From contig NZ_JAPEPJ010000004.1 in NCBI RefSeq assembly GCF_026340255.1, positions 1 to 64,000 on the forward strand: a DNA stretch of 64,000 bases, read 5' to 3'. A program made the position numbers and the translations under genes. Shown in pieces: positions 1 through 64,000 of this stretch; within the stretch, counting starts at the first letter, position 1; each line of letters starts with the position of its first letter. The DNA comes from Streptomyces sp. NBC_01408 (GTDB lineage Bacteria > Actinomycetota > Actinomycetes > Streptomycetales > Streptomycetaceae). The notes under the pieces were generated by a model. That model saw nothing but the letters and a program-made list of their open reading frames with translations. It searched no databases and was not told the DNA's origin.

Positions 1-21
1 CCCGCAATAACGGAGCACTCG

Positions 22-663
22 ATGGCCAAGCAGGAACGCGCGGTGCGCACCCGGGAAACCCTGATCCGGTGCGCGGCCGAGATCTTCGACCGCGAGGGTT
101 TCACGGTGGCGTCGCTCACCACGATCAGCACACAGGCCGGGGTGAGCAACGGCGCACTGCACTTCCACTTCGCCTCCAAGGCGGCGTTGGCCGACGCCGT
201 CGAGGACGCGGCCCTGGAAAGGCTGCGGGCCATCGGTGACGAGGCCTCCCCACAGGGGGCGGGCTGGTTGCAGCACCTGGTCGACGTGACCCACGGGCTC
301 GCCCGGGGGCTGCGCGAGGACGTGGTGCTGCGGGCCGGTTTCGTCCTGAGCGGGGACACGGCCCGCCCGTCCCTGACCAACCTGCGGCTGCACTGGCAGC
401 GCTGGGTCGAGCAGGCGGTCGCGCGGGCCGACGGCGCGGGCGAACTGCGGGCGGGGGTGGCGCCGGAGAGCGCCGCGGCGACCGTCGTGGCCGCGACGGT
501 GGGTTTCGAGGTGCTGTGCGCCCGCGACGCGCAGTGGATCTCGCCGCAGACGGTCACGGGGTTCTGGCAGTTACTGCTGCCGTCCCTTGCCTCGCCGGAG
601 CTGCTAAACAAGCTCGAAGCCGACGGCAGCAGCCCCATGAAGCAGACCGGTTGGTCTGTTTAG
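22..663 (+). CDS. TetR-family regulator, gamma-butyrolactone-receptor-like
   Basis: 213 residues. The N-terminal TetR helix-turn-helix spans about residues 10-55, with the stretch GALHFHFASK that is typical of ArpA/ScbR-type receptors and pseudo-receptors. The C-terminal ligand domain keeps the LHWQRWV segment, which includes a Trp region lining the butyrolactone pocket in this family. Start ATG is preceded by CGGAG. Codon 184 (571-573) is TTA, the rare bldA-dependent leucine codon. It sits first in a run of regulators (three SARPs), the usual place for a GBL receptor in Streptomyces polyketide clusters such as the kinamycin alp cluster. Whether it binds a butyrolactone or is a pseudo-receptor cannot be told from sequence. 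Confidence 0.88.
   Translation: MAKQERAVRTRETLIRCAAEIFDREGFTVASLTTISTQAGVSNGALHFHFASKAALADAVEDAALERLRAIGDEASPQGAGWLQHLVDVTHGLARGLREDVVLRAGFVLSGDTARPSLTNLRLHWQRWVEQAVARADGAGELRAGVAPESAAATVVAATVGFEVLCARDAQWISPQTVTGFWQLLLPSLASPELLNKLEADGSSPMKQTGWSV
643..658. promoter_or_regulatory. Candidate autoregulatory element (ARE-like dyad)
   Basis: Arms CAGACC and GGTCTG flank a GGTT centre at the very 3' end of the TetR gene, followed by TTT. The CCGGTT core and trailing TTT resemble binding sites of butyrolactone receptors. It would control the SARP gene downstream. The match to the ARE consensus is by eye only. Confidence 0.35.
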
Positions 664-927
664 AATCCGATCACTGCCCTGCTCGGCCCGCCCGGAGATC
701 CTCCCGGGCGGGCTCCTGGCGCTGCCCCGGTCCGCGCGTTCCGCGCCGAGCGGGGCTTCGGCGTGCGCGCCACGGAAGTGGATCCGGCCAAGTAGTGGCG
801 CTTTCCCTACGGTTACTGGTGCTCATGGACCTGGGATATGGATCGTGGCCAGCGGAATCGTCCACGCCGGGGCGCGACGGGCGAGGCCGACGAGAAGTGG
901 TCTTGGCTGAAAACCGCCCCACTGGTG

Positions 928-956
928 TTGACAAACCGACTGTGCTGTTTTTTTAT
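928..956 (+). promoter_or_regulatory. Probable housekeeping-type promoter of the first SARP gene
   Basis: TTGACA at 928-933 and TTTTAT at 951-956 with a 17-bp spacer, in an AT-rich patch about 90 bp before the GTG start at 1047. The -35 is perfect; the -10 is only partial. Confidence 0.45.
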
Positions 957-1046
957 CAGGTAGTCCGGTGTAGCTGCGCACCGGGCCCCGGCGGTCGGAA
1001 ACGCGTAGGCCGGGAACCGGCCTCCGGGCGAACTTTGGGGGAGAAC

Positions 1047-1910
1047 GTGGACATCGAAGTGCTGGGTGCGCTGTCGGTGCGCGAGAACGGGGTTTCCATC
1101 ACTCCGACGGCGCCGAAGCCAAGACATGTGCTGGCCCTGCTCGCGCTCCACGCCGACCAGGTGGTCCCCGTGGCCGTACTGATCGAGGAGCTCTGGGGCT
1201 CGACCCCGCCGCGCAGCGCGCGCACCACGCTGCAGACCTACATCCTGCAGCTGCGCGAGCTGATCGCCGAGGCGCTCAGCCACGGCGAGAACGAACGGTG
1301 CACCGCCAAGGACATCCTGGCCACCCTTCCCGGCGGCTACCGCCTGGAGACGCGGGGCGGCACGGTCGACTACCGGGAGTTCGAGCGCCGGGCCGGAGCC
1401 GGCTACCGGGCGATGGACGCCGAGGACTACACGGGGGCGGCGCGCCGCCTGGCGGACGCGCTCTCGCTGTGGACCGGGCCCGCACTGACCGACGTACAGG
1501 CCGGCAGCCGGATCGACATGGAGGCCAAGCGGCTGGAGGAGGCCCGGCTGTGCGCGCTGGACCAGCGCATCGAGGCGGACCTGCGGCTGGGGCGCCACCG
1601 GGAGCTGCTGTCGGAGCTGACGGTCCTGGTCAACCAGTTCCGGATGCACGAGAGCCTGCACGGCCAGTTCATGCTGGCGCTGCACCGCTCGGGCCGGCGC
1701 GGCGAGGCCCTCAACGTCTACCAGCGGCTGCGTACGACGCTCGTGTCGGAGCTGGGCCTGGAGCCGTCCGCGGCGCTCAGCAGGCTGCAGCGCTCCATCC
1801 TGATGGCGCACCCGGAGACCGCGGCCCCGGCGGTGGCCGGAGCGGCCGGGGCCGGGGCGGCGACCGCCGCCGCGGCTTCCGGCGGGCGGCTCGTCGCCCG
1901 GGTGAACTGA
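1047..1910 (+). CDS. SARP-family pathway activator
   Basis: 287 residues if started at the GTG at 1047, which follows GGGGGAGA. An upstream in-frame extension reaches back into the TetR gene and is not credible. Residues about 1-100 form the OmpR-like winged helix of Streptomyces antibiotic regulatory proteins (start VDIEVLGALSVRENG, then PKPRHVLALLALHAD and the TLQTYILQLR recognition region). Residues about 100-250 form the bacterial transcriptional activator domain. The Ala/Gly-rich tail after about 255 is low complexity. SARPs bind heptamer direct repeats overlapping the -35 region. This one is closely related to the SARP at 4176, sharing the TLQTYILQLR segment. Confidence 0.9.
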   Translation: MDIEVLGALSVRENGVSITPTAPKPRHVLALLALHADQVVPVAVLIEELWGSTPPRSARTTLQTYILQLRELIAEALSHGENERCTAKDILATLPGGYRLETRGGTVDYREFERRAGAGYRAMDAEDYTGAARRLADALSLWTGPALTDVQAGSRIDMEAKRLEEARLCALDQRIEADLRLGRHRELLSELTVLVNQFRMHESLHGQFMLALHRSGRRGEALNVYQRLRTTLVSELGLEPSAALSRLQRSILMAHPETAAPAVAGAAGAGAATAAAASGGRLVARVN

Positions 1911-1927
1911 CCCGGGACGGCGGCTTG

Positions 1928-2169
1928 CCGGGGCCGCGCCGCGCGTACTGGAGCAGCGGGCCGGGCGCGGCGGGCGGCGCATGGCCGGCGGCCTGCTGGC
2001 GCCGGAGCTGCGCCGCGCCTACTGGGGCAGGCGGGCCTGGGCCGGGCCGGCGGCCTGCCGGCGCACACCCTTCTGGCACACACCCTTTCTCCTGCTCCGC
2101 CGGACGGCGGGCCGGAGGAGGGGTGTTCTGCTGTTCCGGGCCGGGGCCGCGCCGCGCGTACTGGAGCAG
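1928..2169 (+). repeat. Three copies of a 29-bp GC-rich direct repeat
   Basis: Identical 29-bp copies lie at 1928-1956 and 2141-2169 (each ending GCGTACTGGAGCAG). A degenerate third copy lies at 2002-2030. The second and third are also followed by the same GCGGGCCTG. They fill the 350-bp gap between two convergent SARP genes, where I see no convincing gene. Confidence 0.75.
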
Positions 2170-2229
2170 GCGGGCCTGAGGCAGGGCCGGGGCCGGGGCC
2201 GGGGCCGGGCTGCGAGCCTGGGGCGCAAG

Positions 2230-2258
2230 CCCGGGCCGGGGCAAGGCCCCGGCCCGGG
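2230..2258. terminator. Bidirectional hairpin terminator between convergent SARP genes
   Basis: Perfect 13-bp stem (CCCGGGCCGGGGC, 2230-2242, with 2246-2258) and a 3-nt AAG loop, immediately before the stop of the minus-strand SARP. No U-tract, as is usual in actinomycetes. Confidence 0.75.
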
Positions 2259-2260
2259 GG

Positions 2261-3301
2261 TTATTGGGCTGCTGCTCGGGGGGTCGTGAGGCGGTCGAAG
2301 CGGGTGATCAGTTCTTGCTGTTCGCGGGAGAGGCGTTCCACGTGGCGGCGCAGGCGGACGATCTCCTCGCGCAGCAGGTGCACGCTCGCCTCGTCCTCGT
2401 CCTCAGTCGCGTCCGCAGTCGCGTCCGCAGGACCCACGGCGTCCGCGCCGCCGCCGCTGGGGCCGGGGCGGGGCCCTCCGTCCCGGGACCAGTCGTGGTC
2501 GTGGGCGGGCGGGAGCCATGCCTTCTGGGCGGCGTCCGGGTCGTGGTGGTGGAGGATCGCCTCCATCCGGCCGCGCAGCACCGGGCCGGGCTCCAGGCCC
2601 AGGTCGTGCACCAGCCGGCGGCGTGCGCGGTCGTAGACGCCGAGGGCCTCGGCCTGCCGGCCGCTGCGGTACAGGGCGGTCATCAGCAGCTCGTAGAACC
2701 GCTCGCGCAACGGGTGCCGGACGGTCAGTTCCTCGAGCTCGCCGGTGATCTCGCCGAACCGGCCCGCCCGCAGGCAGGCGTCGAAAAGGGTCTCCAGGGC
2801 GACGAGCCGGCTCTCCTCCAGCAGCGAGGCCTCGGCCGAGCAGATCGTCCCGCGCTCGCTTCCCTCCAGGGCCGGACCGCGCCACAGCGCCAGCGCCTCG
2901 CGCAGTACGTCGGCCGAGCGTCCGGGATCGGTGGCGGCCAGCGCGCTGCCCTCGGCGGTCAGCAGCCGGAAGCGCTGGGCGTCGGTTCCCGAGCGGCCCA
3001 GGCGCAGTACGTAGCCCAGCGGGCGGGTCACCAGCCACTCGTGGTGTGCCTCGCCCGAACCGGGCGCGGGGACCGGGAGCAGCCGGCGCAGCCGCGCCAC
3101 GTGGGCCTGGAGGGCGTTGGCGGCATTGGCGGGCGGGTGCTCGCCCCACAGCTCGTCGACGAGCCGGTCCGCGGAGACGACCTGCCCGGCTTTCACGACG
3201 AGCGCGCCCAGCAGGGCGCGCTGTTTGGCGCCCGTCGGCACGATCCGCAGATCGCTGCGCGCGTCATGGATCTGGACCGGACCCAGAATGCGAAACTCCA
3301 T
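2261..3301 (-). CDS. SARP-family activator with C-terminal coiled-coil extension
   Basis: 346 residues, starting MEFRILGPVQIHDA. Winged-helix DNA-binding domain at about 1-95 (GAKQRALLGALVV, then NALQAHVARLRR). Activator domain at about 100-255, including the RFYELLMTALYRSGRQAEAL segment. It is longer than the two neighbouring SARPs. After an acidic Ala/Asp/Glu linker the last ~50 residues (HLLREEIVRLRRHVERLSRE and on) form a heptad-rich helix, probably a coiled coil for dimerisation. The ATG is preceded by GAGGATGAG. It converges on the first SARP and is transcribed away from the heptamer-bearing region at 3943. Confidence 0.88.
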   Translation of the reverse strand: MEFRILGPVQIHDARSDLRIVPTGAKQRALLGALVVKAGQVVSADRLVDELWGEHPPANAANALQAHVARLRRLLPVPAPGSGEAHHEWLVTRPLGYVLRLGRSGTDAQRFRLLTAEGSALAATDPGRSADVLREALALWRGPALEGSERGTICSAEASLLEESRLVALETLFDACLRAGRFGEITGELEELTVRHPLRERFYELLMTALYRSGRQAEALGVYDRARRRLVHDLGLEPGPVLRGRMEAILHHHDPDAAQKAWLPPAHDHDWSRDGGPRPGPSGGGADAVGPADATADATEDEDEASVHLLREEIVRLRRHVERLSREQQELITRFDRLTTPRAAAQ

Positions 3302-3474
3302 CTCATCCTCGCACGGGAAATTCGACGAGTCTGCGGCCGGAGATCCGTACTCGGCATTCCCCCCGAATAGCCGCGGGTCTTTCCTCCCGTATCGGACAGT
3401 AGCCGCAGTGCGGACGCGGCGGGAGATTCACCAGCGGATTACAGGGCGTTGTGGAAGATTTCTCGAGTCCCGGG

Positions 3475-3867
3475 TCAGGGGCGACGGGCGGTCAGCTCCG
3501 GAAAGCCCACCTGTACGCCGCGTCCGTGCCAGGCCCCGAGCAGCCCCAGCAGGGTCTTGGGATCGGGGAGGCCGGGCACGCCCGCAGGCCCCGTCAGGCA
3601 GCCGAGCAGGCCACGGGCGGCGGGGCCGGCGGTGTCCGCGGCCGATGGCTCGGCCGCCGGCTCCGGTGCTGCCGCCACAGGTGGGGGCGTGGTGGCCGTG
3701 GTGGCCGTTCGTCCGGCGGGTGCCGCCCGGTGGAGGCGGACCGGCTGCTGCCGGTGTCCGGGGCGGCCGGCGCGCCCCGCCGCCCGTGACGTGGTCGTCT
3801 CTTCGGTGCCGCTGTGCAACTCGCCGCCTCCTGCCACCGGGACGCCGCGCGATCGGGCGGCCGTCAC
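3475..3867 (-). CDS. Doubtful small hypothetical protein
   Basis: 130-codon open frame with high GC at third positions. The C-terminal part has a plausible hydrophobic composition (LLGLLGAWHGRGVQVG) but the N-terminal half is Ala/Thr/Pro-rich low complexity. The start would be a GTG without a visible ribosome-binding site. No family recognised. It may be chance coding in GC-rich DNA. Confidence 0.2.
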   Translation of the reverse strand: MTAARSRGVPVAGGGELHSGTEETTTSRAAGRAGRPGHRQQPVRLHRAAPAGRTATTATTPPPVAAAPEPAAEPSAADTAGPAARGLLGCLTGPAGVPGLPDPKTLLGLLGAWHGRGVQVGFPELTARRP

Positions 3868-3942
3868 GAAGCGGCGAGGCTAACAGCGCCGCTGCCCGGC
3901 CGAAAAGCATTTCCGCCCGTCCATCGCCGGTGCGTTTGGTTT

Positions 3943-3983
3943 CGTCAGCGCTTTGTCAGCGGTTTGTCAGTGACTTGTCGGCG
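3943..3983 (+). promoter_or_regulatory. SARP operator: four heptamers at 11-bp spacing
   Basis: CGTCAGC (3943), TGTCAGC (3954), TGTCAGT (3965) and TGTCGGC (3976), each separated by 4 bp, so on the same face of the helix at 11-bp period. This is the arrangement SARPs such as ActII-ORF4 and DnrI recognise over the -35 region. It lies about 190 bp upstream of the SARP start at 4176 and points to auto- or cross-regulation among the three SARPs. Confidence 0.8.
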
Positions 3984-4175
3984 CGGTTTCGGAGCCGTTC
4001 TTGGAAAGCCGCTCAAGACGTGGTCGAGTTTCAGAGGGGGGCGGATCGGCGGAAGATATGGTGCCACTCGTCTGCGGTCGACGGCGATGACATAAAAGGC
4101 CGGAAGGCGACAGTATCGGAAGCACTCGGGTACCGGCTCGGAATCGACGGCGGCCGGCAAGGCGCGGAGGGAATT

Positions 4176-4997
4176 ATGAAGATAAATGTCCTGGGTCCGT
4201 TGAATGCCGAAGTCAATGGGATATCGATCGTCCCGACCGCCGGCAAGCCCCGCCAGATCCTGGCGCTGCTCGCCCTGTACCCCGGCCGGGTCGTCCCCGT
4301 GCCCACGCTGATGGAGGAGATCTGGGGCACCGACCTGCCGCAGAGCGCACTGACCACCCTGCAGACGTACATCCTCCAGCTGCGCCGCCGCCTGGGCACC
4401 GCGATGGGCCCGGACACGCCCGGCTCGGCCAAGGACGTGCTCGTCACCCGCTACGGGGGCTACCTGCTGCAGATCCCCACCGAGGCGGTCGACGTGCACA
4501 CCTACGAGCGCCTCGTGGCCGAGGGCCAGCAGGCCTTCGAGGACGGCGAGGACGGGCACGCGGCCAAGTGCCTGCGTGAGGCCCTCGACCTGTGGGAGGG
4601 GCCCGCGCTCGTCGACGTGCGCGTCGGCCCGATCCTCGACATCGAGGTGATGCGCCTGGAGGAGAGCCGGCTCGTCGCGCGCGAGCGCCGGATCGACGCC
4701 GACCTGCGGCTGGGCCGACACGTCGAACTCATCGCGGAGCTCACCGATGTGATCGCCCGTCACCCCCAGCACGAGGGGCTGCACTCGCAGGCGATGGTCG
4801 CGCTCTACCGCTCCGGCCGGCAGGCCTCGGCGCTCGACGTCTACCGGCGGCTGCGCCAGCGGCTGATCGAGGACCTCGGTGTGGAGCCCTCGCCCCAGCT
4901 CCAGCGGCTGCACCAGGCGATGCTCGCCGTCGACCCGCGCCTGGACGTGATCTCCGGGCCTCGGCGCACCTCGACCTTCGACCTCTACGCGGCCTAG
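4176..4997 (+). CDS. SARP-family pathway activator
   Basis: 273 residues from the ATG at 4176, which follows GGAGG. In-frame sequence upstream is the intergenic region and is rejected. Compact ActII-ORF4/RedD-type architecture: winged helix (about 1-95, with KPRQILALLALYPGRVVP and TLQTYILQLRRR) and activator domain (about 100-250, with LHSQAMVALYRSGRQASALD). No ATPase domain. It is preceded by the heptamer operator at 3943 and followed by a strong hairpin. It is a good candidate for the main activator of the PKS genes. Confidence 0.9.
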   Translation: MKINVLGPLNAEVNGISIVPTAGKPRQILALLALYPGRVVPVPTLMEEIWGTDLPQSALTTLQTYILQLRRRLGTAMGPDTPGSAKDVLVTRYGGYLLQIPTEAVDVHTYERLVAEGQQAFEDGEDGHAAKCLREALDLWEGPALVDVRVGPILDIEVMRLEESRLVARERRIDADLRLGRHVELIAELTDVIARHPQHEGLHSQAMVALYRSGRQASALDVYRRLRQRLIEDLGVEPSPQLQRLHQAMLAVDPRLDVISGPRRTSTFDLYAA

Positions 4998-5041
4998 GGG
5001 GTGTCCGGTGCCCGGCCCGCCTGGCACCGGACACCCCCTAG
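4994..5041. terminator. Strong hairpin terminator overlapping the SARP stop codon
   Basis: Perfect 19-bp arms, 4994-5012 and 5023-5041, starting CTAGGGGGTGTCCGGTG, with a 10-nt loop. The TAG stop of the SARP (4995-4997) lies inside the left arm. The same sequence family recurs at 9151-9163 and 49029-49087. Confidence 0.8.
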
Positions 5042-5141
5042 TCCAGCGGTGCTCGAGGCGGGCGGGTGAGGCTCGGGCCCCGACCACCGCGCGCCGCGGC
5101 CACCGCGGCGCGCGCACGGCTTCCCAGGAGGAGAGCGGCGG

Positions 5142-5960
5142 ATGACTTCCCCGGCGGAGCTCGACGAGACGGTACGAGAAGCGGTACGGGGGGCGGGCGC
5201 CGGGGTGGCGGTGGAGCCGGCGGACCGCCGGGTCAGGCTCCACTGCCTCGCCCACGCGGGCGCGGGCGCTTCCAGCTACCGCCGCTGGCCCGCCGCGGTC
5301 GGGCAGGCCGTCGACGTGGTGGCCCTGCCGCTGCCCGGCCGGGAGAACCGGCGCCGCGAGCGGCGGGTCACCGACCGGGTCGGCCTCCTCGACGACCTCC
5401 TCGCGCCCCTGCTGGAGGCGGCCGAGGCGGGCCCGTACGCGCTGTACGGCCACAGCCTGGGCGCGCTCGTCGTCTACACGCTCACCCGGGCCCTGGCGGA
5501 CGTCGGTGCGCCGCCGCCGCTGTTCCTCGCGGTGGGCGCGTGCCTGCCGCCGCACGCCACCACCGCGCTGGTCGGCGCGGCCGACCTGCCCGACGAGGAG
5601 CTGCTGCCGCTCCTGGGCGACCTGGGCTCGCTGCCCCAGGGCCCGGCCGCGAGCCCCGGGGGGCTGTGGCGGCGCAGCGTCCTGCCGGTGCTCCGCGACG
5701 ATCTGCGGCTGGCCAAGGCCCTGCGCGAGGCGGCGTTGGACCCTGTCACCGGCGGGCCCGTCGACGTCCCCCTGCTGGCCTTCGCGGGCAGCGAGGACCC
5801 GATGGCCGTGCCCGCGGCGCTGCGCGAATGGCGGCAGTGGACGACGGGGCGGATCGAGGCGCGGACGGTCACCGGGGACCATTTCTTCGCGGGCGACGAG
5901 GCCCTGCCGCGCCTGATCGGCGAGGCCTGCCGGGAGCGCGTCCTCGGCGACCCGGCGTAG
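5142..5960 (+). CDS. Type II (editing) thioesterase
   Basis: 272 residues, alpha/beta-hydrolase fold. LAHAGAGASSYRRW near residue 38 is the N-terminal family signature. GHSLGA gives the nucleophile Ser105. The catalytic His lies in GDHFFA near residue 246. Type II thioesterases remove aberrant acyl groups from ACPs or release starter acids. SD GGAGGAG precedes the ATG. Monocistronic after the terminator at 4994. Kinamycin-type clusters also carry one near their SARPs. Confidence 0.88.
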   Translation: MTSPAELDETVREAVRGAGAGVAVEPADRRVRLHCLAHAGAGASSYRRWPAAVGQAVDVVALPLPGRENRRRERRVTDRVGLLDDLLAPLLEAAEAGPYALYGHSLGALVVYTLTRALADVGAPPPLFLAVGACLPPHATTALVGAADLPDEELLPLLGDLGSLPQGPAASPGGLWRRSVLPVLRDDLRLAKALREAALDPVTGGPVDVPLLAFAGSEDPMAVPAALREWRQWTTGRIEARTVTGDHFFAGDEALPRLIGEACRERVLGDPA

Positions 5961-6130
5961 CCCCCCTGTCCGGTCGGATCCGGACTCCCGCACACAGCCG
6001 TCCCGGGTGCCCCGGGGCGGCTCTTCGGCGTTCCGGGGGGAGGGGGAGGCGCCCGTACCCGCGGCGCGTCCTGCCGTCGGGCAGCCGGTTCGAGGCGCGG
6101 TCCGGCGGGGCTCCGGTTGTGTGCGAGCCG

Positions 6131-6267
6131 TCCACGAGCCGTTCCGGACAGGCTCGTGGACACGGCCATCGAGCGGAGGACCGTCGGCAATGACTGCCGG
6201 TGCCGGTGCGAGCGACACCGGTACGGGCGCATCGTGCCGGCCGCGGGTCGGACACCCGGCCGGCACG
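6131..6267 (+). promoter_or_regulatory. Two hairpins in the 341-bp gap before the aromatase gene
   Basis: TCCACGAGCC (6131-6140) pairs with 6151-6160. CGTGCCGGCC (6233-6242) pairs with 6258-6267. The gap has no gene. The first could terminate the thioesterase transcript; the second lies 35 bp before the aromatase start and may be an operator or leader structure. Confidence 0.4.
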
Positions 6268-6301
6268 GCGGCGCCGCTTCGAATGATGAAGGGTGTGGAA
6301 G

Positions 6302-7246
6302 ATGTCGGATGCGCGAGTGCACCACACGGTCCACGAGGCAATCTCGGCGGCTCCGGCCGGAGTGCTGTACGGGCTGATCGCCGACGCCACGCAGTGGCCG
6401 CTGTTCTTCCAGCCCTGCGTCCACGTCGAGCAGTTGGACTTCGACGGGACGCGGGAGCGGCTGCGCATGTGGGCCACCGCGAACGGCAAGGTGAAGTCCT
6501 GGGTCACCAGCCGGCGCCTGGACGTCGAGCGGATGCGCGTGGAGTTCTCCCAGGACGTGCCCGCCGCGCCGACGGACTCGATGAGCGGCGTCTGGACGGT
6601 GGAGTCGCTGGGCGACCGCTCCAAGGTCACCCTGGAGCACTCGTTCACGGTGCCCGGTGACGACCCCGCGGAGGTGGCCTGGGTGAAGAAGGCCATCCGC
6701 GCCAACAGCCGCGCCCAGCTGAAGCAGCTGGCCGCCCCGTGGGCGAACCTGGGCGAGCTCGTCCTGTCCTTCGAGGACACGGTGCGCATCAAGGCCCCCG
6801 CCGAGCTGGTCTTCGACTTCCTCTACCGGGCCGCGGACTGGCCGGGCGCGCTCCCCCACGTCCGGGAGCTGGAGCTGACGGAGGAGCAGCCGGGCGTCCA
6901 GGTGATGTCCATGGGCAGCATCTCCATCGACGGCAGCACGCACAGCACCGAGTCGGTGCGCATCTGCTTCCCGGGCGCGGGCCGGATCGTCTACAAGCAG
7001 ACGCAGACCTCCCCGCTGCTGGCCGCGCACACCGGCGAATGGTCGGTCGAGCCCGACGAGTCGGGTGTGAACGTCACCGCCCGGCACAACGTGCTGCTGC
7101 GCGAGGAGAGCATCGAGCAGGTGCTGGGCGCGGGCACCGACCCGGCGGCCGCCGGGCGGCACGTGCGCGACGCCCTCGGCCAGGCCGGGCTCTCCGTCCT
7201 GCGGTACGCCGCGCAGCACGCCGCGGCCGCGGTCCGGGTCCTGTGA
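6302..7246 (+). CDS. Didomain polyketide aromatase/cyclase (first copy)
   Basis: 314 residues: two tandem START/SRPBCC (polyketide cyclase) domains, about 1-150 and 155-310, the form found in ActVII-like and angucycline aromatase/cyclases. It catalyses first-ring C7-C12 cyclisation and aromatisation on the ACP-bound chain. Start: ATG at 6302 is chosen because GAAGGG lies 8 nt upstream; a GTG at 6293 would overlap that site. The stop overlaps the next gene (GTGA). It is a paralogue of the protein at 20196, sharing the RxxWATANGxxKxW segment in domain 1 and the FDFxxxAxxWxxxLPHV segment in domain 2. Confidence 0.88.
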   Translation: MSDARVHHTVHEAISAAPAGVLYGLIADATQWPLFFQPCVHVEQLDFDGTRERLRMWATANGKVKSWVTSRRLDVERMRVEFSQDVPAAPTDSMSGVWTVESLGDRSKVTLEHSFTVPGDDPAEVAWVKKAIRANSRAQLKQLAAPWANLGELVLSFEDTVRIKAPAELVFDFLYRAADWPGALPHVRELELTEEQPGVQVMSMGSISIDGSTHSTESVRICFPGAGRIVYKQTQTSPLLAAHTGEWSVEPDESGVNVTARHNVLLREESIEQVLGAGTDPAAAGRHVRDALGQAGLSVLRYAAQHAAAAVRVL

Positions 7247-9111
7247 CCACGATCGTCACCGAGGCCGCCGGCGCGGCCCCGGACGCGGACCTCCGCGTTC
7301 CCCCTGCCGGTCCGCCCGCCCCCGGGGTGGCGGTCCCCGCCGCCTCCCCGGCGGCCCCCACTGCCCCCGTACGGGACACCCGCGCACCCGTACGGGACAC
7401 CATTGAGCTCGAGCGCGCCGCCCGGCTGGAGGCGCTGCTCGGCGATCCCTACGATCCGCTCAACCCGCACGGGCACCTGGCGCTGCTGCGCGCCGACGAG
7501 GCCCGCGAGGTGCCCGAGGCCACCGAGGCGCTGCTCGTGGAGGCCGGGCTGGCCGCCGAGTTCGTACCGCGGGAGCTGGGCGGGCGGCTGACGGACCTGG
7601 AGGAGCTGGCGCGGGTGCTGCGGCCGGTGTTCCGCCGGGATCTCGCGCTCGGTTTCGGCTTCGGCATCACCTCGCTGTTCGCCGCGTCCACGGTGTGGAC
7701 CGCGGGCGACGGGCGCCAGCGCGGGGAGATGGCCCGTGTGCTGCTGGGCGGCGGCCGGGTCACGATCGTGCACCGCGAGCTGGCGCACGCCAACACCGTG
7801 CTGCGCGACGAGTTCACGGCCCGGCCGGCTCCCGGCGGCGGGTTCGTGGTCGACGGGCGCAAGGCGGTCGTCATCAACGCCGACCGTGCCGACACGTTCA
7901 TCATGTACGCGCGCACGGCCGAGGACGGTCCGGGGAGCCACTCCGTGCTGATGCTCGGCCCCGGGGAGCCCGCCTCCGGCGAGGTGCGCCGGCTGGCCCG
8001 GGTGGAGCTGCCCGGTATGCGCGGCGCCCGGTTCGCCGGGCTCGAACTCGCCGGTGTGGCGCTGCCGGAGGGCGCGGTCGTCGGCGCGCGGGGCGACGGG
8101 GTGTCGCTGGCGCTGCGCAGTTTCCAGATCAGCCACTGCCTGGTGCCCGGCACGGTGCTCGCGGGCGTGGACAGCGTGCTGCGCCAGGCGGTGCGCGCGG
8201 CCACCGAGGGCCGCCCCGACGGGCAGCCGGCCCGCCGCTGGCGCAAGGTGCTCGCCGGGGTCTTCGCGGACCTGCTGGCCTGCGACAGCATGGCCGTGAC
8301 GGGGCTGCGCGCGCTGAGCCTGCTGCCCGAGGACGCGTACCTGCTGGCGGCGGCGGTCAAGTACACGATGCCGGACATGCTGCGGGAGAACCTGGAGGAG
8401 CTGGCCACCGTGCTCGGCGCCCGGGGTTACGACCGCGGTCCGGTGTACGGCGGTTTCCAGAAGCTCGTACGGGACCTGCCGGTGGCGGGGCTCGGGCACG
8501 CGGGGACGGCCGTCTGCCAGGCGGTGCTGGTGCCGCAGCTGCCGGTGCTGGCGCGGTCGGCGTGGTTCCGCACCGCGGAGCCGCCGGCGGAGCTGTTCCG
8601 TCCCGGCGCGCCGCTGCCGGCGTTCGACCACCGCAGGCTGGCGCACTCGGGCCGGGACGACCTGCTGACGGCCACGCTGATCGGCGTCGCCGGGCGGCTC
8701 GGCGCGGCGGCGGGCACGGCGCGGGGCCCGGGCGGGGGTCCGCGGGAGGTGCTCGCGGCCCTGGCGGAGACCTTCGTCGGGGAGCTGCGGGTGCTGCGCT
8801 CCCGGTGCGCGGCGCTGGACGACTCGGTGGGTACGGCCTTCAATCCGCAGGCCTGCGCGCTGGCCGACCGCTACGCGCTGGTGATGGCGGCGGCGGCCGT
8901 CCTGGGCGTCTGGGAGGGGCAGGCCGGGACGGGCTCCTGGCTGGAGGACCCGGCCTGGGCCGTGCTGGCCCTCAGCCGTATCGGCCGCAGGCTCGGCGCG
9001 GCGGTGCCGGATCTGCCCGACGGGGTCGTCGAGTCGGTGCTGGAGGAGGTGCTGGGCCGCTGCCGCGAGGGGCTCAGCCTGGATCTGTACGGGACGCGGC
9101 TCGCGGGCTGA
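7243..9111 (+). CDS. Acyl-CoA-dehydrogenase-fold flavoprotein
   Basis: 622 residues from the GTG at 7243, which overlaps the aromatase stop. The first ~55 residues are Ala/Pro-rich linker. After that comes an acyl-CoA dehydrogenase N- and middle domain (FGFGITSLFAAST, RVTIVHRELAHANT, then the beta-domain) and the C-terminal helical domain, plus about 150 extra residues. It is longer than a normal acyl-CoA dehydrogenase (about 380), which resembles long actinobacterial relatives. Members can dehydrogenate acyl-CoA/ACP or act as flavin monooxygenases. Coupling to the aromatase suggests it acts on the polyketide or starter. The substrate is unknown. Confidence 0.75.
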   Translation: MTTIVTEAAGAAPDADLRVPPAGPPAPGVAVPAASPAAPTAPVRDTRAPVRDTIELERAARLEALLGDPYDPLNPHGHLALLRADEAREVPEATEALLVEAGLAAEFVPRELGGRLTDLEELARVLRPVFRRDLALGFGFGITSLFAASTVWTAGDGRQRGEMARVLLGGGRVTIVHRELAHANTVLRDEFTARPAPGGGFVVDGRKAVVINADRADTFIMYARTAEDGPGSHSVLMLGPGEPASGEVRRLARVELPGMRGARFAGLELAGVALPEGAVVGARGDGVSLALRSFQISHCLVPGTVLAGVDSVLRQAVRAATEGRPDGQPARRWRKVLAGVFADLLACDSMAVTGLRALSLLPEDAYLLAAAVKYTMPDMLRENLEELATVLGARGYDRGPVYGGFQKLVRDLPVAGLGHAGTAVCQAVLVPQLPVLARSAWFRTAEPPAELFRPGAPLPAFDHRRLAHSGRDDLLTATLIGVAGRLGAAAGTARGPGGGPREVLAALAETFVGELRVLRSRCAALDDSVGTAFNPQACALADRYALVMAAAAVLGVWEGQAGTGSWLEDPAWAVLALSRIGRRLGAAVPDLPDGVVESVLEEVLGRCREGLSLDLYGTRLAG

Positions 9112-9159
9112 GCCGCGCGGCCGGGGCCCCGTACGGGAGGTGCCGCGGCCGGACACCCC

Positions 9160-9337
9160 CTAGGGAGTGTCGTCAAAGTGGCGTCGGCCGCCTGTAGGGC
9201 GGTGCTGTCGGGGTCTGGTGCGTGCGATCGCAAGGCGGAGGAGGGAGTCGATGCGGAGCATTGGCGACCGACGACAACGCGGCGAGCGTGCGTGCCAGAC
9301 CCCGACAGCCAGACGCGACTTTGACGACACGACCTAG
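9160..9337. mobile_element. 178-bp MITE-like element with 26-bp imperfect terminal inverted repeats
   Basis: Ends 9160-9185 and 9312-9337 are inverted copies matching at most positions; both contain TGTCGTCAAAGT and begin CTAGG. An inner perfect 15-bp pair, GCTGTCGGGGTCTGG (9204-9218 with 9295-9309), makes the whole element foldable. It has no coding capacity. Size and structure fit a non-autonomous transposable element in the gap between two cluster genes. Confidence 0.65.
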
Positions 9338-9421
9338 GGCGGCGGGTGCGGCGCCGCCCGGCTTCATCGCCGCCCGTCCCCGGTGGGGCGGGCGGCTCTG
9401 ACTACACGCAGGGAGACGACG

Positions 9422-10231
9422 ATGGACGAGGTGAGATGCGCCGCGCCCATTCACGTGCCGCGGCCGGCCGGTCCGTGGCACGGGGTGCGGGAGAACCTGG
9501 CGGAACTGGGCAACGCGGTGGTGCACACGACCTGGAGCGAGTGGCTGCCCAGCGTGCTCACCTCGCCGCGGCTGCGGGAGCTGCTCGGCCCGGACTGGGA
9601 CCGCTACCGGCGCACCCCCGACGCCACCGTGCGCTACCGCTTCGCGGCGGCCCGGCTGCTGATCAAGTACACGGCCGCGGCGGCGCTGGGGACCACGCCC
9701 GAGGACCTGGACCTGGCCTACCGGCTCGGCGGGCGGCCGTACCTGCGCGGCTTCGACCAGGTCGACCTGAGCTTGTCGCACACCGGGGACCTGATGGCGG
9801 TGGGGCTCAGCCGCACCGGCCGGATCGGGGTGGACGTGGAGCCGGCCGACCGCACGGTGCGGCTGGAGCTGCTGGAGACGCAGATCCTGACGCCCGCCGA
9901 GGCGCAGGAGATCGCCGGGCTGCCCGAGGAGGAGCGGATCGGGCACGCGCTGCGGCTGTGGACGCTGAAGGAGGCGTACAGCAAGGCGCTCGGGCAGGGA
10001 CTGCGGCTCGGCTTCCGGGAGTTCGGCTTCAGCAAGGGGGGCCGGCTGCTCGCCCCGGACGGCAGCGCCGCCACCCGCGGCGAGTGGGGCTTCGCCACCC
10101 ATTCGGTCATGGGCCGCTACCTGCTCAGCGTGGCCTGCCACGACGCGGGGCTCAGCTCGTCCGGCGACACCTGCGCGGGGACCATGCTCGACCGCGGGTT
10201 CCTGTCGGCGATGAGCCGGACGGGAGAGTGA
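9422..10231 (+). CDS. 4'-phosphopantetheinyl transferase (Sfp/HetI type)
   Basis: 269 residues from the ATG at 9422 (SD AGGGAG). Transfers phosphopantetheine from CoA to carrier proteins, here presumably the ACP at 19050. Family marks: RFAAARLLIKY near 62-75, SLSHTGD near 118, GVDVE with Asp138 and Glu140 (Mg ligands), and WTLKEAYSKALGQGLRLGF with Lys183/Glu184. It stands alone behind the MITE-like element. Confidence 0.9.
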   Translation: MDEVRCAAPIHVPRPAGPWHGVRENLAELGNAVVHTTWSEWLPSVLTSPRLRELLGPDWDRYRRTPDATVRYRFAAARLLIKYTAAAALGTTPEDLDLAYRLGGRPYLRGFDQVDLSLSHTGDLMAVGLSRTGRIGVDVEPADRTVRLELLETQILTPAEAQEIAGLPEEERIGHALRLWTLKEAYSKALGQGLRLGFREFGFSKGGRLLAPDGSAATRGEWGFATHSVMGRYLLSVACHDAGLSSSGDTCAGTMLDRGFLSAMSRTGE

Positions 10232-10318
10232 GCGCGCCCTGCGGCCGAACGCGGTGACGGGGGCGGCCCGCCGGGGATCCGGCTGCGGTCCGGCCGTCCT
10301 CCACCGGATCTCCACCCG

Positions 10319-10347
10319 CGTCAGCCCCGTATCAGCGCCATGACAGC
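10319..10347 (+). promoter_or_regulatory. SARP-type operator: three heptamers at 11-bp spacing
   Basis: CGTCAGC (10319), TATCAGC (10330) and TGACAGC (10341), each followed by a 4-bp spacer. Same core and period as the site at 3943. It lies about 125 bp before the start of the condensation-domain gene at 10471. Confidence 0.7.
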
Positions 10348-10470
10348 GGGGTGCTCCACGGTGGGCCCGGGAGCAGCGCGCCTTCGGACCGCCGGAGCGG
10401 GCGCGGCTCCCCGGGTTTCCGGCTGCCCCGGGCCCGTACGGGAGCACGTGGAGCCGGAGGAGGGCGTGCC

Positions 10471-12027
10471 ATGGCGAGGCCGAGCCGCCCACGCCCGGTG
10501 CACGGACGCGGGGGCCGCAGGGCCGCCGCCCGGCGCTCCGCGGTGCCCGCCCGTCCGGCGGAGCCGTCCGTACCGGTGAGCCGGATCCCGTCCGGCCCGC
10601 TGCTGGAAGCCCTTGCCGGGCGGGGCGGCGGCCGCCATGTCGAGCAGCTTTCGTGGCGCTGGCGCGGGCCGCTGGACACCGGCCGGTTCACCGCCGCCTG
10701 GCAGTCCGTCGTCGACCGCGAGACGGTGCTGCGGGCGGCCGTCCACCGGGAGCCGGAGCCGCGGGTGGTGCTGCACGAGCATGCCGCCGCCGAGGTCGTA
10801 CGGCATCCGGCGGGCACCGTCGACTGGGACGAACTCCTGGAACGGGACCGGCTGCGCGGCTTCGACCTGCGCAGTCCCGGTCCGCTGCGCGTCACCCTCG
10901 TCGACGACCCCGCGGAGGGGACCGGGCCGGGTGCGCTGCCGGGGCCGGCGGCGGGTGCGACGCGCGTGCTGGTCACCTTCCACCACGGACTGCTCGACGC
11001 CTGGAGCGTGTTCGTGCTCCTGGACGAGTTCTACCGGGCCTATCTGGCGGGCGGCACGCTGTCCGGCGGCGAGCGGCGCCCCGACATCCGTGACTGGGCC
11101 GGCTGGCTGGACGGCCAGGACACCGGCCCGGCGCGGGAGTTCTGGTCCCGGGCCGTGCCCGAGGGGGAGCCCGCGGTGCTGCCCGCGCTGCCGGGACCCG
11201 ACACCCTGGAGAGCGGATGCGGCCGCGCCGAGGCGCGGCTGAGCGCGGCCGAGGCGGACCGGCTGCACCGCTGGGCCGCCGCCCAGGCCGTGCCCGACTC
11301 CAGCGCGCTGCAGGCCGTCTGGGCGCTGCTGCTGTACCGGGCCGCGGAGGTGAGCGGGCCCGCGCTGGTGGGCTTCGGGGTCACCGTCTCGGGGCGGGGC
11401 ATCGCGCTGGACGCCGTCGAGCGGCTGCCGGGGCCGATGCGCAACTGCCTGCCGATGGCCGTGCGGGTCGACCCCGGGCACCCGCTGGGCCGGCTGCTGA
11501 CCACGCTGCGCGACCGGGCGCTGGACATGGCCCCGTACGAATGGGTGACGGCCGGGCAGATCCACGAGTGGACCGGCCGCGCCACGGACGGCCGGCTGCT
11601 GGAGAGCCTGGTCGCGGTCGAGAGCACGCCGCGCGCACCGGCGGAGCTGAAGGCTCAGCTGGCCGCCGACGGCATCCGGGTCGATCCGCTGCGCGCGAGC
11701 GGCGCGCACACGGTCTTCCCCGTCGCGCTGCTGGCGCACGGCGGCAGCGACGGCACGCTCACGCTGGCCGCCGTCCACGACCGCGCCCGGATCTCCGCCG
11801 CCGACGCCCGCCGCCTGGTCGGGCACTGCGCCCGGCTGCTGCGCGCGCTGCCGGCCACCGGCGAGGCGACGACCGTGGCGCAGGTGCTGGCCCTGCTGGC
11901 CGGCGAAGAGCCGCCGCGGATCGCCGCCCGGCGGCGGCCCCCGGCCGGGGGCGGGGGCGGGGACGGGCTCAGCCGCCCCGCGACCGGCGGACGACCTGTC
12001 GTCGAGCGGATCACGAGCGAGTCTTGA
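10471..12027 (+). CDS. Free-standing condensation-domain protein
   Basis: 518 residues from the ATG at 10471 (SD GGAGGAGG, 7 nt). Condensation-domain fold of NRPS C domains and related acyltransferases. The active-site motif is HHGLLDA (canonical HHxxxDG with Ala for the last Gly) near residue 171. The second subdomain holds RNCLPMAVRVD near 327, a typical C-domain latch/floor segment. No adenylation or carrier domain is attached. Alone in an aromatic PKS cluster it could catalyse ester or amide formation on the polyketide. The first ~40 residues are basic and low complexity. Followed after 34 bp by a 46-residue ORF. Confidence 0.75.
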   Translation: MARPSRPRPVHGRGGRRAAARRSAVPARPAEPSVPVSRIPSGPLLEALAGRGGGRHVEQLSWRWRGPLDTGRFTAAWQSVVDRETVLRAAVHREPEPRVVLHEHAAAEVVRHPAGTVDWDELLERDRLRGFDLRSPGPLRVTLVDDPAEGTGPGALPGPAAGATRVLVTFHHGLLDAWSVFVLLDEFYRAYLAGGTLSGGERRPDIRDWAGWLDGQDTGPAREFWSRAVPEGEPAVLPALPGPDTLESGCGRAEARLSAAEADRLHRWAAAQAVPDSSALQAVWALLLYRAAEVSGPALVGFGVTVSGRGIALDAVERLPGPMRNCLPMAVRVDPGHPLGRLLTTLRDRALDMAPYEWVTAGQIHEWTGRATDGRLLESLVAVESTPRAPAELKAQLAADGIRVDPLRASGAHTVFPVALLAHGGSDGTLTLAAVHDRARISAADARRLVGHCARLLRALPATGEATTVAQVLALLAGEEPPRIAARRRPPAGGGGGDGLSRPATGGRPVVERITSES

Positions 12028-12061
12028 CACCGTGGGGCGACCGACCGTGAAGGAGGCGCCC

Positions 12062-12202
12062 GTGTACCGCATCAGTGAAGAGATCCAGGAGGTCGAGATG
12101 ATCGTGTTCGGGATGGTCCCGGTGCGGGTCGCGCCCCCGCTGTGGCTGGCCGGAGCGGACGAGGACGAGGCGGAGTTCACCATCGTCCGCGGCATCGACT
12201 AG
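12062..12202 (+). CDS. 46-residue unknown peptide
   Basis: GTG start at 12062 preceded by AAGGAGG (12050-12056), one of the best ribosome-binding sites in the window. The peptide begins MYRISEEIQEVEMIVFGM, has a hydrophobic middle (VPVRVAPPLWLAG), then an acidic patch (ADEDEAE) and ends FTIVRGID. No Cys, no signal peptide, no family recognised. Translated in the same operon as the condensation protein. It could be a partner protein, a substrate peptide or a regulator; function unknown. Confidence 0.6.
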   Translation: MYRISEEIQEVEMIVFGMVPVRVAPPLWLAGADEDEAEFTIVRGID

Positions 12203-12528
12203 CCGTGCCGTACGAGACCTCGGCCACCTCCCTCGCCGGCCGCCGCTGGGAACTGCCCCCGCTGCCCGCGCTGCCCGCGCTGTCCCCGCTGTCCCCGCCG
12301 CGGCCCGTCGGCGCCTCCCCGGCCCGCACGCGCGCCGCGCGCCTGCGCCGGGCGGTGTGGCTGGCCGTGTGCGGGCCGGGCGGCCCTGCCGGTGCCCGCA
12401 CGGGCCGGCGTAGGGACAGCCGTACGGACAGCCGTACGGGCCGCAGTGCCGGCCGGGCCACGGCCCCGGCGGCCGCCCGCACCTCGCCCCAAGGCTCCAC
12501 GCTCCAGCGGAAGAAGGATCCACACACG
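12203..12528. other. Low-complexity gap before the small oxidase gene
   Basis: Contains short tandem repeats (CTGCCCGCG, CTGTCCCCG, GGACAGCCGTAC). The frame of the downstream gene stays open back to a GTG at 12205, but the encoded Pro/Arg-rich sequence looks non-coding and lacks a ribosome-binding site. Confidence 0.5.
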
Positions 12529-12948
12529 ATGTCGCTGTCCGAACAGGGTTCCGCCGCCCCGACGGTGTCGGCCGGGGCCGAGACGTTCCTGAACGACCCC
12601 CGGCACGTCGGCGCGCTCACCACCGTCCGGCCCGACGGGACGCTGCACGTGGCGCCCGTACGGTTCACCTGGGACGGGAGGGCCGGCCTCGTACGGGTCA
12701 TGACGGTCGCCTCCTCGCGCAAGGCGCGGAACCTGCTGGCCGGCCCGGGCGGCCGGGTGGCGCTGTGCCAGGTCGACGGGTTCACCTGGGTGACCCTGGA
12801 GGGCCGGGGCACGGTCGTGACGGACCCGGCGCGGATCGCGGACGGCGCGCGGCGCTACGCCAAGCGGTACTGGTCGGCGCCGCCGGACCCGCCGGGCCGG
12901 GTGGTCATCGAGATCGAGGTCGACCGGGTGCTCAGCCTCAACGCCTGA
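12529..12948 (+). CDS. Pyridoxamine-5'-phosphate-oxidase-like (PPOX/F420) protein
   Basis: 139 residues from the ATG at 12529 (SD AGAAGGA). Split-barrel flavin/F420-binding fold: FLNDPRHVGALTTVRPDGTLHVAPV at the N-terminus, then VMTVASSRKARNLLAGPGGR, the signature of the small F420-dependent class. It may be a reductase acting on quinone or polyketide intermediates. It ends at a strong convergent terminator. Confidence 0.75.
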   Translation: MSLSEQGSAAPTVSAGAETFLNDPRHVGALTTVRPDGTLHVAPVRFTWDGRAGLVRVMTVASSRKARNLLAGPGGRVALCQVDGFTWVTLEGRGTVVTDPARIADGARRYAKRYWSAPPDPPGRVVIEIEVDRVLSLNA

Positions 12949-12966
12949 CGCGCCCGCGGGTACGTA

Positions 12967-13007
12967 CGCGCGGCGGCGCCGGGGGGTTTCCCCGGCGCCG
13001 CCGCGCG
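12967..13007. terminator. Convergent hairpin terminator
   Basis: Perfect 18-bp arms, CGCGCGGCGGCGCCGGGG (12967-12984) and 12990-13007, loop GGTTT. Lies between the plus-strand oxidase gene and the minus-strand NTF2-like gene. Confidence 0.8.
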
Positions 13008-13038
13008 TTGCCTTCGGTTCCTCGGTGCCTTCGGTGCC

Positions 13039-13554
13039 TCAGGCGGCCGGCGGCGGGTTGCCGTCGGCCCACAGGAGCCGGAAGGACAGCAGGTTCAGCC
13101 GCCAGCCCTGCGGGGTGCGCCGGGCCTCGCCGTCGACGTAGGTGCCGGTGGCGAAGAGCGGGGGGAGCTCGCCCTGGGGGCGCGCGTGCCGCTCGTGGTG
13201 CACGTGCGTGGAGAGCAGGTTGGCGCGCAGCGTGGCCCGGGCACCGTCGAGGACGACCACGGCCGGGGAGCCGAGGTGCTGGGTGCGGGCGAAGGCGGCG
13301 AGGGCAGCGCGGTGGTATTCGGCCATCTCCTCGATGCCCTCGTGCCGGCTCATCGGGAACGCGACCACCGCGTCCGGGGTGAACAGGCGCGCAGCCCAGG
13401 CGTCGTCCAGCTTCTCGTTCTCGATGTTGTCGAGCGACACGAGGTAGTGGCCGAGCAGGTCCGCGACAAGGGCGCGCGATTCCGCGGCGGACTCGGTGGG
13501 GGCAACACCTTGGGATTCGGTGGTGGATTCGTCCAGGATTCGGGTGGAGTTCAT
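13039..13554 (-). CDS. NTF2/SnoaL-like protein
   Basis: 171 residues from the ATG at 13554. A TTG 36 bp upstream is possible but has no ribosome-binding site. After about 30 polar residues the cone-shaped NTF2-like domain follows (LVADLLGHYLVSLDN, DDAWAARLFTPDAVVAFP, HVHHERHA, and the strands GWRLNLLSFRLLWADGN). The fold includes polyketide cyclases, limonene epoxide hydrolases and the JadX group of angucycline clusters. Divergent from the FAD hydroxylase at 13721, sharing its promoter region. Confidence 0.75.
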   Translation of the reverse strand: MNSTRILDESTTESQGVAPTESAAESRALVADLLGHYLVSLDNIENEKLDDAWAARLFTPDAVVAFPMSRHEGIEEMAEYHRAALAAFARTQHLGSPAVVVLDGARATLRANLLSTHVHHERHARPQGELPPLFATGTYVDGEARRTPQGWRLNLLSFRLLWADGNPPPAA

Positions 13555-13597
13555 GCCTGATAATGCCGTCGCGGATACCTCCCCCGGCAAGTCCGCT

Positions 13598-13656
13598 TGT
13601 CAAAGATCTGACGTACCCGACGGTTTTCTGTCATTGCTTGTCGAAGGCCTGTACTC
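13598..13656. promoter_or_regulatory. Divergent promoter with weak SARP-like repeats
   Basis: AT-rich intergenic DNA at 13555-13720 holds TGTCAAA (13598) and TGACGTA (13609) at 11 bp, then TGTCATT (13629), TGTCGAA (13639) and TGTACTC (13650) at 10 and 11 bp. The motif is weaker than at 3943 but fits control of the core PKS operon by a SARP. Confidence 0.4.
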
Positions 13657-13720
13657 AGCCCTATTTACGACTCGGGCAAGCCCTCGCAATACTGGCCGAA
13701 CACCAGCGGGAAGAGGGCAG

Positions 13721-15193
13721 ATGGACACCTTTGATGCAGACGTCATCGTAGTGGGAGCCGGTCCCACCGGACTTATGCTCGCGGGCGAATTGAGGCTCAA
13801 TGGAGTCTCGGTGACGGTCCTTGACAAACTCACCGAACCCATTCAGCAGTCCCGCGCCCTCGGCTTTTCGGCACGGACCATCGAGGAATTCTCGCAGCGC
13901 GGGCTGATTCCCCGATTCGGCGAGGTCGGGGTCATTCCCTTCGGGCACTTCGGCGGGGTTCCGCTCGACTACCAGGTCCTTGAGGGCGGTTCGTACGGTG
14001 CCCGCGGAATTCCGCAGGCACGCACCGAGGGAATCCTCGGCGGCTGGGCCCGCGAGCTGGGCGCCGAGGTGCGCCGCGGGGTCGAGGTCACCGGCCTGGA
14101 GGCCGACGACGACGGGGTGACGGTCGTCGCGGACACCGCGGACGGCCCGGTGCGGCTGCGCGCCCGCCACGTGGTCGGCACCGACGGCGCCCGCAGCGCC
14201 GTCCGCAAGATCGCCGGAATCGACTTCCCCGGCACCGAGGCCACGCTCGAACTGCGCTTCGCCGACGTGACCGGGATCCAGCTGCGCCCCCGCTTCAGCG
14301 GTGAGCGCGTCCCCGGCGGCATGGTCATGGTCATCCCGATGGGCCCGGACCGCAGCCGCATCATCTACTTCGACAGCAACGAGCCGCTGCGCACCAGCCC
14401 GGACCCGATCACCTTCGAGGAGGTCGCCGCGGCCTTCCAGCGGCTGTCGGGCGAGGACATCAGCGGCGCCACGCCGCTGTGGGTCAGCTCGACCACCGAC
14501 GTCAGCCGCCAGGCCGCCGCGTACCGCAAGGGGCGGATCTTCCTCGCCGGCGACGCCGCGCACATCCACCTGCCGATCGGCGCGCAGGGCATGAGCGCGG
14601 GCGTGCAGGACGCGGTCAACCTCGGCTGGAAGCTCGCCCTGGACATCAAGGGCCAGGCTCCCGAGGGGCTGCTCGACACCTACCACGCGGAGCGGCACCC
14701 GGTCGGCGCCCGGATCCTGACCAACACCCTCGCCCAGCGCACCCTCTACCTGGGCGGCGACGAGCTCAACCCGATGCGCGAGGTCTTCACCGAGCTGGTG
14801 CAGAACTACGAGTCGGTCCGCCGCCACCTGGTCGGCATGGTCACCGGCCTGGACATCCGCCACGACCTCGGCGAGGGCGAACACCCGCTGCTGGGCCGGC
14901 GCCTGCCGGACCGCGACCTGGTGGTCGACGGCGAGAAGACCTCCAGCTTCGCGCTGCTGCACGCCGGGCGCGCCGTGCTCCTGGAGCTCGGCGGCGACCA
15001 CGGCCTGCGCGAGGCGGCCACGGGCTGGTCCGACCGCGTCGAGGTGGTCACCGCCGACCAGGTCGACTGCGACGCCCCCGTGGACGGCATCCTGCTGCGC
15101 CCCGACGGCTACGTCGCCTGGGTCGCGCCCTCCGGCTCCGGTTCCGAAGGCCTCAACGACACCCTCACCCGCTGGTTCGGTCCCGCCAACTGA
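13721..15193 (+). CDS. FAD-dependent aromatic hydroxylase (angucycline type)
   Basis: 490 residues from the ATG at 13721 (SD AAGAGGG). Class A flavoprotein hydroxylase: Rossmann FAD motif VVGAGPTGLMLAGEL at about 9-23, GTDGARS near 155, the GDAAHIHLPIGAQGMSAGVQDAVNL region near 285, and a C-terminal thioredoxin-like domain. Close in pattern to PgaE/JadH/RdmE enzymes that hydroxylate angucyclinones. First gene of the core PKS run. Four related hydroxylases lie at 21140, 22735, 57736 and 62637. Confidence 0.9.
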   Translation: MDTFDADVIVVGAGPTGLMLAGELRLNGVSVTVLDKLTEPIQQSRALGFSARTIEEFSQRGLIPRFGEVGVIPFGHFGGVPLDYQVLEGGSYGARGIPQARTEGILGGWARELGAEVRRGVEVTGLEADDDGVTVVADTADGPVRLRARHVVGTDGARSAVRKIAGIDFPGTEATLELRFADVTGIQLRPRFSGERVPGGMVMVIPMGPDRSRIIYFDSNEPLRTSPDPITFEEVAAAFQRLSGEDISGATPLWVSSTTDVSRQAAAYRKGRIFLAGDAAHIHLPIGAQGMSAGVQDAVNLGWKLALDIKGQAPEGLLDTYHAERHPVGARILTNTLAQRTLYLGGDELNPMREVFTELVQNYESVRRHLVGMVTGLDIRHDLGEGEHPLLGRRLPDRDLVVDGEKTSSFALLHAGRAVLLELGGDHGLREAATGWSDRVEVVTADQVDCDAPVDGILLRPDGYVAWVAPSGSGSEGLNDTLTRWFGPAN

Positions 15194-15243
15194 GCGCGCC
15201 GCGCCCCGGTCACGTCCGTACCCTCAAAGGAAGCGAAGGAACA

Positions 15244-15939
15244 ATGCCCACCATCTCCCTCGAGGACAAGCACCTCACCGTCCTCAACCTCTTCACCACT
15301 GACGCTCCTGAGAAGCAGGAAAGCCTGATCCGGGAGATGCGCAAGATCGTCGACGCGGCGACCTACGAGGGCTGGATGTCCAGCACCGTGCACGCGGGCG
15401 TGGACAGCCCCGGCACCGCCAACTTCATCCAGTGGCGCAGCGGCGAGGACCTCGAGAAGCGGTACTCCGCCGACGAGTTCAAGCACCGCACCCTCCCGGT
15501 CTTCGGCGAGATCACCACCTCGATCCGCCTCCTGCAGAACGAGGTCGTCTACACGCTGGCCGGCCCCGGCCCCTGCGGCAAGATCGAGATCGGCCCGGAC
15601 CGCGAGGTCTACACCTCCATCACCGTCTACGGTGTCGAGGCGGCGAACCAGGACGAGCTGATCGACGCCCTCGGCGCCGGCCAGGCCGGCATCGTGGACG
15701 CCCCGGGCTTCCGCGCCCACGTCGTCCTCAAGGGCCTGCGCGCCCGCGGCCTGGAGGGCTCCTTCGCCGTCTCCTACTTCCAGTGGGACACCAAGGAGGC
15801 GTACGAGGCCCACCGCGACCAGGACCCCGAGACCTGGCCGGTCGGCCGCCAGAAGGCCCAGGCCCGCGTGGACGCCGTCGCCACCTCCGTGGACGGCAAC
15901 ACCTACAACGTGGTGCACACGCGCTCTGCCGGCGAGTGA
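15244..15939 (+). CDS. Double ABM-domain oxygenase (JadG/GilOII/AlpJ-like)
   Basis: 231 residues: two ferredoxin-like antibiotic-biosynthesis-monooxygenase domains (about 5-105 and 120-225). GWMSSTVHAGVDSPGTANFIQWRS lies in the first and FRAHVVLKGLRARGLEGSFAVSYFQW in the second. Proteins of this double-domain type (JadG, GilOII, AlpJ) cleave or contract ring B of angucyclines using reduced flavin. Between the FAD hydroxylase and the cyclase it fits that job; assignment rests on domain layout and context. Start ATG has GAAGGAACA before it. Followed by a strong hairpin. Confidence 0.75.
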   Translation: MPTISLEDKHLTVLNLFTTDAPEKQESLIREMRKIVDAATYEGWMSSTVHAGVDSPGTANFIQWRSGEDLEKRYSADEFKHRTLPVFGEITTSIRLLQNEVVYTLAGPGPCGKIEIGPDREVYTSITVYGVEAANQDELIDALGAGQAGIVDAPGFRAHVVLKGLRARGLEGSFAVSYFQWDTKEAYEAHRDQDPETWPVGRQKAQARVDAVATSVDGNTYNVVHTRSAGE

Positions 15940-15978
15940 ACCGGCGCGCCCCTGACGGCGCGACCGGCTCCCGAGCCC

Positions 15979-16016
15979 CTGGACGCCCGGTCCCCGCGCG
16001 GGGACCGGGCGTCCAG
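15979..16016. terminator. Hairpin terminator after the ABM oxygenase
   Basis: Perfect 17-bp arms CTGGACGCCCGGTCCCC (15979-15995) and 16000-16016 with a GCGC loop. It divides the core PKS genes into two transcription units, although a second smaller dyad (CCTGAGT at 16039, ACTCAGG at 16060) follows before the cyclase gene. Confidence 0.75.
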
Positions 16017-16190
16017 CGCACGTGCCCCGCTTGTGCGGCCTGAGTACGGCTCCGGTGGAACTCAGGTATCCCCCGTGCCGGGCGCTATCGCCGGGCCGCA
16101 CCGTCGAGGGCGATGGCGCATTTTCCCGCCGCCGCGCAGACCATGCCGCTGCGCGAACCCTCCCACGCAACCGCTGAGGAGCTAAACCGT

Positions 16191-16520
16191 ATGCACAGCA
16201 CCCTGATCGTCGCCCGGATGGCAGCGGCCTCGACCCACGACGTGGCCAAGCTGTTCTCCGAATTCGACGCGACGGACATGCCCCAGCGCATGGGAACGCG
16301 GCGCCGCCAGCTGTTCTCGTACCGGGGCCTGTACTTCCACCTCCAGGACTTCGACGAGGACAACGGGGGCGAGCTGATCGAGGGCGCGAAGAGCGATTCG
16401 CGCTTCGTGCAGATCAGCGAGGACCTGAAGCCCTTCATCGAGGCCTACGACCCGAAGACCTGGCGTTCGCCGGCTGACGCGATGGCCACCCGCTTCTACA
16501 ACTGGGAGGGTTCCGCGTGA
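16191..16520 (+). CDS. TcmI-family polyketide cyclase
   Basis: 109 residues from the ATG at 16191 (SD TGAGGAG). TcmI/JadI-type dimeric alpha-beta barrel: [47 protein letters not shown], and [17 protein letters not shown] at the C-terminus, all typical of cyclases closing later rings. The stop overlaps the KS-alpha start by GTGA. The order cyclase-KS-KS-ACP-KR-aromatase is that of angucycline clusters. Confidence 0.9.
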
Positions 16521-17788
16521 CGAGGCGACGCGTTGTCATCACCGGGATCGAGGTGATCGCCCCCGGTGGTGTCGGCAAGGAGAACTTCTGGAACCTGCTG
16601 AGCGAGGGCCGTACCGCCACGCGCGGGATCACCTTCTTCGACCCCACTCAGTTCCGCTCGCGGGTGGCCGCCGAGGTCGACTTCGACCCGTACGCGCACG
16701 GCCTGACCCCGCAGGAGGTCCGCCGCCTGGACCGGGCCGCGCAGTTCGCCGTCGTGGCCTCGCGCGGCGCGGTCGCCGACAGCGGCATCGAGCTGGGCGG
16801 GATCGACCCCCACCGCATCGGCGTCACCGTCGGCAGCGCGGTGGGAGCCACGATGGGCCTCGACGAGGAGTACCGGGTCGTCAGCGACGGCGGCCGGCTG
16901 GACCTGGTCGACCACACCTACGCGGTCCCGCACCTGTACAACCACATGGTGCCCAGCTCCTTCGCCACCGAGGTGGCCTGGGCGGTCGGCGCCGAGGGCC
17001 CCAGCACCGTGGTTTCCACCGGCTGCACCTCCGGCATCGACTCGGTCGGCTACGCCGTCGAACTCGTCCGCGAGGGCTCGGCGGACGTCGTGATCGCCGG
17101 CTCCTCGGACGCCCCGATCTCGCCGATCACCATGGCCTGCTTCGACGCCATCAAGGCCACCACTCCGCGCTACGACGACCCGGAGCACGCCTCGCGCCCC
17201 TTCGACGGCACCCGCAACGGGTTCGTCCTCGGCGAGGGCACCGCGTTCTTCGTGCTGGAGGAGCTGGAGAGCGCGAAGAAGCGCGGCGCGCACATCTACG
17301 CGGAGATCGCCGGCTACGCCACGCGCAGCAACGCCTACCACATGACGGGCCTGCGCCCCGACGGCCTGGAGATGGCCGAGGCGATCAACCTCGCGCTCGG
17401 CGAGGCGCGCCTGAACCCCGAGGCGATCGACTACATCAACGCGCACGGCTCGGGCACCAAGCAGAACGACCGGCACGAGACCGCCGCCTTCAAGCGCAGC
17501 CTCGGCGACCACGCGTACCGCACCCCGGTCAGCTCCATCAAGTCGATGGTCGGGCACTCGCTCGGCGCGATCGGCTCCATCGAGATCGCCGCGTCGGCGC
17601 TGGCCATGGAGTACGACGTCGTACCCCCGACGGCCAACCTGCACACGCCCGACCCGGAGTGCGACCTCGACTACGTCCCCGTCACCGCGCGCGACCAGCT
17701 GGTCGACGCGGTGCTCACGGTCGGCAGCGGATTCGGCGGCTTCCAGAGCGCCATGGTGCTGGCCAGCCCCGAAAGGAGCCTCGTATGA
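16517..17788 (+). CDS. Type II PKS ketosynthase alpha
   Basis: 423 residues from the GTG at 16517, coupled to the cyclase. Condensing subunit of the minimal PKS: active-site Cys170 in STGCTSGID, catalytic His in [12 protein letters not shown] and in MVGHSLGA, and the [11 protein letters not shown]-terminus. Forms a heterodimer with the chain-length factor at 17785 and extends malonyl-ACP to the poly-beta-ketone. Confidence 0.96.
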
Positions 17789-18999
17789 CCACGTCGGTGG
17801 TGGTCACCGGTCTTGGCGTCGCCTCCCCCAACGGGCTCGGCACCGAGGACTACTGGTCGGCAACGGTCGGCGGGAAGAACGGCATCGGCCGGATCACCCG
17901 CTTCGACCCCTCCGGCTACCCGGCCCGGCTGGCCGGCGAGGTGCCCGGCTTCCAGGCCGAGGAGCACCTGCCCAGCCGTCTGCTGCCGCAGACCGACCGG
18001 GTCACCCGGCTCGCGCTGGTGGCGACCGACTGGGCGCTGGCGGACGCGGGCGTCGACCCGAAGGAACTGCCCGAGTTCGACATGGGCGTCATCACGGCCA
18101 GCGCCGCGGGCGGCTTCGAGTTCGGCCAGGGCGAGCTGCAGAGCCTGTGGAGCCGCGGCAGCCAGTACGTCTCCGCGTACCAGTCCTTCGCCTGGTTCTA
18201 CGCCGTCAACAGCGGCCAGATCTCGATCCGCAACGGCATGAAGGGCCCCGCCGGGGTCGTCGTCAGCGAGCAGGCCGGCGGCCTCGACGCCGTCGCCCAC
18301 GCCCGCCGGCAGATCCGCAAGGGCACCGCGCTGATCGTCTCCGGCGGGGTCGACGCCTCCATCTGCCCCTGGGGCTGGGTGGCGCAGCTGTCGACCGGGA
18401 AGCTGAGCACCAGCGACGAGCCCTCGCGGGCCTACCTGCCCTTCGACCGCGACGCGCGGGGCTACGTGCCCGGCGAGGGCGGCGCGATCCTCATCGTCGA
18501 GGACGCGGAGGCGGCCCGGGCACGCGGCGCCCACATCTACGGCGAGATCGCCGGGTACGGCTCGACGATGGACCCGCGTCCCGGCAGCGGCCGCGAGCCG
18601 GGCCTGGGCAAGGCGATCCGGATCGCCCTCGCCGACGCCGGCGTGGAAGCGGCGGACGTGGACGTGGTCTTCGCCGACGGCGCCGGGGACCCCACCCTCG
18701 ACCGCGAGGAAGCGGCGGCGATCAGCGGGGTCTTCGGGGACCGCGCGGTGCCGGTGACGGTGCCCAAGACGATGACCGGCCGCCTGTACTCGGGCGCGGC
18801 GTCGCTGGACCTGGCGGCGGCGTTCCTGTCGATCCGCGACGGGGTCATCCCGCCCACCGTGCACACCCAGCCGTGCCCGGACTACCCGCTCGACCTGGTC
18901 GTCGGCCAGTCGCGGCAGGCCCCGGTGCGCACCGCGCTGGTGCTGGCCCGCGGCAGCGGCGGCTTCAACTCCGCCATGGTCGTGCGCGCCGCGCAGTAG
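17785..18999 (+). CDS. Type II PKS ketosynthase beta (chain length factor)
   Basis: 404 residues, ATGA overlap with KS-alpha. Same fold but the active-site Cys is replaced by Gln163 in SEQAGGLD, the mark of KS-beta/CLF subunits that decarboxylate malonyl-ACP and set chain length. A decaketide length would fit angucyclines but cannot be proved here. C-terminus [11 protein letters not shown] is normal. Confidence 0.96.
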
Positions 19000-19049
19000 C
19001 GCCGTACGCCACCCAGACACCACACCACGTAAGGAAAGGGACTTCCACC

Positions 19050-19319
19050 ATGGCCACCAACGCATTCACCCCCGACGACCTGCGCCGCACCCTGCGGGAG
19101 GCCGCGGGCGTGGCCGAGGGCGTCGACCTGGACGGCGACATCCTCGACACCGAGTTCGACGTGCTCGGCTACGAGTCCCTCGCGCTGCTGGAGGCCGGAA
19201 GCCTCATCGAGCGCGAGTACGGCATCTCCCTCGACGAGGAGGCCGTCAACGACGCGAACACCCCGCGTGCGTTCATCGAGGTCGTCAACGCGCAGCTCGC
19301 GCCCGCCACGGCTGCCTGA
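19050..19319 (+). CDS. Acyl carrier protein of the minimal PKS
   Basis: 89 residues from the ATG at 19050 (SD AAGGAAAGGG). Ser43 in LGYESLALLE is the phosphopantetheine site (the common DSL reads ESL here, which is frequent in type II ACPs). Carries the growing polyketide chain. Confidence 0.95.
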   Translation: MATNAFTPDDLRRTLREAAGVAEGVDLDGDILDTEFDVLGYESLALLEAGSLIEREYGISLDEEAVNDANTPRAFIEVVNAQLAPATAA

Positions 19320-19331
19320 GGGGGATCCGAC

Positions 19332-20120
19332 ATGACGCAGAACACCGCCCCCCGGGTCGCCGTCATCACCGGCGCCACCAGCGGCATCGGCCTCGCCTCG
19401 GCGCGGCTGCTGGCCTCGCAGAACCACCAGGTCTTCATCGGCGCCCGCAACGCCGACAACGTCGCGGCCACCGTCAAGGAGCTCCAGGCCGAGGGCCTGG
19501 ACGTGGACGGCGGCGTCGTCGACGTCCGCGACACCGCCTCCGTCGAGGCCTTCGTCCAGGGCGCCGTCGACCGCTTCGGCACCGTCGACGTCGTGGTCAA
19601 CAACGCCGGCCGGTCCGGCGGCGGCCCCACCGCGGACATCGCGGACGAGCTGTGGGAGGACGTCATCGAGACGAACCTCAACAGCGTCTTCCGGGTGACG
19701 CGCGCCGCGCTGACCACCGGCGGCATGCGCGGCAAGGACCGCGGCCGGATCATCAACATCGCCTCCACCGCGGGCAAGCAGGGTGTCGTCCTCGGCGCCC
19801 CGTACTCGGCGTCCAAGCACGGCGTCGTCGGTTTCACCAAGGCGCTGGGCAACGAGCTCGCCCCGACCGGCATCACCGTCAACGCGGTCTGCCCGGGCTA
19901 CGTGGAGACCCCGATGGCCCAGCGGGTCCGCCAGGGCTACGCGGCCGCGTACGACACCTCCGAGGACGCCATCCTCGAGAAGTTCCAGTCGAAGATCCCG
20001 CTCGGCCGCTACTCCACGCCCGAGGAGGTCGCCGGTCTGGTCGGCTACCTGGCCTCCGACACGGCCGCCTCCATCACCGCCCAGGCGCTCAACGTCTGCG
20101 GTGGCCTGGGCAACTTCTAG
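19332..20120 (+). CDS. Polyketide ketoreductase (ActIII-type SDR)
   Basis: 262 residues. NADPH motif TGATSGIG at 12-19, NNAG near 90, Tyr158 and Lys162 in PYSASKHG, and the SGGGP loop after NNAG corresponding to the XGG stereochemistry motif of C9 ketoreductases. Reduces the C9 ketone of the nascent chain, needed for angucycline-type folding. Twelve bases after the ACP. Confidence 0.94.
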   Translation: MTQNTAPRVAVITGATSGIGLASARLLASQNHQVFIGARNADNVAATVKELQAEGLDVDGGVVDVRDTASVEAFVQGAVDRFGTVDVVVNNAGRSGGGPTADIADELWEDVIETNLNSVFRVTRAALTTGGMRGKDRGRIINIASTAGKQGVVLGAPYSASKHGVVGFTKALGNELAPTGITVNAVCPGYVETPMAQRVRQGYAAAYDTSEDAILEKFQSKIPLGRYSTPEEVAGLVGYLASDTAASITAQALNVCGGLGNF

Positions 20121-20195
20121 GCCCTGACCGGCCGGCCGGGCCGGGCGCCCCGCGCACCACCGGCATTTCCCGAGGAGAAAGAGGAGTAAGTCGTC

Positions 20196-21137
20196 ATGAC
20201 GACGCGTGAGGTCGAGCACGAGATCACCATCGGCGCCCCCGCCGCCGCGGTCTACCAGCTGCTCGCGGACGTCACCAACTGGCCGCGGATCTTCCCGCCG
20301 ACGATCCACGTCGACCGGGTCGAGGCCGAGGGCAACGAGGAGAAGATCCGGATCTGGGCGACCGCCAACGGCCAGCCCAAGAACTGGACCTCGCGCCGCA
20401 CCCTGGACCCCGAGGGCCTGCGCATCACCTTCCGCCAGGAGGTCCCGGCGGAACCGGTCAAGCACATGGGCGGCACCTGGATCATCGAGGCGCTCGGTGC
20501 GGAGGAGTCCCGCGTCCGGCTGCTGCACGACTACAGCGCGATCAACGACGACGCGCACGACCTGCTGTGGATCGAGCGGGCCGTGGACAAGAACAGCACC
20601 TCGGAACTGGCGGCGCTCAAGACGAACGTCGAGCTCGCGCACGCCGCCGAGACCGAGGAGCTGACCTTCTCCTTCGTGGACACGGTGCAGATCGCGGGCA
20701 ACGCCAAGGACGCCTTCGACTTCATCAACGAGGCGGACCGGTGGGCCGAGCGGCTGCCCCACGTCGCCGTCGTGCGCCTGGCCGAGGACACCCCGGGTCT
20801 GCAGGAGCTGGAGATGGACACCCGCGCGAAGGACGGCTCGGTGCACACCACCAAGTCGTACCGGGTGGTCTTCCCGCACCACAAGATCGCGTACAAGCAG
20901 GTCACGCTGCCCGCGCTGATGACCCTGCACACCGGCGAGTGGACCTTCGAGGAGAACGAGGGCGGGTTCGCCGCCTCCTCGCAGCACACCGTCACCCTCA
21001 ACACGGACAACATCGCGCGGATCCTGGGCCCGGAAGCCACCGTGGCCGACGCCCGCGCCTACGTCCACACCGCGCTCAGCACCAACAGCAGCGCCACGCT
21101 CGCGCACGCCAAGGCCTACGCCGAGCAGAAGGCCTGA
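20196..21137 (+). CDS. Didomain polyketide aromatase/cyclase (second copy)
   Basis: 313 residues from the ATG at 20196 (SD GAGGAGAAAGAGGAG). Two SRPBCC domains (about 5-150 and 155-310), with ITIGAPAAAVYQLLADVTNWP at the head of the first and VQIAGNAKDAFDFINEADRW at the head of the second. In angucycline clusters a protein of this type aromatises the first ring after ketoreduction. The paralogue at 6302 lies outside the core operon; which does the first-ring chemistry is unknown. Confidence 0.9.
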   Translation: MTTREVEHEITIGAPAAAVYQLLADVTNWPRIFPPTIHVDRVEAEGNEEKIRIWATANGQPKNWTSRRTLDPEGLRITFRQEVPAEPVKHMGGTWIIEALGAEESRVRLLHDYSAINDDAHDLLWIERAVDKNSTSELAALKTNVELAHAAETEELTFSFVDTVQIAGNAKDAFDFINEADRWAERLPHVAVVRLAEDTPGLQELEMDTRAKDGSVHTTKSYRVVFPHHKIAYKQVTLPALMTLHTGEWTFEENEGGFAASSQHTVTLNTDNIARILGPEATVADARAYVHTALSTNSSATLAHAKAYAEQKA

Positions 21138-21139
21138 CC

Positions 21140-22639
21140 ATGACTGCGGACCTGCTGGAGGCCGACGTCATCGTCGTCGGCGCCGGTCCCGTCGGGCTGC
21201 TGCTCGCCGGCGAACTGTGCCGGGGCGGCGCCGACGTGGTCGTGCTGGAGAAGCGTCGCGCCCCCAGTACGGAGTCGCGGGCCTCCACCCTGCACGCCCG
21301 CACCATGGAGATCCTCGACGTCCTCGGGCTGCTGCCCGACCTCGGCGGCCCGCCGGTCGAACCGCGCGGCCACTTCGGGGGGATCCCCCTGGACCTGACC
21401 GGGCCCAGCACCCACCCCGGCCAGTGGAAGGTCCCGCAGACCAAGACCGAGGGCGTGCTGGAGGAGTGGGCGATCTCGCTCGGCGCCGACATCCGGTGCG
21501 GCCACGAGCTGACCTCCGTCACCGAGACGGGCGGGCCGGCCGAGGACGGGCCGGACGCCGGGCACGTGGAGGCCGAAGCCGTCGGCCGCGACGGGGTGGT
21601 GCTGCGGCTGCGCGCCCGCTACCTGGTGGCCTGCGACGGCGAGGACAGCGCCGTACGGCGCCTGGTGGGCGCCCGGTTCCCCGGCGAGGACGCCGGCCGG
21701 GAGCTGCTGCGCGCCGACGTCGAAGGCATCGACATCCCCAACCGTCGCTTCCAGCGGCTGGAGAAGGGCCTCGCCATCGCCTGGCGCAACCCCGCCGGGG
21801 TGACCCGCGTGATGGTCCACGAGTTCGGCTCGGTCGCGCAGCCGCGCAGCGGCGAGGCGCAGTTCGAGGAGATCGCCGTCGTCTGGAAGCGGGTCACCGG
21901 CGAGGACATCAGCGGCGGCACCCCGCTGTGGGTGAACTCCTTCGGCGACGCCTCCCGCCAGCTCGACCGGTACCGCCACGGCCGGATCCTGTTCGCGGGA
22001 GACGCCGCGCACCGGCAGATGCCGATCGGCGGCCAGGCCCTCAACCTCGGCCTGCAGGACGCCTTCAACCTCGGCTGGAAGCTCGCGCTGCACCTGCGCG
22101 GTGCCGCCCCCGCCGCCCTGCTCGACACCTACCACGCCGAACGGCACGCGGTCGGCCGGCGGGTCCTGGCCAACATCCGGGCCCAGGCCCTGATGCTGCT
22201 CGGCGGCCCCGAGGTGGAGCCGCTGCGCACCGTACTGGGCGAGCTGATCGCCCTGGAGGACGTACGGGCCCACCTGGCCGGCATGATCAGCGGCCTCGAC
22301 GTCCGCTACGACGTGGGCGGCCCGGCGCACCCGCTGCTGGGCCTGCGGCTGCCGGAGACGGCGCTGCTGGCCGACGGCGGCGAGACCAGCACCACCCGCC
22401 TGCTGCGCGAGGGCCGGGGCGTCCTGCTCGACCTGCGCGGCGCGGCGGACGATCCGCTTCCCGGTGCGGACGGCTGGGCGGACCGGGTGGACGTACGGGC
22501 CGCGCTCCCGAAGCAGGGCGGCGCCCTTGAGGGCGTCGGCGCGGTTCTCCTGAGGCCGGACGGCCATGTCGCGTGGGCGGGGTCCGGCGACGCCGGGCTG
22601 CGGGAGGCGCTGGAGCGCTGGTTCGGCCCGTCGGGCTGA
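21140..22639 (+). CDS. FAD-dependent aromatic hydroxylase
   Basis: 499 residues, two bases after the aromatase. VVGAGPVGLLLAGEL at the N-terminus, CDGEDSAVRR near 165 and GDAAHRQMPIGGQALNLGLQ near 290. The GD segment differs from the other hydroxylases here (HRQMPIGG against HIHLP). Resembles the PgaE/JadF group that oxidises the angucyclinone B ring. Probably co-transcribed with the PKS genes. Confidence 0.88.
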   Translation: MTADLLEADVIVVGAGPVGLLLAGELCRGGADVVVLEKRRAPSTESRASTLHARTMEILDVLGLLPDLGGPPVEPRGHFGGIPLDLTGPSTHPGQWKVPQTKTEGVLEEWAISLGADIRCGHELTSVTETGGPAEDGPDAGHVEAEAVGRDGVVLRLRARYLVACDGEDSAVRRLVGARFPGEDAGRELLRADVEGIDIPNRRFQRLEKGLAIAWRNPAGVTRVMVHEFGSVAQPRSGEAQFEEIAVVWKRVTGEDISGGTPLWVNSFGDASRQLDRYRHGRILFAGDAAHRQMPIGGQALNLGLQDAFNLGWKLALHLRGAAPAALLDTYHAERHAVGRRVLANIRAQALMLLGGPEVEPLRTVLGELIALEDVRAHLAGMISGLDVRYDVGGPAHPLLGLRLPETALLADGGETSTTRLLREGRGVLLDLRGAADDPLPGADGWADRVDVRAALPKQGGALEGVGAVLLRPDGHVAWAGSGDAGLREALERWFGPSG

Positions 22640-22734
22640 CCGGCCGCCGGCCGCACGCCGACCGCGCGCCGGCCGCGCCCCCACCACCCACCACCGCGCA
22701 ACTCTTTACGACGCATCTCGAGGAAGGGAACACC

Positions 22735-24237
22735 ATGGAAGGGACAGCGGTGGACACCGATGTCATCGTCGTCGGAGCCGGTCCGACCGGCCTGATGCTC
22801 GCCGGGGAACTGCGCCTGGGCGGGGCGCGCGTGATCGTGATCGAGAAGCTGACCGAGCCCACCATGCAGTCGCGGGGCCTGGGCTTCACCGCCCGCACCA
22901 TGGAGTCGTTCGACCAGCGCGGGCTGCTGCCCCGGTGGGGCGGGCTGGAGACCATGCCGATGGGGCACTTCGGCGGTGTGCAGTTCGACTACAGCGTGCT
23001 GGAGGACGCCCACTTCGGCGCCCGCGGCGTGCTGCAGTGGCGCACCGAGGAGGTGCTGGAGACCTGGGCCACGGAGCTGGGCGCGCAGATCCGGCGCGGC
23101 TGGGAGTTCGCGGAGCTGGCCGACGGGTTCCTGGACGGGGACACCGTCGAGATCACGGTGAACACCCCGGAGGGGGAGCAGCGCCTACGCGCGTCCTACC
23201 TGGTGGCCTGTGACGGTTCGCGCAGCACCATCCGCCGCGCGGCCGGCTTCGACTTCCCGGGCATCCCGGCCAGCCGGAAGATGTACGTCGCCGACGTGGT
23301 CGGCTGCGAGCTGCGTCCGCGCTACCTCGGCGAGCAGCTGCCGAACGGCATGGTCATGGTCGGCCCGCTGGGCGACGGCGTGGACCGCATCATCGTGTGC
23401 CCGCACGGCACCCCGGCGAGCGACCGCGACGCGATCGTCCCGTTCGAGGAGGTCGCCGACGCCTGGGAGCACATCACGGGCGAGGACATCCACGGCGGCG
23501 GCGCGAAGTGGGTGAGCTCCTTCACCGACGCCACCCGGCAGACCTCCGAGTACCGGCGCGGACGGGTGCTGGTGGCCGGCGACGCCGCGCACATCCACCT
23601 GCCGGCCGGCGGCCAGGGTCTGAGCACCGGTGTGCAGGACGCGGTCAACCTGGGCTGGAAGCTGGCGGCGGTGGCGCGCGGTACGGCGCCGGACGCGCTG
23701 CTCGACACCTACCACGCCGAGCGGCACCCGGTCGGCAGGCGGCTGCTGATGAACACCCGTGCCCAGGGCACGGTGTTCCTCGGCGGCGAGGAGGCCGAGC
23801 CGCTGCGCCAGCTGTTCCAGGAGCTCGTGCAGTACGACGACGTCAAGCGGCACCTGGCGGGCATCGTCAGCCACCTGGAGATCCGCTACGAGTTCGGTGA
23901 CGGCACGGGCGAGGAGGGCCACCCGCTGGTGGGCCGCCGGATGCCGCCGCGGCTGCTGGTCGGCGCCGAGGGCGAGACCCGGATCGCCGAACTGCTGCAC
24001 CCCGGGCGCGGGGTGCTGCTCGACCTGGCCGACGACGAGGCCGTACGGAATGCCGCGGCCGGCTGGCAGGGCCAGGTGGACGTGGCGACGGTCGTCGCCA
24101 AGCCCGCCGACGGAGCCGACCAGCTGGAGGGCATCACCGCCCTGCTGGTCCGCCCCGACGGCTACGTGGCCTGGGCCGGATCCACGCAGCAGGGCCTCAC
24201 GGACGCCCTCGACCGCTGGTTCGGCCCGACCGCCTGA
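22735..24237 (+). CDS. FAD-dependent aromatic hydroxylase
   Basis: 500 residues from the ATG at 22735 (SD GAGGAAGGGAA). VVGAGPTGLMLAGEL, CDGSRSTIRR and GDAAHIHLPAGGQGLSTGVQDAVNL mark a class A flavin hydroxylase with a C-terminal thioredoxin-like domain. More like the proteins at 13721 and 57736 than the one at 21140. Last gene of the core PKS run, followed by a strong terminator. Confidence 0.9.
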   Translation: MEGTAVDTDVIVVGAGPTGLMLAGELRLGGARVIVIEKLTEPTMQSRGLGFTARTMESFDQRGLLPRWGGLETMPMGHFGGVQFDYSVLEDAHFGARGVLQWRTEEVLETWATELGAQIRRGWEFAELADGFLDGDTVEITVNTPEGEQRLRASYLVACDGSRSTIRRAAGFDFPGIPASRKMYVADVVGCELRPRYLGEQLPNGMVMVGPLGDGVDRIIVCPHGTPASDRDAIVPFEEVADAWEHITGEDIHGGGAKWVSSFTDATRQTSEYRRGRVLVAGDAAHIHLPAGGQGLSTGVQDAVNLGWKLAAVARGTAPDALLDTYHAERHPVGRRLLMNTRAQGTVFLGGEEAEPLRQLFQELVQYDDVKRHLAGIVSHLEIRYEFGDGTGEEGHPLVGRRMPPRLLVGAEGETRIAELLHPGRGVLLDLADDEAVRNAAAGWQGQVDVATVVAKPADGADQLEGITALLVRPDGYVAWAGSTQQGLTDALDRWFGPTA

Positions 24238-24254
24238 TCCCCTCCCCCCAGGGG

Positions 24255-24298
24255 CCGCGCCCCTGTCCCGCCGGTAGATCGGCGGGACAGGGGCGCGG
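24255..24298. terminator. Convergent hairpin terminator at the end of the core PKS run
   Basis: Perfect 19-bp arms (CCGCGCCCCTGTCCCGCCG, 24255-24273, with 24280-24298) and loop GTAGAT. Serves the plus-strand hydroxylase and the minus-strand FabV gene. Confidence 0.85.
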
Positions 24299-24342
24299 GT
24301 GCGTTGGGGGGGCACATCACTCGCCGCCGGATACGACGCTGC

Positions 24343-25536
24343 TCACATGACTGGCGTCGGCCACGCAACCGTCGTCTCCGTGGGCCGCCCGTAGTCGACC
24401 CCGTCGACACCCCACCCGTACAGCTCGCGGATCTGGCCCATGAACCAGTCCGCGCCGCCCCGCGCGTGCTCCAGTCCGGCCTCCGGGTCCGCCCACAGTT
24501 CCCGCACCCGGTCCTGGACCTCGTCGTCGAGTTCCCAGCCGTCCAGCCGGATGCGGCCCTGCTCGTCGAGGACCAGCGGTGCCGCCCCCGTCAGTTGCTC
24601 CCACAGTTCCCCGGCCTGCTCGGCCGTCGTGCGCAGGCCGTCTCCGAGAACGGTCCGCAGGAAGGACGTGTACAGGGCGATCGACGGGATCGCACTGGAA
24701 GCCTGGGTGACGGCCGCGCCCGCGACCGCGGTGAACGCCCGGCCCGCGTCTCCCAGCTCCGTGTCCAGGTGCCCGGCGGTCCGCTCCAGGTCCTCCTTCG
24801 CCGCGCCGATCGTGCCCTGCCGGTAGATCGGCGCCGTCAGCTCCGAGCCGATGTAGGTCAGCGCCACGGTCGTGAACCCTTCGGCCAGCAGGCCGCGCCC
24901 GGCCAGGGCCTCCACCCACAGCCGCCAGTCCGCGCCGCCCATCACCTGCTCCGTCGCGCGGCGTTCCTCGTCGCTGGCCGGTTCCAGGAAGACCTGTCCG
25001 ACCTTCGGGGCGTCACCGGAGAAGTCCAGCGCCGGGGCCTCGTACGGCCCGCCGAGCGGCTTGATCACCGACTGGTGGACCGTGCCGGTCACGGGGTCGG
25101 TGCGGCGCGGAGCCGCCAGGCTGTAGATCAGGTAGTCGACCTTTCCGTACCGCTCCTCCAGCAGAGCCAGCACCTGCTCCTTGCCCGCCGCGGAGAACGC
25201 GTCGGTGTTGACGAACGCGAAGTCGCGTCCGGCGTCGCGGGCCAGGGCGTCGGCGGCCGCGGTGCGGTACCAGCCGGCCGTAGCCGTGCGCCGCTCCGTC
25301 TCAACGCCCTCGAAGGCGACACCCACACCCCGGATGCCGTGCCGGCGCAGTCCCGTCAGCAGTGTGGCCAGCCCGTACCCGGCGCTGTGGCCGAGGAGCA
25401 GTACCACCGGGCTGCTGCCGTCGGTGCGGGCCGGAATCTGCTCCCACATCCGGTGCACGGTCTCAGCGGCCCCGTCCGGGTGGGCGTTGACGATCAGGAA
25501 ACCGCGCTGCTTCGGGTCGATCTGGCGAAGGCTCAC
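24343..25536 (-). CDS. fabV: Trans-2-enoyl-ACP/CoA reductase, FabV type
   Basis: 397 residues if started at the GTG at 25536; the frame stays open to an ATG at 25680 (445 residues) but the extra 48 residues do not look like the family, whose members are about 400 long. FabV reduces the enoyl double bond with NADH and is insensitive to FabI inhibitors. Marks: RGFLIVNAHPDG near the start, LLGHSAGYG, and the Yx8K active site in PIYRQGTIGAAK. Head of a block of genes unlike the rest of the cluster. It may supply a starter or protect fatty-acid synthesis; not testable here. Confidence 0.8.
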   Translation of the reverse strand: MSLRQIDPKQRGFLIVNAHPDGAAETVHRMWEQIPARTDGSSPVVLLLGHSAGYGLATLLTGLRRHGIRGVGVAFEGVETERRTATAGWYRTAAADALARDAGRDFAFVNTDAFSAAGKEQVLALLEERYGKVDYLIYSLAAPRRTDPVTGTVHQSVIKPLGGPYEAPALDFSGDAPKVGQVFLEPASDEERRATEQVMGGADWRLWVEALAGRGLLAEGFTTVALTYIGSELTAPIYRQGTIGAAKEDLERTAGHLDTELGDAGRAFTAVAGAAVTQASSAIPSIALYTSFLRTVLGDGLRTTAEQAGELWEQLTGAAPLVLDEQGRIRLDGWELDDEVQDRVRELWADPEAGLEHARGGADWFMGQIRELYGWGVDGVDYGRPTETTVAWPTPVM

Positions 25537-25742
25537 AATGCGTCCGTTCCGTTCGGTACGAGGCGGGCGAAGAGGGTACGAAGGTCTGCGACCGTCTTCG
25601 GGGAGCGTATCGACGCCCCGGCCAGCGGCCCGTGCCAGCGCGGCACGGAGATCATTCTCGGTCCTTGTCACCTTCGGCATTGACGAAGTGTTCGGTCCTC
25701 AGGCACACGTCCAGCTCGGTGTGGCCGGTGCCGAGAGCCCGC

Positions 25743-26030
25743 TCACCGCAGGACGCCTTGCCCGAAGGAACCGAGCGGGGTGAGGTTCTGCCAGCAACGC
25801 ACCGGATCGTGCTCGACGGCCCATGCGAAGCAGCAGGCCCGGCAGTCGGCCATGGGCCCGCCGAACCTGGTCGCGACGCGGGCCGGCATCCGGCACCCGT
25901 GGCAGGTCATGTGTTCGCGGTCGCAGGCCCCGTCGGGATGGGCCGGAGATGTCTTGACCTTCAGCTGGAGCCGGGAGAGGTCGAAGGCCTCGCGCTCCAT
26001 CCTGGGGAGGTCGTCCCACCCTGGGCGCAT
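25743..26030 (-). CDS. Cys/His-rich small protein (third of three)
   Basis: 95 residues from the ATG at 26030, which overlaps the stop of the preceding micro-gene (TGATG). Begins MRPGWDDLPRMEREAFDLSR. Metal-site candidates are CDREHMTCHGC and CRACCFAW, suggesting a zinc ribbon. Ends WQNLTPLGSFGQGVLR. No function known. Part of an XRE-linked cassette transcribed from 27599 down to 25743. Confidence 0.65.
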   Translation of the reverse strand: MRPGWDDLPRMEREAFDLSRLQLKVKTSPAHPDGACDREHMTCHGCRMPARVATRFGGPMADCRACCFAWAVEHDPVRCWQNLTPLGSFGQGVLR

Positions 26031-26206
26031 CACCGCTGCCGCGAAGAGGCGGCCCGCCGGGTGGCGCGGTTCGACCTCGGGGAACAGTCGTCGTGCGCGT
26101 ACGAAGGCGGCCGGACACCGGACGCCGAGAACTCCGAGTCGTCGACCAGATTCGCCGGGACCGCCGCCACCGGGTGGTCGCAGTACACACAGAACTCGCC
26201 GCTCAC
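26030..26206 (-). CDS. 58-residue Cys-containing micro-protein (second of three)
   Basis: GTG start at 26206, overlapping the stop of the upstream micro-gene. Begins VSGEFCVYCDHPVAAVP, a CxxC followed by His, then GVRPPSYAHDDCSPRSN, a second His/Cys pair, so one zinc site is likely. Short genes of this look often follow XRE regulators in Streptomyces (from memory of the genus). No function known. Confidence 0.6.
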   Translation of the reverse strand: MSGEFCVYCDHPVAAVPANLVDDSEFSASGVRPPSYAHDDCSPRSNRATRRAASSRQR

Positions 26207-26334
26207 CGAACGGCCTCGATGTCGGCGACGGCCGTCTGCGGGTCACCGGCCTCACCGGCTGGGAGCAGTGCTCTCGTGACAGCCCCGCAGTCCCAGCACG
26301 CCTCCCCGTGCAGGCGTGCAACGCTGATGCTCAT
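26203..26334 (-). CDS. 43-residue CxxC micro-protein (first of three)
   Basis: ATG at 26334 preceded by GGGAGCGGGAA. Begins MSISVARLHGEACWDCGAV with a CWDC knuckle and ends with DIEAVR. Its TGA overlaps the GTG of the next gene. Good stop-start coupling of three consecutive frames is the main evidence that these are genes. Confidence 0.6.
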   Translation of the reverse strand: MSISVARLHGEACWDCGAVTRALLPAGEAGDPQTAVADIEAVR

Positions 26335-26429
26335 TTCCCGCTCCCATCTGCCGTGCCGTGTGGGCAGATGCAGGATGGGCGACGGCGAGCGCTACAAGGG
26401 ATACAGCTCGTATCCCCTCTCGGCAGAAG

Positions 26430-27599
26430 TCAGACGGCGCCGATCCAATCGGCGAACGCGGTCAGGCTCTCGGCGTCGGCCCGCTTGATGCGGCGAATCG
26501 TCTCGATGTCCTCGCGCGCCCATGGATGCCCCCGGACATGCTGCGGGGCGAGACGCCGAGCCACCTTCAGGGACTCGAACGCGGCATCGGGGCAACCCGC
26601 CCACAGCTGGGCACGCCCCAGCTCGACGTAGAACCCAGACCGGCGCTCGGCGGGAATCTCGTCCCCGGGTTTCCACTCCCGAGCCACGTCCAGGGCGACG
26701 CCGATGTGGTCCCGGCCGAGGCTGACCGCGACGGCCACCTGATGAATCCGGACGCTGGACGGGCCGAACGCGGTGCCCAGGTAGACGCCTTCGGCCAGGC
26801 CGTCCGCGAGCTGCTCGGCATCGTCGAGGTGCCCGTAGGCTGCGGCTGCGTTGCCGGCGCGGGCCGCTACCACGGCGGTCCGCATGTGCAGGGCGCCCCG
26901 GACAGCCGCGCCACGTTCGGCGCCCACCCGCGGAACGGCGTCGAGTGCCCGCTCCAGAACAGCCTGACCGGCGCGATAAGCCCGCGCCGCGAGAAACGTC
27001 TCCGCGTGGACGTAGGCAGCCGTGGCGACCACATCCGGGTCCCCGGTCTGAGCGGCGGCCCACCGCATGACGTCGATCAGCCGGGCCGACAGGTCGTAAG
27101 CGCCGTACTTGTACGCCACGGCGTCTACCGCCCGGGCCGCAGCGACGACAAGACGGGCAGCCTCAGCGCGGCCCGCGCCAGTGGCAGCGGGCAGGTGGGC
27201 GAGCGCGTCGGCAAGCAGCGCGGGCGCCGCAGCGGCGATGCGTCCGTACTGGGCCGCGAGCCGCCAGCCGGTCGCCTCCTGCACTGCCCGCGTGAGTTCC
27301 GCCAGCGAGCGCGCGGGCGGGTCGAGGGCGATGTCGTACCCGGCGATGGCCGCCGAGATCGCCGGCAGTGCGGCGTGCACCCGACGGTGGGTACCGGTGT
27401 ACGCCGGATCGAGCCGGGACGCGTCCACGCCGAGCGCGGAGGCCAGCGCCTCCAGTACGACCGGCGACGGTGTGCGGACTCCCCGCTCAATGCTCTTCAC
27501 CATGGGCAGGGAGACATGCGACTCGCGGGCGAGATCCTGCTGAGTCATGCGCCGGGCCCGGCGCCGTGCGGCGATCCGCTGCCCGATGTGATCGGCCAT
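26430..27599 (-). CDS. XRE-family regulator with TPR-like C-terminal domain
   Basis: 389 residues from the ATG at 27599 (an in-frame start 27 bp upstream is less likely). HTH_3 at about 5-60: IGQRIAARRRARRMTQQDLA and HVSLPMVKSIERG. The rest is Ala-rich helical sequence of TPR-like repeats, the usual actinobacterial form. Heads a minus-strand cassette with the three Cys micro-proteins. Function in the cell unknown. Confidence 0.82.
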   Translation of the reverse strand: MADHIGQRIAARRRARRMTQQDLARESHVSLPMVKSIERGVRTPSPVVLEALASALGVDASRLDPAYTGTHRRVHAALPAISAAIAGYDIALDPPARSLAELTRAVQEATGWRLAAQYGRIAAAAPALLADALAHLPAATGAGRAEAARLVVAAARAVDAVAYKYGAYDLSARLIDVMRWAAAQTGDPDVVATAAYVHAETFLAARAYRAGQAVLERALDAVPRVGAERGAAVRGALHMRTAVVAARAGNAAAAYGHLDDAEQLADGLAEGVYLGTAFGPSSVRIHQVAVAVSLGRDHIGVALDVAREWKPGDEIPAERRSGFYVELGRAQLWAGCPDAAFESLKVARRLAPQHVRGHPWAREDIETIRRIKRADAESLTAFADWIGAV

Positions 27600-27637
27600 G
27601 CGCGCACCGTACCGCCCGCGGAACAACCGTGCTGCGC

Positions 27638-28279
27638 CTACTGCTTGACGATATCGACGAGGTCGTTCAATGAGTCGATCGACCAGTCGGCGGCCGCCCG
27701 GACCGTGGGATCGTCAGCCCACCAGAACCCCCACGGTCCGCGCCGCAGGTGCGCGGTCCGCAACCCTGCCTCCCGGGCCGGAACAACATCGTTGGCCGGA
27801 TGGTCGCCTACGTACAGGGTCTCGTCCGCAGGAGCTCCGGACACCTCCAGCACGCGAGCGAAGAACCCTGCGTCGGGCTTCGCCACCCCCCAGTCCCCGG
27901 ACGTCGCGATCAGATCCGCCGACAGGTTCAGGGCGCGTAGCAGCTCGCCCGCACGCCTGGTCTGGTTCCCGGCGACAACGACCCGGGCCCCGGCCTCGCG
28001 GAGTGCTGCAAGCGCCGGGCGGACGTCCTCGTACAGGTCGCTGTCGTCGAGCTGCTCGCCATGACCGGCGGCCTCTCGCGCCGCGTACTCGGCTGCCACG
28101 TCAAGGCCCGGCCTCAGCATGCGGAGCGCATCGGCATTGTCCCGGCCATCGACCACCACGGCACCGACGAGGGCGGACAGAGTGTGTCTGGGCACGCTCA
28201 GCCAGTCGGCCCACGCCCCCCAGTACCGGTCATCGCGGGTCAGGGTCTCGCCTACGTCCAACACGACGGTACGGATCAC
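27638..28279 (-). CDS. HAD-superfamily hydrolase
   Basis: 213 residues. Motif I VVLDVGETLT with nucleophile Asp8 (the second Asp of DxD is Gly-Glu, as in the DxGxT subset), motif II VVVAGNQTR near 103, Lys in GVAKPDAGFF and motif IV YVGDHPANDVVPAREAG near 160. Probably a phosphatase; substrate unknown. Transcribed in the same direction as the XRE gene, 38 bp before it. Confidence 0.85.
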   Translation of the reverse strand: MIRTVVLDVGETLTRDDRYWGAWADWLSVPRHTLSALVGAVVVDGRDNADALRMLRPGLDVAAEYAAREAAGHGEQLDDSDLYEDVRPALAALREAGARVVVAGNQTRRAGELLRALNLSADLIATSGDWGVAKPDAGFFARVLEVSGAPADETLYVGDHPANDVVPAREAGLRTAHLRRGPWGFWWADDPTVRAAADWSIDSLNDLVDIVKQ

Positions 28280-28494
28280 CGGGCCAGCCTACGGGCCGGA
28301 ATCCGACGAGCGGGAGGGGACTTTGTGGCAGCCCTCTGCGCTCGTCCGCTCGGCACGAAGGGAGACCCGCCGCGGCTCCTGCGCGTCGGCGCCGCCTACG
28401 CTCGTCGGATGGCGGGCGATGAGCCCGTGGCAGGACGCAACGGTGGGCCGGGAACCGGCAGAGATCCTGGCACCCGTGACCAAGGGGGTATGAC

Positions 28495-28809
28495 ATGGGC
28501 GTGCCGCAGCCGATGACACACGAGCAGATCGCCGAGCAGCTGGCCGGCCTGCCGGGGTGGGAACAGGACGGGGATGCGATCACCCGCACCTACCCCATCC
28601 GCTACCACGCGGCGGTGGCCGCGATCGTGACGATCGCCGACCGGTCCCGGCGTATCCAGCACCATGCAGACCTTGATCTCCGCATCGATCACCTGCGCGC
28701 TTCGATCACCACCCACGACGCGGGCAACCGCCTGACCCGAGCCGATTTCGATCTCGCTCACCGGATCGACGAGATCGTGGCCGCACATCAGGCGATTCCG
28801 TTGGACTGA
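28495..28809 (+). CDS. Pterin-4a-carbinolamine dehydratase
   Basis: 104 residues, ATG at 28495 with AAGGGGGT before it. PCD/DCoH fold: the core motif appears as IQHHADLDLRIDHLRASITTHD followed by GNRLTRADFDLAHRIDEI. Dehydrates 4a-hydroxytetrahydropterin to recycle the cofactor of aromatic amino acid hydroxylases; a moonlighting role is possible. No pterin hydroxylase is visible nearby. Confidence 0.88.
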   Translation: MGVPQPMTHEQIAEQLAGLPGWEQDGDAITRTYPIRYHAAVAAIVTIADRSRRIQHHADLDLRIDHLRASITTHDAGNRLTRADFDLAHRIDEIVAAHQAIPLD

Positions 28810-28853
28810 CCCTGGACACACGGCCGGAAGAGGGTCCCGCCCTGCCCATGCGC

Positions 28854-28882
28854 CGATCCCTTGCCCGTCAGGAAAGGGATCG
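28854..28882. terminator. Convergent terminator hairpin
   Basis: CGATCCCTT (28854-28862) pairs with 28874-28882, 11-nt loop. Sits between the dehydratase and the winged-helix gene ending at 28897. Confidence 0.6.
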
Positions 28883-29728
28883 TGCCGTCGGCTTCGTCAT
28901 GCTGTGCGTCGCAGGGGTACGACGTTGCTGCGGCTCGGCTGGGCTGCCGGGCCGAGGCCGTAGTACGTGATGTTCCCGTGGCGCTGCGCCACTTTCAGCC
29001 AGCCGGCCGCCGTGAGGGCGGGCAGTTGCTTGCAGAACGTCGTCCGGTTCATGCCCATCGCCTCTGCGATCTCCTGGCCGGTCATGACAACGCCGTACGC
29101 GAAGTCCGGGTCCTTCACGGCAGTCAGGTAGAACAGCACGATCCGCATCTCTGGGTGGGTCAGGGACAGGGTCTTCGCAAGGACCGCGGGATCGACCCCG
29201 TCCTCGACAAGCCTGTACGCGCTCATGCCGTGCGTCCTTTCTGCTCTGCTCGGGGATACCGGGGGTGACGGGCTCACGATAGGCCTCGGCATCCTCGTGC
29301 TGCTGCTTCCCGCCGCTTCGCGAGGCGTGGTGCGGAGTGGCCCGGTAGTAGACGGTCCGCCCGTGCCTCTCGGCTTCGAGGATCCACCTGCCCTTGGCGA
29401 GCTTCTTCATCGCCGAGGCCACGGTCCGCGTCGTGATGCCGAGGTAGTTGGCCATCCTCTGCCGTGACCAGCGCAGTACATCGCCGCGCTTCTCAGGGCC
29501 GTGCACGTGCAGCGCAAGGATGTCCCGGTCCGAGGGAGTCAGTCCGGACTCCTTGTTCAGGACCGCCATGCCCGTCCGGTTGCTTACGGCGGAGAAGCCC
29601 CCAGGGAAGTTGTAAGCGGGCGTTCTTGTATCGGCGTCCAGGTCTTCGAGTTCCTGGATCAGGCCGGTCTCAAGGTCGGCGAACCGACGCACGCGTGCAG
29701 GCTTTGCCGGCATCTCAGCAAGGCTCAT
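28868..29728 (-). CDS. Winged-helix DNA-binding protein with anomalous long C-terminus
   Basis: 286 codons from the ATG at 29728 (SD CGGGGGAAAG). The first ~165 residues look real: ARVRRFADLETGLIQELEDL, then an HTH (RQRMANYLGITTRTVASAMK) and wing (GRWILEAERHGRTVYYRATP). The last ~120 overlap the next winged-helix gene in another frame, are Arg/Pro-rich and run through the terminator at 28854, so they may be an accident of a lost stop or a frameshift. The HTH-wing resembles that of the 109-residue neighbour. Confidence 0.55.
   Translation of the reverse strand: MSLAEMPAKPARVRRFADLETGLIQELEDLDADTRTPAYNFPGGFSAVSNRTGMAVLNKESGLTPSDRDILALHVHGPEKRGDVLRWSRQRMANYLGITTRTVASAMKKLAKGRWILEAERHGRTVYYRATPHHASRSGGKQQHEDAEAYREPVTPGIPEQSRKDARHERVQACRGRGRSRGPCEDPVPDPPRDADRAVLPDCREGPGLRVRRCHDRPGDRRGDGHEPDDVLQATARPHGGRLAESGAAPREHHVLRPRPGSPAEPQQRRTPATHSMTKPTARSLS
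28897..29226 (-). CDS. Winged-helix DNA-binding protein
   Basis: 109 residues from the ATG at 29226 (AAAGGA 8 nt upstream). MRIVLFYLTAVKDPDFAYG, then an HTH at about 50-75 (TGQEIAEAMGMNRTTFCKQL) and a wing (AAGWLKVAQRHGNITYYGLG). MarR/replication-initiator-like in layout. Its start lies inside a longer frame of the preceding gene. Resembles a local regulator of a mobile or defence-type block; target unknown. Confidence 0.7.
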   Translation of the reverse strand: MSAYRLVEDGVDPAVLAKTLSLTHPEMRIVLFYLTAVKDPDFAYGVVMTGQEIAEAMGMNRTTFCKQLPALTAAGWLKVAQRHGNITYYGLGPAAQPSRSNVVPLRRTA

Positions 29729-29845
29729 CTTTCCCCCGGAGAACAATCACGGGGAGAGTATTTCATGAAACTGTTCCCAACAGCAACACTTCACATATGA
29801 CTTAAGTAGATACTTTTATCCGATTATTCAAGTCCTGCCTGATGG

Positions 29846-29925
29846 TGAAATCAGAGACACATCACTGTTCCTCAGAGCCACAATATTGTGTCGCTGATTT
29901 CAACTTAAGATGAAATCAGCGACAC
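29846..29925. promoter_or_regulatory. AT-rich operator region with three copies of a 15-bp motif
   Basis: TGAAATCAGAGACAC (29846-29860, plus), the inverted copy GTGTCGCTGATTTCA (29888-29902) and TGAAATCAGCGACAC (29911-29925). The last two form a perfect 15-bp dyad around ACTTAAGA. It lies 120-200 bp upstream of the winged-helix gene starting at 29728, in the most AT-rich stretch of the window, so is probably its operator. Confidence 0.65.
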
Positions 29926-30437
29926 TTCTGAATCGACGTTTCCGCAGGTCAGAGGTGTTCAAGTCGCGCGTCCCTCTTAGGTATATACACAGGACGCCGC
30001 AGAACAGGCCCTGGCCACCCCGGGCCTGCCGAACAGCAGCCGGCAACAGGGACGGCTGCACTCGTCGGGATCCGAGCCGTCACTGTCGGAGGCGCCCGGG
30101 CTGTCGAGTCCGAACGCCCCGGGGGGCGTCCGCCCTCACCAGCGGGGGCTCGTCCACCGTCGGCGGCGACCGGGTCCGTGCGGGGCTTCGATGGATACAG
30201 TGGCCGGCGCCGGTGGGGGCTGAGCGAATTCCGAATTGCCGGTGTCCGGCTTGCGGGTCTCGTCTGGGCACACCTTCTATGGCTGAGGTCTTTCAGGTCC
30301 GGCCGGGGCTGGGCACGCACGTCAGGGCCGAGGTCTGGAGCCGGCCAGGCGTCAGCCCGCGGGGAGGCGCACGTAGAGGGCGATCGCGAAAATGCCGGGC
30401 GGGCCGGGGCCGGGGCGCAGCCGGAGGGCGGGCATGA
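29926..30437. other. Intergenic region without a convincing gene
   Basis: GC rises sharply after about 29990. A minus-strand tail ending at 30352 reads IFAIALYVRLPAG then stop and looks like the decayed C-terminus of a lost gene. Nothing else is supported. Confidence 0.4.
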
Positions 30438-30467
30438 CGAAGGCCCCGGGTGGGGCCGGGGCCTTCG
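30438..30467. terminator. Hairpin terminator of the methyltransferase-like gene
   Basis: CGAAGGCCCCG (30438-30448) pairs with 30457-30467, 8-nt loop, 20 bp beyond the minus-strand stop at 30488. Confidence 0.65.
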
Positions 30468-30487
30468 GGGTGGTGCCGGGCTGAGGG

Positions 30488-31522
30488 TTAGACCGGGATG
30501 GCTTCCACGATCGAGACCGGGGAGCCCGTCGGGACGACGCGCTCCAGCTTGAAGCCGGCGCGGGCGACCAGGTCCGCGTACTGGGTGGCGGTGCGCTCCT
30601 TGCCGCCGACGAGCAGCATCAGCCACATGTCGACGAGCTTGCCCGAGTGCGGGGCGTTGAGCTCGTCCTCCGGGATCACCATCTCGACCAGCAGCAGCTT
30701 GCCGCCGGGCTTGATGGCCGCGCGGACGTTGCGCAGGATCTCCAGCACCTGGTGCTCGGGCCAGTCGTGCACGATGTGCTTGAGGACGTACGCGTCGCCG
30801 CCCTCGACGACCGGGTCGAACAGCCCGCCCGCGTGGGTGCTGCTGCGGTCCGCGACGCCCTGCTCGGCGAGGAATTCGGCCGCGCCGTTCCCGCCGACGC
30901 GGGGGTCGGAGAGGATTCCGCGGGTGTTCGGCGCGCTCTGCAGGATTCCCGAGAGAAGTCCACCCTGGCCGCCGCAGAAGTCCACGACCGTGCCGAATTC
31001 CGAGAAGTCGTAGGAGCCGACGACCGGCTGGGTCTCGGTGTCGGACATGTTGCCCATGCCCTTGATGAACACCTGGCCGTACTCCGGGTTCGCCTCCAGG
31101 TATTCGAAGGCGCCCATGCCGCGCAGCTTCGGCAGGCTCGGCTCGCCGGTGCGCACGGAGTCCAGCAGGTGGCTCCAGTCCTCCCAGTGGATCGGGTGGC
31201 CCATCAGCACGGCGATGTCGCGCATCGTCAGCGGGTGGTCCGCGCGCAGCGCGTCGGCCATCGGGGTCAGCGCGTAGGTGCCGTCCTCGCGTCCCTCGAA
31301 GATGTGGTGGCTGGCGAGCAGCCGCAGCAGCCGGTGGATGGCCTCCGCGTCCGCGTCGACCCGCTCCGCGATCTGCGCGGGTGCCAGCGGTCCCTCGTAC
31401 AGGACCTCGGCGATCCGCAGCTCGGCGGCGACGTGAATCGCCTGCGTGACCATGGAGCCCATGGCCAGCTCCAGCAGCGCGAACGGCGCGAACTGGGCGG
31501 GAGGGGGCGGCAATGCGGGCAT
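30488..31522 (-). CDS. O-methyltransferase-like enzyme (AcmD/family 2)
   Basis: 344 residues from the ATG at 31522 (SD GGAGGAA). N-terminal dimerisation helices (QFAPFALLELAMGSMVTQAI, IAERVDADAEAIHRLLRLLA) and C-terminal SAM-fold domain. The glycine loop reads DFCGGQGG (residues 181-188) in place of the usual DVGGGxG. The HDW motif (His252) is present. In kinamycin biosynthesis the methyltransferase-like AlpH couples glutamylhydrazine to the polyketide without using SAM (established knowledge, recalled); this protein is the only such candidate here, so it may do that rather than methylate. Inference only. Confidence 0.82.
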   Translation of the reverse strand: MPALPPPPAQFAPFALLELAMGSMVTQAIHVAAELRIAEVLYEGPLAPAQIAERVDADAEAIHRLLRLLASHHIFEGREDGTYALTPMADALRADHPLTMRDIAVLMGHPIHWEDWSHLLDSVRTGEPSLPKLRGMGAFEYLEANPEYGQVFIKGMGNMSDTETQPVVGSYDFSEFGTVVDFCGGQGGLLSGILQSAPNTRGILSDPRVGGNGAAEFLAEQGVADRSSTHAGGLFDPVVEGGDAYVLKHIVHDWPEHQVLEILRNVRAAIKPGGKLLLVEMVIPEDELNAPHSGKLVDMWLMLLVGGKERTATQYADLVARAGFKLERVVPTGSPVSIVEAIPV

Positions 31523-31585
31523 TCGGTTCCTCCAAGGCAGCAGCCTGAATTCTGTCCCAACCGCCGGAAGGGACCCGTCTCCCAC

Positions 31586-31709
31586 CCACGATAGGGAAAT
31601 TGCTCCAGGTGCCCTGGAGCCGTACTCGAATATGGCTGGTGCCGGGAATTCAGGTGTTCAACCGCCGAAATCCGGCAGTCGGACAGCGGCCGGTTTTCCC
31701 CTATCGTGG
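31586..31709. promoter_or_regulatory. Divergent promoter with mirrored CCACGATAGGG motifs
   Basis: CCACGATAGGG at 31586-31596 and its inverse CCCTATCGTGG at 31699-31709, one near each divergent gene, plus a perfect 8-bp dyad GCTCCAGG-TGC-CCTGGAGC at 31602-31620. The mirrored motifs suggest identical promoters or operators controlling the methyltransferase-like and ScyD-like genes together. Confidence 0.5.
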
Positions 31710-31763
31710 CGCAGGTTTCAATCTGCTCCCGGGGAAAACGGGGGGCGCCGACAAGGGAGAAAC

Positions 31764-32867
31764 ATGTCGAGTTCACGCAAGTCCTGGAAGAGGGCACTCC
31801 TGGCGGCGGGTGCGGCCGGCATCGTCGTCGCTCCGCTGGTCTCCGGGCCGGCGCAGGCCGATGCCGCGGTCGCGGGCACCGCGACGCTGGAGGTCCTGGC
31901 CACCGGCCTGAAGAACCCCCGCGACATCACCGCGCTCAACGACGGCACCCTGCTGGTGGCGGAGTCCGGCGAGGGCCTGGTGGGCTGCGCCGCGGGCGTG
32001 CAGTGCGCGGGGGCCACGGGCTCGATCTACAAGGTCAAGGGCACCTCCAAGAGCCGTGTCGTGACCGGACTGTCGTCCGTCGCCGCGGGCCCGGCCGCCG
32101 CCGGCGCCCCGGTCATCGCCGCGGGCCCGGCCCGCGTCGTGCCCGACCCGCAGGGCGGCTACCTCGTCCTGAGCAGCTTCGGCGGCAACCGCACCACCGC
32201 GGACCGTGACGCGCTCGGCGCCAACGCGAACCAGCTGGGCAAGCTCTTCCGCACCCGTGACGGCAAGGTCCTCGGCGACCTCGTCGACCACGAGACCCGG
32301 CTGAACCCGGACGCCGGCGACCTCAACGCCAACCCGTGGGGCTTCGTCCGCAACGGCTCCAGCTACCTGATCACCGACGCGGCCGCCAACACCGTGGTCC
32401 GCGCCGCGAGCGACGGCACCACCACCACGGCGCACATCCTGCCGAAGAACCAGCTGTCGAACACCACCGCCGCCGAGAGCGTGCCCACCGCCATCATCAA
32501 GGACTGGGACGGCACCCTCTACGTCGCCGACATGAGCGGCGGCAACCCGGGCGCCTCCCGCATCTGGAAGATCGAGCCGGGCGGCCAGCCGCAGGTGTTC
32601 GTCACCGGCCTGACCAACGTGGTGGACCTGGACTTCGACTGGAAGGGCGACCTCCTCGCCCTCACCTACAGCAAGACCACCCTGGCGGGCCCGCCCTCGG
32701 CCGGTGCGCTGATGGAGATCAACCAGTTCACCAAGGCGGTCAAGGAGATCCCGACCGGTGACCAGCTCAAGCAGCCGACCGGTCTCGCGGTCGACGTCTG
32801 GGGCGACGTGTACGTCACCAACAACACGGTCGGCACCGGCGGCCAGCTGGTGAAGGTCAAGTACTGA
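31764..32867 (+). CDS. Secreted ScyD/ScyE-family beta-propeller protein
   Basis: 367 residues from the ATG at 31764 (SD AGGGAGA). Signal peptide: KSWKRALLAAGAAGIVVAPL, cleavage likely after the Ala-Gln-Ala near 31-33. The rest is NHL-like propeller sequence (EVLATGLKNPRDITALNDGTL, IWKIEPGGQPQVFVTGL, QPTGLAVDVWGDVYVTNNT). The family is named from the cyanobacterial scytonemin cluster, where the Ebo genes also occur; here it stands directly upstream of an Ebo-type operon. Biochemical role unknown. Confidence 0.82.
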   Translation: MSSSRKSWKRALLAAGAAGIVVAPLVSGPAQADAAVAGTATLEVLATGLKNPRDITALNDGTLLVAESGEGLVGCAAGVQCAGATGSIYKVKGTSKSRVVTGLSSVAAGPAAAGAPVIAAGPARVVPDPQGGYLVLSSFGGNRTTADRDALGANANQLGKLFRTRDGKVLGDLVDHETRLNPDAGDLNANPWGFVRNGSSYLITDAAANTVVRAASDGTTTTAHILPKNQLSNTTAAESVPTAIIKDWDGTLYVADMSGGNPGASRIWKIEPGGQPQVFVTGLTNVVDLDFDWKGDLLALTYSKTTLAGPPSAGALMEINQFTKAVKEIPTGDQLKQPTGLAVDVWGDVYVTNNTVGTGGQLVKVKY

Positions 32868-32903
32868 CCTGAGCGCCCGCGCTGCGCGCACGCGCACGCT
32901 CTT

Positions 32904-32941
32904 CGACGGCCCCGCCGGTCCCCCAGCCGGCGGGGCCGTCG
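32904..32941. terminator. Hairpin terminator after the ScyD-like gene
   Basis: Perfect 15-bp arms CGACGGCCCCGCCGG (32904-32918) and 32927-32941, 8-nt loop. Confidence 0.8.
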
Positions 32942-33098
32942 GCGTGCGGCGGCGCGGTACGCGGTGGTGGGCGGTACTCCGGTGGGGAACGGCTCGGGCG
33001 GCGCTCGACGGCCGCCGGAGCGGGGCGTCCCGAAGCCGCCCGGATCGGCATCCTGGCCGGGCATCCACTTGCGAAATACGACGCCCATGGAGGCTGCC

Positions 33099-34229
33099 GT
33101 GTCCCTTCACGCCGAGACCCCCGCCGCCGGAGACCGGACCGGTGTGTGGTTCGTCGGGGCCCGCGGGTCGGTCGCCACGACGGCGGTCGCGGGCTGCGCG
33201 GCGCTGGCCGCGGGGCTCGTTCCGCCGACCGGTCTGGTCACCGAGGCTGCGGCCTTCGCCGGCGGCTCCCTGCCCGCGCTGGGTTCGCTGGTCTTCGGCG
33301 GCCACGACACGGCCGCCGCGCCGCTGCCCAAGCGCGCGGAGGAACTGGCCGCGCAGGGCGTGCTGCCGCACTGGCTGCCCGCCGCCGTGCAGGGCGAGCT
33401 CGCCGCGGCCGACGAGCGGATCCGTACGGGCGGACCGCTGCCGGGCGACGACCGCACCGGTGAGGAGCTGATCGCCGCCTTCGCCGCGGACATCGGGGAG
33501 TTCGCCCGGTCCACCGGGGTCGCGCGCGTGGTCGTGGTGAACGTGGCCTCGACCGAGCCGGTCCCGGCGGGCGACGAGCTGCCGGCCAGTTCCCTGTACG
33601 CGGCGGCGGCGCTGCGGGCCGGCTGCGCGTACGTCAACTTCACCCCGTCGGCCGGGCTGCACCACCCGCGGCTCGCGGAGGCGGCCCGGGCGTCGGGCCT
33701 GCCGTACGCGGGCCGCGACGGCAAGACCGGGCAGACGCTGCTGCGGGCGGTGCTCGCGCCGATGTTCCACCAGCGGGCGCTGACGGTACGGGCCTGGTCG
33801 GGCACGAACCTGCTGGGCGGCGGCGACGGGGCGTCCCTGGCCGACCCGGCGGCCGCGGCCGCGAAGAACGCGGGCAAGGAGCGGGTGCTGGCCGACAACC
33901 TGGGCTCGGTGCCCGAGGGCGAGGTGCACATCGACGACGTGCCGGCGCTCGGGGACTGGAAGACGGCCTGGGACCACGTGGCCTTCGACGGGTTCCTCGG
34001 GACGCGGATGGTGCTCCAGACGATCTGGCAGGGCTGCGACTCGGCGCTCGCCGCGCCGCTGGTCCTGGACCTGGCCCGGCTGGCGGCCCGCGCCCACGAG
34101 GCGGGGCTGACCGGGCCGCTGGACGGACTCGGCTTCTACTTCAAGGACCCCGACGGCGGATCCTCGGCCCTGCCCGAGCAGTACGCCGCGCTGCTGGACT
34201 TCGCCGCCCGCCTGGACGGGTCCCGGTGA
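33099..34229 (+). CDS. Inositol-3-phosphate-synthase-like protein (Ebo-type operon)
   Basis: 376 residues from the GTG at 33099, which has GGAGG 5 nt upstream; an ATG 12 bp earlier has none. NAD-binding GARGSVATTAV near the N-terminus, NVASTEP, and the synthase core GRDGKTGQT, then SGTNLLGGGDG, NLGSVPEGEVHIDDVPALGDWK and FDGFLGTRM. The family converts glucose-6-phosphate to inositol-1-phosphate; in this setting it may make a different cyclitol or prenyl acceptor. First gene of seven that overlap or nearly touch through 40312. Confidence 0.82.
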   Translation: MSLHAETPAAGDRTGVWFVGARGSVATTAVAGCAALAAGLVPPTGLVTEAAAFAGGSLPALGSLVFGGHDTAAAPLPKRAEELAAQGVLPHWLPAAVQGELAAADERIRTGGPLPGDDRTGEELIAAFAADIGEFARSTGVARVVVVNVASTEPVPAGDELPASSLYAAAALRAGCAYVNFTPSAGLHHPRLAEAARASGLPYAGRDGKTGQTLLRAVLAPMFHQRALTVRAWSGTNLLGGGDGASLADPAAAAAKNAGKERVLADNLGSVPEGEVHIDDVPALGDWKTAWDHVAFDGFLGTRMVLQTIWQGCDSALAAPLVLDLARLAARAHEAGLTGPLDGLGFYFKDPDGGSSALPEQYAALLDFAARLDGSR

Positions 34230-35248
34230 CCGCCGCGCCCGCCACCGCGGCGTGCACCACCGCCGCGACCGCGTGCCCCACCGACGCCGCCGCCTCCACC
34301 ACCGACGACTCCACCGCCGGCGCGCCCGCCGTCACCGCTGCGCCCGCCCCCGCGCCGCCGGCGGCCGGCCGGCTGCGGGCCTGGGCGGAACTGCTCAGGG
34401 TCCCCGCGGTGTTCACCGTGCCCGGCGACGCGCTCGCCGGAGCCGCGGCCGCCGGAGTGCGGCCCGGGCGCCGCAGCGTCCTCGCGGTCGGCGCCTCGCT
34501 GTGCCTGTACGAGGCGGGCATGGCCCTCAACGACTGGGCGGACCGCGAGGAGGACGCGGTGGCCCGCCCGCACCGGCCGCTGCCCTCGGGCCGGATCCGG
34601 CCCGGCGCCGCCCTCGCGGCCGCGGGCGTGCTGACGGCGGCCGGTCTCGCCCTGGCGGCGCGGGCCGGGCGCCCGGCGCTGGCCGTCGCCGTCCCGCTGG
34701 CGGCCACGGTCTGGGCGTACGACGTGCGGCTCAAGCACACCCCGGCGGGCCCGGCGGCCATGGCCTGCGCCCGCTCCCTGGACCTGCTGCTGGGCGCGGC
34801 CGCCGCCGCGGGCTCGGTCCGCCCGGCCCTGGCCCCGGCGGCCGTCCTGGGCGGCCACACCTACGCCGTCACCCTGGTCTCCCGCCGCGAGGCCGAGGGC
34901 GGTTCCACGGCCGCCCCGCTGGCCGCGCTCGCCGCGACGGGGCTGCTGGCCGCCTCGGTGGCCCGCCCGCCCGCGGCGGACCGGGGGCCGGACCGGGGGC
35001 CCTACGGGGCCGCCGTACGCGTCGCACTGGCCGCCGGGTACGCGACGACGTTCGCGCGGCCCCTCGTACACGCCGTGCTGCATCCGTCGCCGCCGCTCAC
35101 CCAGCGGGCGGTCGGCGGGGGCATCCGGGCCATGATCGCGTTGCAGGGCGGGCTGATGGCGCGCGCCGGGGCGCCGGGGACCGCGCTGCTGACCGCCGCG
35201 CTCGCGCCCGTCGCCGCCCGCCTGGCGCGGAAGGTGAGCACCACATGA
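34226..35248 (+). CDS. UbiA-family prenyltransferase (EboC-like)
   Basis: 340 residues, GTGA overlap with the upstream gene. After a Thr/Ala/Pro-rich leader of about 45 residues come eight or so membrane helices. The polyprenyl-diphosphate site is NDWADREED (Asn102, Asp103, Asp106, Asp110), matching NDxxDxxxD. The second Asp-rich loop reads YDVRLKHT, with only one Asp. EboC proteins of this type are integral to Ebo clusters. Donor and acceptor unknown. Confidence 0.82.
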   Translation: MTAAPATAACTTAATACPTDAAASTTDDSTAGAPAVTAAPAPAPPAAGRLRAWAELLRVPAVFTVPGDALAGAAAAGVRPGRRSVLAVGASLCLYEAGMALNDWADREEDAVARPHRPLPSGRIRPGAALAAAGVLTAAGLALAARAGRPALAVAVPLAATVWAYDVRLKHTPAGPAAMACARSLDLLLGAAAAAGSVRPALAPAAVLGGHTYAVTLVSRREAEGGSTAAPLAALAATGLLAASVARPPAADRGPDRGPYGAAVRVALAAGYATTFARPLVHAVLHPSPPLTQRAVGGGIRAMIALQGGLMARAGAPGTALLTAALAPVAARLARKVSTT

Positions 35249-36090
35249 GCGCCCTGCGCCTGGGATACGGCACCAACGGCCTGACCGACCTGCGGCTCGA
35301 CGACGCCCTCGCGCTGCTCGCCGACCTCGGGTACGACGGGGTCGGGCTGACGCTCGACCACATGCACCTGGACCCCTTCGCCCCCGACCTGGCCGCGCTG
35401 ACGGCCCGTACCGCGCGGCGGCTGGCCTCGCTCGGGCTCGGCGTGACGGTGGAGACCGGCGCCCGCTACGTGCTCGACCCGCGCCGCAAGCACGGCCCCA
35501 CCCTGCTCGACGCGGACGAGGACGCCCGCGGGGCCCGGACCGGTCTGCTGGTGCGGGCGGTCCGGATCGCCGCCGAGCTGGGCGCGCACGCCGTGCACTG
35601 CTTCAGCGGGGTGCTGCCCGAAGGCGTCGACGAGGACACCGGCTGGAAGCGGCTGGGCGAGTCCCTCGGTCCCGTCCTGGACGCGGCCGAGGAGTACGGG
35701 ATGCCGCTCGCGATCGAACCCGAGCCCGGCCATCTGCTGGCCACGCTCGCCGACTTCCACCGGCTGCGGGCCGATCTCGGTGACCCGGGCCCGCTCGGCC
35801 TGACCCTCGACATCGGCCACTGCCAGTGCCTGGAGGACGACAGCCCGGCCGACTGCGTCCGGGCGGCCGGGCCGTGGCTGCGGCACGTGCAGATCGAGGA
35901 CATGCGCCGGGGGGTCCACGAGCACCTGCCCTTCGGGGACGGGGAGATCGACTTCCCGCCCGTGCTGGAGGCCCTGGCCGCGACCGGCTACCAGGGGCTG
36001 ACCGTCGTCGAGCTCCCCCGCCACTCCCACGCCGGGCCCGCGCAGGCCGCGCGGTCCCTGCGGTTCCTGCGTAACGGAGGCACGAGATGA
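35245..36090 (+). CDS. Xylose-isomerase-like TIM-barrel protein
   Basis: 281 residues, ATGA overlap. AP-endonuclease-2/sugar-phosphate-isomerase barrel: GYGTNGLTDLRLDDALALLADLGYDGV at the N-terminus, metal-ligand candidates in EPEPGHLL, DIGHCQC, HVQIEDM and the Glu of VVELPRHSH. Probably isomerises or epimerises a sugar or cyclitol made by the gene before. Substrate unknown. Confidence 0.8.
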   Translation: MSALRLGYGTNGLTDLRLDDALALLADLGYDGVGLTLDHMHLDPFAPDLAALTARTARRLASLGLGVTVETGARYVLDPRRKHGPTLLDADEDARGARTGLLVRAVRIAAELGAHAVHCFSGVLPEGVDEDTGWKRLGESLGPVLDAAEEYGMPLAIEPEPGHLLATLADFHRLRADLGDPGPLGLTLDIGHCQCLEDDSPADCVRAAGPWLRHVQIEDMRRGVHEHLPFGDGEIDFPPVLEALAATGYQGLTVVELPRHSHAGPAQAARSLRFLRNGGTR

Positions 36091-36737
36091 CCGCCCAGCA
36101 CACCGAGCCCCGCGAGAGCCCGAACGCGACCCCGTACGAGACCGCGTACGAGGACGGAGCCCCGTACGAGCGGGTGCGCGCCGAGGCGTACGGCCCGCTC
36201 GACGACGCCGCCCGCGCCTGGCTGGACGCGGCCCTCGCCGACGCGGCCGCCGGGGCCACCGGCTGGGAGCTGCGCTTCGCCGAGGCCGGCCGCAACTGCG
36301 CCGCGCCCGACGCGGCCCGCGTGCTGCTGCTCGCCGCCGCCCGCCCCGGCGCGGCCACCGTGACCCGGCTCTACCGGCAGGGCAGCGCCGCCGAGCGGCG
36401 TGCCGTGCTGCTGGCCCTGCCGTACCTGGACCCCGCTCCCGGCGACGGCGTGCCGCTGGTCGAGGACGCCCTGCGCGCCAACGACACCCTGCTGGTGGCG
36501 GCCGCCCTCGGCCCGTACGCGGCCCGCCACCTGGCGCCGCACGCCTGGCGGCATGCGGTGCTCAAGTGCCTGTTCACCGGCGTCCCGCTGGCCGCGGTCG
36601 CGGGCCTGGAGCGGCGCGCCCGCGGGGACGGCGAACTGGCCCGGATGCTCACCGCCTTCGCCGCCGAACGCACCGCCGCCGGCCGCGCGGTCCCCGAGGA
36701 CCTGCGCCGTGCGCTCACCCTGACCGAGGAGCAGTAA
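36087..36737 (+). CDS. EboA-domain protein
   Basis: 216 residues, ATGA overlap. Helical, Ala-rich; the segment APHAWRHAVLKCLFTGVPLAAV near residues 151-172 is the conserved EboA core. No catalytic function known for EboA; it is a marker of Ebo clusters, which in cyanobacteria move scytonemin precursors to the periplasm. Confidence 0.78.
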   Translation: MTAQHTEPRESPNATPYETAYEDGAPYERVRAEAYGPLDDAARAWLDAALADAAAGATGWELRFAEAGRNCAAPDAARVLLLAAARPGAATVTRLYRQGSAAERRAVLLALPYLDPAPGDGVPLVEDALRANDTLLVAAALGPYAARHLAPHAWRHAVLKCLFTGVPLAAVAGLERRARGDGELARMLTAFAAERTAAGRAVPEDLRRALTLTEEQ

Positions 36738-37607
36738 ATGCGTATCTTCGACCCGCACATCCACATGACCTCGCGCACCACCGACGACTACGAGGCCATG
36801 TACGCGGCAGGCGTCCGCGCGGTCGTGGAGCCCGCATTCTGGCTGGGCCAGCCCCGGACCTCCCCCGCGTCGTTCATCGACTACTTCGACGCGCTGCTCG
36901 GCTGGGAGCCCTTCCGCGCCGCCCAGCACGGGATAGTCCACCACTGCACGATCGCGCTCAACCCCAAGGAGGCCAACGACCCGCGCTGCACCCCGGTGCT
37001 CGCGGAGCTGCCCCGCTACCTCGTCAAGGACCAGGTCGTGGCCGTGGGCGAGATCGGCTACGACTCGATGACGCCGGCCGAGGACCACGCGATGGAGGTG
37101 CAGCTCCAGCTGGCCGCCGACCACGGCCTGCCCGCCCTGGTGCACACCCCCCACCGCGACAAGCTGGAGGGGCTGCGCCGCACGATCGACGTCGTACGCG
37201 GGTCCGCGCTCGGCACCGGGCGGGCCCTGCTGGACCACCTGAACGAGTCCACGGTGAAGGAGGCCAAGGACAGCGGCGCCTGGCTGGGTTTCTCCGTCTA
37301 CCCCGACACCAAGATGGACGAGGAGCGGATGGTCGCGGTGCTCAAGGAGTACGGGCCGGACCAGGTGCTGGTCAACTCCGCCGCCGACTGGGGCAAGAGC
37401 GATCCGCTGAAGACCCGCAAGGTCGGCGAGGCCATGCTGGCCGCGGGCTTCGACGAGGACGACGTGGACCTGGTGCTGTGGCGCAACCCGGTCGCCTTCT
37501 ACTCGCTCAGCGGGCGGCTGCGCCTGGAGGCCGCCGCCACCGGCGCCACCCACGAGGGCAACTCGATCCTGCGCGGCGCCCCCAAGACCGTCCCCGCCGG
37601 GGTGTGA
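36738..37607 (+). CDS. TatD-family metal-dependent hydrolase (EboB-like)
   Basis: 289 residues, starting at the base after the preceding stop. Metal motif FDPHIHMTSRT near residues 4-14, Glu in VAVGEIGYDSM near 100, His in LVHTPHRDK near 136 and Asp in NSAADWGKSDP near 215. TIM-barrel amidohydrolase fold. In Ebo clusters its substrate is unknown. Confidence 0.85.
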   Translation: MRIFDPHIHMTSRTTDDYEAMYAAGVRAVVEPAFWLGQPRTSPASFIDYFDALLGWEPFRAAQHGIVHHCTIALNPKEANDPRCTPVLAELPRYLVKDQVVAVGEIGYDSMTPAEDHAMEVQLQLAADHGLPALVHTPHRDKLEGLRRTIDVVRGSALGTGRALLDHLNESTVKEAKDSGAWLGFSVYPDTKMDEERMVAVLKEYGPDQVLVNSAADWGKSDPLKTRKVGEAMLAAGFDEDDVDLVLWRNPVAFYSLSGRLRLEAAATGATHEGNSILRGAPKTVPAGV

Positions 37608-37610
37608 GCG

Positions 37611-38780
37611 GTGCGCTTCCGGCACGAGGACGGCTCCACCGTCCACCTCGCGTACTGCACCAACGTGCACCCGGCCGAGACCCTCGACGGGGTCCTCGCC
37701 CAGCTGCGCGACCATGCCGAGCCGGTGCGCCGCAGGCTGGGCGTGGGCCGGCTCGGCATCGGGCTGTGGCTGGCCGAGGAGGCCGCCCGCACCCTGGACC
37801 GCGACCCGCGCTCGCTGCTGGGGCTGCGCGCCGAGCTGGAGCGCCGCGGGCTGGAGGTCGTCACCCTCAACGGCTTCCCCTACGAGGGCTTCGGCGCCGA
37901 GGTGGTCAAGTACCGCGTCTACCGTCCCGACTGGGCCGACGCGCAGCGCCTGGAGTACACCCTGGCGCTGGCCCGGGTGCTGACCCGGCTGCTGCCCGAC
38001 GACGTGGCCGAGGGCACGGTCTCCACGCTGCCGCTGGCCTGGCGCACCGGGTACGGGGAGGAGCGGGCCGCCCGCGCGCACGCGGCCCTGGAGGTCCTCG
38101 GCGAGCGGCTCGACGCCCTCGCGGAGGAGAGCGGCCGCTCGGTCCGCGTCGGCCTGGAGCCGGAGCCGGGCTGCGCGGTGGAGACCACCGCCGACGCGAT
38201 CGGCCCGCTGAGCGCCCTCGGGCACGAGCGCATCGGGATCTGTGTGGACACCTGCCACCTGGCGACCTCCTTCGAGGAGCCGCGGGCGGCCTTCGCCGCC
38301 CTGGCCGCGGCGGACGTGCCGATCGTGAAGTCCCAGCTGTCCGCGGCCCTGCACGCCGAGCAGCCGGGGCGGCCCGAGGTGCGGGCGGCGCTGGCCGCCT
38401 TCGACGAGCCGCGGTTCCTGCACCAGACCCGTACGCGGAGCAACGGGGAGCTGCACGGCTGCGACGACCTGGGCCCCGCCCTGTCGGGTGGCCTCGCGAC
38501 GGACACCGGGCCGTGGCGCTCCCACTTCCACGTGCCCCTGCACGCGGCGCCGCAGGCGCCGTTGACCTCCACCCGGCCCGTGCTGGAGGAGGCGGTGGCC
38601 GAGCTGGTCGGCGGCGAGCGGCCGCTGACCCGGCACCTGGAGGTGGAGACGTACACCTGGCAGGCGCTGCCGCCCGCGCTGCGGCCCCGCGACGCGGACC
38701 AGCTCGCCGACGGCATCGCCGCCGAACTCTCCCTCGTCCGCGACCTGCTGACGCACCACGGCCTGAAGGAACTGCCATGA
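37611..38780 (+). CDS. EboE-type metabolite-traffic TIM-barrel protein
   Basis: 389 residues from the GTG at 37611. YCTNVHPAETLDGVLAQL at 15-32 is the family opening; RLGIGLWLAEEAARTL, TLNGFPYEGFGAEVVKYRVY and GLEPEPGCAVETT follow, with CVDTCHLA as metal-ligand region. Related to xylose isomerase and to the barrel at 35245. Overlaps the phosphodiesterase by ATGA. Confidence 0.82.
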   Translation: MRFRHEDGSTVHLAYCTNVHPAETLDGVLAQLRDHAEPVRRRLGVGRLGIGLWLAEEAARTLDRDPRSLLGLRAELERRGLEVVTLNGFPYEGFGAEVVKYRVYRPDWADAQRLEYTLALARVLTRLLPDDVAEGTVSTLPLAWRTGYGEERAARAHAALEVLGERLDALAEESGRSVRVGLEPEPGCAVETTADAIGPLSALGHERIGICVDTCHLATSFEEPRAAFAALAAADVPIVKSQLSAALHAEQPGRPEVRAALAAFDEPRFLHQTRTRSNGELHGCDDLGPALSGGLATDTGPWRSHFHVPLHAAPQAPLTSTRPVLEEAVAELVGGERPLTRHLEVETYTWQALPPALRPRDADQLADGIAAELSLVRDLLTHHGLKELP

Positions 38781-40312
38781 CGCCCGCCGCCCCGCCCCCG
38801 CCCACCGGCCAGAGCGCGACCCCGAGCACGGCCGCGACCCCGAGCACCGCCGCGACCCCGAGCACCGCCGCGACCCCGAGCACCGCCGCGATCCCGAGCA
38901 CGGCCGCGGCGACGAGCCCGGCCGCGAGTCCGGGCGCGACCCCGCTGCTCGTGCTGGACGTCGTCGGTCTCACCCCGCGCCTGCTGGAGCACATGCCGCA
39001 CCTGACGGCTCTGGCCCGGGGCGGCTCGCGCGCCGCGCTGGAGACCGTACTGCCCGCGGTGACCTGCTCGGTGCAGGCCACCTTCCTGACCGGCGCCACC
39101 CCGTCCGAGCACGGCATCGTCGGCAACGGCTGGTACTTCCGGGACCTCGGCGAGGTCCTGCTGTGGCGCCAGAGCCACGAGCTGATCGAGGGGGACCGCG
39201 TCTGGGACGCGGCGCGCCGGGTCCGGCCCGGCTACACGGTCGCCAACATCTGCTGGTGGTACGCGATGGGCTCGGGCGCCGACTGGACGGTCACGCCCCG
39301 TCCCGTCTACTACGCCGACGGCCGCAAGGAGCCCGACTGCTACACCCGGCCGCCGGCCCTGCACGACGAACTCACCGAGCGCCTGGGCACCTTCCCGCTG
39401 TTCACCTACTGGGGGCCGGGCGCCGGCCTGCCCTCCTCCCAGTGGATCATCGACGCGACCCGGCACGTCATGGCCACCCGCAGCCCCGACCTGACCCTGG
39501 CCTACCTTCCGCACCTGGACTACGACCTCCAGCGGTTCGGCCCCGACGACCCCCGCTCCCACCGTGCGGCCGCCGCGCTGGACGCCGCGCTCGCGCCGCT
39601 GCTGGCGGACGCCCGCGCCCAGGGCCGTACGGTCGTGGCGCTCTCCGAGTACGGCATCACCCGGGTCAGCCGCCCGGTGGACATCAACCGCGCCCTGCGC
39701 CGCGCGGGGCTGCTGGAGGTCCACACCCAGGACGGCATGGAGTACCTCGACCCGGGCGCCTCGCGCGCCTTCGCCGTCGCCGACCACCAGGTCGCCCACG
39801 TCTACGTGCGCCACCCCGAGGACCTCGGCGCCGCCCGCGAGGCGCTGGCCGGACTCCCGGGCCTGGCGCTGCTCCTGGACGAGGACGGCAAGAAGGCCGA
39901 GGGGCTGGACCACCCGCGCTCCGGCGAACTGGTCGCCGTCGCCGAGCCGGACGCCTGGTTCACGTACTACTACTGGCTCGACGACGCCCGCGCCCCCGAC
40001 TTCGCCCGGCTGGTGGACATCCACCGCAAGCCCGGTTACGACCCCGCCGAGCTGTTCCTGGACCCCGAGGACCCGTACGTCCGGGTCAGGGCCGCGGGCG
40101 CGGTGGCCCGCAAGAAGCTCGGCATGCGCTACCGGATGGCGGTCGTCCCCCTGGACCCCTCCCCCGTCCGCGGCAGCCACGGCCGGCTGCCCGGGCACCC
40201 CGACGACGGCCCGCTGGTGCTGTGTTCGGTGCCGGCGGCCGTGTCGGGCCAGGTCGCGGCCACCGAGGTGAAGGCTCTGCTGCTGGAGCTGGCCGGGCTG
40301 ACCGGGGCCTGA
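38777..40312 (+). CDS. Alkaline-phosphatase-superfamily phosphodiesterase (EboF-like)
   Basis: 511 residues. After a low-complexity leader (ATPSTA repeats) comes a nucleotide pyrophosphatase/phosphodiesterase domain: VLDVVGLTPRLLEHM with the first metal Asp, catalytic Thr in VTCSVQATFLTGATPSEHGIVGNGW, YLPHLDYDLQRFG, and DHQVAHVY. Releases nucleotides, phosphate or phosphoesters; in Ebo clusters the substrate is not known. Last gene of the operon. Confidence 0.82.
   Translation: MTPAAPPPPTGQSATPSTAATPSTAATPSTAATPSTAAIPSTAAATSPAASPGATPLLVLDVVGLTPRLLEHMPHLTALARGGSRAALETVLPAVTCSVQATFLTGATPSEHGIVGNGWYFRDLGEVLLWRQSHELIEGDRVWDAARRVRPGYTVANICWWYAMGSGADWTVTPRPVYYADGRKEPDCYTRPPALHDELTERLGTFPLFTYWGPGAGLPSSQWIIDATRHVMATRSPDLTLAYLPHLDYDLQRFGPDDPRSHRAAAALDAALAPLLADARAQGRTVVALSEYGITRVSRPVDINRALRRAGLLEVHTQDGMEYLDPGASRAFAVADHQVAHVYVRHPEDLGAAREALAGLPGLALLLDEDGKKAEGLDHPRSGELVAVAEPDAWFTYYYWLDDARAPDFARLVDIHRKPGYDPAELFLDPEDPYVRVRAAGAVARKKLGMRYRMAVVPLDPSPVRGSHGRLPGHPDDGPLVLCSVPAAVSGQVAATEVKALLLELAGLTGA
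38816..38905 (+). repeat. Five 18-bp tandem repeats at the 5' end of the phosphodiesterase gene
   Basis: Unit GCGACCCCGAGCACSGCC from 38816, five copies, encoding ATPSTA (fourth-fifth copies vary by one base). Adds a flexible N-terminal linker and could vary in number between strains. Confidence 0.85.
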
Positions 40313-40469
40313 GAGCGGGCCCTTGCGGGGCGGCCGGGACCGGGGGCCGGCCGCCTGCGGGTCCCGGCTCCACCCGGTCCCGATCCAAGCTCTGGGGCCA
40401 GTCGAGAGCGTGCGGGGAGGATCGGACGCATCCCGTACCAGCTGTGGCCGAGAAGACTCAAAGGGGTCC

Positions 40470-40805
40470 ATGCCCGTGGAAAACAACGCTTCGTCGGCTG
40501 CGCTGTCCGGGCGGGCCGAGCGGATTGCCTCGCGCAGCCGCGGTGACAACTGGAAGAAGGCGCCGCGCCGCATCGAGAAATCCGAGTGCATCACCTGCGA
40601 CAGCTGCCTGCGCGGCTGCCCGGCGGAGTTCGGTGCCATCTTCGACCGCGGCCTCGACGTCGTGATCATCCCCGAGCTGTGCTCGGGCTGCCCGGCCTGC
40701 GTCCTGGAGTGCCCCGTCGACTGCATCTACGTCGACGAGGACTGGACCCCCACCGACGACTCGATGTGGAACCACATCGAGCTCACCGCCGGAGGTACGT
40801 CATGA
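40470..40805 (+). CDS. Two-cluster ferredoxin (KinI-like position)
   Basis: 111 residues from the ATG at 40470 (AAAGGGG before it). Two 4Fe-4S motifs: CITCDSCLRGCP near 45-56 and CSGCPACVLECP near 75-86. The stop overlaps the next ATG, so it and the 680-residue protein are translated together. A ferredoxin heads the conserved hydrazine gene set of kinamycin clusters (recalled). It would donate electrons, perhaps for nitrite reduction or N-N bond formation. Confidence 0.85.
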   Translation: MPVENNASSAALSGRAERIASRSRGDNWKKAPRRIEKSECITCDSCLRGCPAEFGAIFDRGLDVVIIPELCSGCPACVLECPVDCIYVDEDWTPTDDSMWNHIELTAGGTS

Positions 40806-42844
40806 CCGGGCCCGCCGAGCGCGAGTCCCGCCGCGCCGTCAACGCCAGGAAGCGGATCAGCCGCCGGCCCAGCCGGCTCGGCACTCCCGCCGGAACCACC
40901 CTCAAGCCGGACCGCGAGGGCGAGCCCGACGCCGGCTTCCCCAGCCTGCTCAAGCGGGCCTGGCAGCGCGCCACCGAAGCCGGTGACCCGCGCTCCTCGG
41001 TCGAGGTGCTGCTCACCCTCGACGGCTACGTCCCCGCCGACGTGCAGCTGCGGGCGCTGAGCACCGCGGACGAGGCGGCGCTCAAGGTGCTGTCCGGGCT
41101 GACCTGGCGTGCCGAGGGCGGTGTCGACCTCGTCGCGGAAGCCGCGGCCGCGGCCGACGCGTCCGCGGACACCGGTGCGCAGCCCGCGTTCCTCGGCGAG
41201 ATCGCCCTCGCCACCAGCGGCCGCATCCTGCTGCGCGTCCCCTCCCAGGCTCCCCTCGACAAGCAGAACCTGGTCGGCGGCGTGCTGCGCGTGCCGTGGA
41301 CCGCGCGCCAGCTGGCCGCGTACGCCGAGGAGACCCGGCTCGCCGCCGACCTGCTCGCCGAGTCGGTCGCCGACTGCCGGCAGTGGCTCGCGGACCAGGG
41401 CGCCGAGGCCCGTGACGAACTGCTCGAGCAGGCGAAGGAAGCGGCCCTGCGCAACGCGCCCTTCGTGCTCTACCAGGAGCAGAAGCAGTACACGAACTTC
41501 CGCGACCAGAACACCCTCACCGGCAAGACCCTGTGGCCGGGCCACCCGGACTGCGCGCTCAGCAGCCTCCAGGGCCTGCCCCTGGACCTGTGGTCGGACA
41601 ACGACGTCCAGATGGTCGTCTGCCTCACCCTGCTCATCCGCTCGGCCGGCTTCGGCCGGATCGAGGAGGCGAACAACACCCAGCTGACCGTCGACCACGT
41701 CGCGTACATGCTGGAGCGGGTCCGCCGGGGCTACAACGGCGTCGCGGGCGCCGAACCGGTCGCCCCCGCGGCCTCGCACCGCGTCAAGGACCTCGGCGAC
41801 CTCGCCGACGCCCTGCGCGCCCGCCGCCAGGAGCGGGCCACCAACAGGCTGCTCTACCGCGAGATCCACGGCGCCCTCATGCACAAGATCGAGCGCGTGG
41901 CCGGAACTCCCGCCGAGGGCGTCCGCGCCCGCGAGGAGGCGGTCACCGACCGGCTGCGCGAGCGCCTTCCGCTGACCGGCGCCACCCTGGAGGAGCTCGG
42001 CCTGCACCTCGCCGCCGCCCCCGAGTGGCTCGCCGTCCCGCACGGCGGCTACGGCACCGGCCTGGAGTCCCTCGTGTACGAGACGGTGGCCGCGACCTCC
42101 GAGGCCTTCCGCGCCGACTTCGCGATGAGCCGGGGCATGCGTTCGCTGCCCGCGCTGATCAGGGCGCTGCGCGAGGAGAGCTGGGCGGAGATCTGCGACT
42201 GGGACATCACCAACTTCTTCTGCTGCGTGGTGCCGCTGCCCGAGGCGCGCCGCCACTTCGCGGACTCGGCGGCCGCGCTCGCCGACACCGCGTGGGCCAT
42301 GTCCTCGCGGATGCAGTACAACTCCTGGCACTTCGTCCCGGGCAACGTGCCGCGCGTGCCCGAGGTGCTCGCCCGCGACCACTTCGTGCCGCCGACCATC
42401 CCGGACATCGCCTTCTACTCCGACCAGCACCACCACGGGCACGTCAACAACAAGGTGCGGTTCTCCATCCGTTCCCCGCAGTCCGTCACCGTGGACGGGC
42501 GCCGCTTCAACGGGTTCATGGACCTGCGGCTGCTGCGCTGCGACGGCACGCCCTTCAACGAGCAGGACATGCTCGCCGCCCACCGCGTGTCGGCCTTCAT
42601 CGCCCGGGCCACGAGCCTGGTCGCGGCGATGGCCGCCGCCGGTGAGCACGTCGAGGTCACGTCCTTCGACGCCGCCTGGCACTGGTCGGCCATCACGGGA
42701 GAGGGGGCGGCGGCGCCCGAGCCGGCGGCAGCCCGTCCCGCGGCTCCCGAGCCGGTGGCGGCCGAGCCGGTGGCGGCCGAGCCGGTGGCGCCCGTGCCCC
42801 TGAGGGCCGAAGCCGCCCGGGGGCAGGCCCGCCGCGCGTCCTAG
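40802..42844 (+). CDS. 680-residue unknown protein, candidate N-N bond-forming enzyme
   Basis: ATGA overlap with the ferredoxin. I do not recognise a family with certainty. Visible features: basic N-terminus (RKRISRRPSRLG), mixed helical region, KQYTNFRDQNTLTG near 230, a conserved-looking CDWDITNFFCC (residues 465-475), a His cluster QHHHGH (His543-545, His547) that could bind metal, and an Ala/Pro/Glu tail of repeated EPVAA. No clear membrane helices. Position and ferredoxin partner match the unassigned gene of the kinamycin hydrazine set, so it may use reduced ferredoxin to join two nitrogen species. That is inference. Confidence 0.7.
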   Translation: MTGPAERESRRAVNARKRISRRPSRLGTPAGTTLKPDREGEPDAGFPSLLKRAWQRATEAGDPRSSVEVLLTLDGYVPADVQLRALSTADEAALKVLSGLTWRAEGGVDLVAEAAAAADASADTGAQPAFLGEIALATSGRILLRVPSQAPLDKQNLVGGVLRVPWTARQLAAYAEETRLAADLLAESVADCRQWLADQGAEARDELLEQAKEAALRNAPFVLYQEQKQYTNFRDQNTLTGKTLWPGHPDCALSSLQGLPLDLWSDNDVQMVVCLTLLIRSAGFGRIEEANNTQLTVDHVAYMLERVRRGYNGVAGAEPVAPAASHRVKDLGDLADALRARRQERATNRLLYREIHGALMHKIERVAGTPAEGVRAREEAVTDRLRERLPLTGATLEELGLHLAAAPEWLAVPHGGYGTGLESLVYETVAATSEAFRADFAMSRGMRSLPALIRALREESWAEICDWDITNFFCCVVPLPEARRHFADSAAALADTAWAMSSRMQYNSWHFVPGNVPRVPEVLARDHFVPPTIPDIAFYSDQHHHGHVNNKVRFSIRSPQSVTVDGRRFNGFMDLRLLRCDGTPFNEQDMLAAHRVSAFIARATSLVAAMAAAGEHVEVTSFDAAWHWSAITGEGAAAPEPAAARPAAPEPVAAEPVAAEPVAPVPLRAEAARGQARRAS

Positions 42845-42916
42845 GGAGTGTCGGTCACAGCAGCGTCGCACCCGCCCGCCCCTCGCCCCGCCGGGGGTGC
42901 TCTTGAAGGAGAGCCG

Positions 42917-44341
42917 ATGACCGCCCGCGGCATCAGCCACACCAAGGAACTCCTCAGCCGGGGAGAGATCTCCGCCGTCGAACACGTCCAGGCCGTCCTG
43001 ACCGCCATCCGCGAGCGGGACACCCTGGGCGCGTTCGTCACGGCCGCGGGCGACGAGGCCCTGCGGGACGCGGAGCGGGCCGACGCCCGTATCCGCGAAC
43101 GCGGCCGGGAGGCCTGGTGGGACATGCCGCTGCTGGGCGTGACCGTCTCCGTCAAGGACCTGCTGCAAACCCGGGACCTGCCCACCACGCGCGGTTCGCT
43201 GCTGCCCAACGACCGCCCGCGGGCGGACGCGCCGGCCGTGGCCCGGCTGCGCGCGGCCGGGGCCGTGGTCGTCGGCAAGACCACGACCTCCGAGTACGGC
43301 TGGAGCGCCTCCACCGTCAGCCGGGTCGCCCCGCCCACCCGCAACCCCTACGATCCGCGGCTGACCGCGGGCGGCTCCAGCGGCGGAGCCGCCGCGGCGG
43401 TCGCGGCGGGGCTGTGCGAGGGCTCGCTGGGCACCGACGGCAGCGGCTCGATCCGGATCCCGGCCGCCTTCTGCGGCGTGGTCGGCTACAAGCCCTCGTA
43501 CGGCCGCGTGCCCTACTCCGCCAACGGCGCCGAACGCCTCGCCCACCAGGGCCCCATCGCCCGCAGCGTCGCCGACGTCACCCTGCTCGGGCAGATCGTC
43601 TCCGGCCCGCACCCGGGCGACCCCGACTCCGGCCTCGGCTCGCTCGACACGCCGCGCGACAACCGCCGGCTGCGGATCGGCTGGATCGAGTACGAGGGGA
43701 CCACGGACGGGATCCGCCGGGCCACCGCCCAGGCCCGCTCCGTGCTCGCCGCGCAGGGGCACCGCGTCGAGGACATCGAGGTCCGCTGCAACGACCTGTA
43801 CCCCGCCCTGGTCGACCTGCTCGCCGCGTCCGAGGCCGCCGGCACCTCCGCCGAGGACGAACAGTGGTGCGACCCGGGCCGGCTGGAGGTCGTACGGTAC
43901 GGGCGCACCCTGAGCGGGGCCGCCGTGATGCGGGCCGAGGGGGTGCGCCAGGAGCTGCGCCGCACGCTGCGCTCGGTCATGGACCGCTACGACCTGCTCG
44001 CCATGGCCACCGTGCCCGTCGAACCCTTCGCGGCGGGGGCCATCGGACCCGCCTGGGCGGCCGACCCGCGCGACCTGCTGTGGCTGTCCTGGGCGCCCGC
44101 CTCGTACCCCTTCAACATGACGGGCCAGCCCGCCGTGTCCCTCCCGGCCGGGCTGACCGCCTCCGGGCTCCCGGCGGGGGTGCAGCTCGTGGGCCCGGTC
44201 GGCGCGGACGACCTGGTGCTCACCGTGGCGGGCCGCCTGGAGGCGGACCTGGCGCCGCTGCCGCAGCCGCCCGCCGCGGCGCCCGAGCCCGTCGCCGTAT
44301 CCGCAGCCGTACCCGCGGCACTTGCCGAAAGGACGCTCTGA
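42917..44341 (+). CDS. Amidase-signature hydrolase (KinK-like position)
   Basis: 474 residues from the ATG at 42917 (SD GAAGGAGAG); earlier in-frame sequence is intergenic. Ser-cisSer-Lys triad visible: Lys80 in VSVKDLL, GGSSGG (Ser154/Ser155), Ser178 in GSGSIRIPA. In the glutamylhydrazine route an amidase of this type is conserved and could remove an acyl group from the hydrazide. The tail after about 440 is Pro/Ala-rich. Confidence 0.87.
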   Translation: MTARGISHTKELLSRGEISAVEHVQAVLTAIRERDTLGAFVTAAGDEALRDAERADARIRERGREAWWDMPLLGVTVSVKDLLQTRDLPTTRGSLLPNDRPRADAPAVARLRAAGAVVVGKTTTSEYGWSASTVSRVAPPTRNPYDPRLTAGGSSGGAAAAVAAGLCEGSLGTDGSGSIRIPAAFCGVVGYKPSYGRVPYSANGAERLAHQGPIARSVADVTLLGQIVSGPHPGDPDSGLGSLDTPRDNRRLRIGWIEYEGTTDGIRRATAQARSVLAAQGHRVEDIEVRCNDLYPALVDLLAASEAAGTSAEDEQWCDPGRLEVVRYGRTLSGAAVMRAEGVRQELRRTLRSVMDRYDLLAMATVPVEPFAAGAIGPAWAADPRDLLWLSWAPASYPFNMTGQPAVSLPAGLTASGLPAGVQLVGPVGADDLVLTVAGRLEADLAPLPQPPAAAPEPVAVSAAVPAALAERTL

Positions 44342-44344
44342 GCC

Positions 44345-45871
44345 ATGTTTGCCCGGTCATGGTCGACCCCCTCCGCGGAGGGCAGTGTCGGGTGTCCCTC
44401 GTTCGTCGCCGACCACGCGCTGTGGGACGGCGCGCAGCTCGCCGCCGCCGAGCGGATCGAGGCGGGCCTGGACGGGGTGGACTTCGTGCGCCTGGTCTTC
44501 GCCGACCCGCACGGCCTCGCCCGTTCCAAGACGCTGACCGCCCGGGCCTTTCGCGGCGTGCTGCGCAACGGCATGAACTTCAGCCCCGGCCCCTTCCTCA
44601 AGGACACCGGGTGCGCCACCGCCGTCGACTACCGCGGCGAGCACGGCATCGGCGTCGACGAGATCTCGGGCCTGGGCAACTTCGTCCTGGTGCCCGACCC
44701 GCTGACCTTCCAGTCGCTGCCCGGCGAGGGGCCGCGCACCGCCTGGGTGATCGGCGACGAGTACCTGCGCGACGGCACCCCGCACCCGCTGTCCTCGCGG
44801 GGCGTGCTGCACCGCACCCTCGCCCGCTACGCCGGCCGCGGCCTGTCGCCCGTCCTCGGACTGGAGGTCGAGTGGTACCTCACCCGCCGCCTCGACGAGG
44901 ACCCCGGCAACGCGGGCAACGGCTTCGGGCTCCAGGGCGAGGCCCCGCGGGTCGCGGCGATGAACGCGGGCTACCAGTTCAACCTGGACGCCGCCTACGA
45001 CTCCGTGGCCCCGCTCACCGACCCGCTGGCGCTGGAACTGCTGCGGCTCGGGCTGCCGCTGCGGTCGATGGAGCACGAGATGGGGCCCGGCCAGGTCGAG
45101 ACCACCTTCGACCCGATGTCCGCCCTGGACACCGCCGACGCGATGCTGCTGTTCCGCACCTTCACCAAGGGGTACTGCGCCCGCCGCGGCCACCACGCCT
45201 CCTTCATGTCCCAGCCGCGGATCGAGGGGGCCGACCCGAGCGGCTGGCACCTGAACCAGTCCCTGGTGGACACCGCCACGGGCCGCAACGTGTTCAGCGC
45301 CGAGGGACTGTCCGCCGGCATGTCGCCCAACAGCAAGGCCTACGCCGACGGCCTGCTGTCCTGGCTGCGCGACCTGTTCCTGCTGTCGGTGCCCACCGTC
45401 AACGGCTACCAGCGCCTCAGCTCCGCGCACGCCCTGTCCCCCACCCGCGTCGGGCTGAGCCTGGAGGACCGTACGGCGATGCTCCGCGTGGTCGGCAGCG
45501 GCGCGGGCGCGCACATCGAGAACCGCATCGGCGAGCCCTGCGCCAACCCGTACCTCAACATCGCGGCCCAGCTGTTCGCCGGACTCGACGGACTCGACGG
45601 ACTCACCGCGGGCGCCACGGGCACCGGGGGGCCGGGCTCCGAGGAACCCCCGAACCCCTCCGGCGAGTTCGTGCCCCAGTCCCTGCGCGAGGCCCTGGAG
45701 GCCTTCCGCTCCGGCCGGGCCGCCCGGCTGCTCGGCGAACCGCTCGCCGCCTGCCTGGCCAAGCTGAAGGAGAGCGAGCTGCGCCGGTACGAGGCGTGGG
45801 CCCTGCAGGCCGCGCCCGTTCCGGGGCGGGTCACGCAGTGGGAGCAGCGCGAGTACTTCGCGGCGTTCTGA
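44345..45871 (+). CDS. Glutamine-synthetase-like ligase (KinL/FzmN-like)
   Basis: 508 residues, 3 bp after the amidase. Glutamine synthetase fold: FADPHGLARSKTL (beta-grasp), PVLGLEVEWYL (metal Glu), MEHEMGPGQVETTF (ATP/metal), GWHLNQSL, and RIGEPCANPYL near the C-terminus. In kinamycin and fosfazinomycin pathways this class ligates a hydrazine to the gamma-carboxyl of glutamate using ATP. The position in the hydrazine set supports that over primary nitrogen metabolism. Confidence 0.87.
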   Translation: MFARSWSTPSAEGSVGCPSFVADHALWDGAQLAAAERIEAGLDGVDFVRLVFADPHGLARSKTLTARAFRGVLRNGMNFSPGPFLKDTGCATAVDYRGEHGIGVDEISGLGNFVLVPDPLTFQSLPGEGPRTAWVIGDEYLRDGTPHPLSSRGVLHRTLARYAGRGLSPVLGLEVEWYLTRRLDEDPGNAGNGFGLQGEAPRVAAMNAGYQFNLDAAYDSVAPLTDPLALELLRLGLPLRSMEHEMGPGQVETTFDPMSALDTADAMLLFRTFTKGYCARRGHHASFMSQPRIEGADPSGWHLNQSLVDTATGRNVFSAEGLSAGMSPNSKAYADGLLSWLRDLFLLSVPTVNGYQRLSSAHALSPTRVGLSLEDRTAMLRVVGSGAGAHIENRIGEPCANPYLNIAAQLFAGLDGLDGLTAGATGTGGPGSEEPPNPSGEFVPQSLREALEAFRSGRAARLLGEPLAACLAKLKESELRRYEAWALQAAPVPGRVTQWEQREYFAAF

Positions 45872-45918
45872 GCCCGGCCCGACCGACCCTCACCACCCCA
45901 CCGGACGAAGGACCCTTC

Positions 45919-47205
45919 GTGATTCCTCGCTTCATGCTGCCGCAGATGGCGGACCTCTTCTCGGACGAGTCCCGCTACGCGACCTACGTCCGTGTCGAGA
46001 TCCTCGCGTCCGAGGCGCAGGTGCGGCTCGGACGCGTACCGGCCGAGGCGGTCGAGGACATGCGCCGGGCCCCGGTGCCGACGCCCGCCCGGGTCGAGGA
46101 GCTGGAGAAGGAGCGCGAGCACGAGGTGCTGTCCTTCCTCGCGGCGTACTGCGAGGGCATGCCGGCTTCCTCGGCGCGCTGGGTGCACCTCGGCATGACC
46201 AGCTACGACCTGGTCGACACGGCGCTGGGCCACACCCTGGCCCGCGCCACCGACCTGCTCGCGGACGCCGGGAAGCGGCTGCGGCGCGTCCTGGTCGACA
46301 AGGCCTTCGAGCACTGGGACACGGTGATGGTGGGCCGCACCCACGGGGTGCACGCGGAGCCCACCACCTTCGGCCACAAGCTCGCCACCTTCGCCTTCGC
46401 CGTCGACCGCTCGCTCACCCGGCTCGCCGCGGCCCGCGAGGCCGTCGCCGTGGGCACCGTCTCCGGCTCGGTCGGCACGTACGCGCTGATCGACCCGTAC
46501 GTCGAGCAATACGTGTGCGAGGCGCTGGGCCTGGGTGTCGAACCGGCCCCCAGCCAGGTCGTCGCCCGCGACCGGCACGCGCAGCTGCTCCAGGCCGTGG
46601 CCGCCCTCGGCGCCTGCGTGGAGCAGATCGCCCTGGAGCTGCGGCTGCTCCAGCGCACCGAGGTCCGGGAGGTCGAGGAGGGGCGCTCCAGCGCCTACCA
46701 GGGTTCCAGCGCCATGCCGCACAAGCGCAACCCGACGGTCAGCGAGCGGCTGAACGGCCTGGCGCGGCTGCTGCGCGGTTACGCGAACACGGCCCTGGAG
46801 AACGTGCCGCTGTGGCACGAGCGGGACATCGCCCACCAGGCCGTCGAGAAGGTGATCCTGCCCGACAGCCTGTCCGTCGGCCACTACCAGGCGACGGTGG
46901 CGGCGGACCTGGTGGCCTCGCTCACGGTCCACCCGGAGCGGATGCGCGCGCACATCGACCAGACCGACGGCCTCGTCTACAGCTCCTCGGTGCTGGCCGA
47001 ACTGCTCAGCGACGGCATGGAGCGCGAGGCGGCGTACCGCTCGGTGCAGGCCGCCGCGAACCACACGATCGCCACCGGTGAGCACTTCGGGGACTCCCTG
47101 GCCAGGAACGGCATCGACCTGGGGGTCCTGCGGCCGGAGCGGTTCCTCGTCAACCACCACGTCGTCCGCGAACGGCTGGAGGGGCTCCGTAAGCTCGCGG
47201 ACTGA
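45919..47205 (+). CDS. Adenylosuccinate-lyase-like enzyme (KinM/FzmQ-like)
   Basis: 428 residues from the GTG at 45919 (SD GAAGGA); ATG at 45934 is an alternative. PurB-type lyase: MTSYDLVDTALGHTL, GRTHGVHAEPTTFGHK with the catalytic His, and the signature QGSSAMPHKRNPTVSERLNG with Ser263/Ser264. A lyase of this family is shared by kinamycin and fosfazinomycin clusters, where it acts on hydrazine carrier intermediates. A housekeeping purB would not normally sit here. Confidence 0.85.
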   Translation: MIPRFMLPQMADLFSDESRYATYVRVEILASEAQVRLGRVPAEAVEDMRRAPVPTPARVEELEKEREHEVLSFLAAYCEGMPASSARWVHLGMTSYDLVDTALGHTLARATDLLADAGKRLRRVLVDKAFEHWDTVMVGRTHGVHAEPTTFGHKLATFAFAVDRSLTRLAAAREAVAVGTVSGSVGTYALIDPYVEQYVCEALGLGVEPAPSQVVARDRHAQLLQAVAALGACVEQIALELRLLQRTEVREVEEGRSSAYQGSSAMPHKRNPTVSERLNGLARLLRGYANTALENVPLWHERDIAHQAVEKVILPDSLSVGHYQATVAADLVASLTVHPERMRAHIDQTDGLVYSSSVLAELLSDGMEREAAYRSVQAAANHTIATGEHFGDSLARNGIDLGVLRPERFLVNHHVVRERLEGLRKLAD

Positions 47206-47322
47206 TCACCTGCCCCCGGGCGGCGCGAAGCCCCGGCCGCCCTCCGTCCAGCGTCCACCGATCCACCACGCATCCTCGCCATCACGCCATCACGCCATCC
47301 ACGCCACGACCGGAGCCTGACC

Positions 47323-47940
47323 ATGACCGCGAACTGGGCCGAGAACGCCTCCGCCATCCTCGAGAACGACCACGTCCTGCTGACCCCGGTCAGCGAGGCC
47401 GACCGCGAAGGCGTCCGCGCCGTGGCCATGGACCCCGACATCTGGCGCTACTTCACCGTCGTCGTCGGCTCCGACGGCGACTTCGAGTCCTTCTTCGACG
47501 GCAACCTCCGCGAGCAGGAAGCCGGCCGCCGCGCCGTCTACGTGATCACCGACAAGGCGACCGGCCGGACCGCGGGCAGCATGAGCCTGCTCAGCATGGC
47601 CGAGGCCGACCGCCGCCTGGAGATCGGCGCGTCCTGGCTCGGCAAGGACTTCCGCGGCAAGGGCATCAACCACTGGGCCAAGTCCCTGCTGCTCCAGCAC
47701 GCCTTCGAGGCGCTCGGGGCCGAGCGCGTCGAGTTCAAGACGGACGTCCTCAACCTCCAGGCACGCCGCGGCCTGGCCAACATCGGCGCCACCGAGGAGG
47801 GCACCCTGCGCAGCTTCAACTACATGCCGGGCGGCCGCCGCCGCGACGCCGTCTTCTACAGCGTGCTGCGCGCCGAATGGCCCAAGGTGAAGGAGAACCT
47901 CGCGGCCGGCCCGAAGGCGAAGCAGGCCGTCTCGGGATGA
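47323..47940 (+). CDS. GNAT N-acetyltransferase (KinN/FzmR-like)
   Basis: 205 residues. RimJ/RimL-like GNAT: LTPVSEADREGVRAVAMDPD at the start, acetyl-CoA loop in LGKDFRGKGINHWAKSLLLQ near 106-125, RVEFKTDVLNLQARRGLANIG. The shared hydrazine pathway runs through acetylhydrazine or an acetylated glutamylhydrazide, which this enzyme would make. The TGA overlaps the next ATG. Confidence 0.83.
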   Translation: MTANWAENASAILENDHVLLTPVSEADREGVRAVAMDPDIWRYFTVVVGSDGDFESFFDGNLREQEAGRRAVYVITDKATGRTAGSMSLLSMAEADRRLEIGASWLGKDFRGKGINHWAKSLLLQHAFEALGAERVEFKTDVLNLQARRGLANIGATEEGTLRSFNYMPGGRRRDAVFYSVLRAEWPKVKENLAAGPKAKQAVSG

Positions 47941-48995
47941 GCATCGCCTTCGTCCCGGCTTCGGGCACCCCCCGCGAGCTCGGCCTCGCCCACGGCCGGG
48001 CCCTGGCCGCCCCGCTGCGCGGCTTCCTCGACGACGGCCTGGCCCGGCTGAACCACCTCGTCCGCGAGCCCCTGACGCTCCAGGAGCTGCTGCCGTCGAT
48101 CGCCGCGTACCGCACGGTGATCGAGGCGGCCCTGCCGGACCTCGCCGAGGAGGTGGCGGGCCTCGCCGAGGGCGCCGGGATCAGCGAGGACGAGGCCTGG
48201 CTGCTCCAGCTCCGCCGCGAGGTCATCGGCTACAACAAGGTGCCCACCGCCGGGGACTGCACCACGTACGCCCGCACGGCCCGCGCCGGCACCGGCCCCG
48301 CGGCCGTCCCGGTGCTGGCGCAGACGGTGGACCTGAACGCGAACCTGGACACCCACATCAGCGTCCTGCGCATCGCCCGCGCCGGCTCGCCGCGCCGCTC
48401 CCTGGTGCTGAGCTTCGCCGGTCTCCTCGGCTACCTGGGCCTCAACAGCGACGGCCTGGCCATCGGCCTGAACCTGGTCACCGACGGGCAGTGGCGCCCG
48501 GGCGTGTCCCCGTACCTGGCCATCCGCCACCTGCTGGACACGGCCGGCTCCGTCGACCAGGCCCTGAAGATCCTCGCCGGGCTGCCGCTGGCCAGCTCCC
48601 GCTCGCTGATGCTGTGCGACCGCGAGCGGGCGGTGTACGCGGAGATCTGCGGAAACGACATCCGGGTGACCGAGCCCGCCTCCGGGGAGGCGGTCCACAC
48701 GAACCACTACCTGCACGAGGAGTTCGTCCCCTTCGACCGGCAGACCGCCGCCGACCGCGTCTCCTCCGACCTGCGGCTGGATGCCGCCGCCCGCGGCCTG
48801 GCCGGCCTCGCACCGGACGCGGGCGCGGAGGACCACTTCGCCGTCCTGTCCCGGCCGCCGGTCTGCATACCCGACCACGGCGACATCCGCGTCGAGCACA
48901 CGGTCGCGGCCGCGGTGCTCTTCCCCGCGCAGGGCCGGCTCCACCTGCGCCCGGGCGACCCCTCCCGATCGGCCACCCGGGTCTTCACCGTATGA
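47937..48995 (+). CDS. C45-family N-acyl hydrolase/acyltransferase
   Basis: 352 residues, ATGA overlap with the GNAT. Isopenicillin-N-acyltransferase/choloylglycine-type Ntn fold: GDCTTYA places Cys108 as nucleophile exposed by autocleavage, then VLAQTVDLNANLD, LVLSFAGLLGYLGLNSDGLAIGLNL, and THTNHYLHEEF. Coupling to the GNAT suggests it removes or transfers the acetyl or glutamyl group of the hydrazide. I do not recall it in the core kinamycin set, so it may be a distinctive addition. Confidence 0.8.
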   Translation: MSIAFVPASGTPRELGLAHGRALAAPLRGFLDDGLARLNHLVREPLTLQELLPSIAAYRTVIEAALPDLAEEVAGLAEGAGISEDEAWLLQLRREVIGYNKVPTAGDCTTYARTARAGTGPAAVPVLAQTVDLNANLDTHISVLRIARAGSPRRSLVLSFAGLLGYLGLNSDGLAIGLNLVTDGQWRPGVSPYLAIRHLLDTAGSVDQALKILAGLPLASSRSLMLCDRERAVYAEICGNDIRVTEPASGEAVHTNHYLHEEFVPFDRQTAADRVSSDLRLDAAARGLAGLAPDAGAEDHFAVLSRPPVCIPDHGDIRVEHTVAAAVLFPAQGRLHLRPGDPSRSATRVFTV

Positions 48996-49028
48996 CCCTG
49001 GACGGGCACCGGAGTCCGCGAGGAGCTT

Positions 49029-49087
49029 AGGGGGTGTCCGGTGGGTCAGGGCCGGGCTTCCCGACCCTGACCCACCGGACACCCCCT
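49029..49087. terminator. Long hairpin terminator after the hydrazine operon
   Basis: Perfect 23-bp arms 49029-49051 and 49065-49087 (begin AGGGGGTGTCCGGTG), 13-nt loop. Same sequence family as the hairpin at 4994. Confidence 0.85.
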
Positions 49088-49143
49088 GGTCCGCGGGCTC
49101 TGCGCCCGGGCTGTATCAGGACTCGACCGGGGGTCTGTAGGTT

Positions 49144-49222
49144 CGTCGGCGGGACGCGGTCCGGACCTGCCCTGGCAGGTCCGCACCTGACCGCGTGCCG
49201 GCGTGTCCGCGTCCCGCCGACG
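49144..49222. promoter_or_regulatory. Nested cruciform upstream of the response regulator
   Basis: Outer arms CGTCGGCGGGACGCGG (49144-49159 with 49207-49222) are perfect; the inner hairpin GGACCTGCC-CT-GGCAGGTCC (49163-49182) is perfect. It ends 41 bp before the ATG at 49264. Could be an operator for autoregulation or a leader attenuator. Confidence 0.6.
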
Positions 49223-49263
49223 CACCGATTCCACGCAGGCCGCGCAGGACCCTCGGGGGAGGC

Positions 49264-50037
49264 ATGACTCAGATTCCGTCACCGGCACTGCTGGAGCCCC
49301 ACGCACCCGTCCCGCATCCCATCCGCCTGGTCAAGGACGGTGTGGCCGGCTCCGTGCCGCGCACCGCCGCCTCGTTGCCGGGGCGGCGCATCCTGGTGGT
49401 CGACGGGGACGGCGAGGTCGCCGACTCCCTGGTGACCCAGCTGCGCAGGCACGGCCACGAGTCCGTGGGCGTGCGCCGCGGCAGCGCCGCCCTCCAGGCG
49501 TACGAGGAGATGGACCTGGTCCTGCTCGACCTCGAACTGCCCGACCTGGACGGCCTGGAGGTCTGCCGGGCCATCCGGTCCGTCAGCCGGGTCCCCGTCA
49601 TCATCGTCACGGCCCGCCAGTCCGAGCTGGACTGCGTACTGGGCCTCCAGGCGGGCGCCGACGACTACGTGACCAAGCCGTACGGGCTGCGCGAGCTGAT
49701 GGCCCGTATCGAGGCCGTCATGCGGCGCGCGCAGTGGCAGCCGGCCGCCGTCCAGGAGATCCGCCGCGGTCCGCTGCACATCGACGTGAACTCCCGCGAG
49801 GTCACCGTGGAGGGCGTCGAGATCGCCCTGACCCGCAAGGAGTTCGACCTGCTGTGCCTGCTGGCCTCGCACCCGGACACGGTCGTCCCCCGCAAGCAGC
49901 TGCTCCAGCAGGTGTGGGGGGACTCCTGGTCGCGGCGTACGGTCGACACCCATGTCAGCAGCCTGCGCGGCAAGCTGGGCGACAGCGGGTGGATCGTGAC
50001 GGTACGGGGCGTGGGGTTCAAGCTCGGCAACGCGTGA
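49264..50037 (+). CDS. OmpR-family orphan response regulator (JadR1-like)
   Basis: 257 residues from the ATG at 49264. Receiver at about 41-155: Asp89 in LVLLDLELPD is the phosphorylation site and Lys138 in YVTKPYG is present, but the acidic pocket reads VVDGDGE (Asp47-Gly48), lacking the usual second acid. Winged helix at about 165-255 (LTRKEFDLLCLLASHPDTVV, RTVDTHVSSLRGKLG). No kinase gene nearby, so probably an atypical ligand-responsive regulator as JadR1 in jadomycin clusters. Confidence 0.85.
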   Translation: MTQIPSPALLEPHAPVPHPIRLVKDGVAGSVPRTAASLPGRRILVVDGDGEVADSLVTQLRRHGHESVGVRRGSAALQAYEEMDLVLLDLELPDLDGLEVCRAIRSVSRVPVIIVTARQSELDCVLGLQAGADDYVTKPYGLRELMARIEAVMRRAQWQPAAVQEIRRGPLHIDVNSREVTVEGVEIALTRKEFDLLCLLASHPDTVVPRKQLLQQVWGDSWSRRTVDTHVSSLRGKLGDSGWIVTVRGVGFKLGNA

Positions 50038-50136
50038 ACGCCTCCGGGCGGTCCCCCGGGGCCGGCCGGGGACGTCGGCGCGGGCCCCGGCACGCGCGTC
50101 GTCGCGGGCCCCGGAACGGGCCGGGTCCGGCGGGCG

Positions 50137-51213
50137 TCACCAGGTGCGGCCGGCCACCACGCGGGCGCCGCGCTCCGGGGCCGGCCGCCCCTCCTCGCTG
50201 ACCCGCAGTTCGTCGGCGAACAGCTGCCACAGCTCCGAGTAGCCGCTCATCAGCTCCGCCATCTGCCCGGTGCAGTGCGGCGGCAGGTTGGCGATGATGC
50301 GCTGGCGGTCGCGGGCCACCAGCGAGCAGGCGTCCAGCATCCGCAGGATGTTGCGGCCCACCTCGTTCAGGCGCAGCGAGGGGTCCCGCCGCAGCGCGTC
50401 GAAGATCACGAACAGTTCGCCGGGCGACCTGGCCTCCGCGCCCCGCTCCTCGCCGTCCTGCTCCCGGTCCCGCTCGCGCCGGCCGCGGTCGGCCACCAGG
50501 ACGCCCCGCTGGCGGGGCGGCACCGGGTCCTCGCCGCGCTGCAGCCGGTCGCGTACGTCGGCGACGGTCGCCGGGGAGATCCCGGCCTGGCGGGCGATGG
50601 TCCGCAGCGAGGCCTTCGGGTCGGAGGTGAGCAGCTGCCCGGCGAGTTCGCGGCCCTGGGCGGTGCTCAGCGGCCGGGCCCGCCCGTCGAGGCCCACCCG
50701 GCGCTCGCACTGCGGCAGGTCGTCCGCGCGCAGCCGTATCTCGGAGACCTTCTTGGCGGACAGGCCGGCGACGACGGCGATGGCCCGGTCCGACCAGTGG
50801 GGGCGCGCGGTGAGGATGCGCTGCGCGGCGCAGACCCGGTCGGCCTGGGACAGCGGGCGTCCCTGGGCCACGTTCAGCGCCACGGCCAGCAGGGCGGCGT
50901 CCTCCTGGGAGCCGTCGAAGAACCGGGCCGCGATGTGCTCGCGCCCCTTGAGTCCGGCGGCCCGCAGCCGGTGCAGCCCGTCGATGACGGTCATGGTCGG
51001 GCGGTGGACGAGGATCGGCGGGAGCTCGGTCTCCAGTTCGGCGAGGGTGAGCGCCCAGTCGCCGTCCACGCCGGCGGTGCGCGGGGTGAAGGAGACCGTC
51101 ACGTCGGCGACCCGTATCCGCTCCACGGGTGTCCCGCGCAGGACCGTGTCCCGCAGGGCGAGCAGGGAGTCCGAGCTGCTGTCGTAGGGCACGCGCACGA
51201 CCTGGTTGGCCAT
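50137..51213 (-). CDS. StrR/NovG-like ParB-domain regulator
   Basis: 358 residues from the ATG at 51213 (AGGAG upstream). ParB-like nuclease fold at about 25-115 (ELPPILVHRPTMTVIDGLHR, then FFDGSQEDAALLAVALNVAQG), then two HTH segments: RPHWSDRAIAVVAGLSAKKV and LRTIARQAGISPATVADVRD. StrR, NovG and KasT activate aminoglycoside or aminocoumarin clusters; seeing one in an aromatic PKS cluster is less usual. Its promoter holds the CGTCAGC heptamers. Confidence 0.85.
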   Translation of the reverse strand: MANQVVRVPYDSSSDSLLALRDTVLRGTPVERIRVADVTVSFTPRTAGVDGDWALTLAELETELPPILVHRPTMTVIDGLHRLRAAGLKGREHIAARFFDGSQEDAALLAVALNVAQGRPLSQADRVCAAQRILTARPHWSDRAIAVVAGLSAKKVSEIRLRADDLPQCERRVGLDGRARPLSTAQGRELAGQLLTSDPKASLRTIARQAGISPATVADVRDRLQRGEDPVPPRQRGVLVADRGRRERDREQDGEERGAEARSPGELFVIFDALRRDPSLRLNEVGRNILRMLDACSLVARDRQRIIANLPPHCTGQMAELMSGYSELWQLFADELRVSEEGRPAPERGARVVAGRTW

Positions 51214-51298
51214 CACCGGGACTCCTCGTTGACGCAGGCGGTCGGGCAGAACGGGGCTGGCGGGCCAAGGCGGCCCTCCACGGAGCCTTTCAACGCGG

Positions 51299-52991
<1,693 letters not shown>

Positions 52992-53049
52992 CCTGCGAGT
53001 TCGAGTGCTTCTCAAGCGAATCTCATCCGGTGCCTCGGACGCTGATGGG

Positions 53050-53100
53050 GCGTGATCACGAATCACGCTCTTACTTAGCGAACCCGCTTAGCGAACCCGC
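53050..53100 (+). promoter_or_regulatory. Dyad and tandem repeat before the neocarzinostatin-like gene
   Basis: GCGTGAT-CACGA-ATCACGC at 53050-53068, then two direct copies of CTTAGCGAACCCG at 53074 and 53087. Ends 20 bp before the ATG at 53120, so a likely operator. Confidence 0.5.
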
Positions 53101-53119
53101 ACACGATGTGGAGTTGACC

Positions 53120-53530
53120 ATGCAGATCACCCGTACGCGTCTGTCCCAGTTCGCCGTCCTCGGCGCCACCGCCGCCGCCGCCATCGCCCTCGCCGCGGGT
53201 CCCGCCTCCGCGGCCGCCACGGTCTCCGTCTCGCCCTCCACGGGCCTGTCCGACGGCCAGTCGGTCACGGTCACGGGCGCCGGCTACGCCGCGGGCAGCG
53301 AGGTCGGCGTCGCCCAGTGTGCCGACGGCATCGTCTGCGCCACCGCGGTGGTCGCGAACGCCGACGCCAACGGCGGCTTCCAGCAGGACTACCAGGTGCA
53401 CAAGACCTTCCAGGCGACGGACTGGGCCACCGGCGCAGCCATCTCCGTGGACTGTGCCGTGACGCAGTGCCGCGTCGTGGCCTGGCAGGAGACGACCGGT
53501 CAGGTCGGCTCGAACATCTCCTTCAACTAG
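53120..53530 (+). CDS. Secreted neocarzinostatin-family apoprotein
   Basis: 136 residues. Signal peptide with AVLGATAAAAIALAAGPASA, cleavage near 31-32. The mature ~104 residues start ATVSVSPSTGLSDGQSVTV and fold as the seven-strand immunoglobulin-like barrel of neocarzinostatin and macromomycin. Cys67/Cys73 and Cys112/Cys117 match the two short disulfide loops. In chromoprotein antibiotics such proteins bind and shield a reactive chromophore. Here it might sequester the product outside the cell, but this family also occurs without a chromophore. Confidence 0.82.
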   Translation: MQITRTRLSQFAVLGATAAAAIALAAGPASAAATVSVSPSTGLSDGQSVTVTGAGYAAGSEVGVAQCADGIVCATAVVANADANGGFQQDYQVHKTFQATDWATGAAISVDCAVTQCRVVAWQETTGQVGSNISFN

Positions 53531-53587
53531 GTCCCGGACATGGCCTGAGAGACGTGACCGCCGGCTGACGCGGGGGCACGGCCGACC

Positions 53588-53856
53588 GCGCGGTGACCCC
53601 GCGCGGCCCCTGGCCCGGCCCCGGCCCCTCCCGTACGGCGGGTTCCGCGCGGCGATCCCGCGCGGGGGACCCCGTACGGCGGCTGACACGGCGCGGTGAC
53701 CCCGCGCAGCCACGACACCTCTCGAACGGCGGCCGGCCGCGCGGCAACCCCGCGCGGGCACGGCAGGCACCTCCCGTACGGCGACCGCAGGCGCGCGGTG
53801 ACCCCGCGCGCTCCCGGCACCCGCCGTACGAGGCTGCCTGAGCGGTGACCCCGCGC
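53588..53856 (+). repeat. Six irregular tandem repeats with palindromic core
   Basis: Core GCGCGGTGACCCCGCGC or near copies at 53588, 53647, 53691, 53739, 53793 and 53840, spaced 44-59 bp, often with CCGTACGGCG between. Each core is a near-palindrome. A further hairpin pairs AGCAGGCACCTCC (about 53865) with GGAGGTGCC (53905 on). The gap 53531-54030 holds no convincing gene. Confidence 0.75.
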
Positions 53857-54030
53857 AGGCACACAGCAGGCACCTCCGCACGGTGGCCGGTCCGCCGCCG
53901 CGGGAGGTGCCTGTGCTGTTGTCCGCCGCGGATTGCCAACCCTTGCCGCACACCCGCCGGCCAGCCCCTCTAGCGCCGTCCGAGCCCGGGTTGAGCGTCG
54001 CGGCCGACCTTTGCGGAGGAAGGAGGCCCT

Positions 54031-54231
54031 GTGGACGGTACCCACGGAGGCGACCGCGAAGGTCTTGCCGGACCCCCTGCGGGGCCGCCGGTGACGGCGG
54101 CCGCTCTGTTCTACCCGGAACACCGGGAATCCACCATGACCTTCGGGGACGACGCCGGCACCCCGGCGCAGCCGACGCGGCGGCGCCGCGGTCGCGGCCG
54201 TCCCCGTCTGCTGAGCGGAGTGTCCTTGTGA
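54031..54231 (+). CDS. Possible 66-residue leader ORF
   Basis: GTG at 54031 with an excellent AAGGAGG (54020-54026). Begins MDGTHGGDREGLAG and ends with an Arg-rich run (RRRRGRGRPRLLSGVSL). The stop overlaps the GTG of the next gene, as in translational coupling. No family recognised; may be a real small protein or just a coupling leader. Confidence 0.45.
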   Translation: MDGTHGGDREGLAGPPAGPPVTAAALFYPEHRESTMTFGDDAGTPAQPTRRRRGRGRPRLLSGVSL

Positions 54232-56243
54232 GCAGCGGACGTATGGAAGTCTGCCTCGTCGGCGCCGGACCGCGCGGGCTGTCCGTACTGGAACGGCTCT
54301 GTGCGCAGGAGCGCAAGTCCCCCCGCTGGGAGCACGTCACCGTGCACGTCGTCGATCCCGATCCCCCGGGCTCGGGGCGGGTGTGGCGGCCCTCGCAGCC
54401 CCGGCACCTGCTGATGAACACCGTCGCCTCGCAGGTCACGGTGTACACCGACGACAGCGTCACCGTCGAGGGACCGCTGGAGGAGGGGCCGAGCCTCTAC
54501 CAGTGGGCCAAGGCGCTGGGCCCGAGCGCGCTCACCCCCGGCTCGGGCGTGGCCTACGACGACGAGACCCTCGCGGAGGCCCGCGACCTGGGCCCGGACA
54601 CCTACCCCACCCGCGCCCTGTACGGCCAGTACCTGACCTGGGTGTTCCAGCAGGTCACCGCGAACGCGGCCGCGCACATGACGGTCCACGTGCACCCCGT
54701 GCGCGCCGTCGCGCTGGAGGACGGCGACGCCGGCCCGCGCGGAGCGGACCCGCAGAGCGTGCTCCTGGAGGACGGCACCCGGCTGACCGGGCTGTCCGCG
54801 GTGGTGCTGGCGCAGGGGCACGTCCAGGTCCGGCCCACCGAGACCGAGCGGGAGCTGGGCGAGTTCGCCGCCCGCAGCGGCCTGACCTACATCGGCCCGG
54901 CCAACCCGGCGGACGTGGACCTGTCCTCGGTCGCGCCGGGCGAAAACGTGCTGCTGCGCGGGCTCGGCCTGAACTTCTTCGACTACATGGCGCTGTTCAC
55001 GCACGCCCGGGGCGGCGTCTTCGAGCGCGTCGGCGGCCGGCTCGTCTACCGCCCCTCGGGCCGTGAGCCGCGCCTGTACGCGGGCTCCCGGCGCGGCGTG
55101 CCCTACCAGGCGCGCGGCGACAACGAGAAGGGCGCCCACGGCCGGTACTTCCCCCGGCTGCTGACCGCCGAGTACATCGCGGCGCTGCGCGCCCGCACCG
55201 CGCACCGCGGGGCGATCCGCTTCGGCACCGACCTGTGGCCGCTGATCGCCAAGGAGGTCGAGTGCGTCTACTACGAGGCGCTGCTGGCCCCCCGTACGGC
55301 GCCCGCCGCCGTCGCCGGGTTCGCCGCCCGCTACCTGGCGGCCGAGCCGGGCGCGGAGGAGCTGCGGCTGCTGGACGAGGCCGGTGTCGGCGCGGAGGAA
55401 CGCTGGGACTGGGAGCGCGTCGCCCGCCCGTACGGGGCGCGCGCCTTCCGCGACCTCGCCGAGTTCCGCACCTGGCTGCGGGACCACCTCGACCGGGACG
55501 TGCGCCACGCCCGTGAGGGCAACGTCAGCGGGCCGGTCAAGGCCGCCCTGGACCTGCTGCGGGACCTGCGCAACGAGCTGCGGCTCGCCGTCGACCACGG
55601 CGGGCTCGACGCCGCCTCGCACCGCGACGAGCTGGACCGCTGGTACACGCCGCTCAACGCCTACCTGTCGATCGGCCCGCCCGCGTCGCGGATCGAGGAG
55701 ATGGCCGCGCTCATCGACGCGGGCGTCCTGGAGGTGACCGGCCCGGGGATGCGCGCCGAAGCCGATCCGCGGGACCCGCGGGGGCCCTCGTTCACCGGTA
55801 CCTCGGCCGAGATCCCGGGCGTGCGCGTACGGGCCACCGTACTCATCGAGTGCCGGCTGCCCGAGATCGACCTGCGCCGCACCGCGGACCCGCTGATGGG
55901 CCATCTGCTGCGCACCGGGCAGTGCCGGACGTACCGCATCGGCGGAGCGGGCGGCGAGGAGTACGAGACCGGCGGCCTCGCCGTGTCGCAGCGCCCCTAC
56001 CGCCTGCTGGACGCCCAGGGCGCGGCGCATCCCCGGCGCTTCGCCTACGGGGTGCCCACCGAGTCCGTGCACTGGGTGACCGCGGCGGGCATCCGGCCGG
56101 GCGTCGGATCGGTCACGCTGGAGGACTCCGACGCCATCGCGGCGGCCGTCCTGGACCTGCCCGAACTGCCGCCCGGCGCGGCGCGGCTGGGCGTACGGGC
56201 CGACCACGGGGCGCTGGGCACGGGCGCGGCGGCGACGGCATGA
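54228..56243 (+). CDS. FAD/NAD(P)-binding N-oxygenase, CreE/FzmM-like
   Basis: 671 residues from the GTG at 54228 (GGAG 7 nt upstream); ATG at 54243 is an alternative. N-terminal FAD motif VCLVGAGPRGLSVLERL, then DPDPPGSGRVWRPSQPRHLLMNT, VVLAQGHVQ, and GENVLLRGLGLNFFDYMALF, typical of the FAD/NAD(P)-binding family that includes CreE. CreE oxidises L-aspartate to nitrosuccinate. It is ATGA-coupled to a CreD-like lyase, so the pair should release nitrous acid. Assignment rests on family and pairing. Confidence 0.78.
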   Translation: MSSGRMEVCLVGAGPRGLSVLERLCAQERKSPRWEHVTVHVVDPDPPGSGRVWRPSQPRHLLMNTVASQVTVYTDDSVTVEGPLEEGPSLYQWAKALGPSALTPGSGVAYDDETLAEARDLGPDTYPTRALYGQYLTWVFQQVTANAAAHMTVHVHPVRAVALEDGDAGPRGADPQSVLLEDGTRLTGLSAVVLAQGHVQVRPTETERELGEFAARSGLTYIGPANPADVDLSSVAPGENVLLRGLGLNFFDYMALFTHARGGVFERVGGRLVYRPSGREPRLYAGSRRGVPYQARGDNEKGAHGRYFPRLLTAEYIAALRARTAHRGAIRFGTDLWPLIAKEVECVYYEALLAPRTAPAAVAGFAARYLAAEPGAEELRLLDEAGVGAEERWDWERVARPYGARAFRDLAEFRTWLRDHLDRDVRHAREGNVSGPVKAALDLLRDLRNELRLAVDHGGLDAASHRDELDRWYTPLNAYLSIGPPASRIEEMAALIDAGVLEVTGPGMRAEADPRDPRGPSFTGTSAEIPGVRVRATVLIECRLPEIDLRRTADPLMGHLLRTGQCRTYRIGGAGGEEYETGGLAVSQRPYRLLDAQGAAHPRRFAYGVPTESVHWVTAAGIRPGVGSVTLEDSDAIAAAVLDLPELPPGAARLGVRADHGALGTGAAATA

Positions 56244-57739
56244 CGGACGCCACCCCCGGCGCGGCGGCCCCGGCCGCCGCGCCCGCCTGCCCGCCGGACA
56301 GCGGGCTGCTCTCGCCGGTCCGGGCGGGCACCCCGGCCGAGGCCGCGGTGAGCGACACCGCCTGGCTCCAGGCGATGCTCGACGCGGAGGCGGCCCTGGT
56401 GCGCGCCCAGGCCCGGTGCGGGACCGTTCCCGCAGCGGCGGCCGGGGTGATCACGGCCGCGGCCCGCGCGGAGCACCTGGACGTACGGGAACTGGCGCTG
56501 GCCTCCCGCGAGACGGCGAACCCGGTCGTCGGCCTGGTGAAGGCGCTGACGACGGTGGTGGCCGAGCGCTCGCCCGAGGCCGCCGAGTACGTGCACCGGG
56601 GTTCCACCAGCCAGGACATCTTCGACACCGGCGCGATGCTGGTGGCCGCGCGGACGCTGCGGCTGATCGGCGCGGACCTGCGGGCCACGGCCGGGGCCCT
56701 GGGCGCTCTCGCGGCCGCGCACCGGGACACGGTGATGGCGGGCCGTACGCTCGCGCTGCACGCGGTGCCCACCACCTTCGGGCTCAAGGCGGCGGGCTGG
56801 CGGCAGCTGGTCCTGGAGGCCGCCGAGCGCCTGGAGCGGGTCGCGGACGGGGGGCTCCCCGTCTCCCTGGGCGGCGCGGCCGGGACCCTGGCCGGCTACC
56901 TCCAGTACGCGGGGGACGACGCCGGTCCGGATGCCGTACTCGACGGCCTGGTCAGCGCTTTCGCCGAGGAGACGGGCCTGGCCGCGCCGGTCCTGCCCTG
57001 GCACGCGCTGCGCACGCCCGTCGCCGACCTCGGCGCGGCGCTCGCGCACACCACGGGCGCGCTCGGCAAGATCGCCGCGGACGTGCTGGTGCTGACCCGC
57101 ACCGAGATCGGCGAGGTGGCCGAGCCCGCGGGGGCCGGGCGGGGCGCGTCCTCGGCGATGCCGCACAAGCGCAACCCGGTCCTGGCCACCCTGATCCGCT
57201 CCGCAGCCCTCCAGGTGCCCGCGCTCGCCTCGGTCCTGACGCAGTGCCTGGCCACCGAGGACGAGCGTTCGGCGGGCGTGTGGCACACCGAGTGGCAGCC
57301 GCTGCGCGAGTGCCTGCGGCTGGCCGGCGGGGCCGCGCACACCTGCCTGGAACTGGTCCGGGGGCTCGCCGTTCACCCGGAGCGGATGCGCGCCAACCTG
57401 GCGGCGACCGGCGGGCAGATCGTCTCCGAGCGCGTCTCGGCCGTCCTCGCGCCCCTCCTGGGCAAGGCGCCCGCCAAGGACCTGCTGACGTACGCCTCCC
57501 GGCGGGCGGCCGAGACCTCCCGGCCGCTGGCCGAGGTGCTCGGCGAACTCCCGCAGCTGCGCGGGGTGTTCACGCCCGGGGAGCTGACCGCGCTGCTCGA
57601 CCCGGCCGGATACACCGGCCTGGCCGGACCGCTGGTCGACCGCGCACTGTCCGACCGCGCACCGGCCGACCGGCCGACGGCCGCTGCCGCTGCCGCTGCC
57701 GGGAGCCATTCATCTGTTCACCACCAAGGGGCGACATGA
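56240..57739 (+). CDS. Nitrosuccinate-lyase-like enzyme (CreD/FzmL-like)
   Basis: 499 residues, ATGA overlap on both sides. Aspartase/fumarase superfamily, nearest 3-carboxymuconate-cycloisomerase-type lyases: STSQDIFDTGAMLVAARTL, GRTLALHAVPTTFGLK, and GASSAMPHKRNPVLATLIRS with Ser304/Ser305. CreD splits nitrosuccinate to fumarate and nitrous acid. The first ~25 and last ~20 residues are low complexity. Confidence 0.8.
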   Translation: MTDATPGAAAPAAAPACPPDSGLLSPVRAGTPAEAAVSDTAWLQAMLDAEAALVRAQARCGTVPAAAAGVITAAARAEHLDVRELALASRETANPVVGLVKALTTVVAERSPEAAEYVHRGSTSQDIFDTGAMLVAARTLRLIGADLRATAGALGALAAAHRDTVMAGRTLALHAVPTTFGLKAAGWRQLVLEAAERLERVADGGLPVSLGGAAGTLAGYLQYAGDDAGPDAVLDGLVSAFAEETGLAAPVLPWHALRTPVADLGAALAHTTGALGKIAADVLVLTRTEIGEVAEPAGAGRGASSAMPHKRNPVLATLIRSAALQVPALASVLTQCLATEDERSAGVWHTEWQPLRECLRLAGGAAHTCLELVRGLAVHPERMRANLAATGGQIVSERVSAVLAPLLGKAPAKDLLTYASRRAAETSRPLAEVLGELPQLRGVFTPGELTALLDPAGYTGLAGPLVDRALSDRAPADRPTAAAAAAAGSHSSVHHQGAT

Positions 57740-59247
57740 GCCACACGGATACGGACGTCATCATCGTTGGAGCCGGGCCCGTGGGGCTCATGCTGGCCGG
57801 GGAGCTGCGCCTGGCCGGGGTGGAGTGCGTCGTCCTGGAACGGTCGACGGAGCCCACCGACCAGTCGCGCGCCCTGGGCTTCACGGCGCGGACGATCGAG
57901 ACCTTCGACCAGCGCGGCCTGCTGCCGCGCTTCGGCGGCTTCGGCACCATCGACATCGGCCACTTCGGCGGGGTGCCCCTCGACTACCGTGAGGTGCCCG
58001 GCGGCTCCTACGGCGCCAAGGGCGTACCGCAGTCGCTGACCGTGGCCGTCCTGGACGACTGGGCGCGGGAGCTCGGCGCGGACCTGCGCCGCGGCTGGGA
58101 GGTCACCGGGATCGACGCCGGGGACGACGGCGTCGAGGTGGAGGTGAACGGGCCGGACGGCCCCACCCGCCTGCGCGCCGCGTACCTCGTGGGCTGCGAC
58201 GGCGGCCGGAGCACGATCCGCAAGAAGGCGGGCATCGGCTTCCCCGGCCACGACGCGCGCATCGAGATGGCCTTCGCCGAGGTCGTCGGCGTCCAGGTGC
58301 GCCCGCGGCCCAACGGCGAGCGGGTCCCGGGCGGGATGGTCCTCGCCTTCCAGCAGGGCCCCGACATCTTCCGGGTCACCTACTACGACGCGGGCGTCGT
58401 CCCGCGCAAGGGCGACGAGGCCCCCTCCTTCGAGGAGGTCGCGGCCGCCTGGGAGCGCCTGACCGGTGAGGACATCCGCGGTGGCACGCCGCGGTGGATC
58501 GGCAAGTTCACCGACGCGAGCCGCCAGGCGAGCGAGTACCGGCGCGGGCGGATCCTCCTGGCCGGCGACGCCGCGCACATCCACCTCCCCATCGGCGGGC
58601 AGGGCATGAGCGCGGGCGTGCAGGACGCGGTGAACCTGGGCTGGAAGCTGGCCGCGCAGATCCACGGCCACGCCCCGCAGGACCTGCTCGACACCTACCA
58701 CAGCGAGCGGCACCCGGTGGGCGCCCGCGTCCTGGTCAACACCCTCACCCAGCGCAGCCTGTACATCACCGGCGAGGAGATGCAGCCGGTGCGGGACGTC
58801 TTCGCGGAACTCACCCGGTTCGAGGAGGTGCGGACGCACCTCATCGGCATGGTCACCGGCCTGGACATCCGCTACGAGGTCGGCCCCGGCGACCACCCGC
58901 TCCTCGGGCGGCGCCTGCCCGACCAGGAGCTGGTCGACGCCTCCGCCGCAGCCGCCGCCGCGGGCAAGACCAGCACGTTCGAGCTGCTGCGCAGCGCCCG
59001 AGGCCTGCTCCTGGACCTGACCGGGGATGCCGGGGTGCGGGCCGTGGCGGCTGCGTGGGCCGACCGGGTCGACACCGTCGGCGCGGCCCTGCACGAGCCC
59101 GCCGCCGACAGCCCGTTCCAGGGGGCCGGCGCGCTGCTGGTGCGCCCCGACGGCTACGTGGCCTGGGTCGGGCGTACGGGTTCGGGGGCCGGGGGCCTTC
59201 AGGACGCGCTCACCCGCTGGTTCGGCGAGCCCGCGAAGGAGGCCTGA
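57736..59247 (+). CDS. FAD-dependent aromatic hydroxylase
   Basis: 503 residues, ATGA overlap with the lyase. IVGAGPVGLMLAGEL, CDGGRSTIRK and GDAAHIHLPIGGQGMSAGVQDAVNL give a class A flavin hydroxylase very similar in pattern to the one at 13721. Coupled to the nitrite genes, it is a candidate for the later hydroxylation that prepares the ring carbon for diazo transfer (AlpK-like); not provable. Confidence 0.88.
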   Translation: MSHTDTDVIIVGAGPVGLMLAGELRLAGVECVVLERSTEPTDQSRALGFTARTIETFDQRGLLPRFGGFGTIDIGHFGGVPLDYREVPGGSYGAKGVPQSLTVAVLDDWARELGADLRRGWEVTGIDAGDDGVEVEVNGPDGPTRLRAAYLVGCDGGRSTIRKKAGIGFPGHDARIEMAFAEVVGVQVRPRPNGERVPGGMVLAFQQGPDIFRVTYYDAGVVPRKGDEAPSFEEVAAAWERLTGEDIRGGTPRWIGKFTDASRQASEYRRGRILLAGDAAHIHLPIGGQGMSAGVQDAVNLGWKLAAQIHGHAPQDLLDTYHSERHPVGARVLVNTLTQRSLYITGEEMQPVRDVFAELTRFEEVRTHLIGMVTGLDIRYEVGPGDHPLLGRRLPDQELVDASAAAAAAGKTSTFELLRSARGLLLDLTGDAGVRAVAAAWADRVDTVGAALHEPAADSPFQGAGALLVRPDGYVAWVGRTGSGAGGLQDALTRWFGEPAKEA

Positions 59248-59248
59248 G

Positions 59249-59977
59249 GTGTCCGGCCGCAAGAGCGCCCTGGTCACCGGGGCCAACAAGGGCATCGGCT
59301 TCGAGATCGCCCGGCAGCTGGGCGAGCTGGGGTACGCCGTACTCCTCGGCGCCCGCGACGAGGTGCGCGGCAAGGAGGCCGCGGCCGCGCTGACGGCCCG
59401 GGGCCTGAGCGCCGAGGCGCTGCGGCTGGACGTGACGGACGGCGCCGGCGTCGCGGAGGCGGCCCGGCACGTCGAGGAGCGGTACGGCCGCCTGGACGTA
59501 CTCGTCAACAACGCGGGCATCACCGGCGGCTTCTTCGGCCCGCCCAGCGCGGCGACGGCAGGGCAGGTGCGGGAGGTGTACGAGACCAATGTCTTCGGCG
59601 TGCTGGCGGTGACCAACGCGATGCTGCCGCTGCTGCGCCGCTCGGCGGCCGGGCGGATCGTCAACCTGTCCAGCAACGTGGGCTCGCTCGCCCTGAACGC
59701 CGACCTCGCGGGCGAGTTCAAGGACTACAACCAGGTCGCCTACCAGTCGTCCAAGACGGCCCTGAACGCGCTGACCCTCGCGTACGCCAAGGAGCTGCGG
59801 GAGACGGGGATCAAGGTCAACTCCGCCAACCCCGGCTTCACGGCCACCGACATGAACGGCCACCGCGGCCATCAGAGCGTCGAGCAGGGGGCCGTGGTCG
59901 CCGTCCGGCTGGCCACGCTCGGCCCCGACGGGCCGACCGGGACCTCCCAGGACGAGAACGGCCCGGTGCCCTGGTAG
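59249..59977 (+). CDS. Short-chain dehydrogenase/reductase
   Basis: 242 residues from the GTG at 59249, with GAAGGAGG upstream. TGANKGIG at about 9-16, NNAG near 86, SSN near 145, YQSSK with catalytic Tyr and Lys near 165. The GANKGIGFEIARQL opening is that of carbonyl-reductase-type SDRs. Probably reduces a quinone or ketone late in the pathway. Confidence 0.85.
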   Translation: MSGRKSALVTGANKGIGFEIARQLGELGYAVLLGARDEVRGKEAAAALTARGLSAEALRLDVTDGAGVAEAARHVEERYGRLDVLVNNAGITGGFFGPPSAATAGQVREVYETNVFGVLAVTNAMLPLLRRSAAGRIVNLSSNVGSLALNADLAGEFKDYNQVAYQSSKTALNALTLAYAKELRETGIKVNSANPGFTATDMNGHRGHQSVEQGAVVAVRLATLGPDGPTGTSQDENGPVPW

Positions 59978-60005
59978 CCGGGCCCGGTAGCCGTTCCCGT
60001 ACGGA

Positions 60006-60068
60006 AACGGGCCGCCGCCCGTCCCCGGCCGCGTACGTAGCGCGGACGGGGGCGGGCGGCGGCCCGTT
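60006..60068. terminator. Convergent hairpin terminator
   Basis: AACGGGCCGCCGCCCG (60006-60021) pairs perfectly with 60053-60068, with further partial pairing inside. Lies between the SDR and the minus-strand hydrolase. Confidence 0.75.
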
Positions 60069-60079
60069 CCGGCAGTGCC

Positions 60080-60856
60080 TCAGCCGGTGACGTACTCGAC
60101 CAGGACCGGTCCGAGGACCTCGGGCAGCACCCGGTGCCACACGCCCGGCAGTTCCAGGCGCCGTCCGGCGGGCAGCGCGGCGGCGGTCGCCGCGGTCGCC
60201 GTGAGCAGCCAGTCGCTGGTGGCGTTGCTGTTGACGAGCAGCGTCTCCACCTCGGTGCGGGCCAGCCGCTCGACGGGGATGCGGCCGTCTCCCATGACCT
60301 GGGTGTCGTAGGGGAGGGTGTGCGCCAGCACCTCGTTCGACGCCCACATCGGGCTGGCCTTCCAGTCGGCGATCCACTCGGGCGGGAAGCCGACGTGCTC
60401 GGCCAGGAAGTACTCGACGGCCTCGCCGCGCTTCTCCTGGTCCAGCAGCGCCTGGAGCTTGTCCGCGAAGGTCTCCTCCGGCTTGCGGAAGCCCTCCACC
60501 CGGTAGGGCGGTTCGAGCAGGGCGAGCTTGCGCATCGGCACGCCCGCCATCATCGCCTCGAGCGCCAGGATCGCGCCGCTGGAGCCGCCGAAGACGACGG
60601 GGTTGCCGCCCGCCTCCTCGACGACGGCGGCCAGGTCCTCGATCTCCCGCTCGACCGCGTACGCCGGGGAGTCGCCGCTCTGCCCCCGGCCCCGCCGGTC
60701 GTAGGCGTAGACCGTGCAGTGCCCCGACAGCTCGGGGACGAGCGTGTCGAAGGCCGTGTGGTCGCGGAACCCGCCGCCGAGGAGGACGATCGGGGGGCCC
60801 TCGCCGGCCTGCTCGTACGCGATCGTCGTGCCGTCCCGCGAAACGACCTTGCGCAT
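60080..60856 (-). CDS. Alpha/beta hydrolase
   Basis: 258 residues from the ATG at 60856 (CAGGAGA upstream). Starts MRKVVSRDGTTIAYEQAGEG. Oxyanion/HG-type loop LLGGGFRDHTAF, nucleophile Ser in VFGGSSGAIL near 96, late His in GVWHRVLPEV near 240. The GGSSG elbow (not GHSxG) is seen in some tailoring hydrolases. Might remove an acyl group or hydrolyse an epoxide; substrate unknown. Confidence 0.82.
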   Translation of the reverse strand: MRKVVSRDGTTIAYEQAGEGPPIVLLGGGFRDHTAFDTLVPELSGHCTVYAYDRRGRGQSGDSPAYAVEREIEDLAAVVEEAGGNPVVFGGSSGAILALEAMMAGVPMRKLALLEPPYRVEGFRKPEETFADKLQALLDQEKRGEAVEYFLAEHVGFPPEWIADWKASPMWASNEVLAHTLPYDTQVMGDGRIPVERLARTEVETLLVNSNATSDWLLTATAATAAALPAGRRLELPGVWHRVLPEVLGPVLVEYVTG

Positions 60857-61149
60857 CACACTCTCCTGTCGAATTGACGTGATGACGTGATTTCGCGGCG
60901 GCGGCCGGCCGCCGAATCGACGGCCTGAAAATGCAGCCAATTCTCGCCATCTTTCCATGTCCGGCTGGAAAAATAGTCGCGTATTTCCACCGCTGTCAAC
61001 GGACGGTGTTGAGCACGGTCCGGACGTATCAGCTGTCCGACTGCACTTGGCGCCACAGTTGAACACCTTGAAGCGGATCCTGCCACTGCCCTAACCTCAC
61101 CCGAAAAGTCAGCCATGTCGCTGGGCGCTGCCGATTCGGCGAATTCGAT

Positions 61150-61179
61150 TGTCGAGACAGGGTCGGCTGACCTGTACCG
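61150..61179 (+). promoter_or_regulatory. Weak SARP-like repeats before the monooxygenase
   Basis: TGTCGAG (61150), GGTCGGC (61161) and CTGTACC (61172), 11-bp period. The GTCG core recalls TGTCGGC at 3976. The rest of the 366-bp divergent gap (60857-61222) has AT-rich DNA and no gene. Confidence 0.35.
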
Positions 61180-61222
61180 GGCCGAAACGACGGCTGGTCC
61201 TCAACCGACAAAGGCAGAAACC

Positions 61223-62413
61223 ATGAGCTCCCAGACCCGTACCGCCCTGGTCATCGGCGGCGGAATCGCCGGCACGATCACCGCCATGGCCCTGCGCCAG
61301 GCCGGGATCGAGGCCACCGTCCACGAGGCGTACAGCAGCACGGCCGACGGGATCGGCGGCGGTCTGAGCCTCGCCCCCAACGGGGTGAACGCGCTCGACG
61401 CCATCGGCGCCGGTGACCTCGTCCGCGCCGTGGGCATCCCCATGCGGGGCACCGTCCTCAAGAGCGGGGACGGCGAGGTGATCGGCGAGATCAGCCTCCC
61501 GTCCGAGCTGCCGCCCTCCCGGTTCGTGTGGCGCGGCGCCCTGTACCGGGCCCTGTACGACGAAGCCACCCGGCGCGGCATCCGCACCCTGCACGACCAG
61601 CGGGTGGTCGGCGCCGAGGACACCGGGAACGGCGTGCGCGCGCACTTCGCCGACGGGACGCACGCCGACGCCGACATCCTGATCGGCACCGACGGCATCC
61701 GCTCCACGGTCCGCACCCTCATCGACCCGGCCGCGCCGCAGCCCCAGTACGCGGGCCTGCTCGGCTTCGCCGCCCAGCTGGGCGACACGGGCCTGGCCTC
61801 CACCGAGGGCAGGCTGCACGTCGCCTACGGCAAGCGCGCCTCCTTCGGCTACCTGGTGCACGAGGACTCCTCCGGCGGCTGGTTCGTGAACCTGCCGCAC
61901 CCGGAGCCGATGACCCTGGCCGAGGCCCGGGCGGTGGGCAACGGGCAGTGGCTGCCCGTACTGCGCGAGGCGTTCACCGACGACCGCTCCCCCGCGGCCG
62001 ACCTGCTGCGCCGGACCGACCCGGCCGACCTGCTGATCACCGGCCCGCTGGAGACCATGCCGACCGTCCCCACCTGGAGCCGGGGCCGGATGGTGCTGGT
62101 CGGCGACGCGGTCCACGCGGCCTCCCCCAGCTCCGGTCAGGGCGCCTCCCAGGCCATCGAGAGCTCCGTACAGCTGGCCCGCTGCCTGCGCGACCTGCCG
62201 TACGAGGAGGCCTTCAGGGCGTACGAGCTGCTGCGCCGCGAGCGCGTCGAGCGGATCATCGAGGGCGCCACCCGCACCAACGCCAGCAAGGCCGGCGCCC
62301 GCGGGGCGAGCGAGATCAAGCCCGAGAACATGGACTGGCAGTTCGAGTACCGCATCGACTGGGACGCCCCGGTGACCGCCGCCGCGTACGCGGCCGCCGC
62401 CCCCGCACAATAG
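61223..62413 (+). CDS. FAD-dependent monooxygenase (salicylate-hydroxylase/TetX-like)
   Basis: 396 residues from the ATG at 61223. VIGGGIAGTITAMALRQAG, GTDGIRSTVR near 155 and VGDAVHAASPSSGQGASQAI near 290. Shorter than the polyketide hydroxylases here and without the thioredoxin-like tail, so a different subgroup (zeaxanthin-epoxidase-like). May oxidise the polyketide or inactivate it. Divergent from the alpha/beta hydrolase. Confidence 0.87.
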   Translation: MSSQTRTALVIGGGIAGTITAMALRQAGIEATVHEAYSSTADGIGGGLSLAPNGVNALDAIGAGDLVRAVGIPMRGTVLKSGDGEVIGEISLPSELPPSRFVWRGALYRALYDEATRRGIRTLHDQRVVGAEDTGNGVRAHFADGTHADADILIGTDGIRSTVRTLIDPAAPQPQYAGLLGFAAQLGDTGLASTEGRLHVAYGKRASFGYLVHEDSSGGWFVNLPHPEPMTLAEARAVGNGQWLPVLREAFTDDRSPAADLLRRTDPADLLITGPLETMPTVPTWSRGRMVLVGDAVHAASPSSGQGASQAIESSVQLARCLRDLPYEEAFRAYELLRRERVERIIEGATRTNASKAGARGASEIKPENMDWQFEYRIDWDAPVTAAAYAAAAPAQ

Positions 62414-62512
62414 GGCCGATAAACCCGGCTCGAATGCCGCTCGAATGCGGCTCGAATTGAACTCGTAAACCGCTTGAGAAAAGACCGGGGGCCGGACTGC
62501 TATTCCCCCAGT

Positions 62513-62530
62513 TCAGACAGAAAAGTCTGA
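62513..62530. promoter_or_regulatory. Short operator-like dyad
   Basis: TCAGAC-AGAAAA-GTCTGA in the AT-rich 220-bp gap before the last gene. Possible regulator site. Confidence 0.4.
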
Positions 62531-62636
62531 GCCAAACCTTCCGGTTCGACTATTGGATAAGTTGTACGGCGGCAGATTGCCCGCTACGCTCACGCTCAAT
62601 GCCGCCAGCATCGCCTTCACACGGGAGAGCCGGAAA

Positions 62637-64000
62637 GTGAAAACTCGCGTAATAGTTGTCGGTGCCGGACCGGTCGGATTGATGCTCGCGGGTGAAATCC
62701 GGCTCGGCGGCGCGGACGTCACCGTCTACGACAAGCTGCCTGCCGCTTCCGGGGAATCGCGCGCTCTCGGTTTCACCCGGCGCGTCGCCGAGGTCTTCGA
62801 CCAGCGCGGCCTGCTCACCCGCCTCGGCGAGTACCGCACGGGCCAGAACGGCCACTTCGGCGGCGTGGGCATCGACCTCGGCATGCTGGACGAGAGCCAC
62901 CACGGCGTACTGGGCCTGCCCCAGGCCCGCACCGAGGAGATGCTCGGCAACTGGCTGGCCGAGCTGGGCGTACCGGTGGTCCGGGGTCACGAGCTCGTCG
63001 ACTTCCACGAGACCGAGGACGGGATCACCGCCGGCTTCGAAGGCCCGGACGGCCGCGTCGAGGCCGACGCCGCGTACCTCGTCGGCTGCGACGGCGGCCA
63101 GAGCACCGTCCGCCGGCTGGCCGGCATCGAGGCCCCCGGCTGGGAGTCCACGCGCGGGATGTACATGGCCGACGTCACCGGCGTCGAGCTGCCGCAGCGT
63201 CCCACCGGCAAGCACGTGCCGGGCGGCCACATGATCCTGTCCGTCAGCCTGGGCGACGGCTACTACCGGGTCCTCATCCACGACCGGAGCCTGCCGCCCT
63301 ACCCCGACTCCGCCACCCTGACCTTCACCGACGTCGCCGACGCCTGGCAGCGGATGACCGGCGAGTCCATCCACCACGGCGAGGCGCGCTGGATGGCCGC
63401 CTTCAGCAACGGCGCGGGACTCGCCACCGACTACCGGCGCGGCCGGGTCCTGCTCGCCGGGGACGCCGCGCACGAGACTCCCCCGCTGGCGGGCTGGGGG
63501 CTGGCCACCGGCATCCAGGACGCGGTCAACCTCGGCTGGAAGCTGGCGGCCGTGGTCACCGGTTCGGCACCCGAAAGCCTGCTCGACACCTACCACTCCG
63601 AGCGGTACCCCCTCGGCGAGCAGCTGCTGCGCAACACGCACTCGGGCTCGATGCTCTACCTCAGCGACGAGGGCATCGACCCGCTGCGCGCGGTCATGCG
63701 CGAGCTGATGGACGACAAGAACGTGGCGGCGCACTTCGCCGGCATGATCAGCGGGCTCGGCGTCCAATACGACATGGGCTCCGGCGACCACCCCCTGCTG
63801 GGCCGGCGCCTGGCCCCCCACCGCGAGCTGGAGCTGCCCGACGGCACCCGTACCCGGGTCGCCGAACTGCTCCGCGCCGGGCGGGCGGTGCTCATCACCA
63901 CCGACGGCTCCGACGCGGCGCCTCAGACCGCCGCCCCTTGGTCCGGCCGGGTCGACGTCGTCTCCGGCAGCTGGGTCCCGGTGGAGGGCGACAGCGCCCT
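62637..64000 (+). CDS. FAD-dependent aromatic hydroxylase (partial, runs off the window)
   Basis: About 454 codons from the GTG at 62637 (GGAGAG about 10 nt before) to the window end, no stop reached. VVGAGPVGLMLAGEI, CDGGQSTVRR, then GDAAHETPPLAGWGLATGIQD in place of the HIHLP-IGGQG form seen in the sister enzymes, so the flavin/substrate loop is changed. First codons (ACT, GTA, ATA, GTT) are unusually AT-rich for the cluster. Otherwise a normal class A polyketide hydroxylase. Confidence 0.88.
   Translation, partial: MKTRVIVVGAGPVGLMLAGEIRLGGADVTVYDKLPAASGESRALGFTRRVAEVFDQRGLLTRLGEYRTGQNGHFGGVGIDLGMLDESHHGVLGLPQARTEEMLGNWLAELGVPVVRGHELVDFHETEDGITAGFEGPDGRVEADAAYLVGCDGGQSTVRRLAGIEAPGWESTRGMYMADVTGVELPQRPTGKHVPGGHMILSVSLGDGYYRVLIHDRSLPPYPDSATLTFTDVADAWQRMTGESIHHGEARWMAAFSNGAGLATDYRRGRVLLAGDAAHETPPLAGWGLATGIQDAVNLGWKLAAVVTGSAPESLLDTYHSERYPLGEQLLRNTHSGSMLYLSDEGIDPLRAVMRELMDDKNVAAHFAGMISGLGVQYDMGSGDHPLLGRRLAPHRELELPDGTRTRVAELLRAGRAVLITTDGSDAAPQTAAPWSGRVDVVSGSWVPVEGDSA

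Follow-up and report, generated by a model that had tools for sequence, protein, structure and literature searches.

The kinamycin (kin/alp) and lomaiviticin (lom) clusters combine KinIJKLM, CreE/CreD, AlpH, AlpJ and a type II polyketide synthase (PKS), with AlpH loading glutamylhydrazine onto the polyketide. The azaserine (azs) and triacsin (tri) clusters make hydrazinoacetate from lysine and glycine with a ligase and a carrier protein, and encode an AzsS/Tri31-type GNAT and an AzsT/Tri14-type C45 hydrolase, adjacent in azs. According to the accessible text of PMC10445470, AzsS is a succinyltransferase and AzsT a desuccinylase of the azaserine pathway, and another group found AzsF alone to be enough for desuccinylation. 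Here we describe a 64,000-nucleotide stretch of Streptomyces sp. NBC_01408 (the window), which shares the gene set of the kin/alp and lom clusters but has an AzsS-like GNAT and a C45 hydrolase where those have a 134-aa GNAT; neither the ligase nor the carrier protein of azs/tri adjoins the pair. We estimate a probability of about 0.68 that the window holds a diazobenzofluorene cluster that captured an azaserine-type capping pair, the window being a step between two states. Gene content, tree grouping and mutual exclusion among relatives are observed here; from these we infer the direction of transfer, the succinyl chemistry and the product.

The kinamycin-type gene set

The initial annotation had proposed a nitrite-to-hydrazine gene set inside an aromatic PKS cluster, and gene calling with Pfam and NCBIfam searches recovered its ferredoxin, 680-aa protein, amidase, glutamine-synthetase fold, PurB-like lyase and GNAT, all in place. 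Coordinates below are on the forward strand unless marked otherwise. The KinI-type 2[4Fe-4S] ferredoxin gene (40470..40805; Pfam Fer4 families, two CxxCxxCxxxC motifs) sits 5′ of kinJ, a position common to relatives. The KinJ-type protein (40802..42844; 680 aa), a predicted heme hydrazine synthase, matched nothing in Pfam, NCBIfam or PDB searches; published KinJ is likewise without a family match. Its assignment draws on a 72% identical S. ambofaciens homologue (P0017) and on residues: all nine named in PMC12154649 are kept at a constant offset of +6, the only one from −30 to +59 matching at least four, so that H541, C468, M498 and the Arg set of KinJ are all present. The KinK-type amidase (42917..44341; Pfam Amidase, 309 bits) retains K80/S154/S178, matches 146 of 148 columns that are near-invariant among 49 KinK sequences, and looks intact as judged from its sequence. 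The next protein (44345..45871; Gln-synt_C), a predicted KinL-type ligase of glutamate and acylhydrazine belonging to the C45-bearing lineage, has a glutamine-synthetase fold match (Pfam, 195 bits); its best score against the four glutamine-synthetase-type models it matched is 165 bits versus a cut-off of 470, far below all four, which rules out a primary-metabolism glutamine synthetase (GlnA and type III cut-offs). The predicted KinM-type PurB-like lyase (45919..47205; Lyase_1), its role assigned by cassette position, scores 378 bits against the purB model TIGR00928, above the cut-off of 326.

Nitrite supply is encoded downstream. The predicted L-aspartate N-hydroxylase of CreE/FzmM/Alp2F type (54228..56243) is assigned by its PDB match, the sole one at E ≤ 0.001: 8cp2 (644 bits with a query from the shorter start, 54342), an FAD-binding protein by its entry description, which we take to be the aspartate N-hydroxylase of a published study. 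NCBIfam models gave no match to this protein. The gene caller starts the gene at 54342 and the initial annotation at 54228; we regard the latter as correct because the N-terminal GAGPRG motif sits upstream of 54342. The gene overlaps by 4 bases that of a predicted nitrosuccinate lyase of CreD/FzmL/Alp2G type (56240..57739), which scores 816 bits against NF052556 (cut-off 650) and 602 bits against CreD 5xny in the PDB. The proposed coupling of a CreE-like oxygenase to a CreD-like lyase thus holds, neither protein grouping with unrelated oxidoreductases or lyases.

The aromatic PKS was also recovered by Pfam, as KS alpha and chain-length factor (16517..18999; gene starts 16517 and 17785) followed by ACP, ketoreductase and aromatase/cyclase (19050..21137; gene starts 19050, 19332 and 20196); the KS matches those of loci L001, L060 and L061 at 92–96%. 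Beside this type II PKS stands a predicted AlpJ-type ring-opening oxygenase (15244..15939), which scores 343 bits against 5f9p, entry name anthrone oxidase-like protein, presumably AlpJ itself. A predicted AlpH-type Mannich enzyme (30488..31522, reverse strand), which would install glutamylhydrazine, matches AlpH 8h3t at 509 bits (next match 245) and keeps CGGQG and KHIVHD. In the 8h3t alignment, read by eye, it retains the contacts F157, F170, M174, M177, K266, H267, H270 and D271, the CxGxG motif and L252, all named in PMC10477347. The AlpH-like and AlpJ-like genes lie outside the interval of the initial annotation. The alpha/beta hydrolase at 60080 was rejected as an Alp1U/Lom6 epoxide hydrolase, because the PDB entry it matches best, at 242 bits, is 3r0v, itself described as having an alpha/beta hydrolase fold, while 6kxh, which we assume to be Alp1U, scores only 28 bits. 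Two ARAGORN hits look false, as they overlap coding genes. An AlpS-like thioesterase (5142..5960; Pfam Thioesterase) has the motif GHSLG, versus GHSMG given for AlpS in the portion of PMC7492732 available.

The machinery for a kinamycin-type diazo group (KinI–M, CreE/CreD, AlpH/AlpJ) is of a known kind. The glutamylhydrazine set proposed beside an angucycline-type PKS is supported and, because AlpH-type and AlpJ-type enzymes are encoded, can be sharpened to a diazobenzofluorene as the specific predicted product.

The GNAT and C45 hydrolase pair

The new part is a GNAT and C45 hydrolase that, by homology, are of the azaserine AzsS/AzsT type, inside the kin cassette. The 205-aa GNAT (47323..47940), a predicted hydrazine N-succinyltransferase of AzsS/Tri31-like type, is 74–78% to its three nearest GNATs of azs-type clusters. 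Overlapping its gene by 4 bases, and absent from the list of the initial annotation, is the gene for an AzsT-like C45/AAT hydrolase, a predicted desuccinylase (47937..48995; NCBIfam C45_proenzyme 209 bits, cut-off 85), which is 61–62% to P0202, a C45 protein of S. fragilis; G106-D107-C108-T109 is invariant across 11 rows. Both proteins fall among AzsS/AzsT homologues of azaserine-type clusters and not with the 134-aa GNAT, which we call KinN by position and co-occurrence with KinK; in the window the 205-aa AzsS-like GNAT occupies the KinN position. One step of the known set thus appears to be replaced by a module of another N–N pathway, and the claim that this is the gene set shared by kinamycin and fosfazinomycin is not supported, since the GNAT differs from the 134-aa type that accompanies KinK in 48 of 58 related cassettes.

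In the trees, kin-associated GNATs and C45 hydrolases each form one clade (100/98 and 100/100), join three azs rows (94/98 and 99/97) and are nested inside the azs rows under midpoint rooting, with the window as first branch of both. Among 392 Streptomyces-group genomes, 23 yielded 24 C45 places, with a GNAT adjoining in 22. Wider stretches fetched round 20 of these showed azs-like neighbours in 19 and a kin cassette in one. AMP ligase, cupin/MetRS and FAD-oxidase families occur in all 19 and an NRPS in 13, in the gene order azsL-M-N-O-P-Q-S-T-U as given in the accessible text of PMC10445470; the domain check covered one stretch plus two proteins of another. The pair would have been acquired, apparently once, from an azaserine-type cluster.

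Across 58 related loci with KinL, 48 have KinK with the 134-aa GNAT, four KinK alone, and six the C45 with the 205-aa GNAT and neither of the others. KinK without the pair (52/58) and the pair without KinK (6/58) are thus mutually exclusive, whereas the window has both hydrolases; the 205-aa GNAT and C45 are co-present or co-absent in all 58. A search of five genomes and two plasmid records from relatives of the C45 type yielded no amidase more than 42% identical to KinK; one such genome (G020) carries a 49% homologue of the 134-aa GNAT on another contig. Because the C45-bearing relatives form one clade, the exclusion of KinK amounts to only one evolutionary event. Two plasmid clusters, in Streptomyces NBC_00525 and NBC_01244, resemble the window in having GNAT and C45 in a kin cassette with AlpH, AlpJ and PKS, but lack KinK. 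The plasmid of Streptomyces sp. AMCC400023 (NZ_CP024990; two queries aligned over 59% and 47% of their length at 82–83% DNA identity) carries PKS, AlpH, ebo, KinI–M, CreE/CreD and tailoring genes arranged much as in the window, but has the 134-aa GNAT, a ScyE gene elsewhere and a second KS/CLF pair that the window lacks; C45 and neocarzinostatin-fold genes were not found in its bases 1–69000 of 90671.

The neighbouring enzymes give a graded picture. Window KinL forms one clade with seven C45-bearing relatives (100/99), is the first branch in KinL trees, and has 11 of the 21 columns diagnostic of the C45 lineage, eight of the 21 being located at residues 52–96. KinM has 3/9 such columns; a plainly KinK-lineage KinM was set aside, as a large quick tree placed it nearest L047 but a careful tree gave no decision (AU p 0.635). 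KinJ falls outside the C45 clade (AU p 0.0105). These partial KinL and KinM columns, the undecided KinM grouping and KinJ count against a swap, as do the 134-aa GNAT homologue of G020 and the reported sufficiency of AzsF for desuccinylation. The old amidase kept beside the new hydrolase makes the window look like a transitional hybrid, although ordinary acetyl chemistry explains a retained, intact KinK equally well.

Accessory genes

The window also encodes a ScyD/ScyE family protein (31764..32867; NF033206 229 bits, cut-off 80) and, ending 158 bases before kinI, an ebo cassette (33099..40312; Pfam and NCBIfam) of INO1-like, SCO3242/EboC UbiA, TIM barrel, EboA, TatD, EboE and phosphodiesterase genes (EboE 421 bits, cut-off 250; EboA domain 160, cut-off 50; SCO3242 family 389, cut-off 260). 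Six relatives have three or more of five ebo genes 5′ of kinI; since the cassette is found in 6/63 loci, it is accessory, not core. A response regulator (49342..50037; Pfam) has a homologue of at least 60% in 30/64 loci, and a DHA2-family MFS exporter (51441..52991) passes TIGR00711 (242 bits, cut-off 230).

A putatively secreted neocarzinostatin-fold apoprotein (53120..53530; PF00960; NF040680 114 bits, cut-off 86) has a hydrophobic N-terminus followed by the motif PASA, and C67/C73/C112/C117, invariant in 17 rows, would form two disulfides. Its AlphaFold model (pLDDT 79.9) has nine strands and matches 1nco (TMt 0.82), in keeping with the Ig-like strand fold of the family. No enediyne-type modular PKS appeared among the 50 of 54 called window genes scanned with Pfam. 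Such a gene lies near KinJ in 10/63 loci, hence not universally; 20 stretches fetched round PF00960 sites added L118, L120 and L128, giving 13 related clusters in total (L128 extends L047; L122, a record of the same size as the L062 plasmid, was not counted). At E ≤ 1e-8, PF00960 occurs in 33/295 genus-sample genomes versus 17/50 of the KinJ genomes searched, a set that leaves out 8 of the 58 loci. Of 37 genus-sample sites, 19 were fetched, 16 of them without a cassette gene nearby, and six further stretches held no kin cassette genes. In L134 the neocarzinostatin-fold protein adjoins a response-regulator homologue (85%). We found no mention of the ebo/ScyE cassette or of this protein in the accessible portions of the kinamycin literature, compared by description.

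Proposed pathway and competing explanations

In the pathway we propose, aspartate would be oxidised by 54228 and cleaved by 56240 to nitrite, which KinI/KinJ would join to a second aspartate as L-hydrazinosuccinate. The AzsS-like GNAT would cap this hydrazine, most likely with succinyl in place of acetyl; we infer the donor by analogy with homologues acting on hydrazinoacetate, the candidate substrate in the window being hydrazinosuccinate. The PurB-like lyase 45919 would split acyl-hydrazinosuccinate into acylhydrazine and fumarate, KinL would join the acylhydrazine to glutamate, and the cap would be removed by the AzsT-like hydrolase or by the retained KinK. AlpH would then transfer glutamylhydrazine to the AlpJ-opened polyketide, glutamyl loss giving the diazo group. 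The full version, in which a captured azaserine-type pair succinyl-caps the hydrazine, the window is a half-way state, KinL changed with the cap and the neocarzinostatin-fold protein carries the diazo drug rather than an enediyne, is tentative and falls short of even odds.

The intact KinK would suit ordinary kin chemistry, with the GNAT acetylating hydrazinosuccinate, KinK deacetylating glutamyl-acetylhydrazine and the C45 hydrolase doing another job, either polyketide or ester release or glutamyl removal after AlpH. Tri14, a C45 homologue of AzsT (56%), is reported to release a polyketide (PMC10445470, accessible text), and the AlpH product sheds its glutamyl spontaneously in vitro, no enzyme being named for that step in the available text of PMC10477347. 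We nevertheless consider this unlikely, given that the C45-bearing relatives (five genomes and two plasmid records) show no KinK orthologue, so that another enzyme must deacylate there, and given the joint presence or absence of GNAT and C45 in the 58 loci and their adjacency in 22 of 24 places. A different product (a hydrazide, an azo/azoxy compound or a stealthin-type aminofluorene) draws on the 56% of surveyed KinJ clusters (95% identity nodes) predicted to make neither phosphonates nor diazobenzofluorenes (PMC12154649), and on the build-up of stealthin C without Alp2F reported in the accessible part of PMC12181624; the AlpH and AlpJ homologues, CreE/CreD and the similar PKS set in relatives make it improbable. 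That KinK and C45 meet in only one of 59 cassettes (window and 58 loci) could point to an assembly chimera, but KinL, which lies between them, is already of the C45 lineage, S. xanthophaeus has window-type KinJ (97%) and C45 (96%) each on a contig of 105,477, and strain cmx-4-9 has the neocarzinostatin-fold protein (83%) and C45 (88%) on contigs of equal size; we think such an artefact highly improbable.

If capture of an azaserine-type pair is the right reading, the unrelated heme/nitrite and lysine/glycine N–N routes would share an exchangeable protecting-group module, which would argue for hydrazine protection as a separable part of such pathways, and the window would be a natural intermediate for testing this. 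A neocarzinostatin-type carrier that recurs in clusters of another drug class would open to direct testing whether such carriers shield diazo compounds too.

Hydrazine genes and their polyketide setting

Gene calls and Pfam/NCBIfam searches placed every enzyme family named in the initial annotation at its coordinates within 40470–57739. The genes at 40470–48995 encode, in order, a ferredoxin, a KinJ-like protein, an amidase (KinK), a glutamine-synthetase-like protein (KinL), a PurB-like protein (KinM), a GNAT and a C45/AAT hydrolase; the last (C45, 47937–48995) was missing from that list and shares a 4-base overlap with the GNAT gene. The proposed route, a glutamyl-carried hydrazine formed from nitrite as in the kinamycin (kin/alp) and fosfazinomycin (fzm) pathways, is right in outline and of a kind already known, but the protecting-group pair appears to be exchanged. 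The window is high in GC (64.6–79.0% in 2-kb steps), and its closest DNA relatives are from Streptomyces. Two ARAGORN tRNA calls, one without identity (2495–2576) and a tRNA-Gly (30857–30949), both overlap coding genes and are probably false.

Passages of PMC12154649 describe KinJ as a heme b enzyme that, together with the ferredoxin KinI, converts Asp and nitrite to L-hydrazinosuccinate. The window homologue has no match in Pfam, NCBIfam or the PDB and shares 72% identity with its S. ambofaciens counterpart; all nine residues discussed in those passages (K356, C468, R497, M498, N501, H504, H541, R551 and R570) are present at a constant offset of +6, whereas every other offset between −30 and +59 gives fewer than four matches. 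The annotated start of the CreE-like gene, 54228, agrees with the position of its motif; in Pfam the product matches FAD-NAD(P)-binding alone, and in NCBIfam nothing. Its sole PDB match (644 bits, queried with the shorter start 54342) is 8cp2, labelled there as an FAD-binding protein, which we take to be the Asp N-hydroxylase of Streptomyces sp. V2. The CreD-like lyase at 56240 was borne out, scoring 816 bits against a curated nitrosuccinate-lyase cut-off of 650, with a CreD match of 602 bits. The Streptomyces sp. V2 Asp N-hydroxylase is the subject of PMC10404684.

Outside the annotated interval, an AlpH homologue is encoded at 30488–31522 (8h3t, 509 bits; runner-up, 245). An AlpJ-type oxygenase (matching 5f9p, presumably AlpJ), a minimal type II PKS, a ketoreductase and an aromatase are also present. 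AlpH attaches glutamylhydrazine to the polyketide by a SAM-independent Mannich reaction, and the substrate contacts named in the passages describing it are kept in the window protein upon alignment to 8h3t (PMC10477347). Since AlpH, AlpJ and minimal PKS homologues occur together, a diazobenzofluorene is the specific product predicted. At 5142–7246, an AlpS-like thioesterase is directly followed by an aromatase, and gene calls and Pfam reveal no second KS/CLF pair (AlpR/AlpQ) between them, in contrast to two plasmid clusters, L001 (Streptomyces sp. AMCC400023, NZ_CP024990) and L060, where such a pair follows the thioesterase; AlpR/AlpQ is reported, in the relevant passage of PMC7492732, to play no direct part in kinamycin formation. 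A stand-alone condensation-domain protein (10576–12027) adjoins a PPTase in this type II PKS cluster and is annotated also in L001, L060 and a third plasmid cluster, L061.

Flanking and accessory genes

For comparison, 63 KinJ loci were assembled, 58 from genome contigs (L002–L059) and five from plasmid stretches (L001, L060, L061, L062 and L064), with L001/L004 and L036/L064 being near-copies. Immediately before kinI, separated by 158 bases, lies an ebo/ScyE cassette (31764–40312) encoding ScyE-family, INO1-like, SCO3242/EboC, EboA, TatD, EboE and phosphodiesterase proteins. Six of the 63 loci have three or more of five ebo genes upstream of kinI; gaps between matches are about 120–300 bases at five of these loci and 2.8 kb at the sixth. 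By analogy with Nostoc, where ebo genes are reported to be required for transfer of a scytonemin precursor to the periplasm (PMC6282210), the cassette may serve in export or late maturation. A lone EboE gene occurs in the C45-type cluster L061 (16761–17939), where the other ebo genes were sought and not found.

The gene at 53120–53530, 3′ of an exporter gene, encodes a putatively secreted neocarzinostatin-fold protein (predicted fold versus neocarzinostatin, TMt 0.82). Such proteins accompany cassette genes at 10 of the 63 loci and at L118, L120 and L128 (13 cassettes). NCBIfam names it an enediyne antibiotic chromoprotein; a Pfam scan of 50 of the 54 called genes shows no enediyne PKS in the cluster. 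It might sequester a diazo product.

Hydrolase content of related cassettes

KinL is encoded at 58 of the 63 KinJ loci. KinK accompanies a 134-aa GNAT, called KinN by position and co-occurrence with KinK, at 48 of these, and at four more KinK is present with no 134-aa GNAT found within the fetched stretch; the remaining six carry C45 and a 205-aa GNAT without KinK or the short GNAT. Both hydrolases together occur at none of the 58. The window has KinK, the 205-aa GNAT and C45, and its KinK keeps 146 of 148 near-invariant columns, including K80, S154 and S178. A seventh C45-type cassette is seen in L089, a stretch that begins at KinL and so does not reach the place of KinK. Among seven C45-type relatives, represented by five genomes and two plasmid records, no amidase exceeds 42% identity to KinK (57–82% elsewhere), and the short GNAT is absent from six; the other has a 49% homologue on a different contig. 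Because the mutual exclusion of KinK and C45 rests on one clade, it counts as one event rather than many.

In S. xanthophaeus, KinJ (97%) and C45 (96%) homologues apparently share a 105-kb plasmid contig. One genome, G196, holds both the C45-type cassette L089 and an azaserine (azs)-like cluster, L099, possibly bringing recipient and donor types together. The five plasmid-borne clusters (plasmids of 91–300 kb, five strains) suggest plasmid spread.

Ancestry and proposed chemistry of the apparently exchanged pair

Among 392 genus-group genomes, 23 encode C45, at 24 places, and the GNAT adjoins it at 22. We took 20 wider stretches, omitting two kin cassettes (G020 and G027, L021 and L028) and two places where the GNAT was not found (G287 and G317). 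In 19 of the 20, the azaserine-cluster families follow the gene order given in a table of PMC10445470, and 13 of the 19 also include the 1100-aa NRPS gene. Domain checks covered L093 (FAD oxidase, cupin/MetRS, condensation-adenylation-carrier, AMP ligase, a carrier-sized protein unmatched in Pfam, GNAT, C45 and PPTase) and, in L107, a lysine monooxygenase and a cupin/MetRS protein.

Careful trees unite the kin-associated GNATs (seven rows including the window, L023 left out) in one clade (100/98), and likewise the kin-associated C45 proteins (eight rows; 100/100). Both clades attach to one trio of azs rows, L090, L091 and L093 (94/98 for GNAT, 99/97 for C45), and so lie inside the 19 azs rows under midpoint rooting; the window branches first within each. 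KinL shows a like pattern: the window groups with seven C45-bearing rows (100/99), also in a 60-row quick tree. KinJ of the window does not group with C45-bearing rows (AU p 0.0105); KinM fits either grouping (AU p 0.635).

According to the sections of PMC6133997 and PMC10477347 on this step, FzmQ/KinN acetylates hydrazinosuccinate, FzmR/KinM then cleaves it, FzmN/KinL joins acetylhydrazine to Glu, and FzmO, a KinK homologue, deacetylates. In the azaserine pathway, hydrazinoacetate is succinylated by AzsS and the succinyl group removed by the C45 protein AzsT; another group is cited there as finding AzsF sufficient for desuccinylation and dehydrogenation (PMC10445470). Hydrazinosuccinate is an analogue of hydrazinoacetate, and in the window the AzsS-like GNAT would cap it with succinyl, KinM and KinL would handle the succinyl hydrazide, and C45 would take the cap off. 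Tri31/AzaB homologues are described in one other KinJ cluster class, cluster E, along with the adenylating enzyme Tri29/AzaC, with glycine the suggested substrate (PMC12154649). In the window no such ligase adjoins the pair, and KinM and KinL are kept; aspartate therefore likely remains the substrate. Titles and abstracts of the open-access literature searched held no description of such a protecting-group swap.

Given the KinL, GNAT and C45 groupings and a KinK kept here but not found in C45-type relatives, the window resembles a basal hybrid of the C45 lineage, one that would have gained the C45 hydrolase while still keeping KinK. The apparent variant, judged from sequence and with the 134-aa GNAT standing for KinN by position, is a protecting-group pair that would have been exchanged, together with its putative transitional state.
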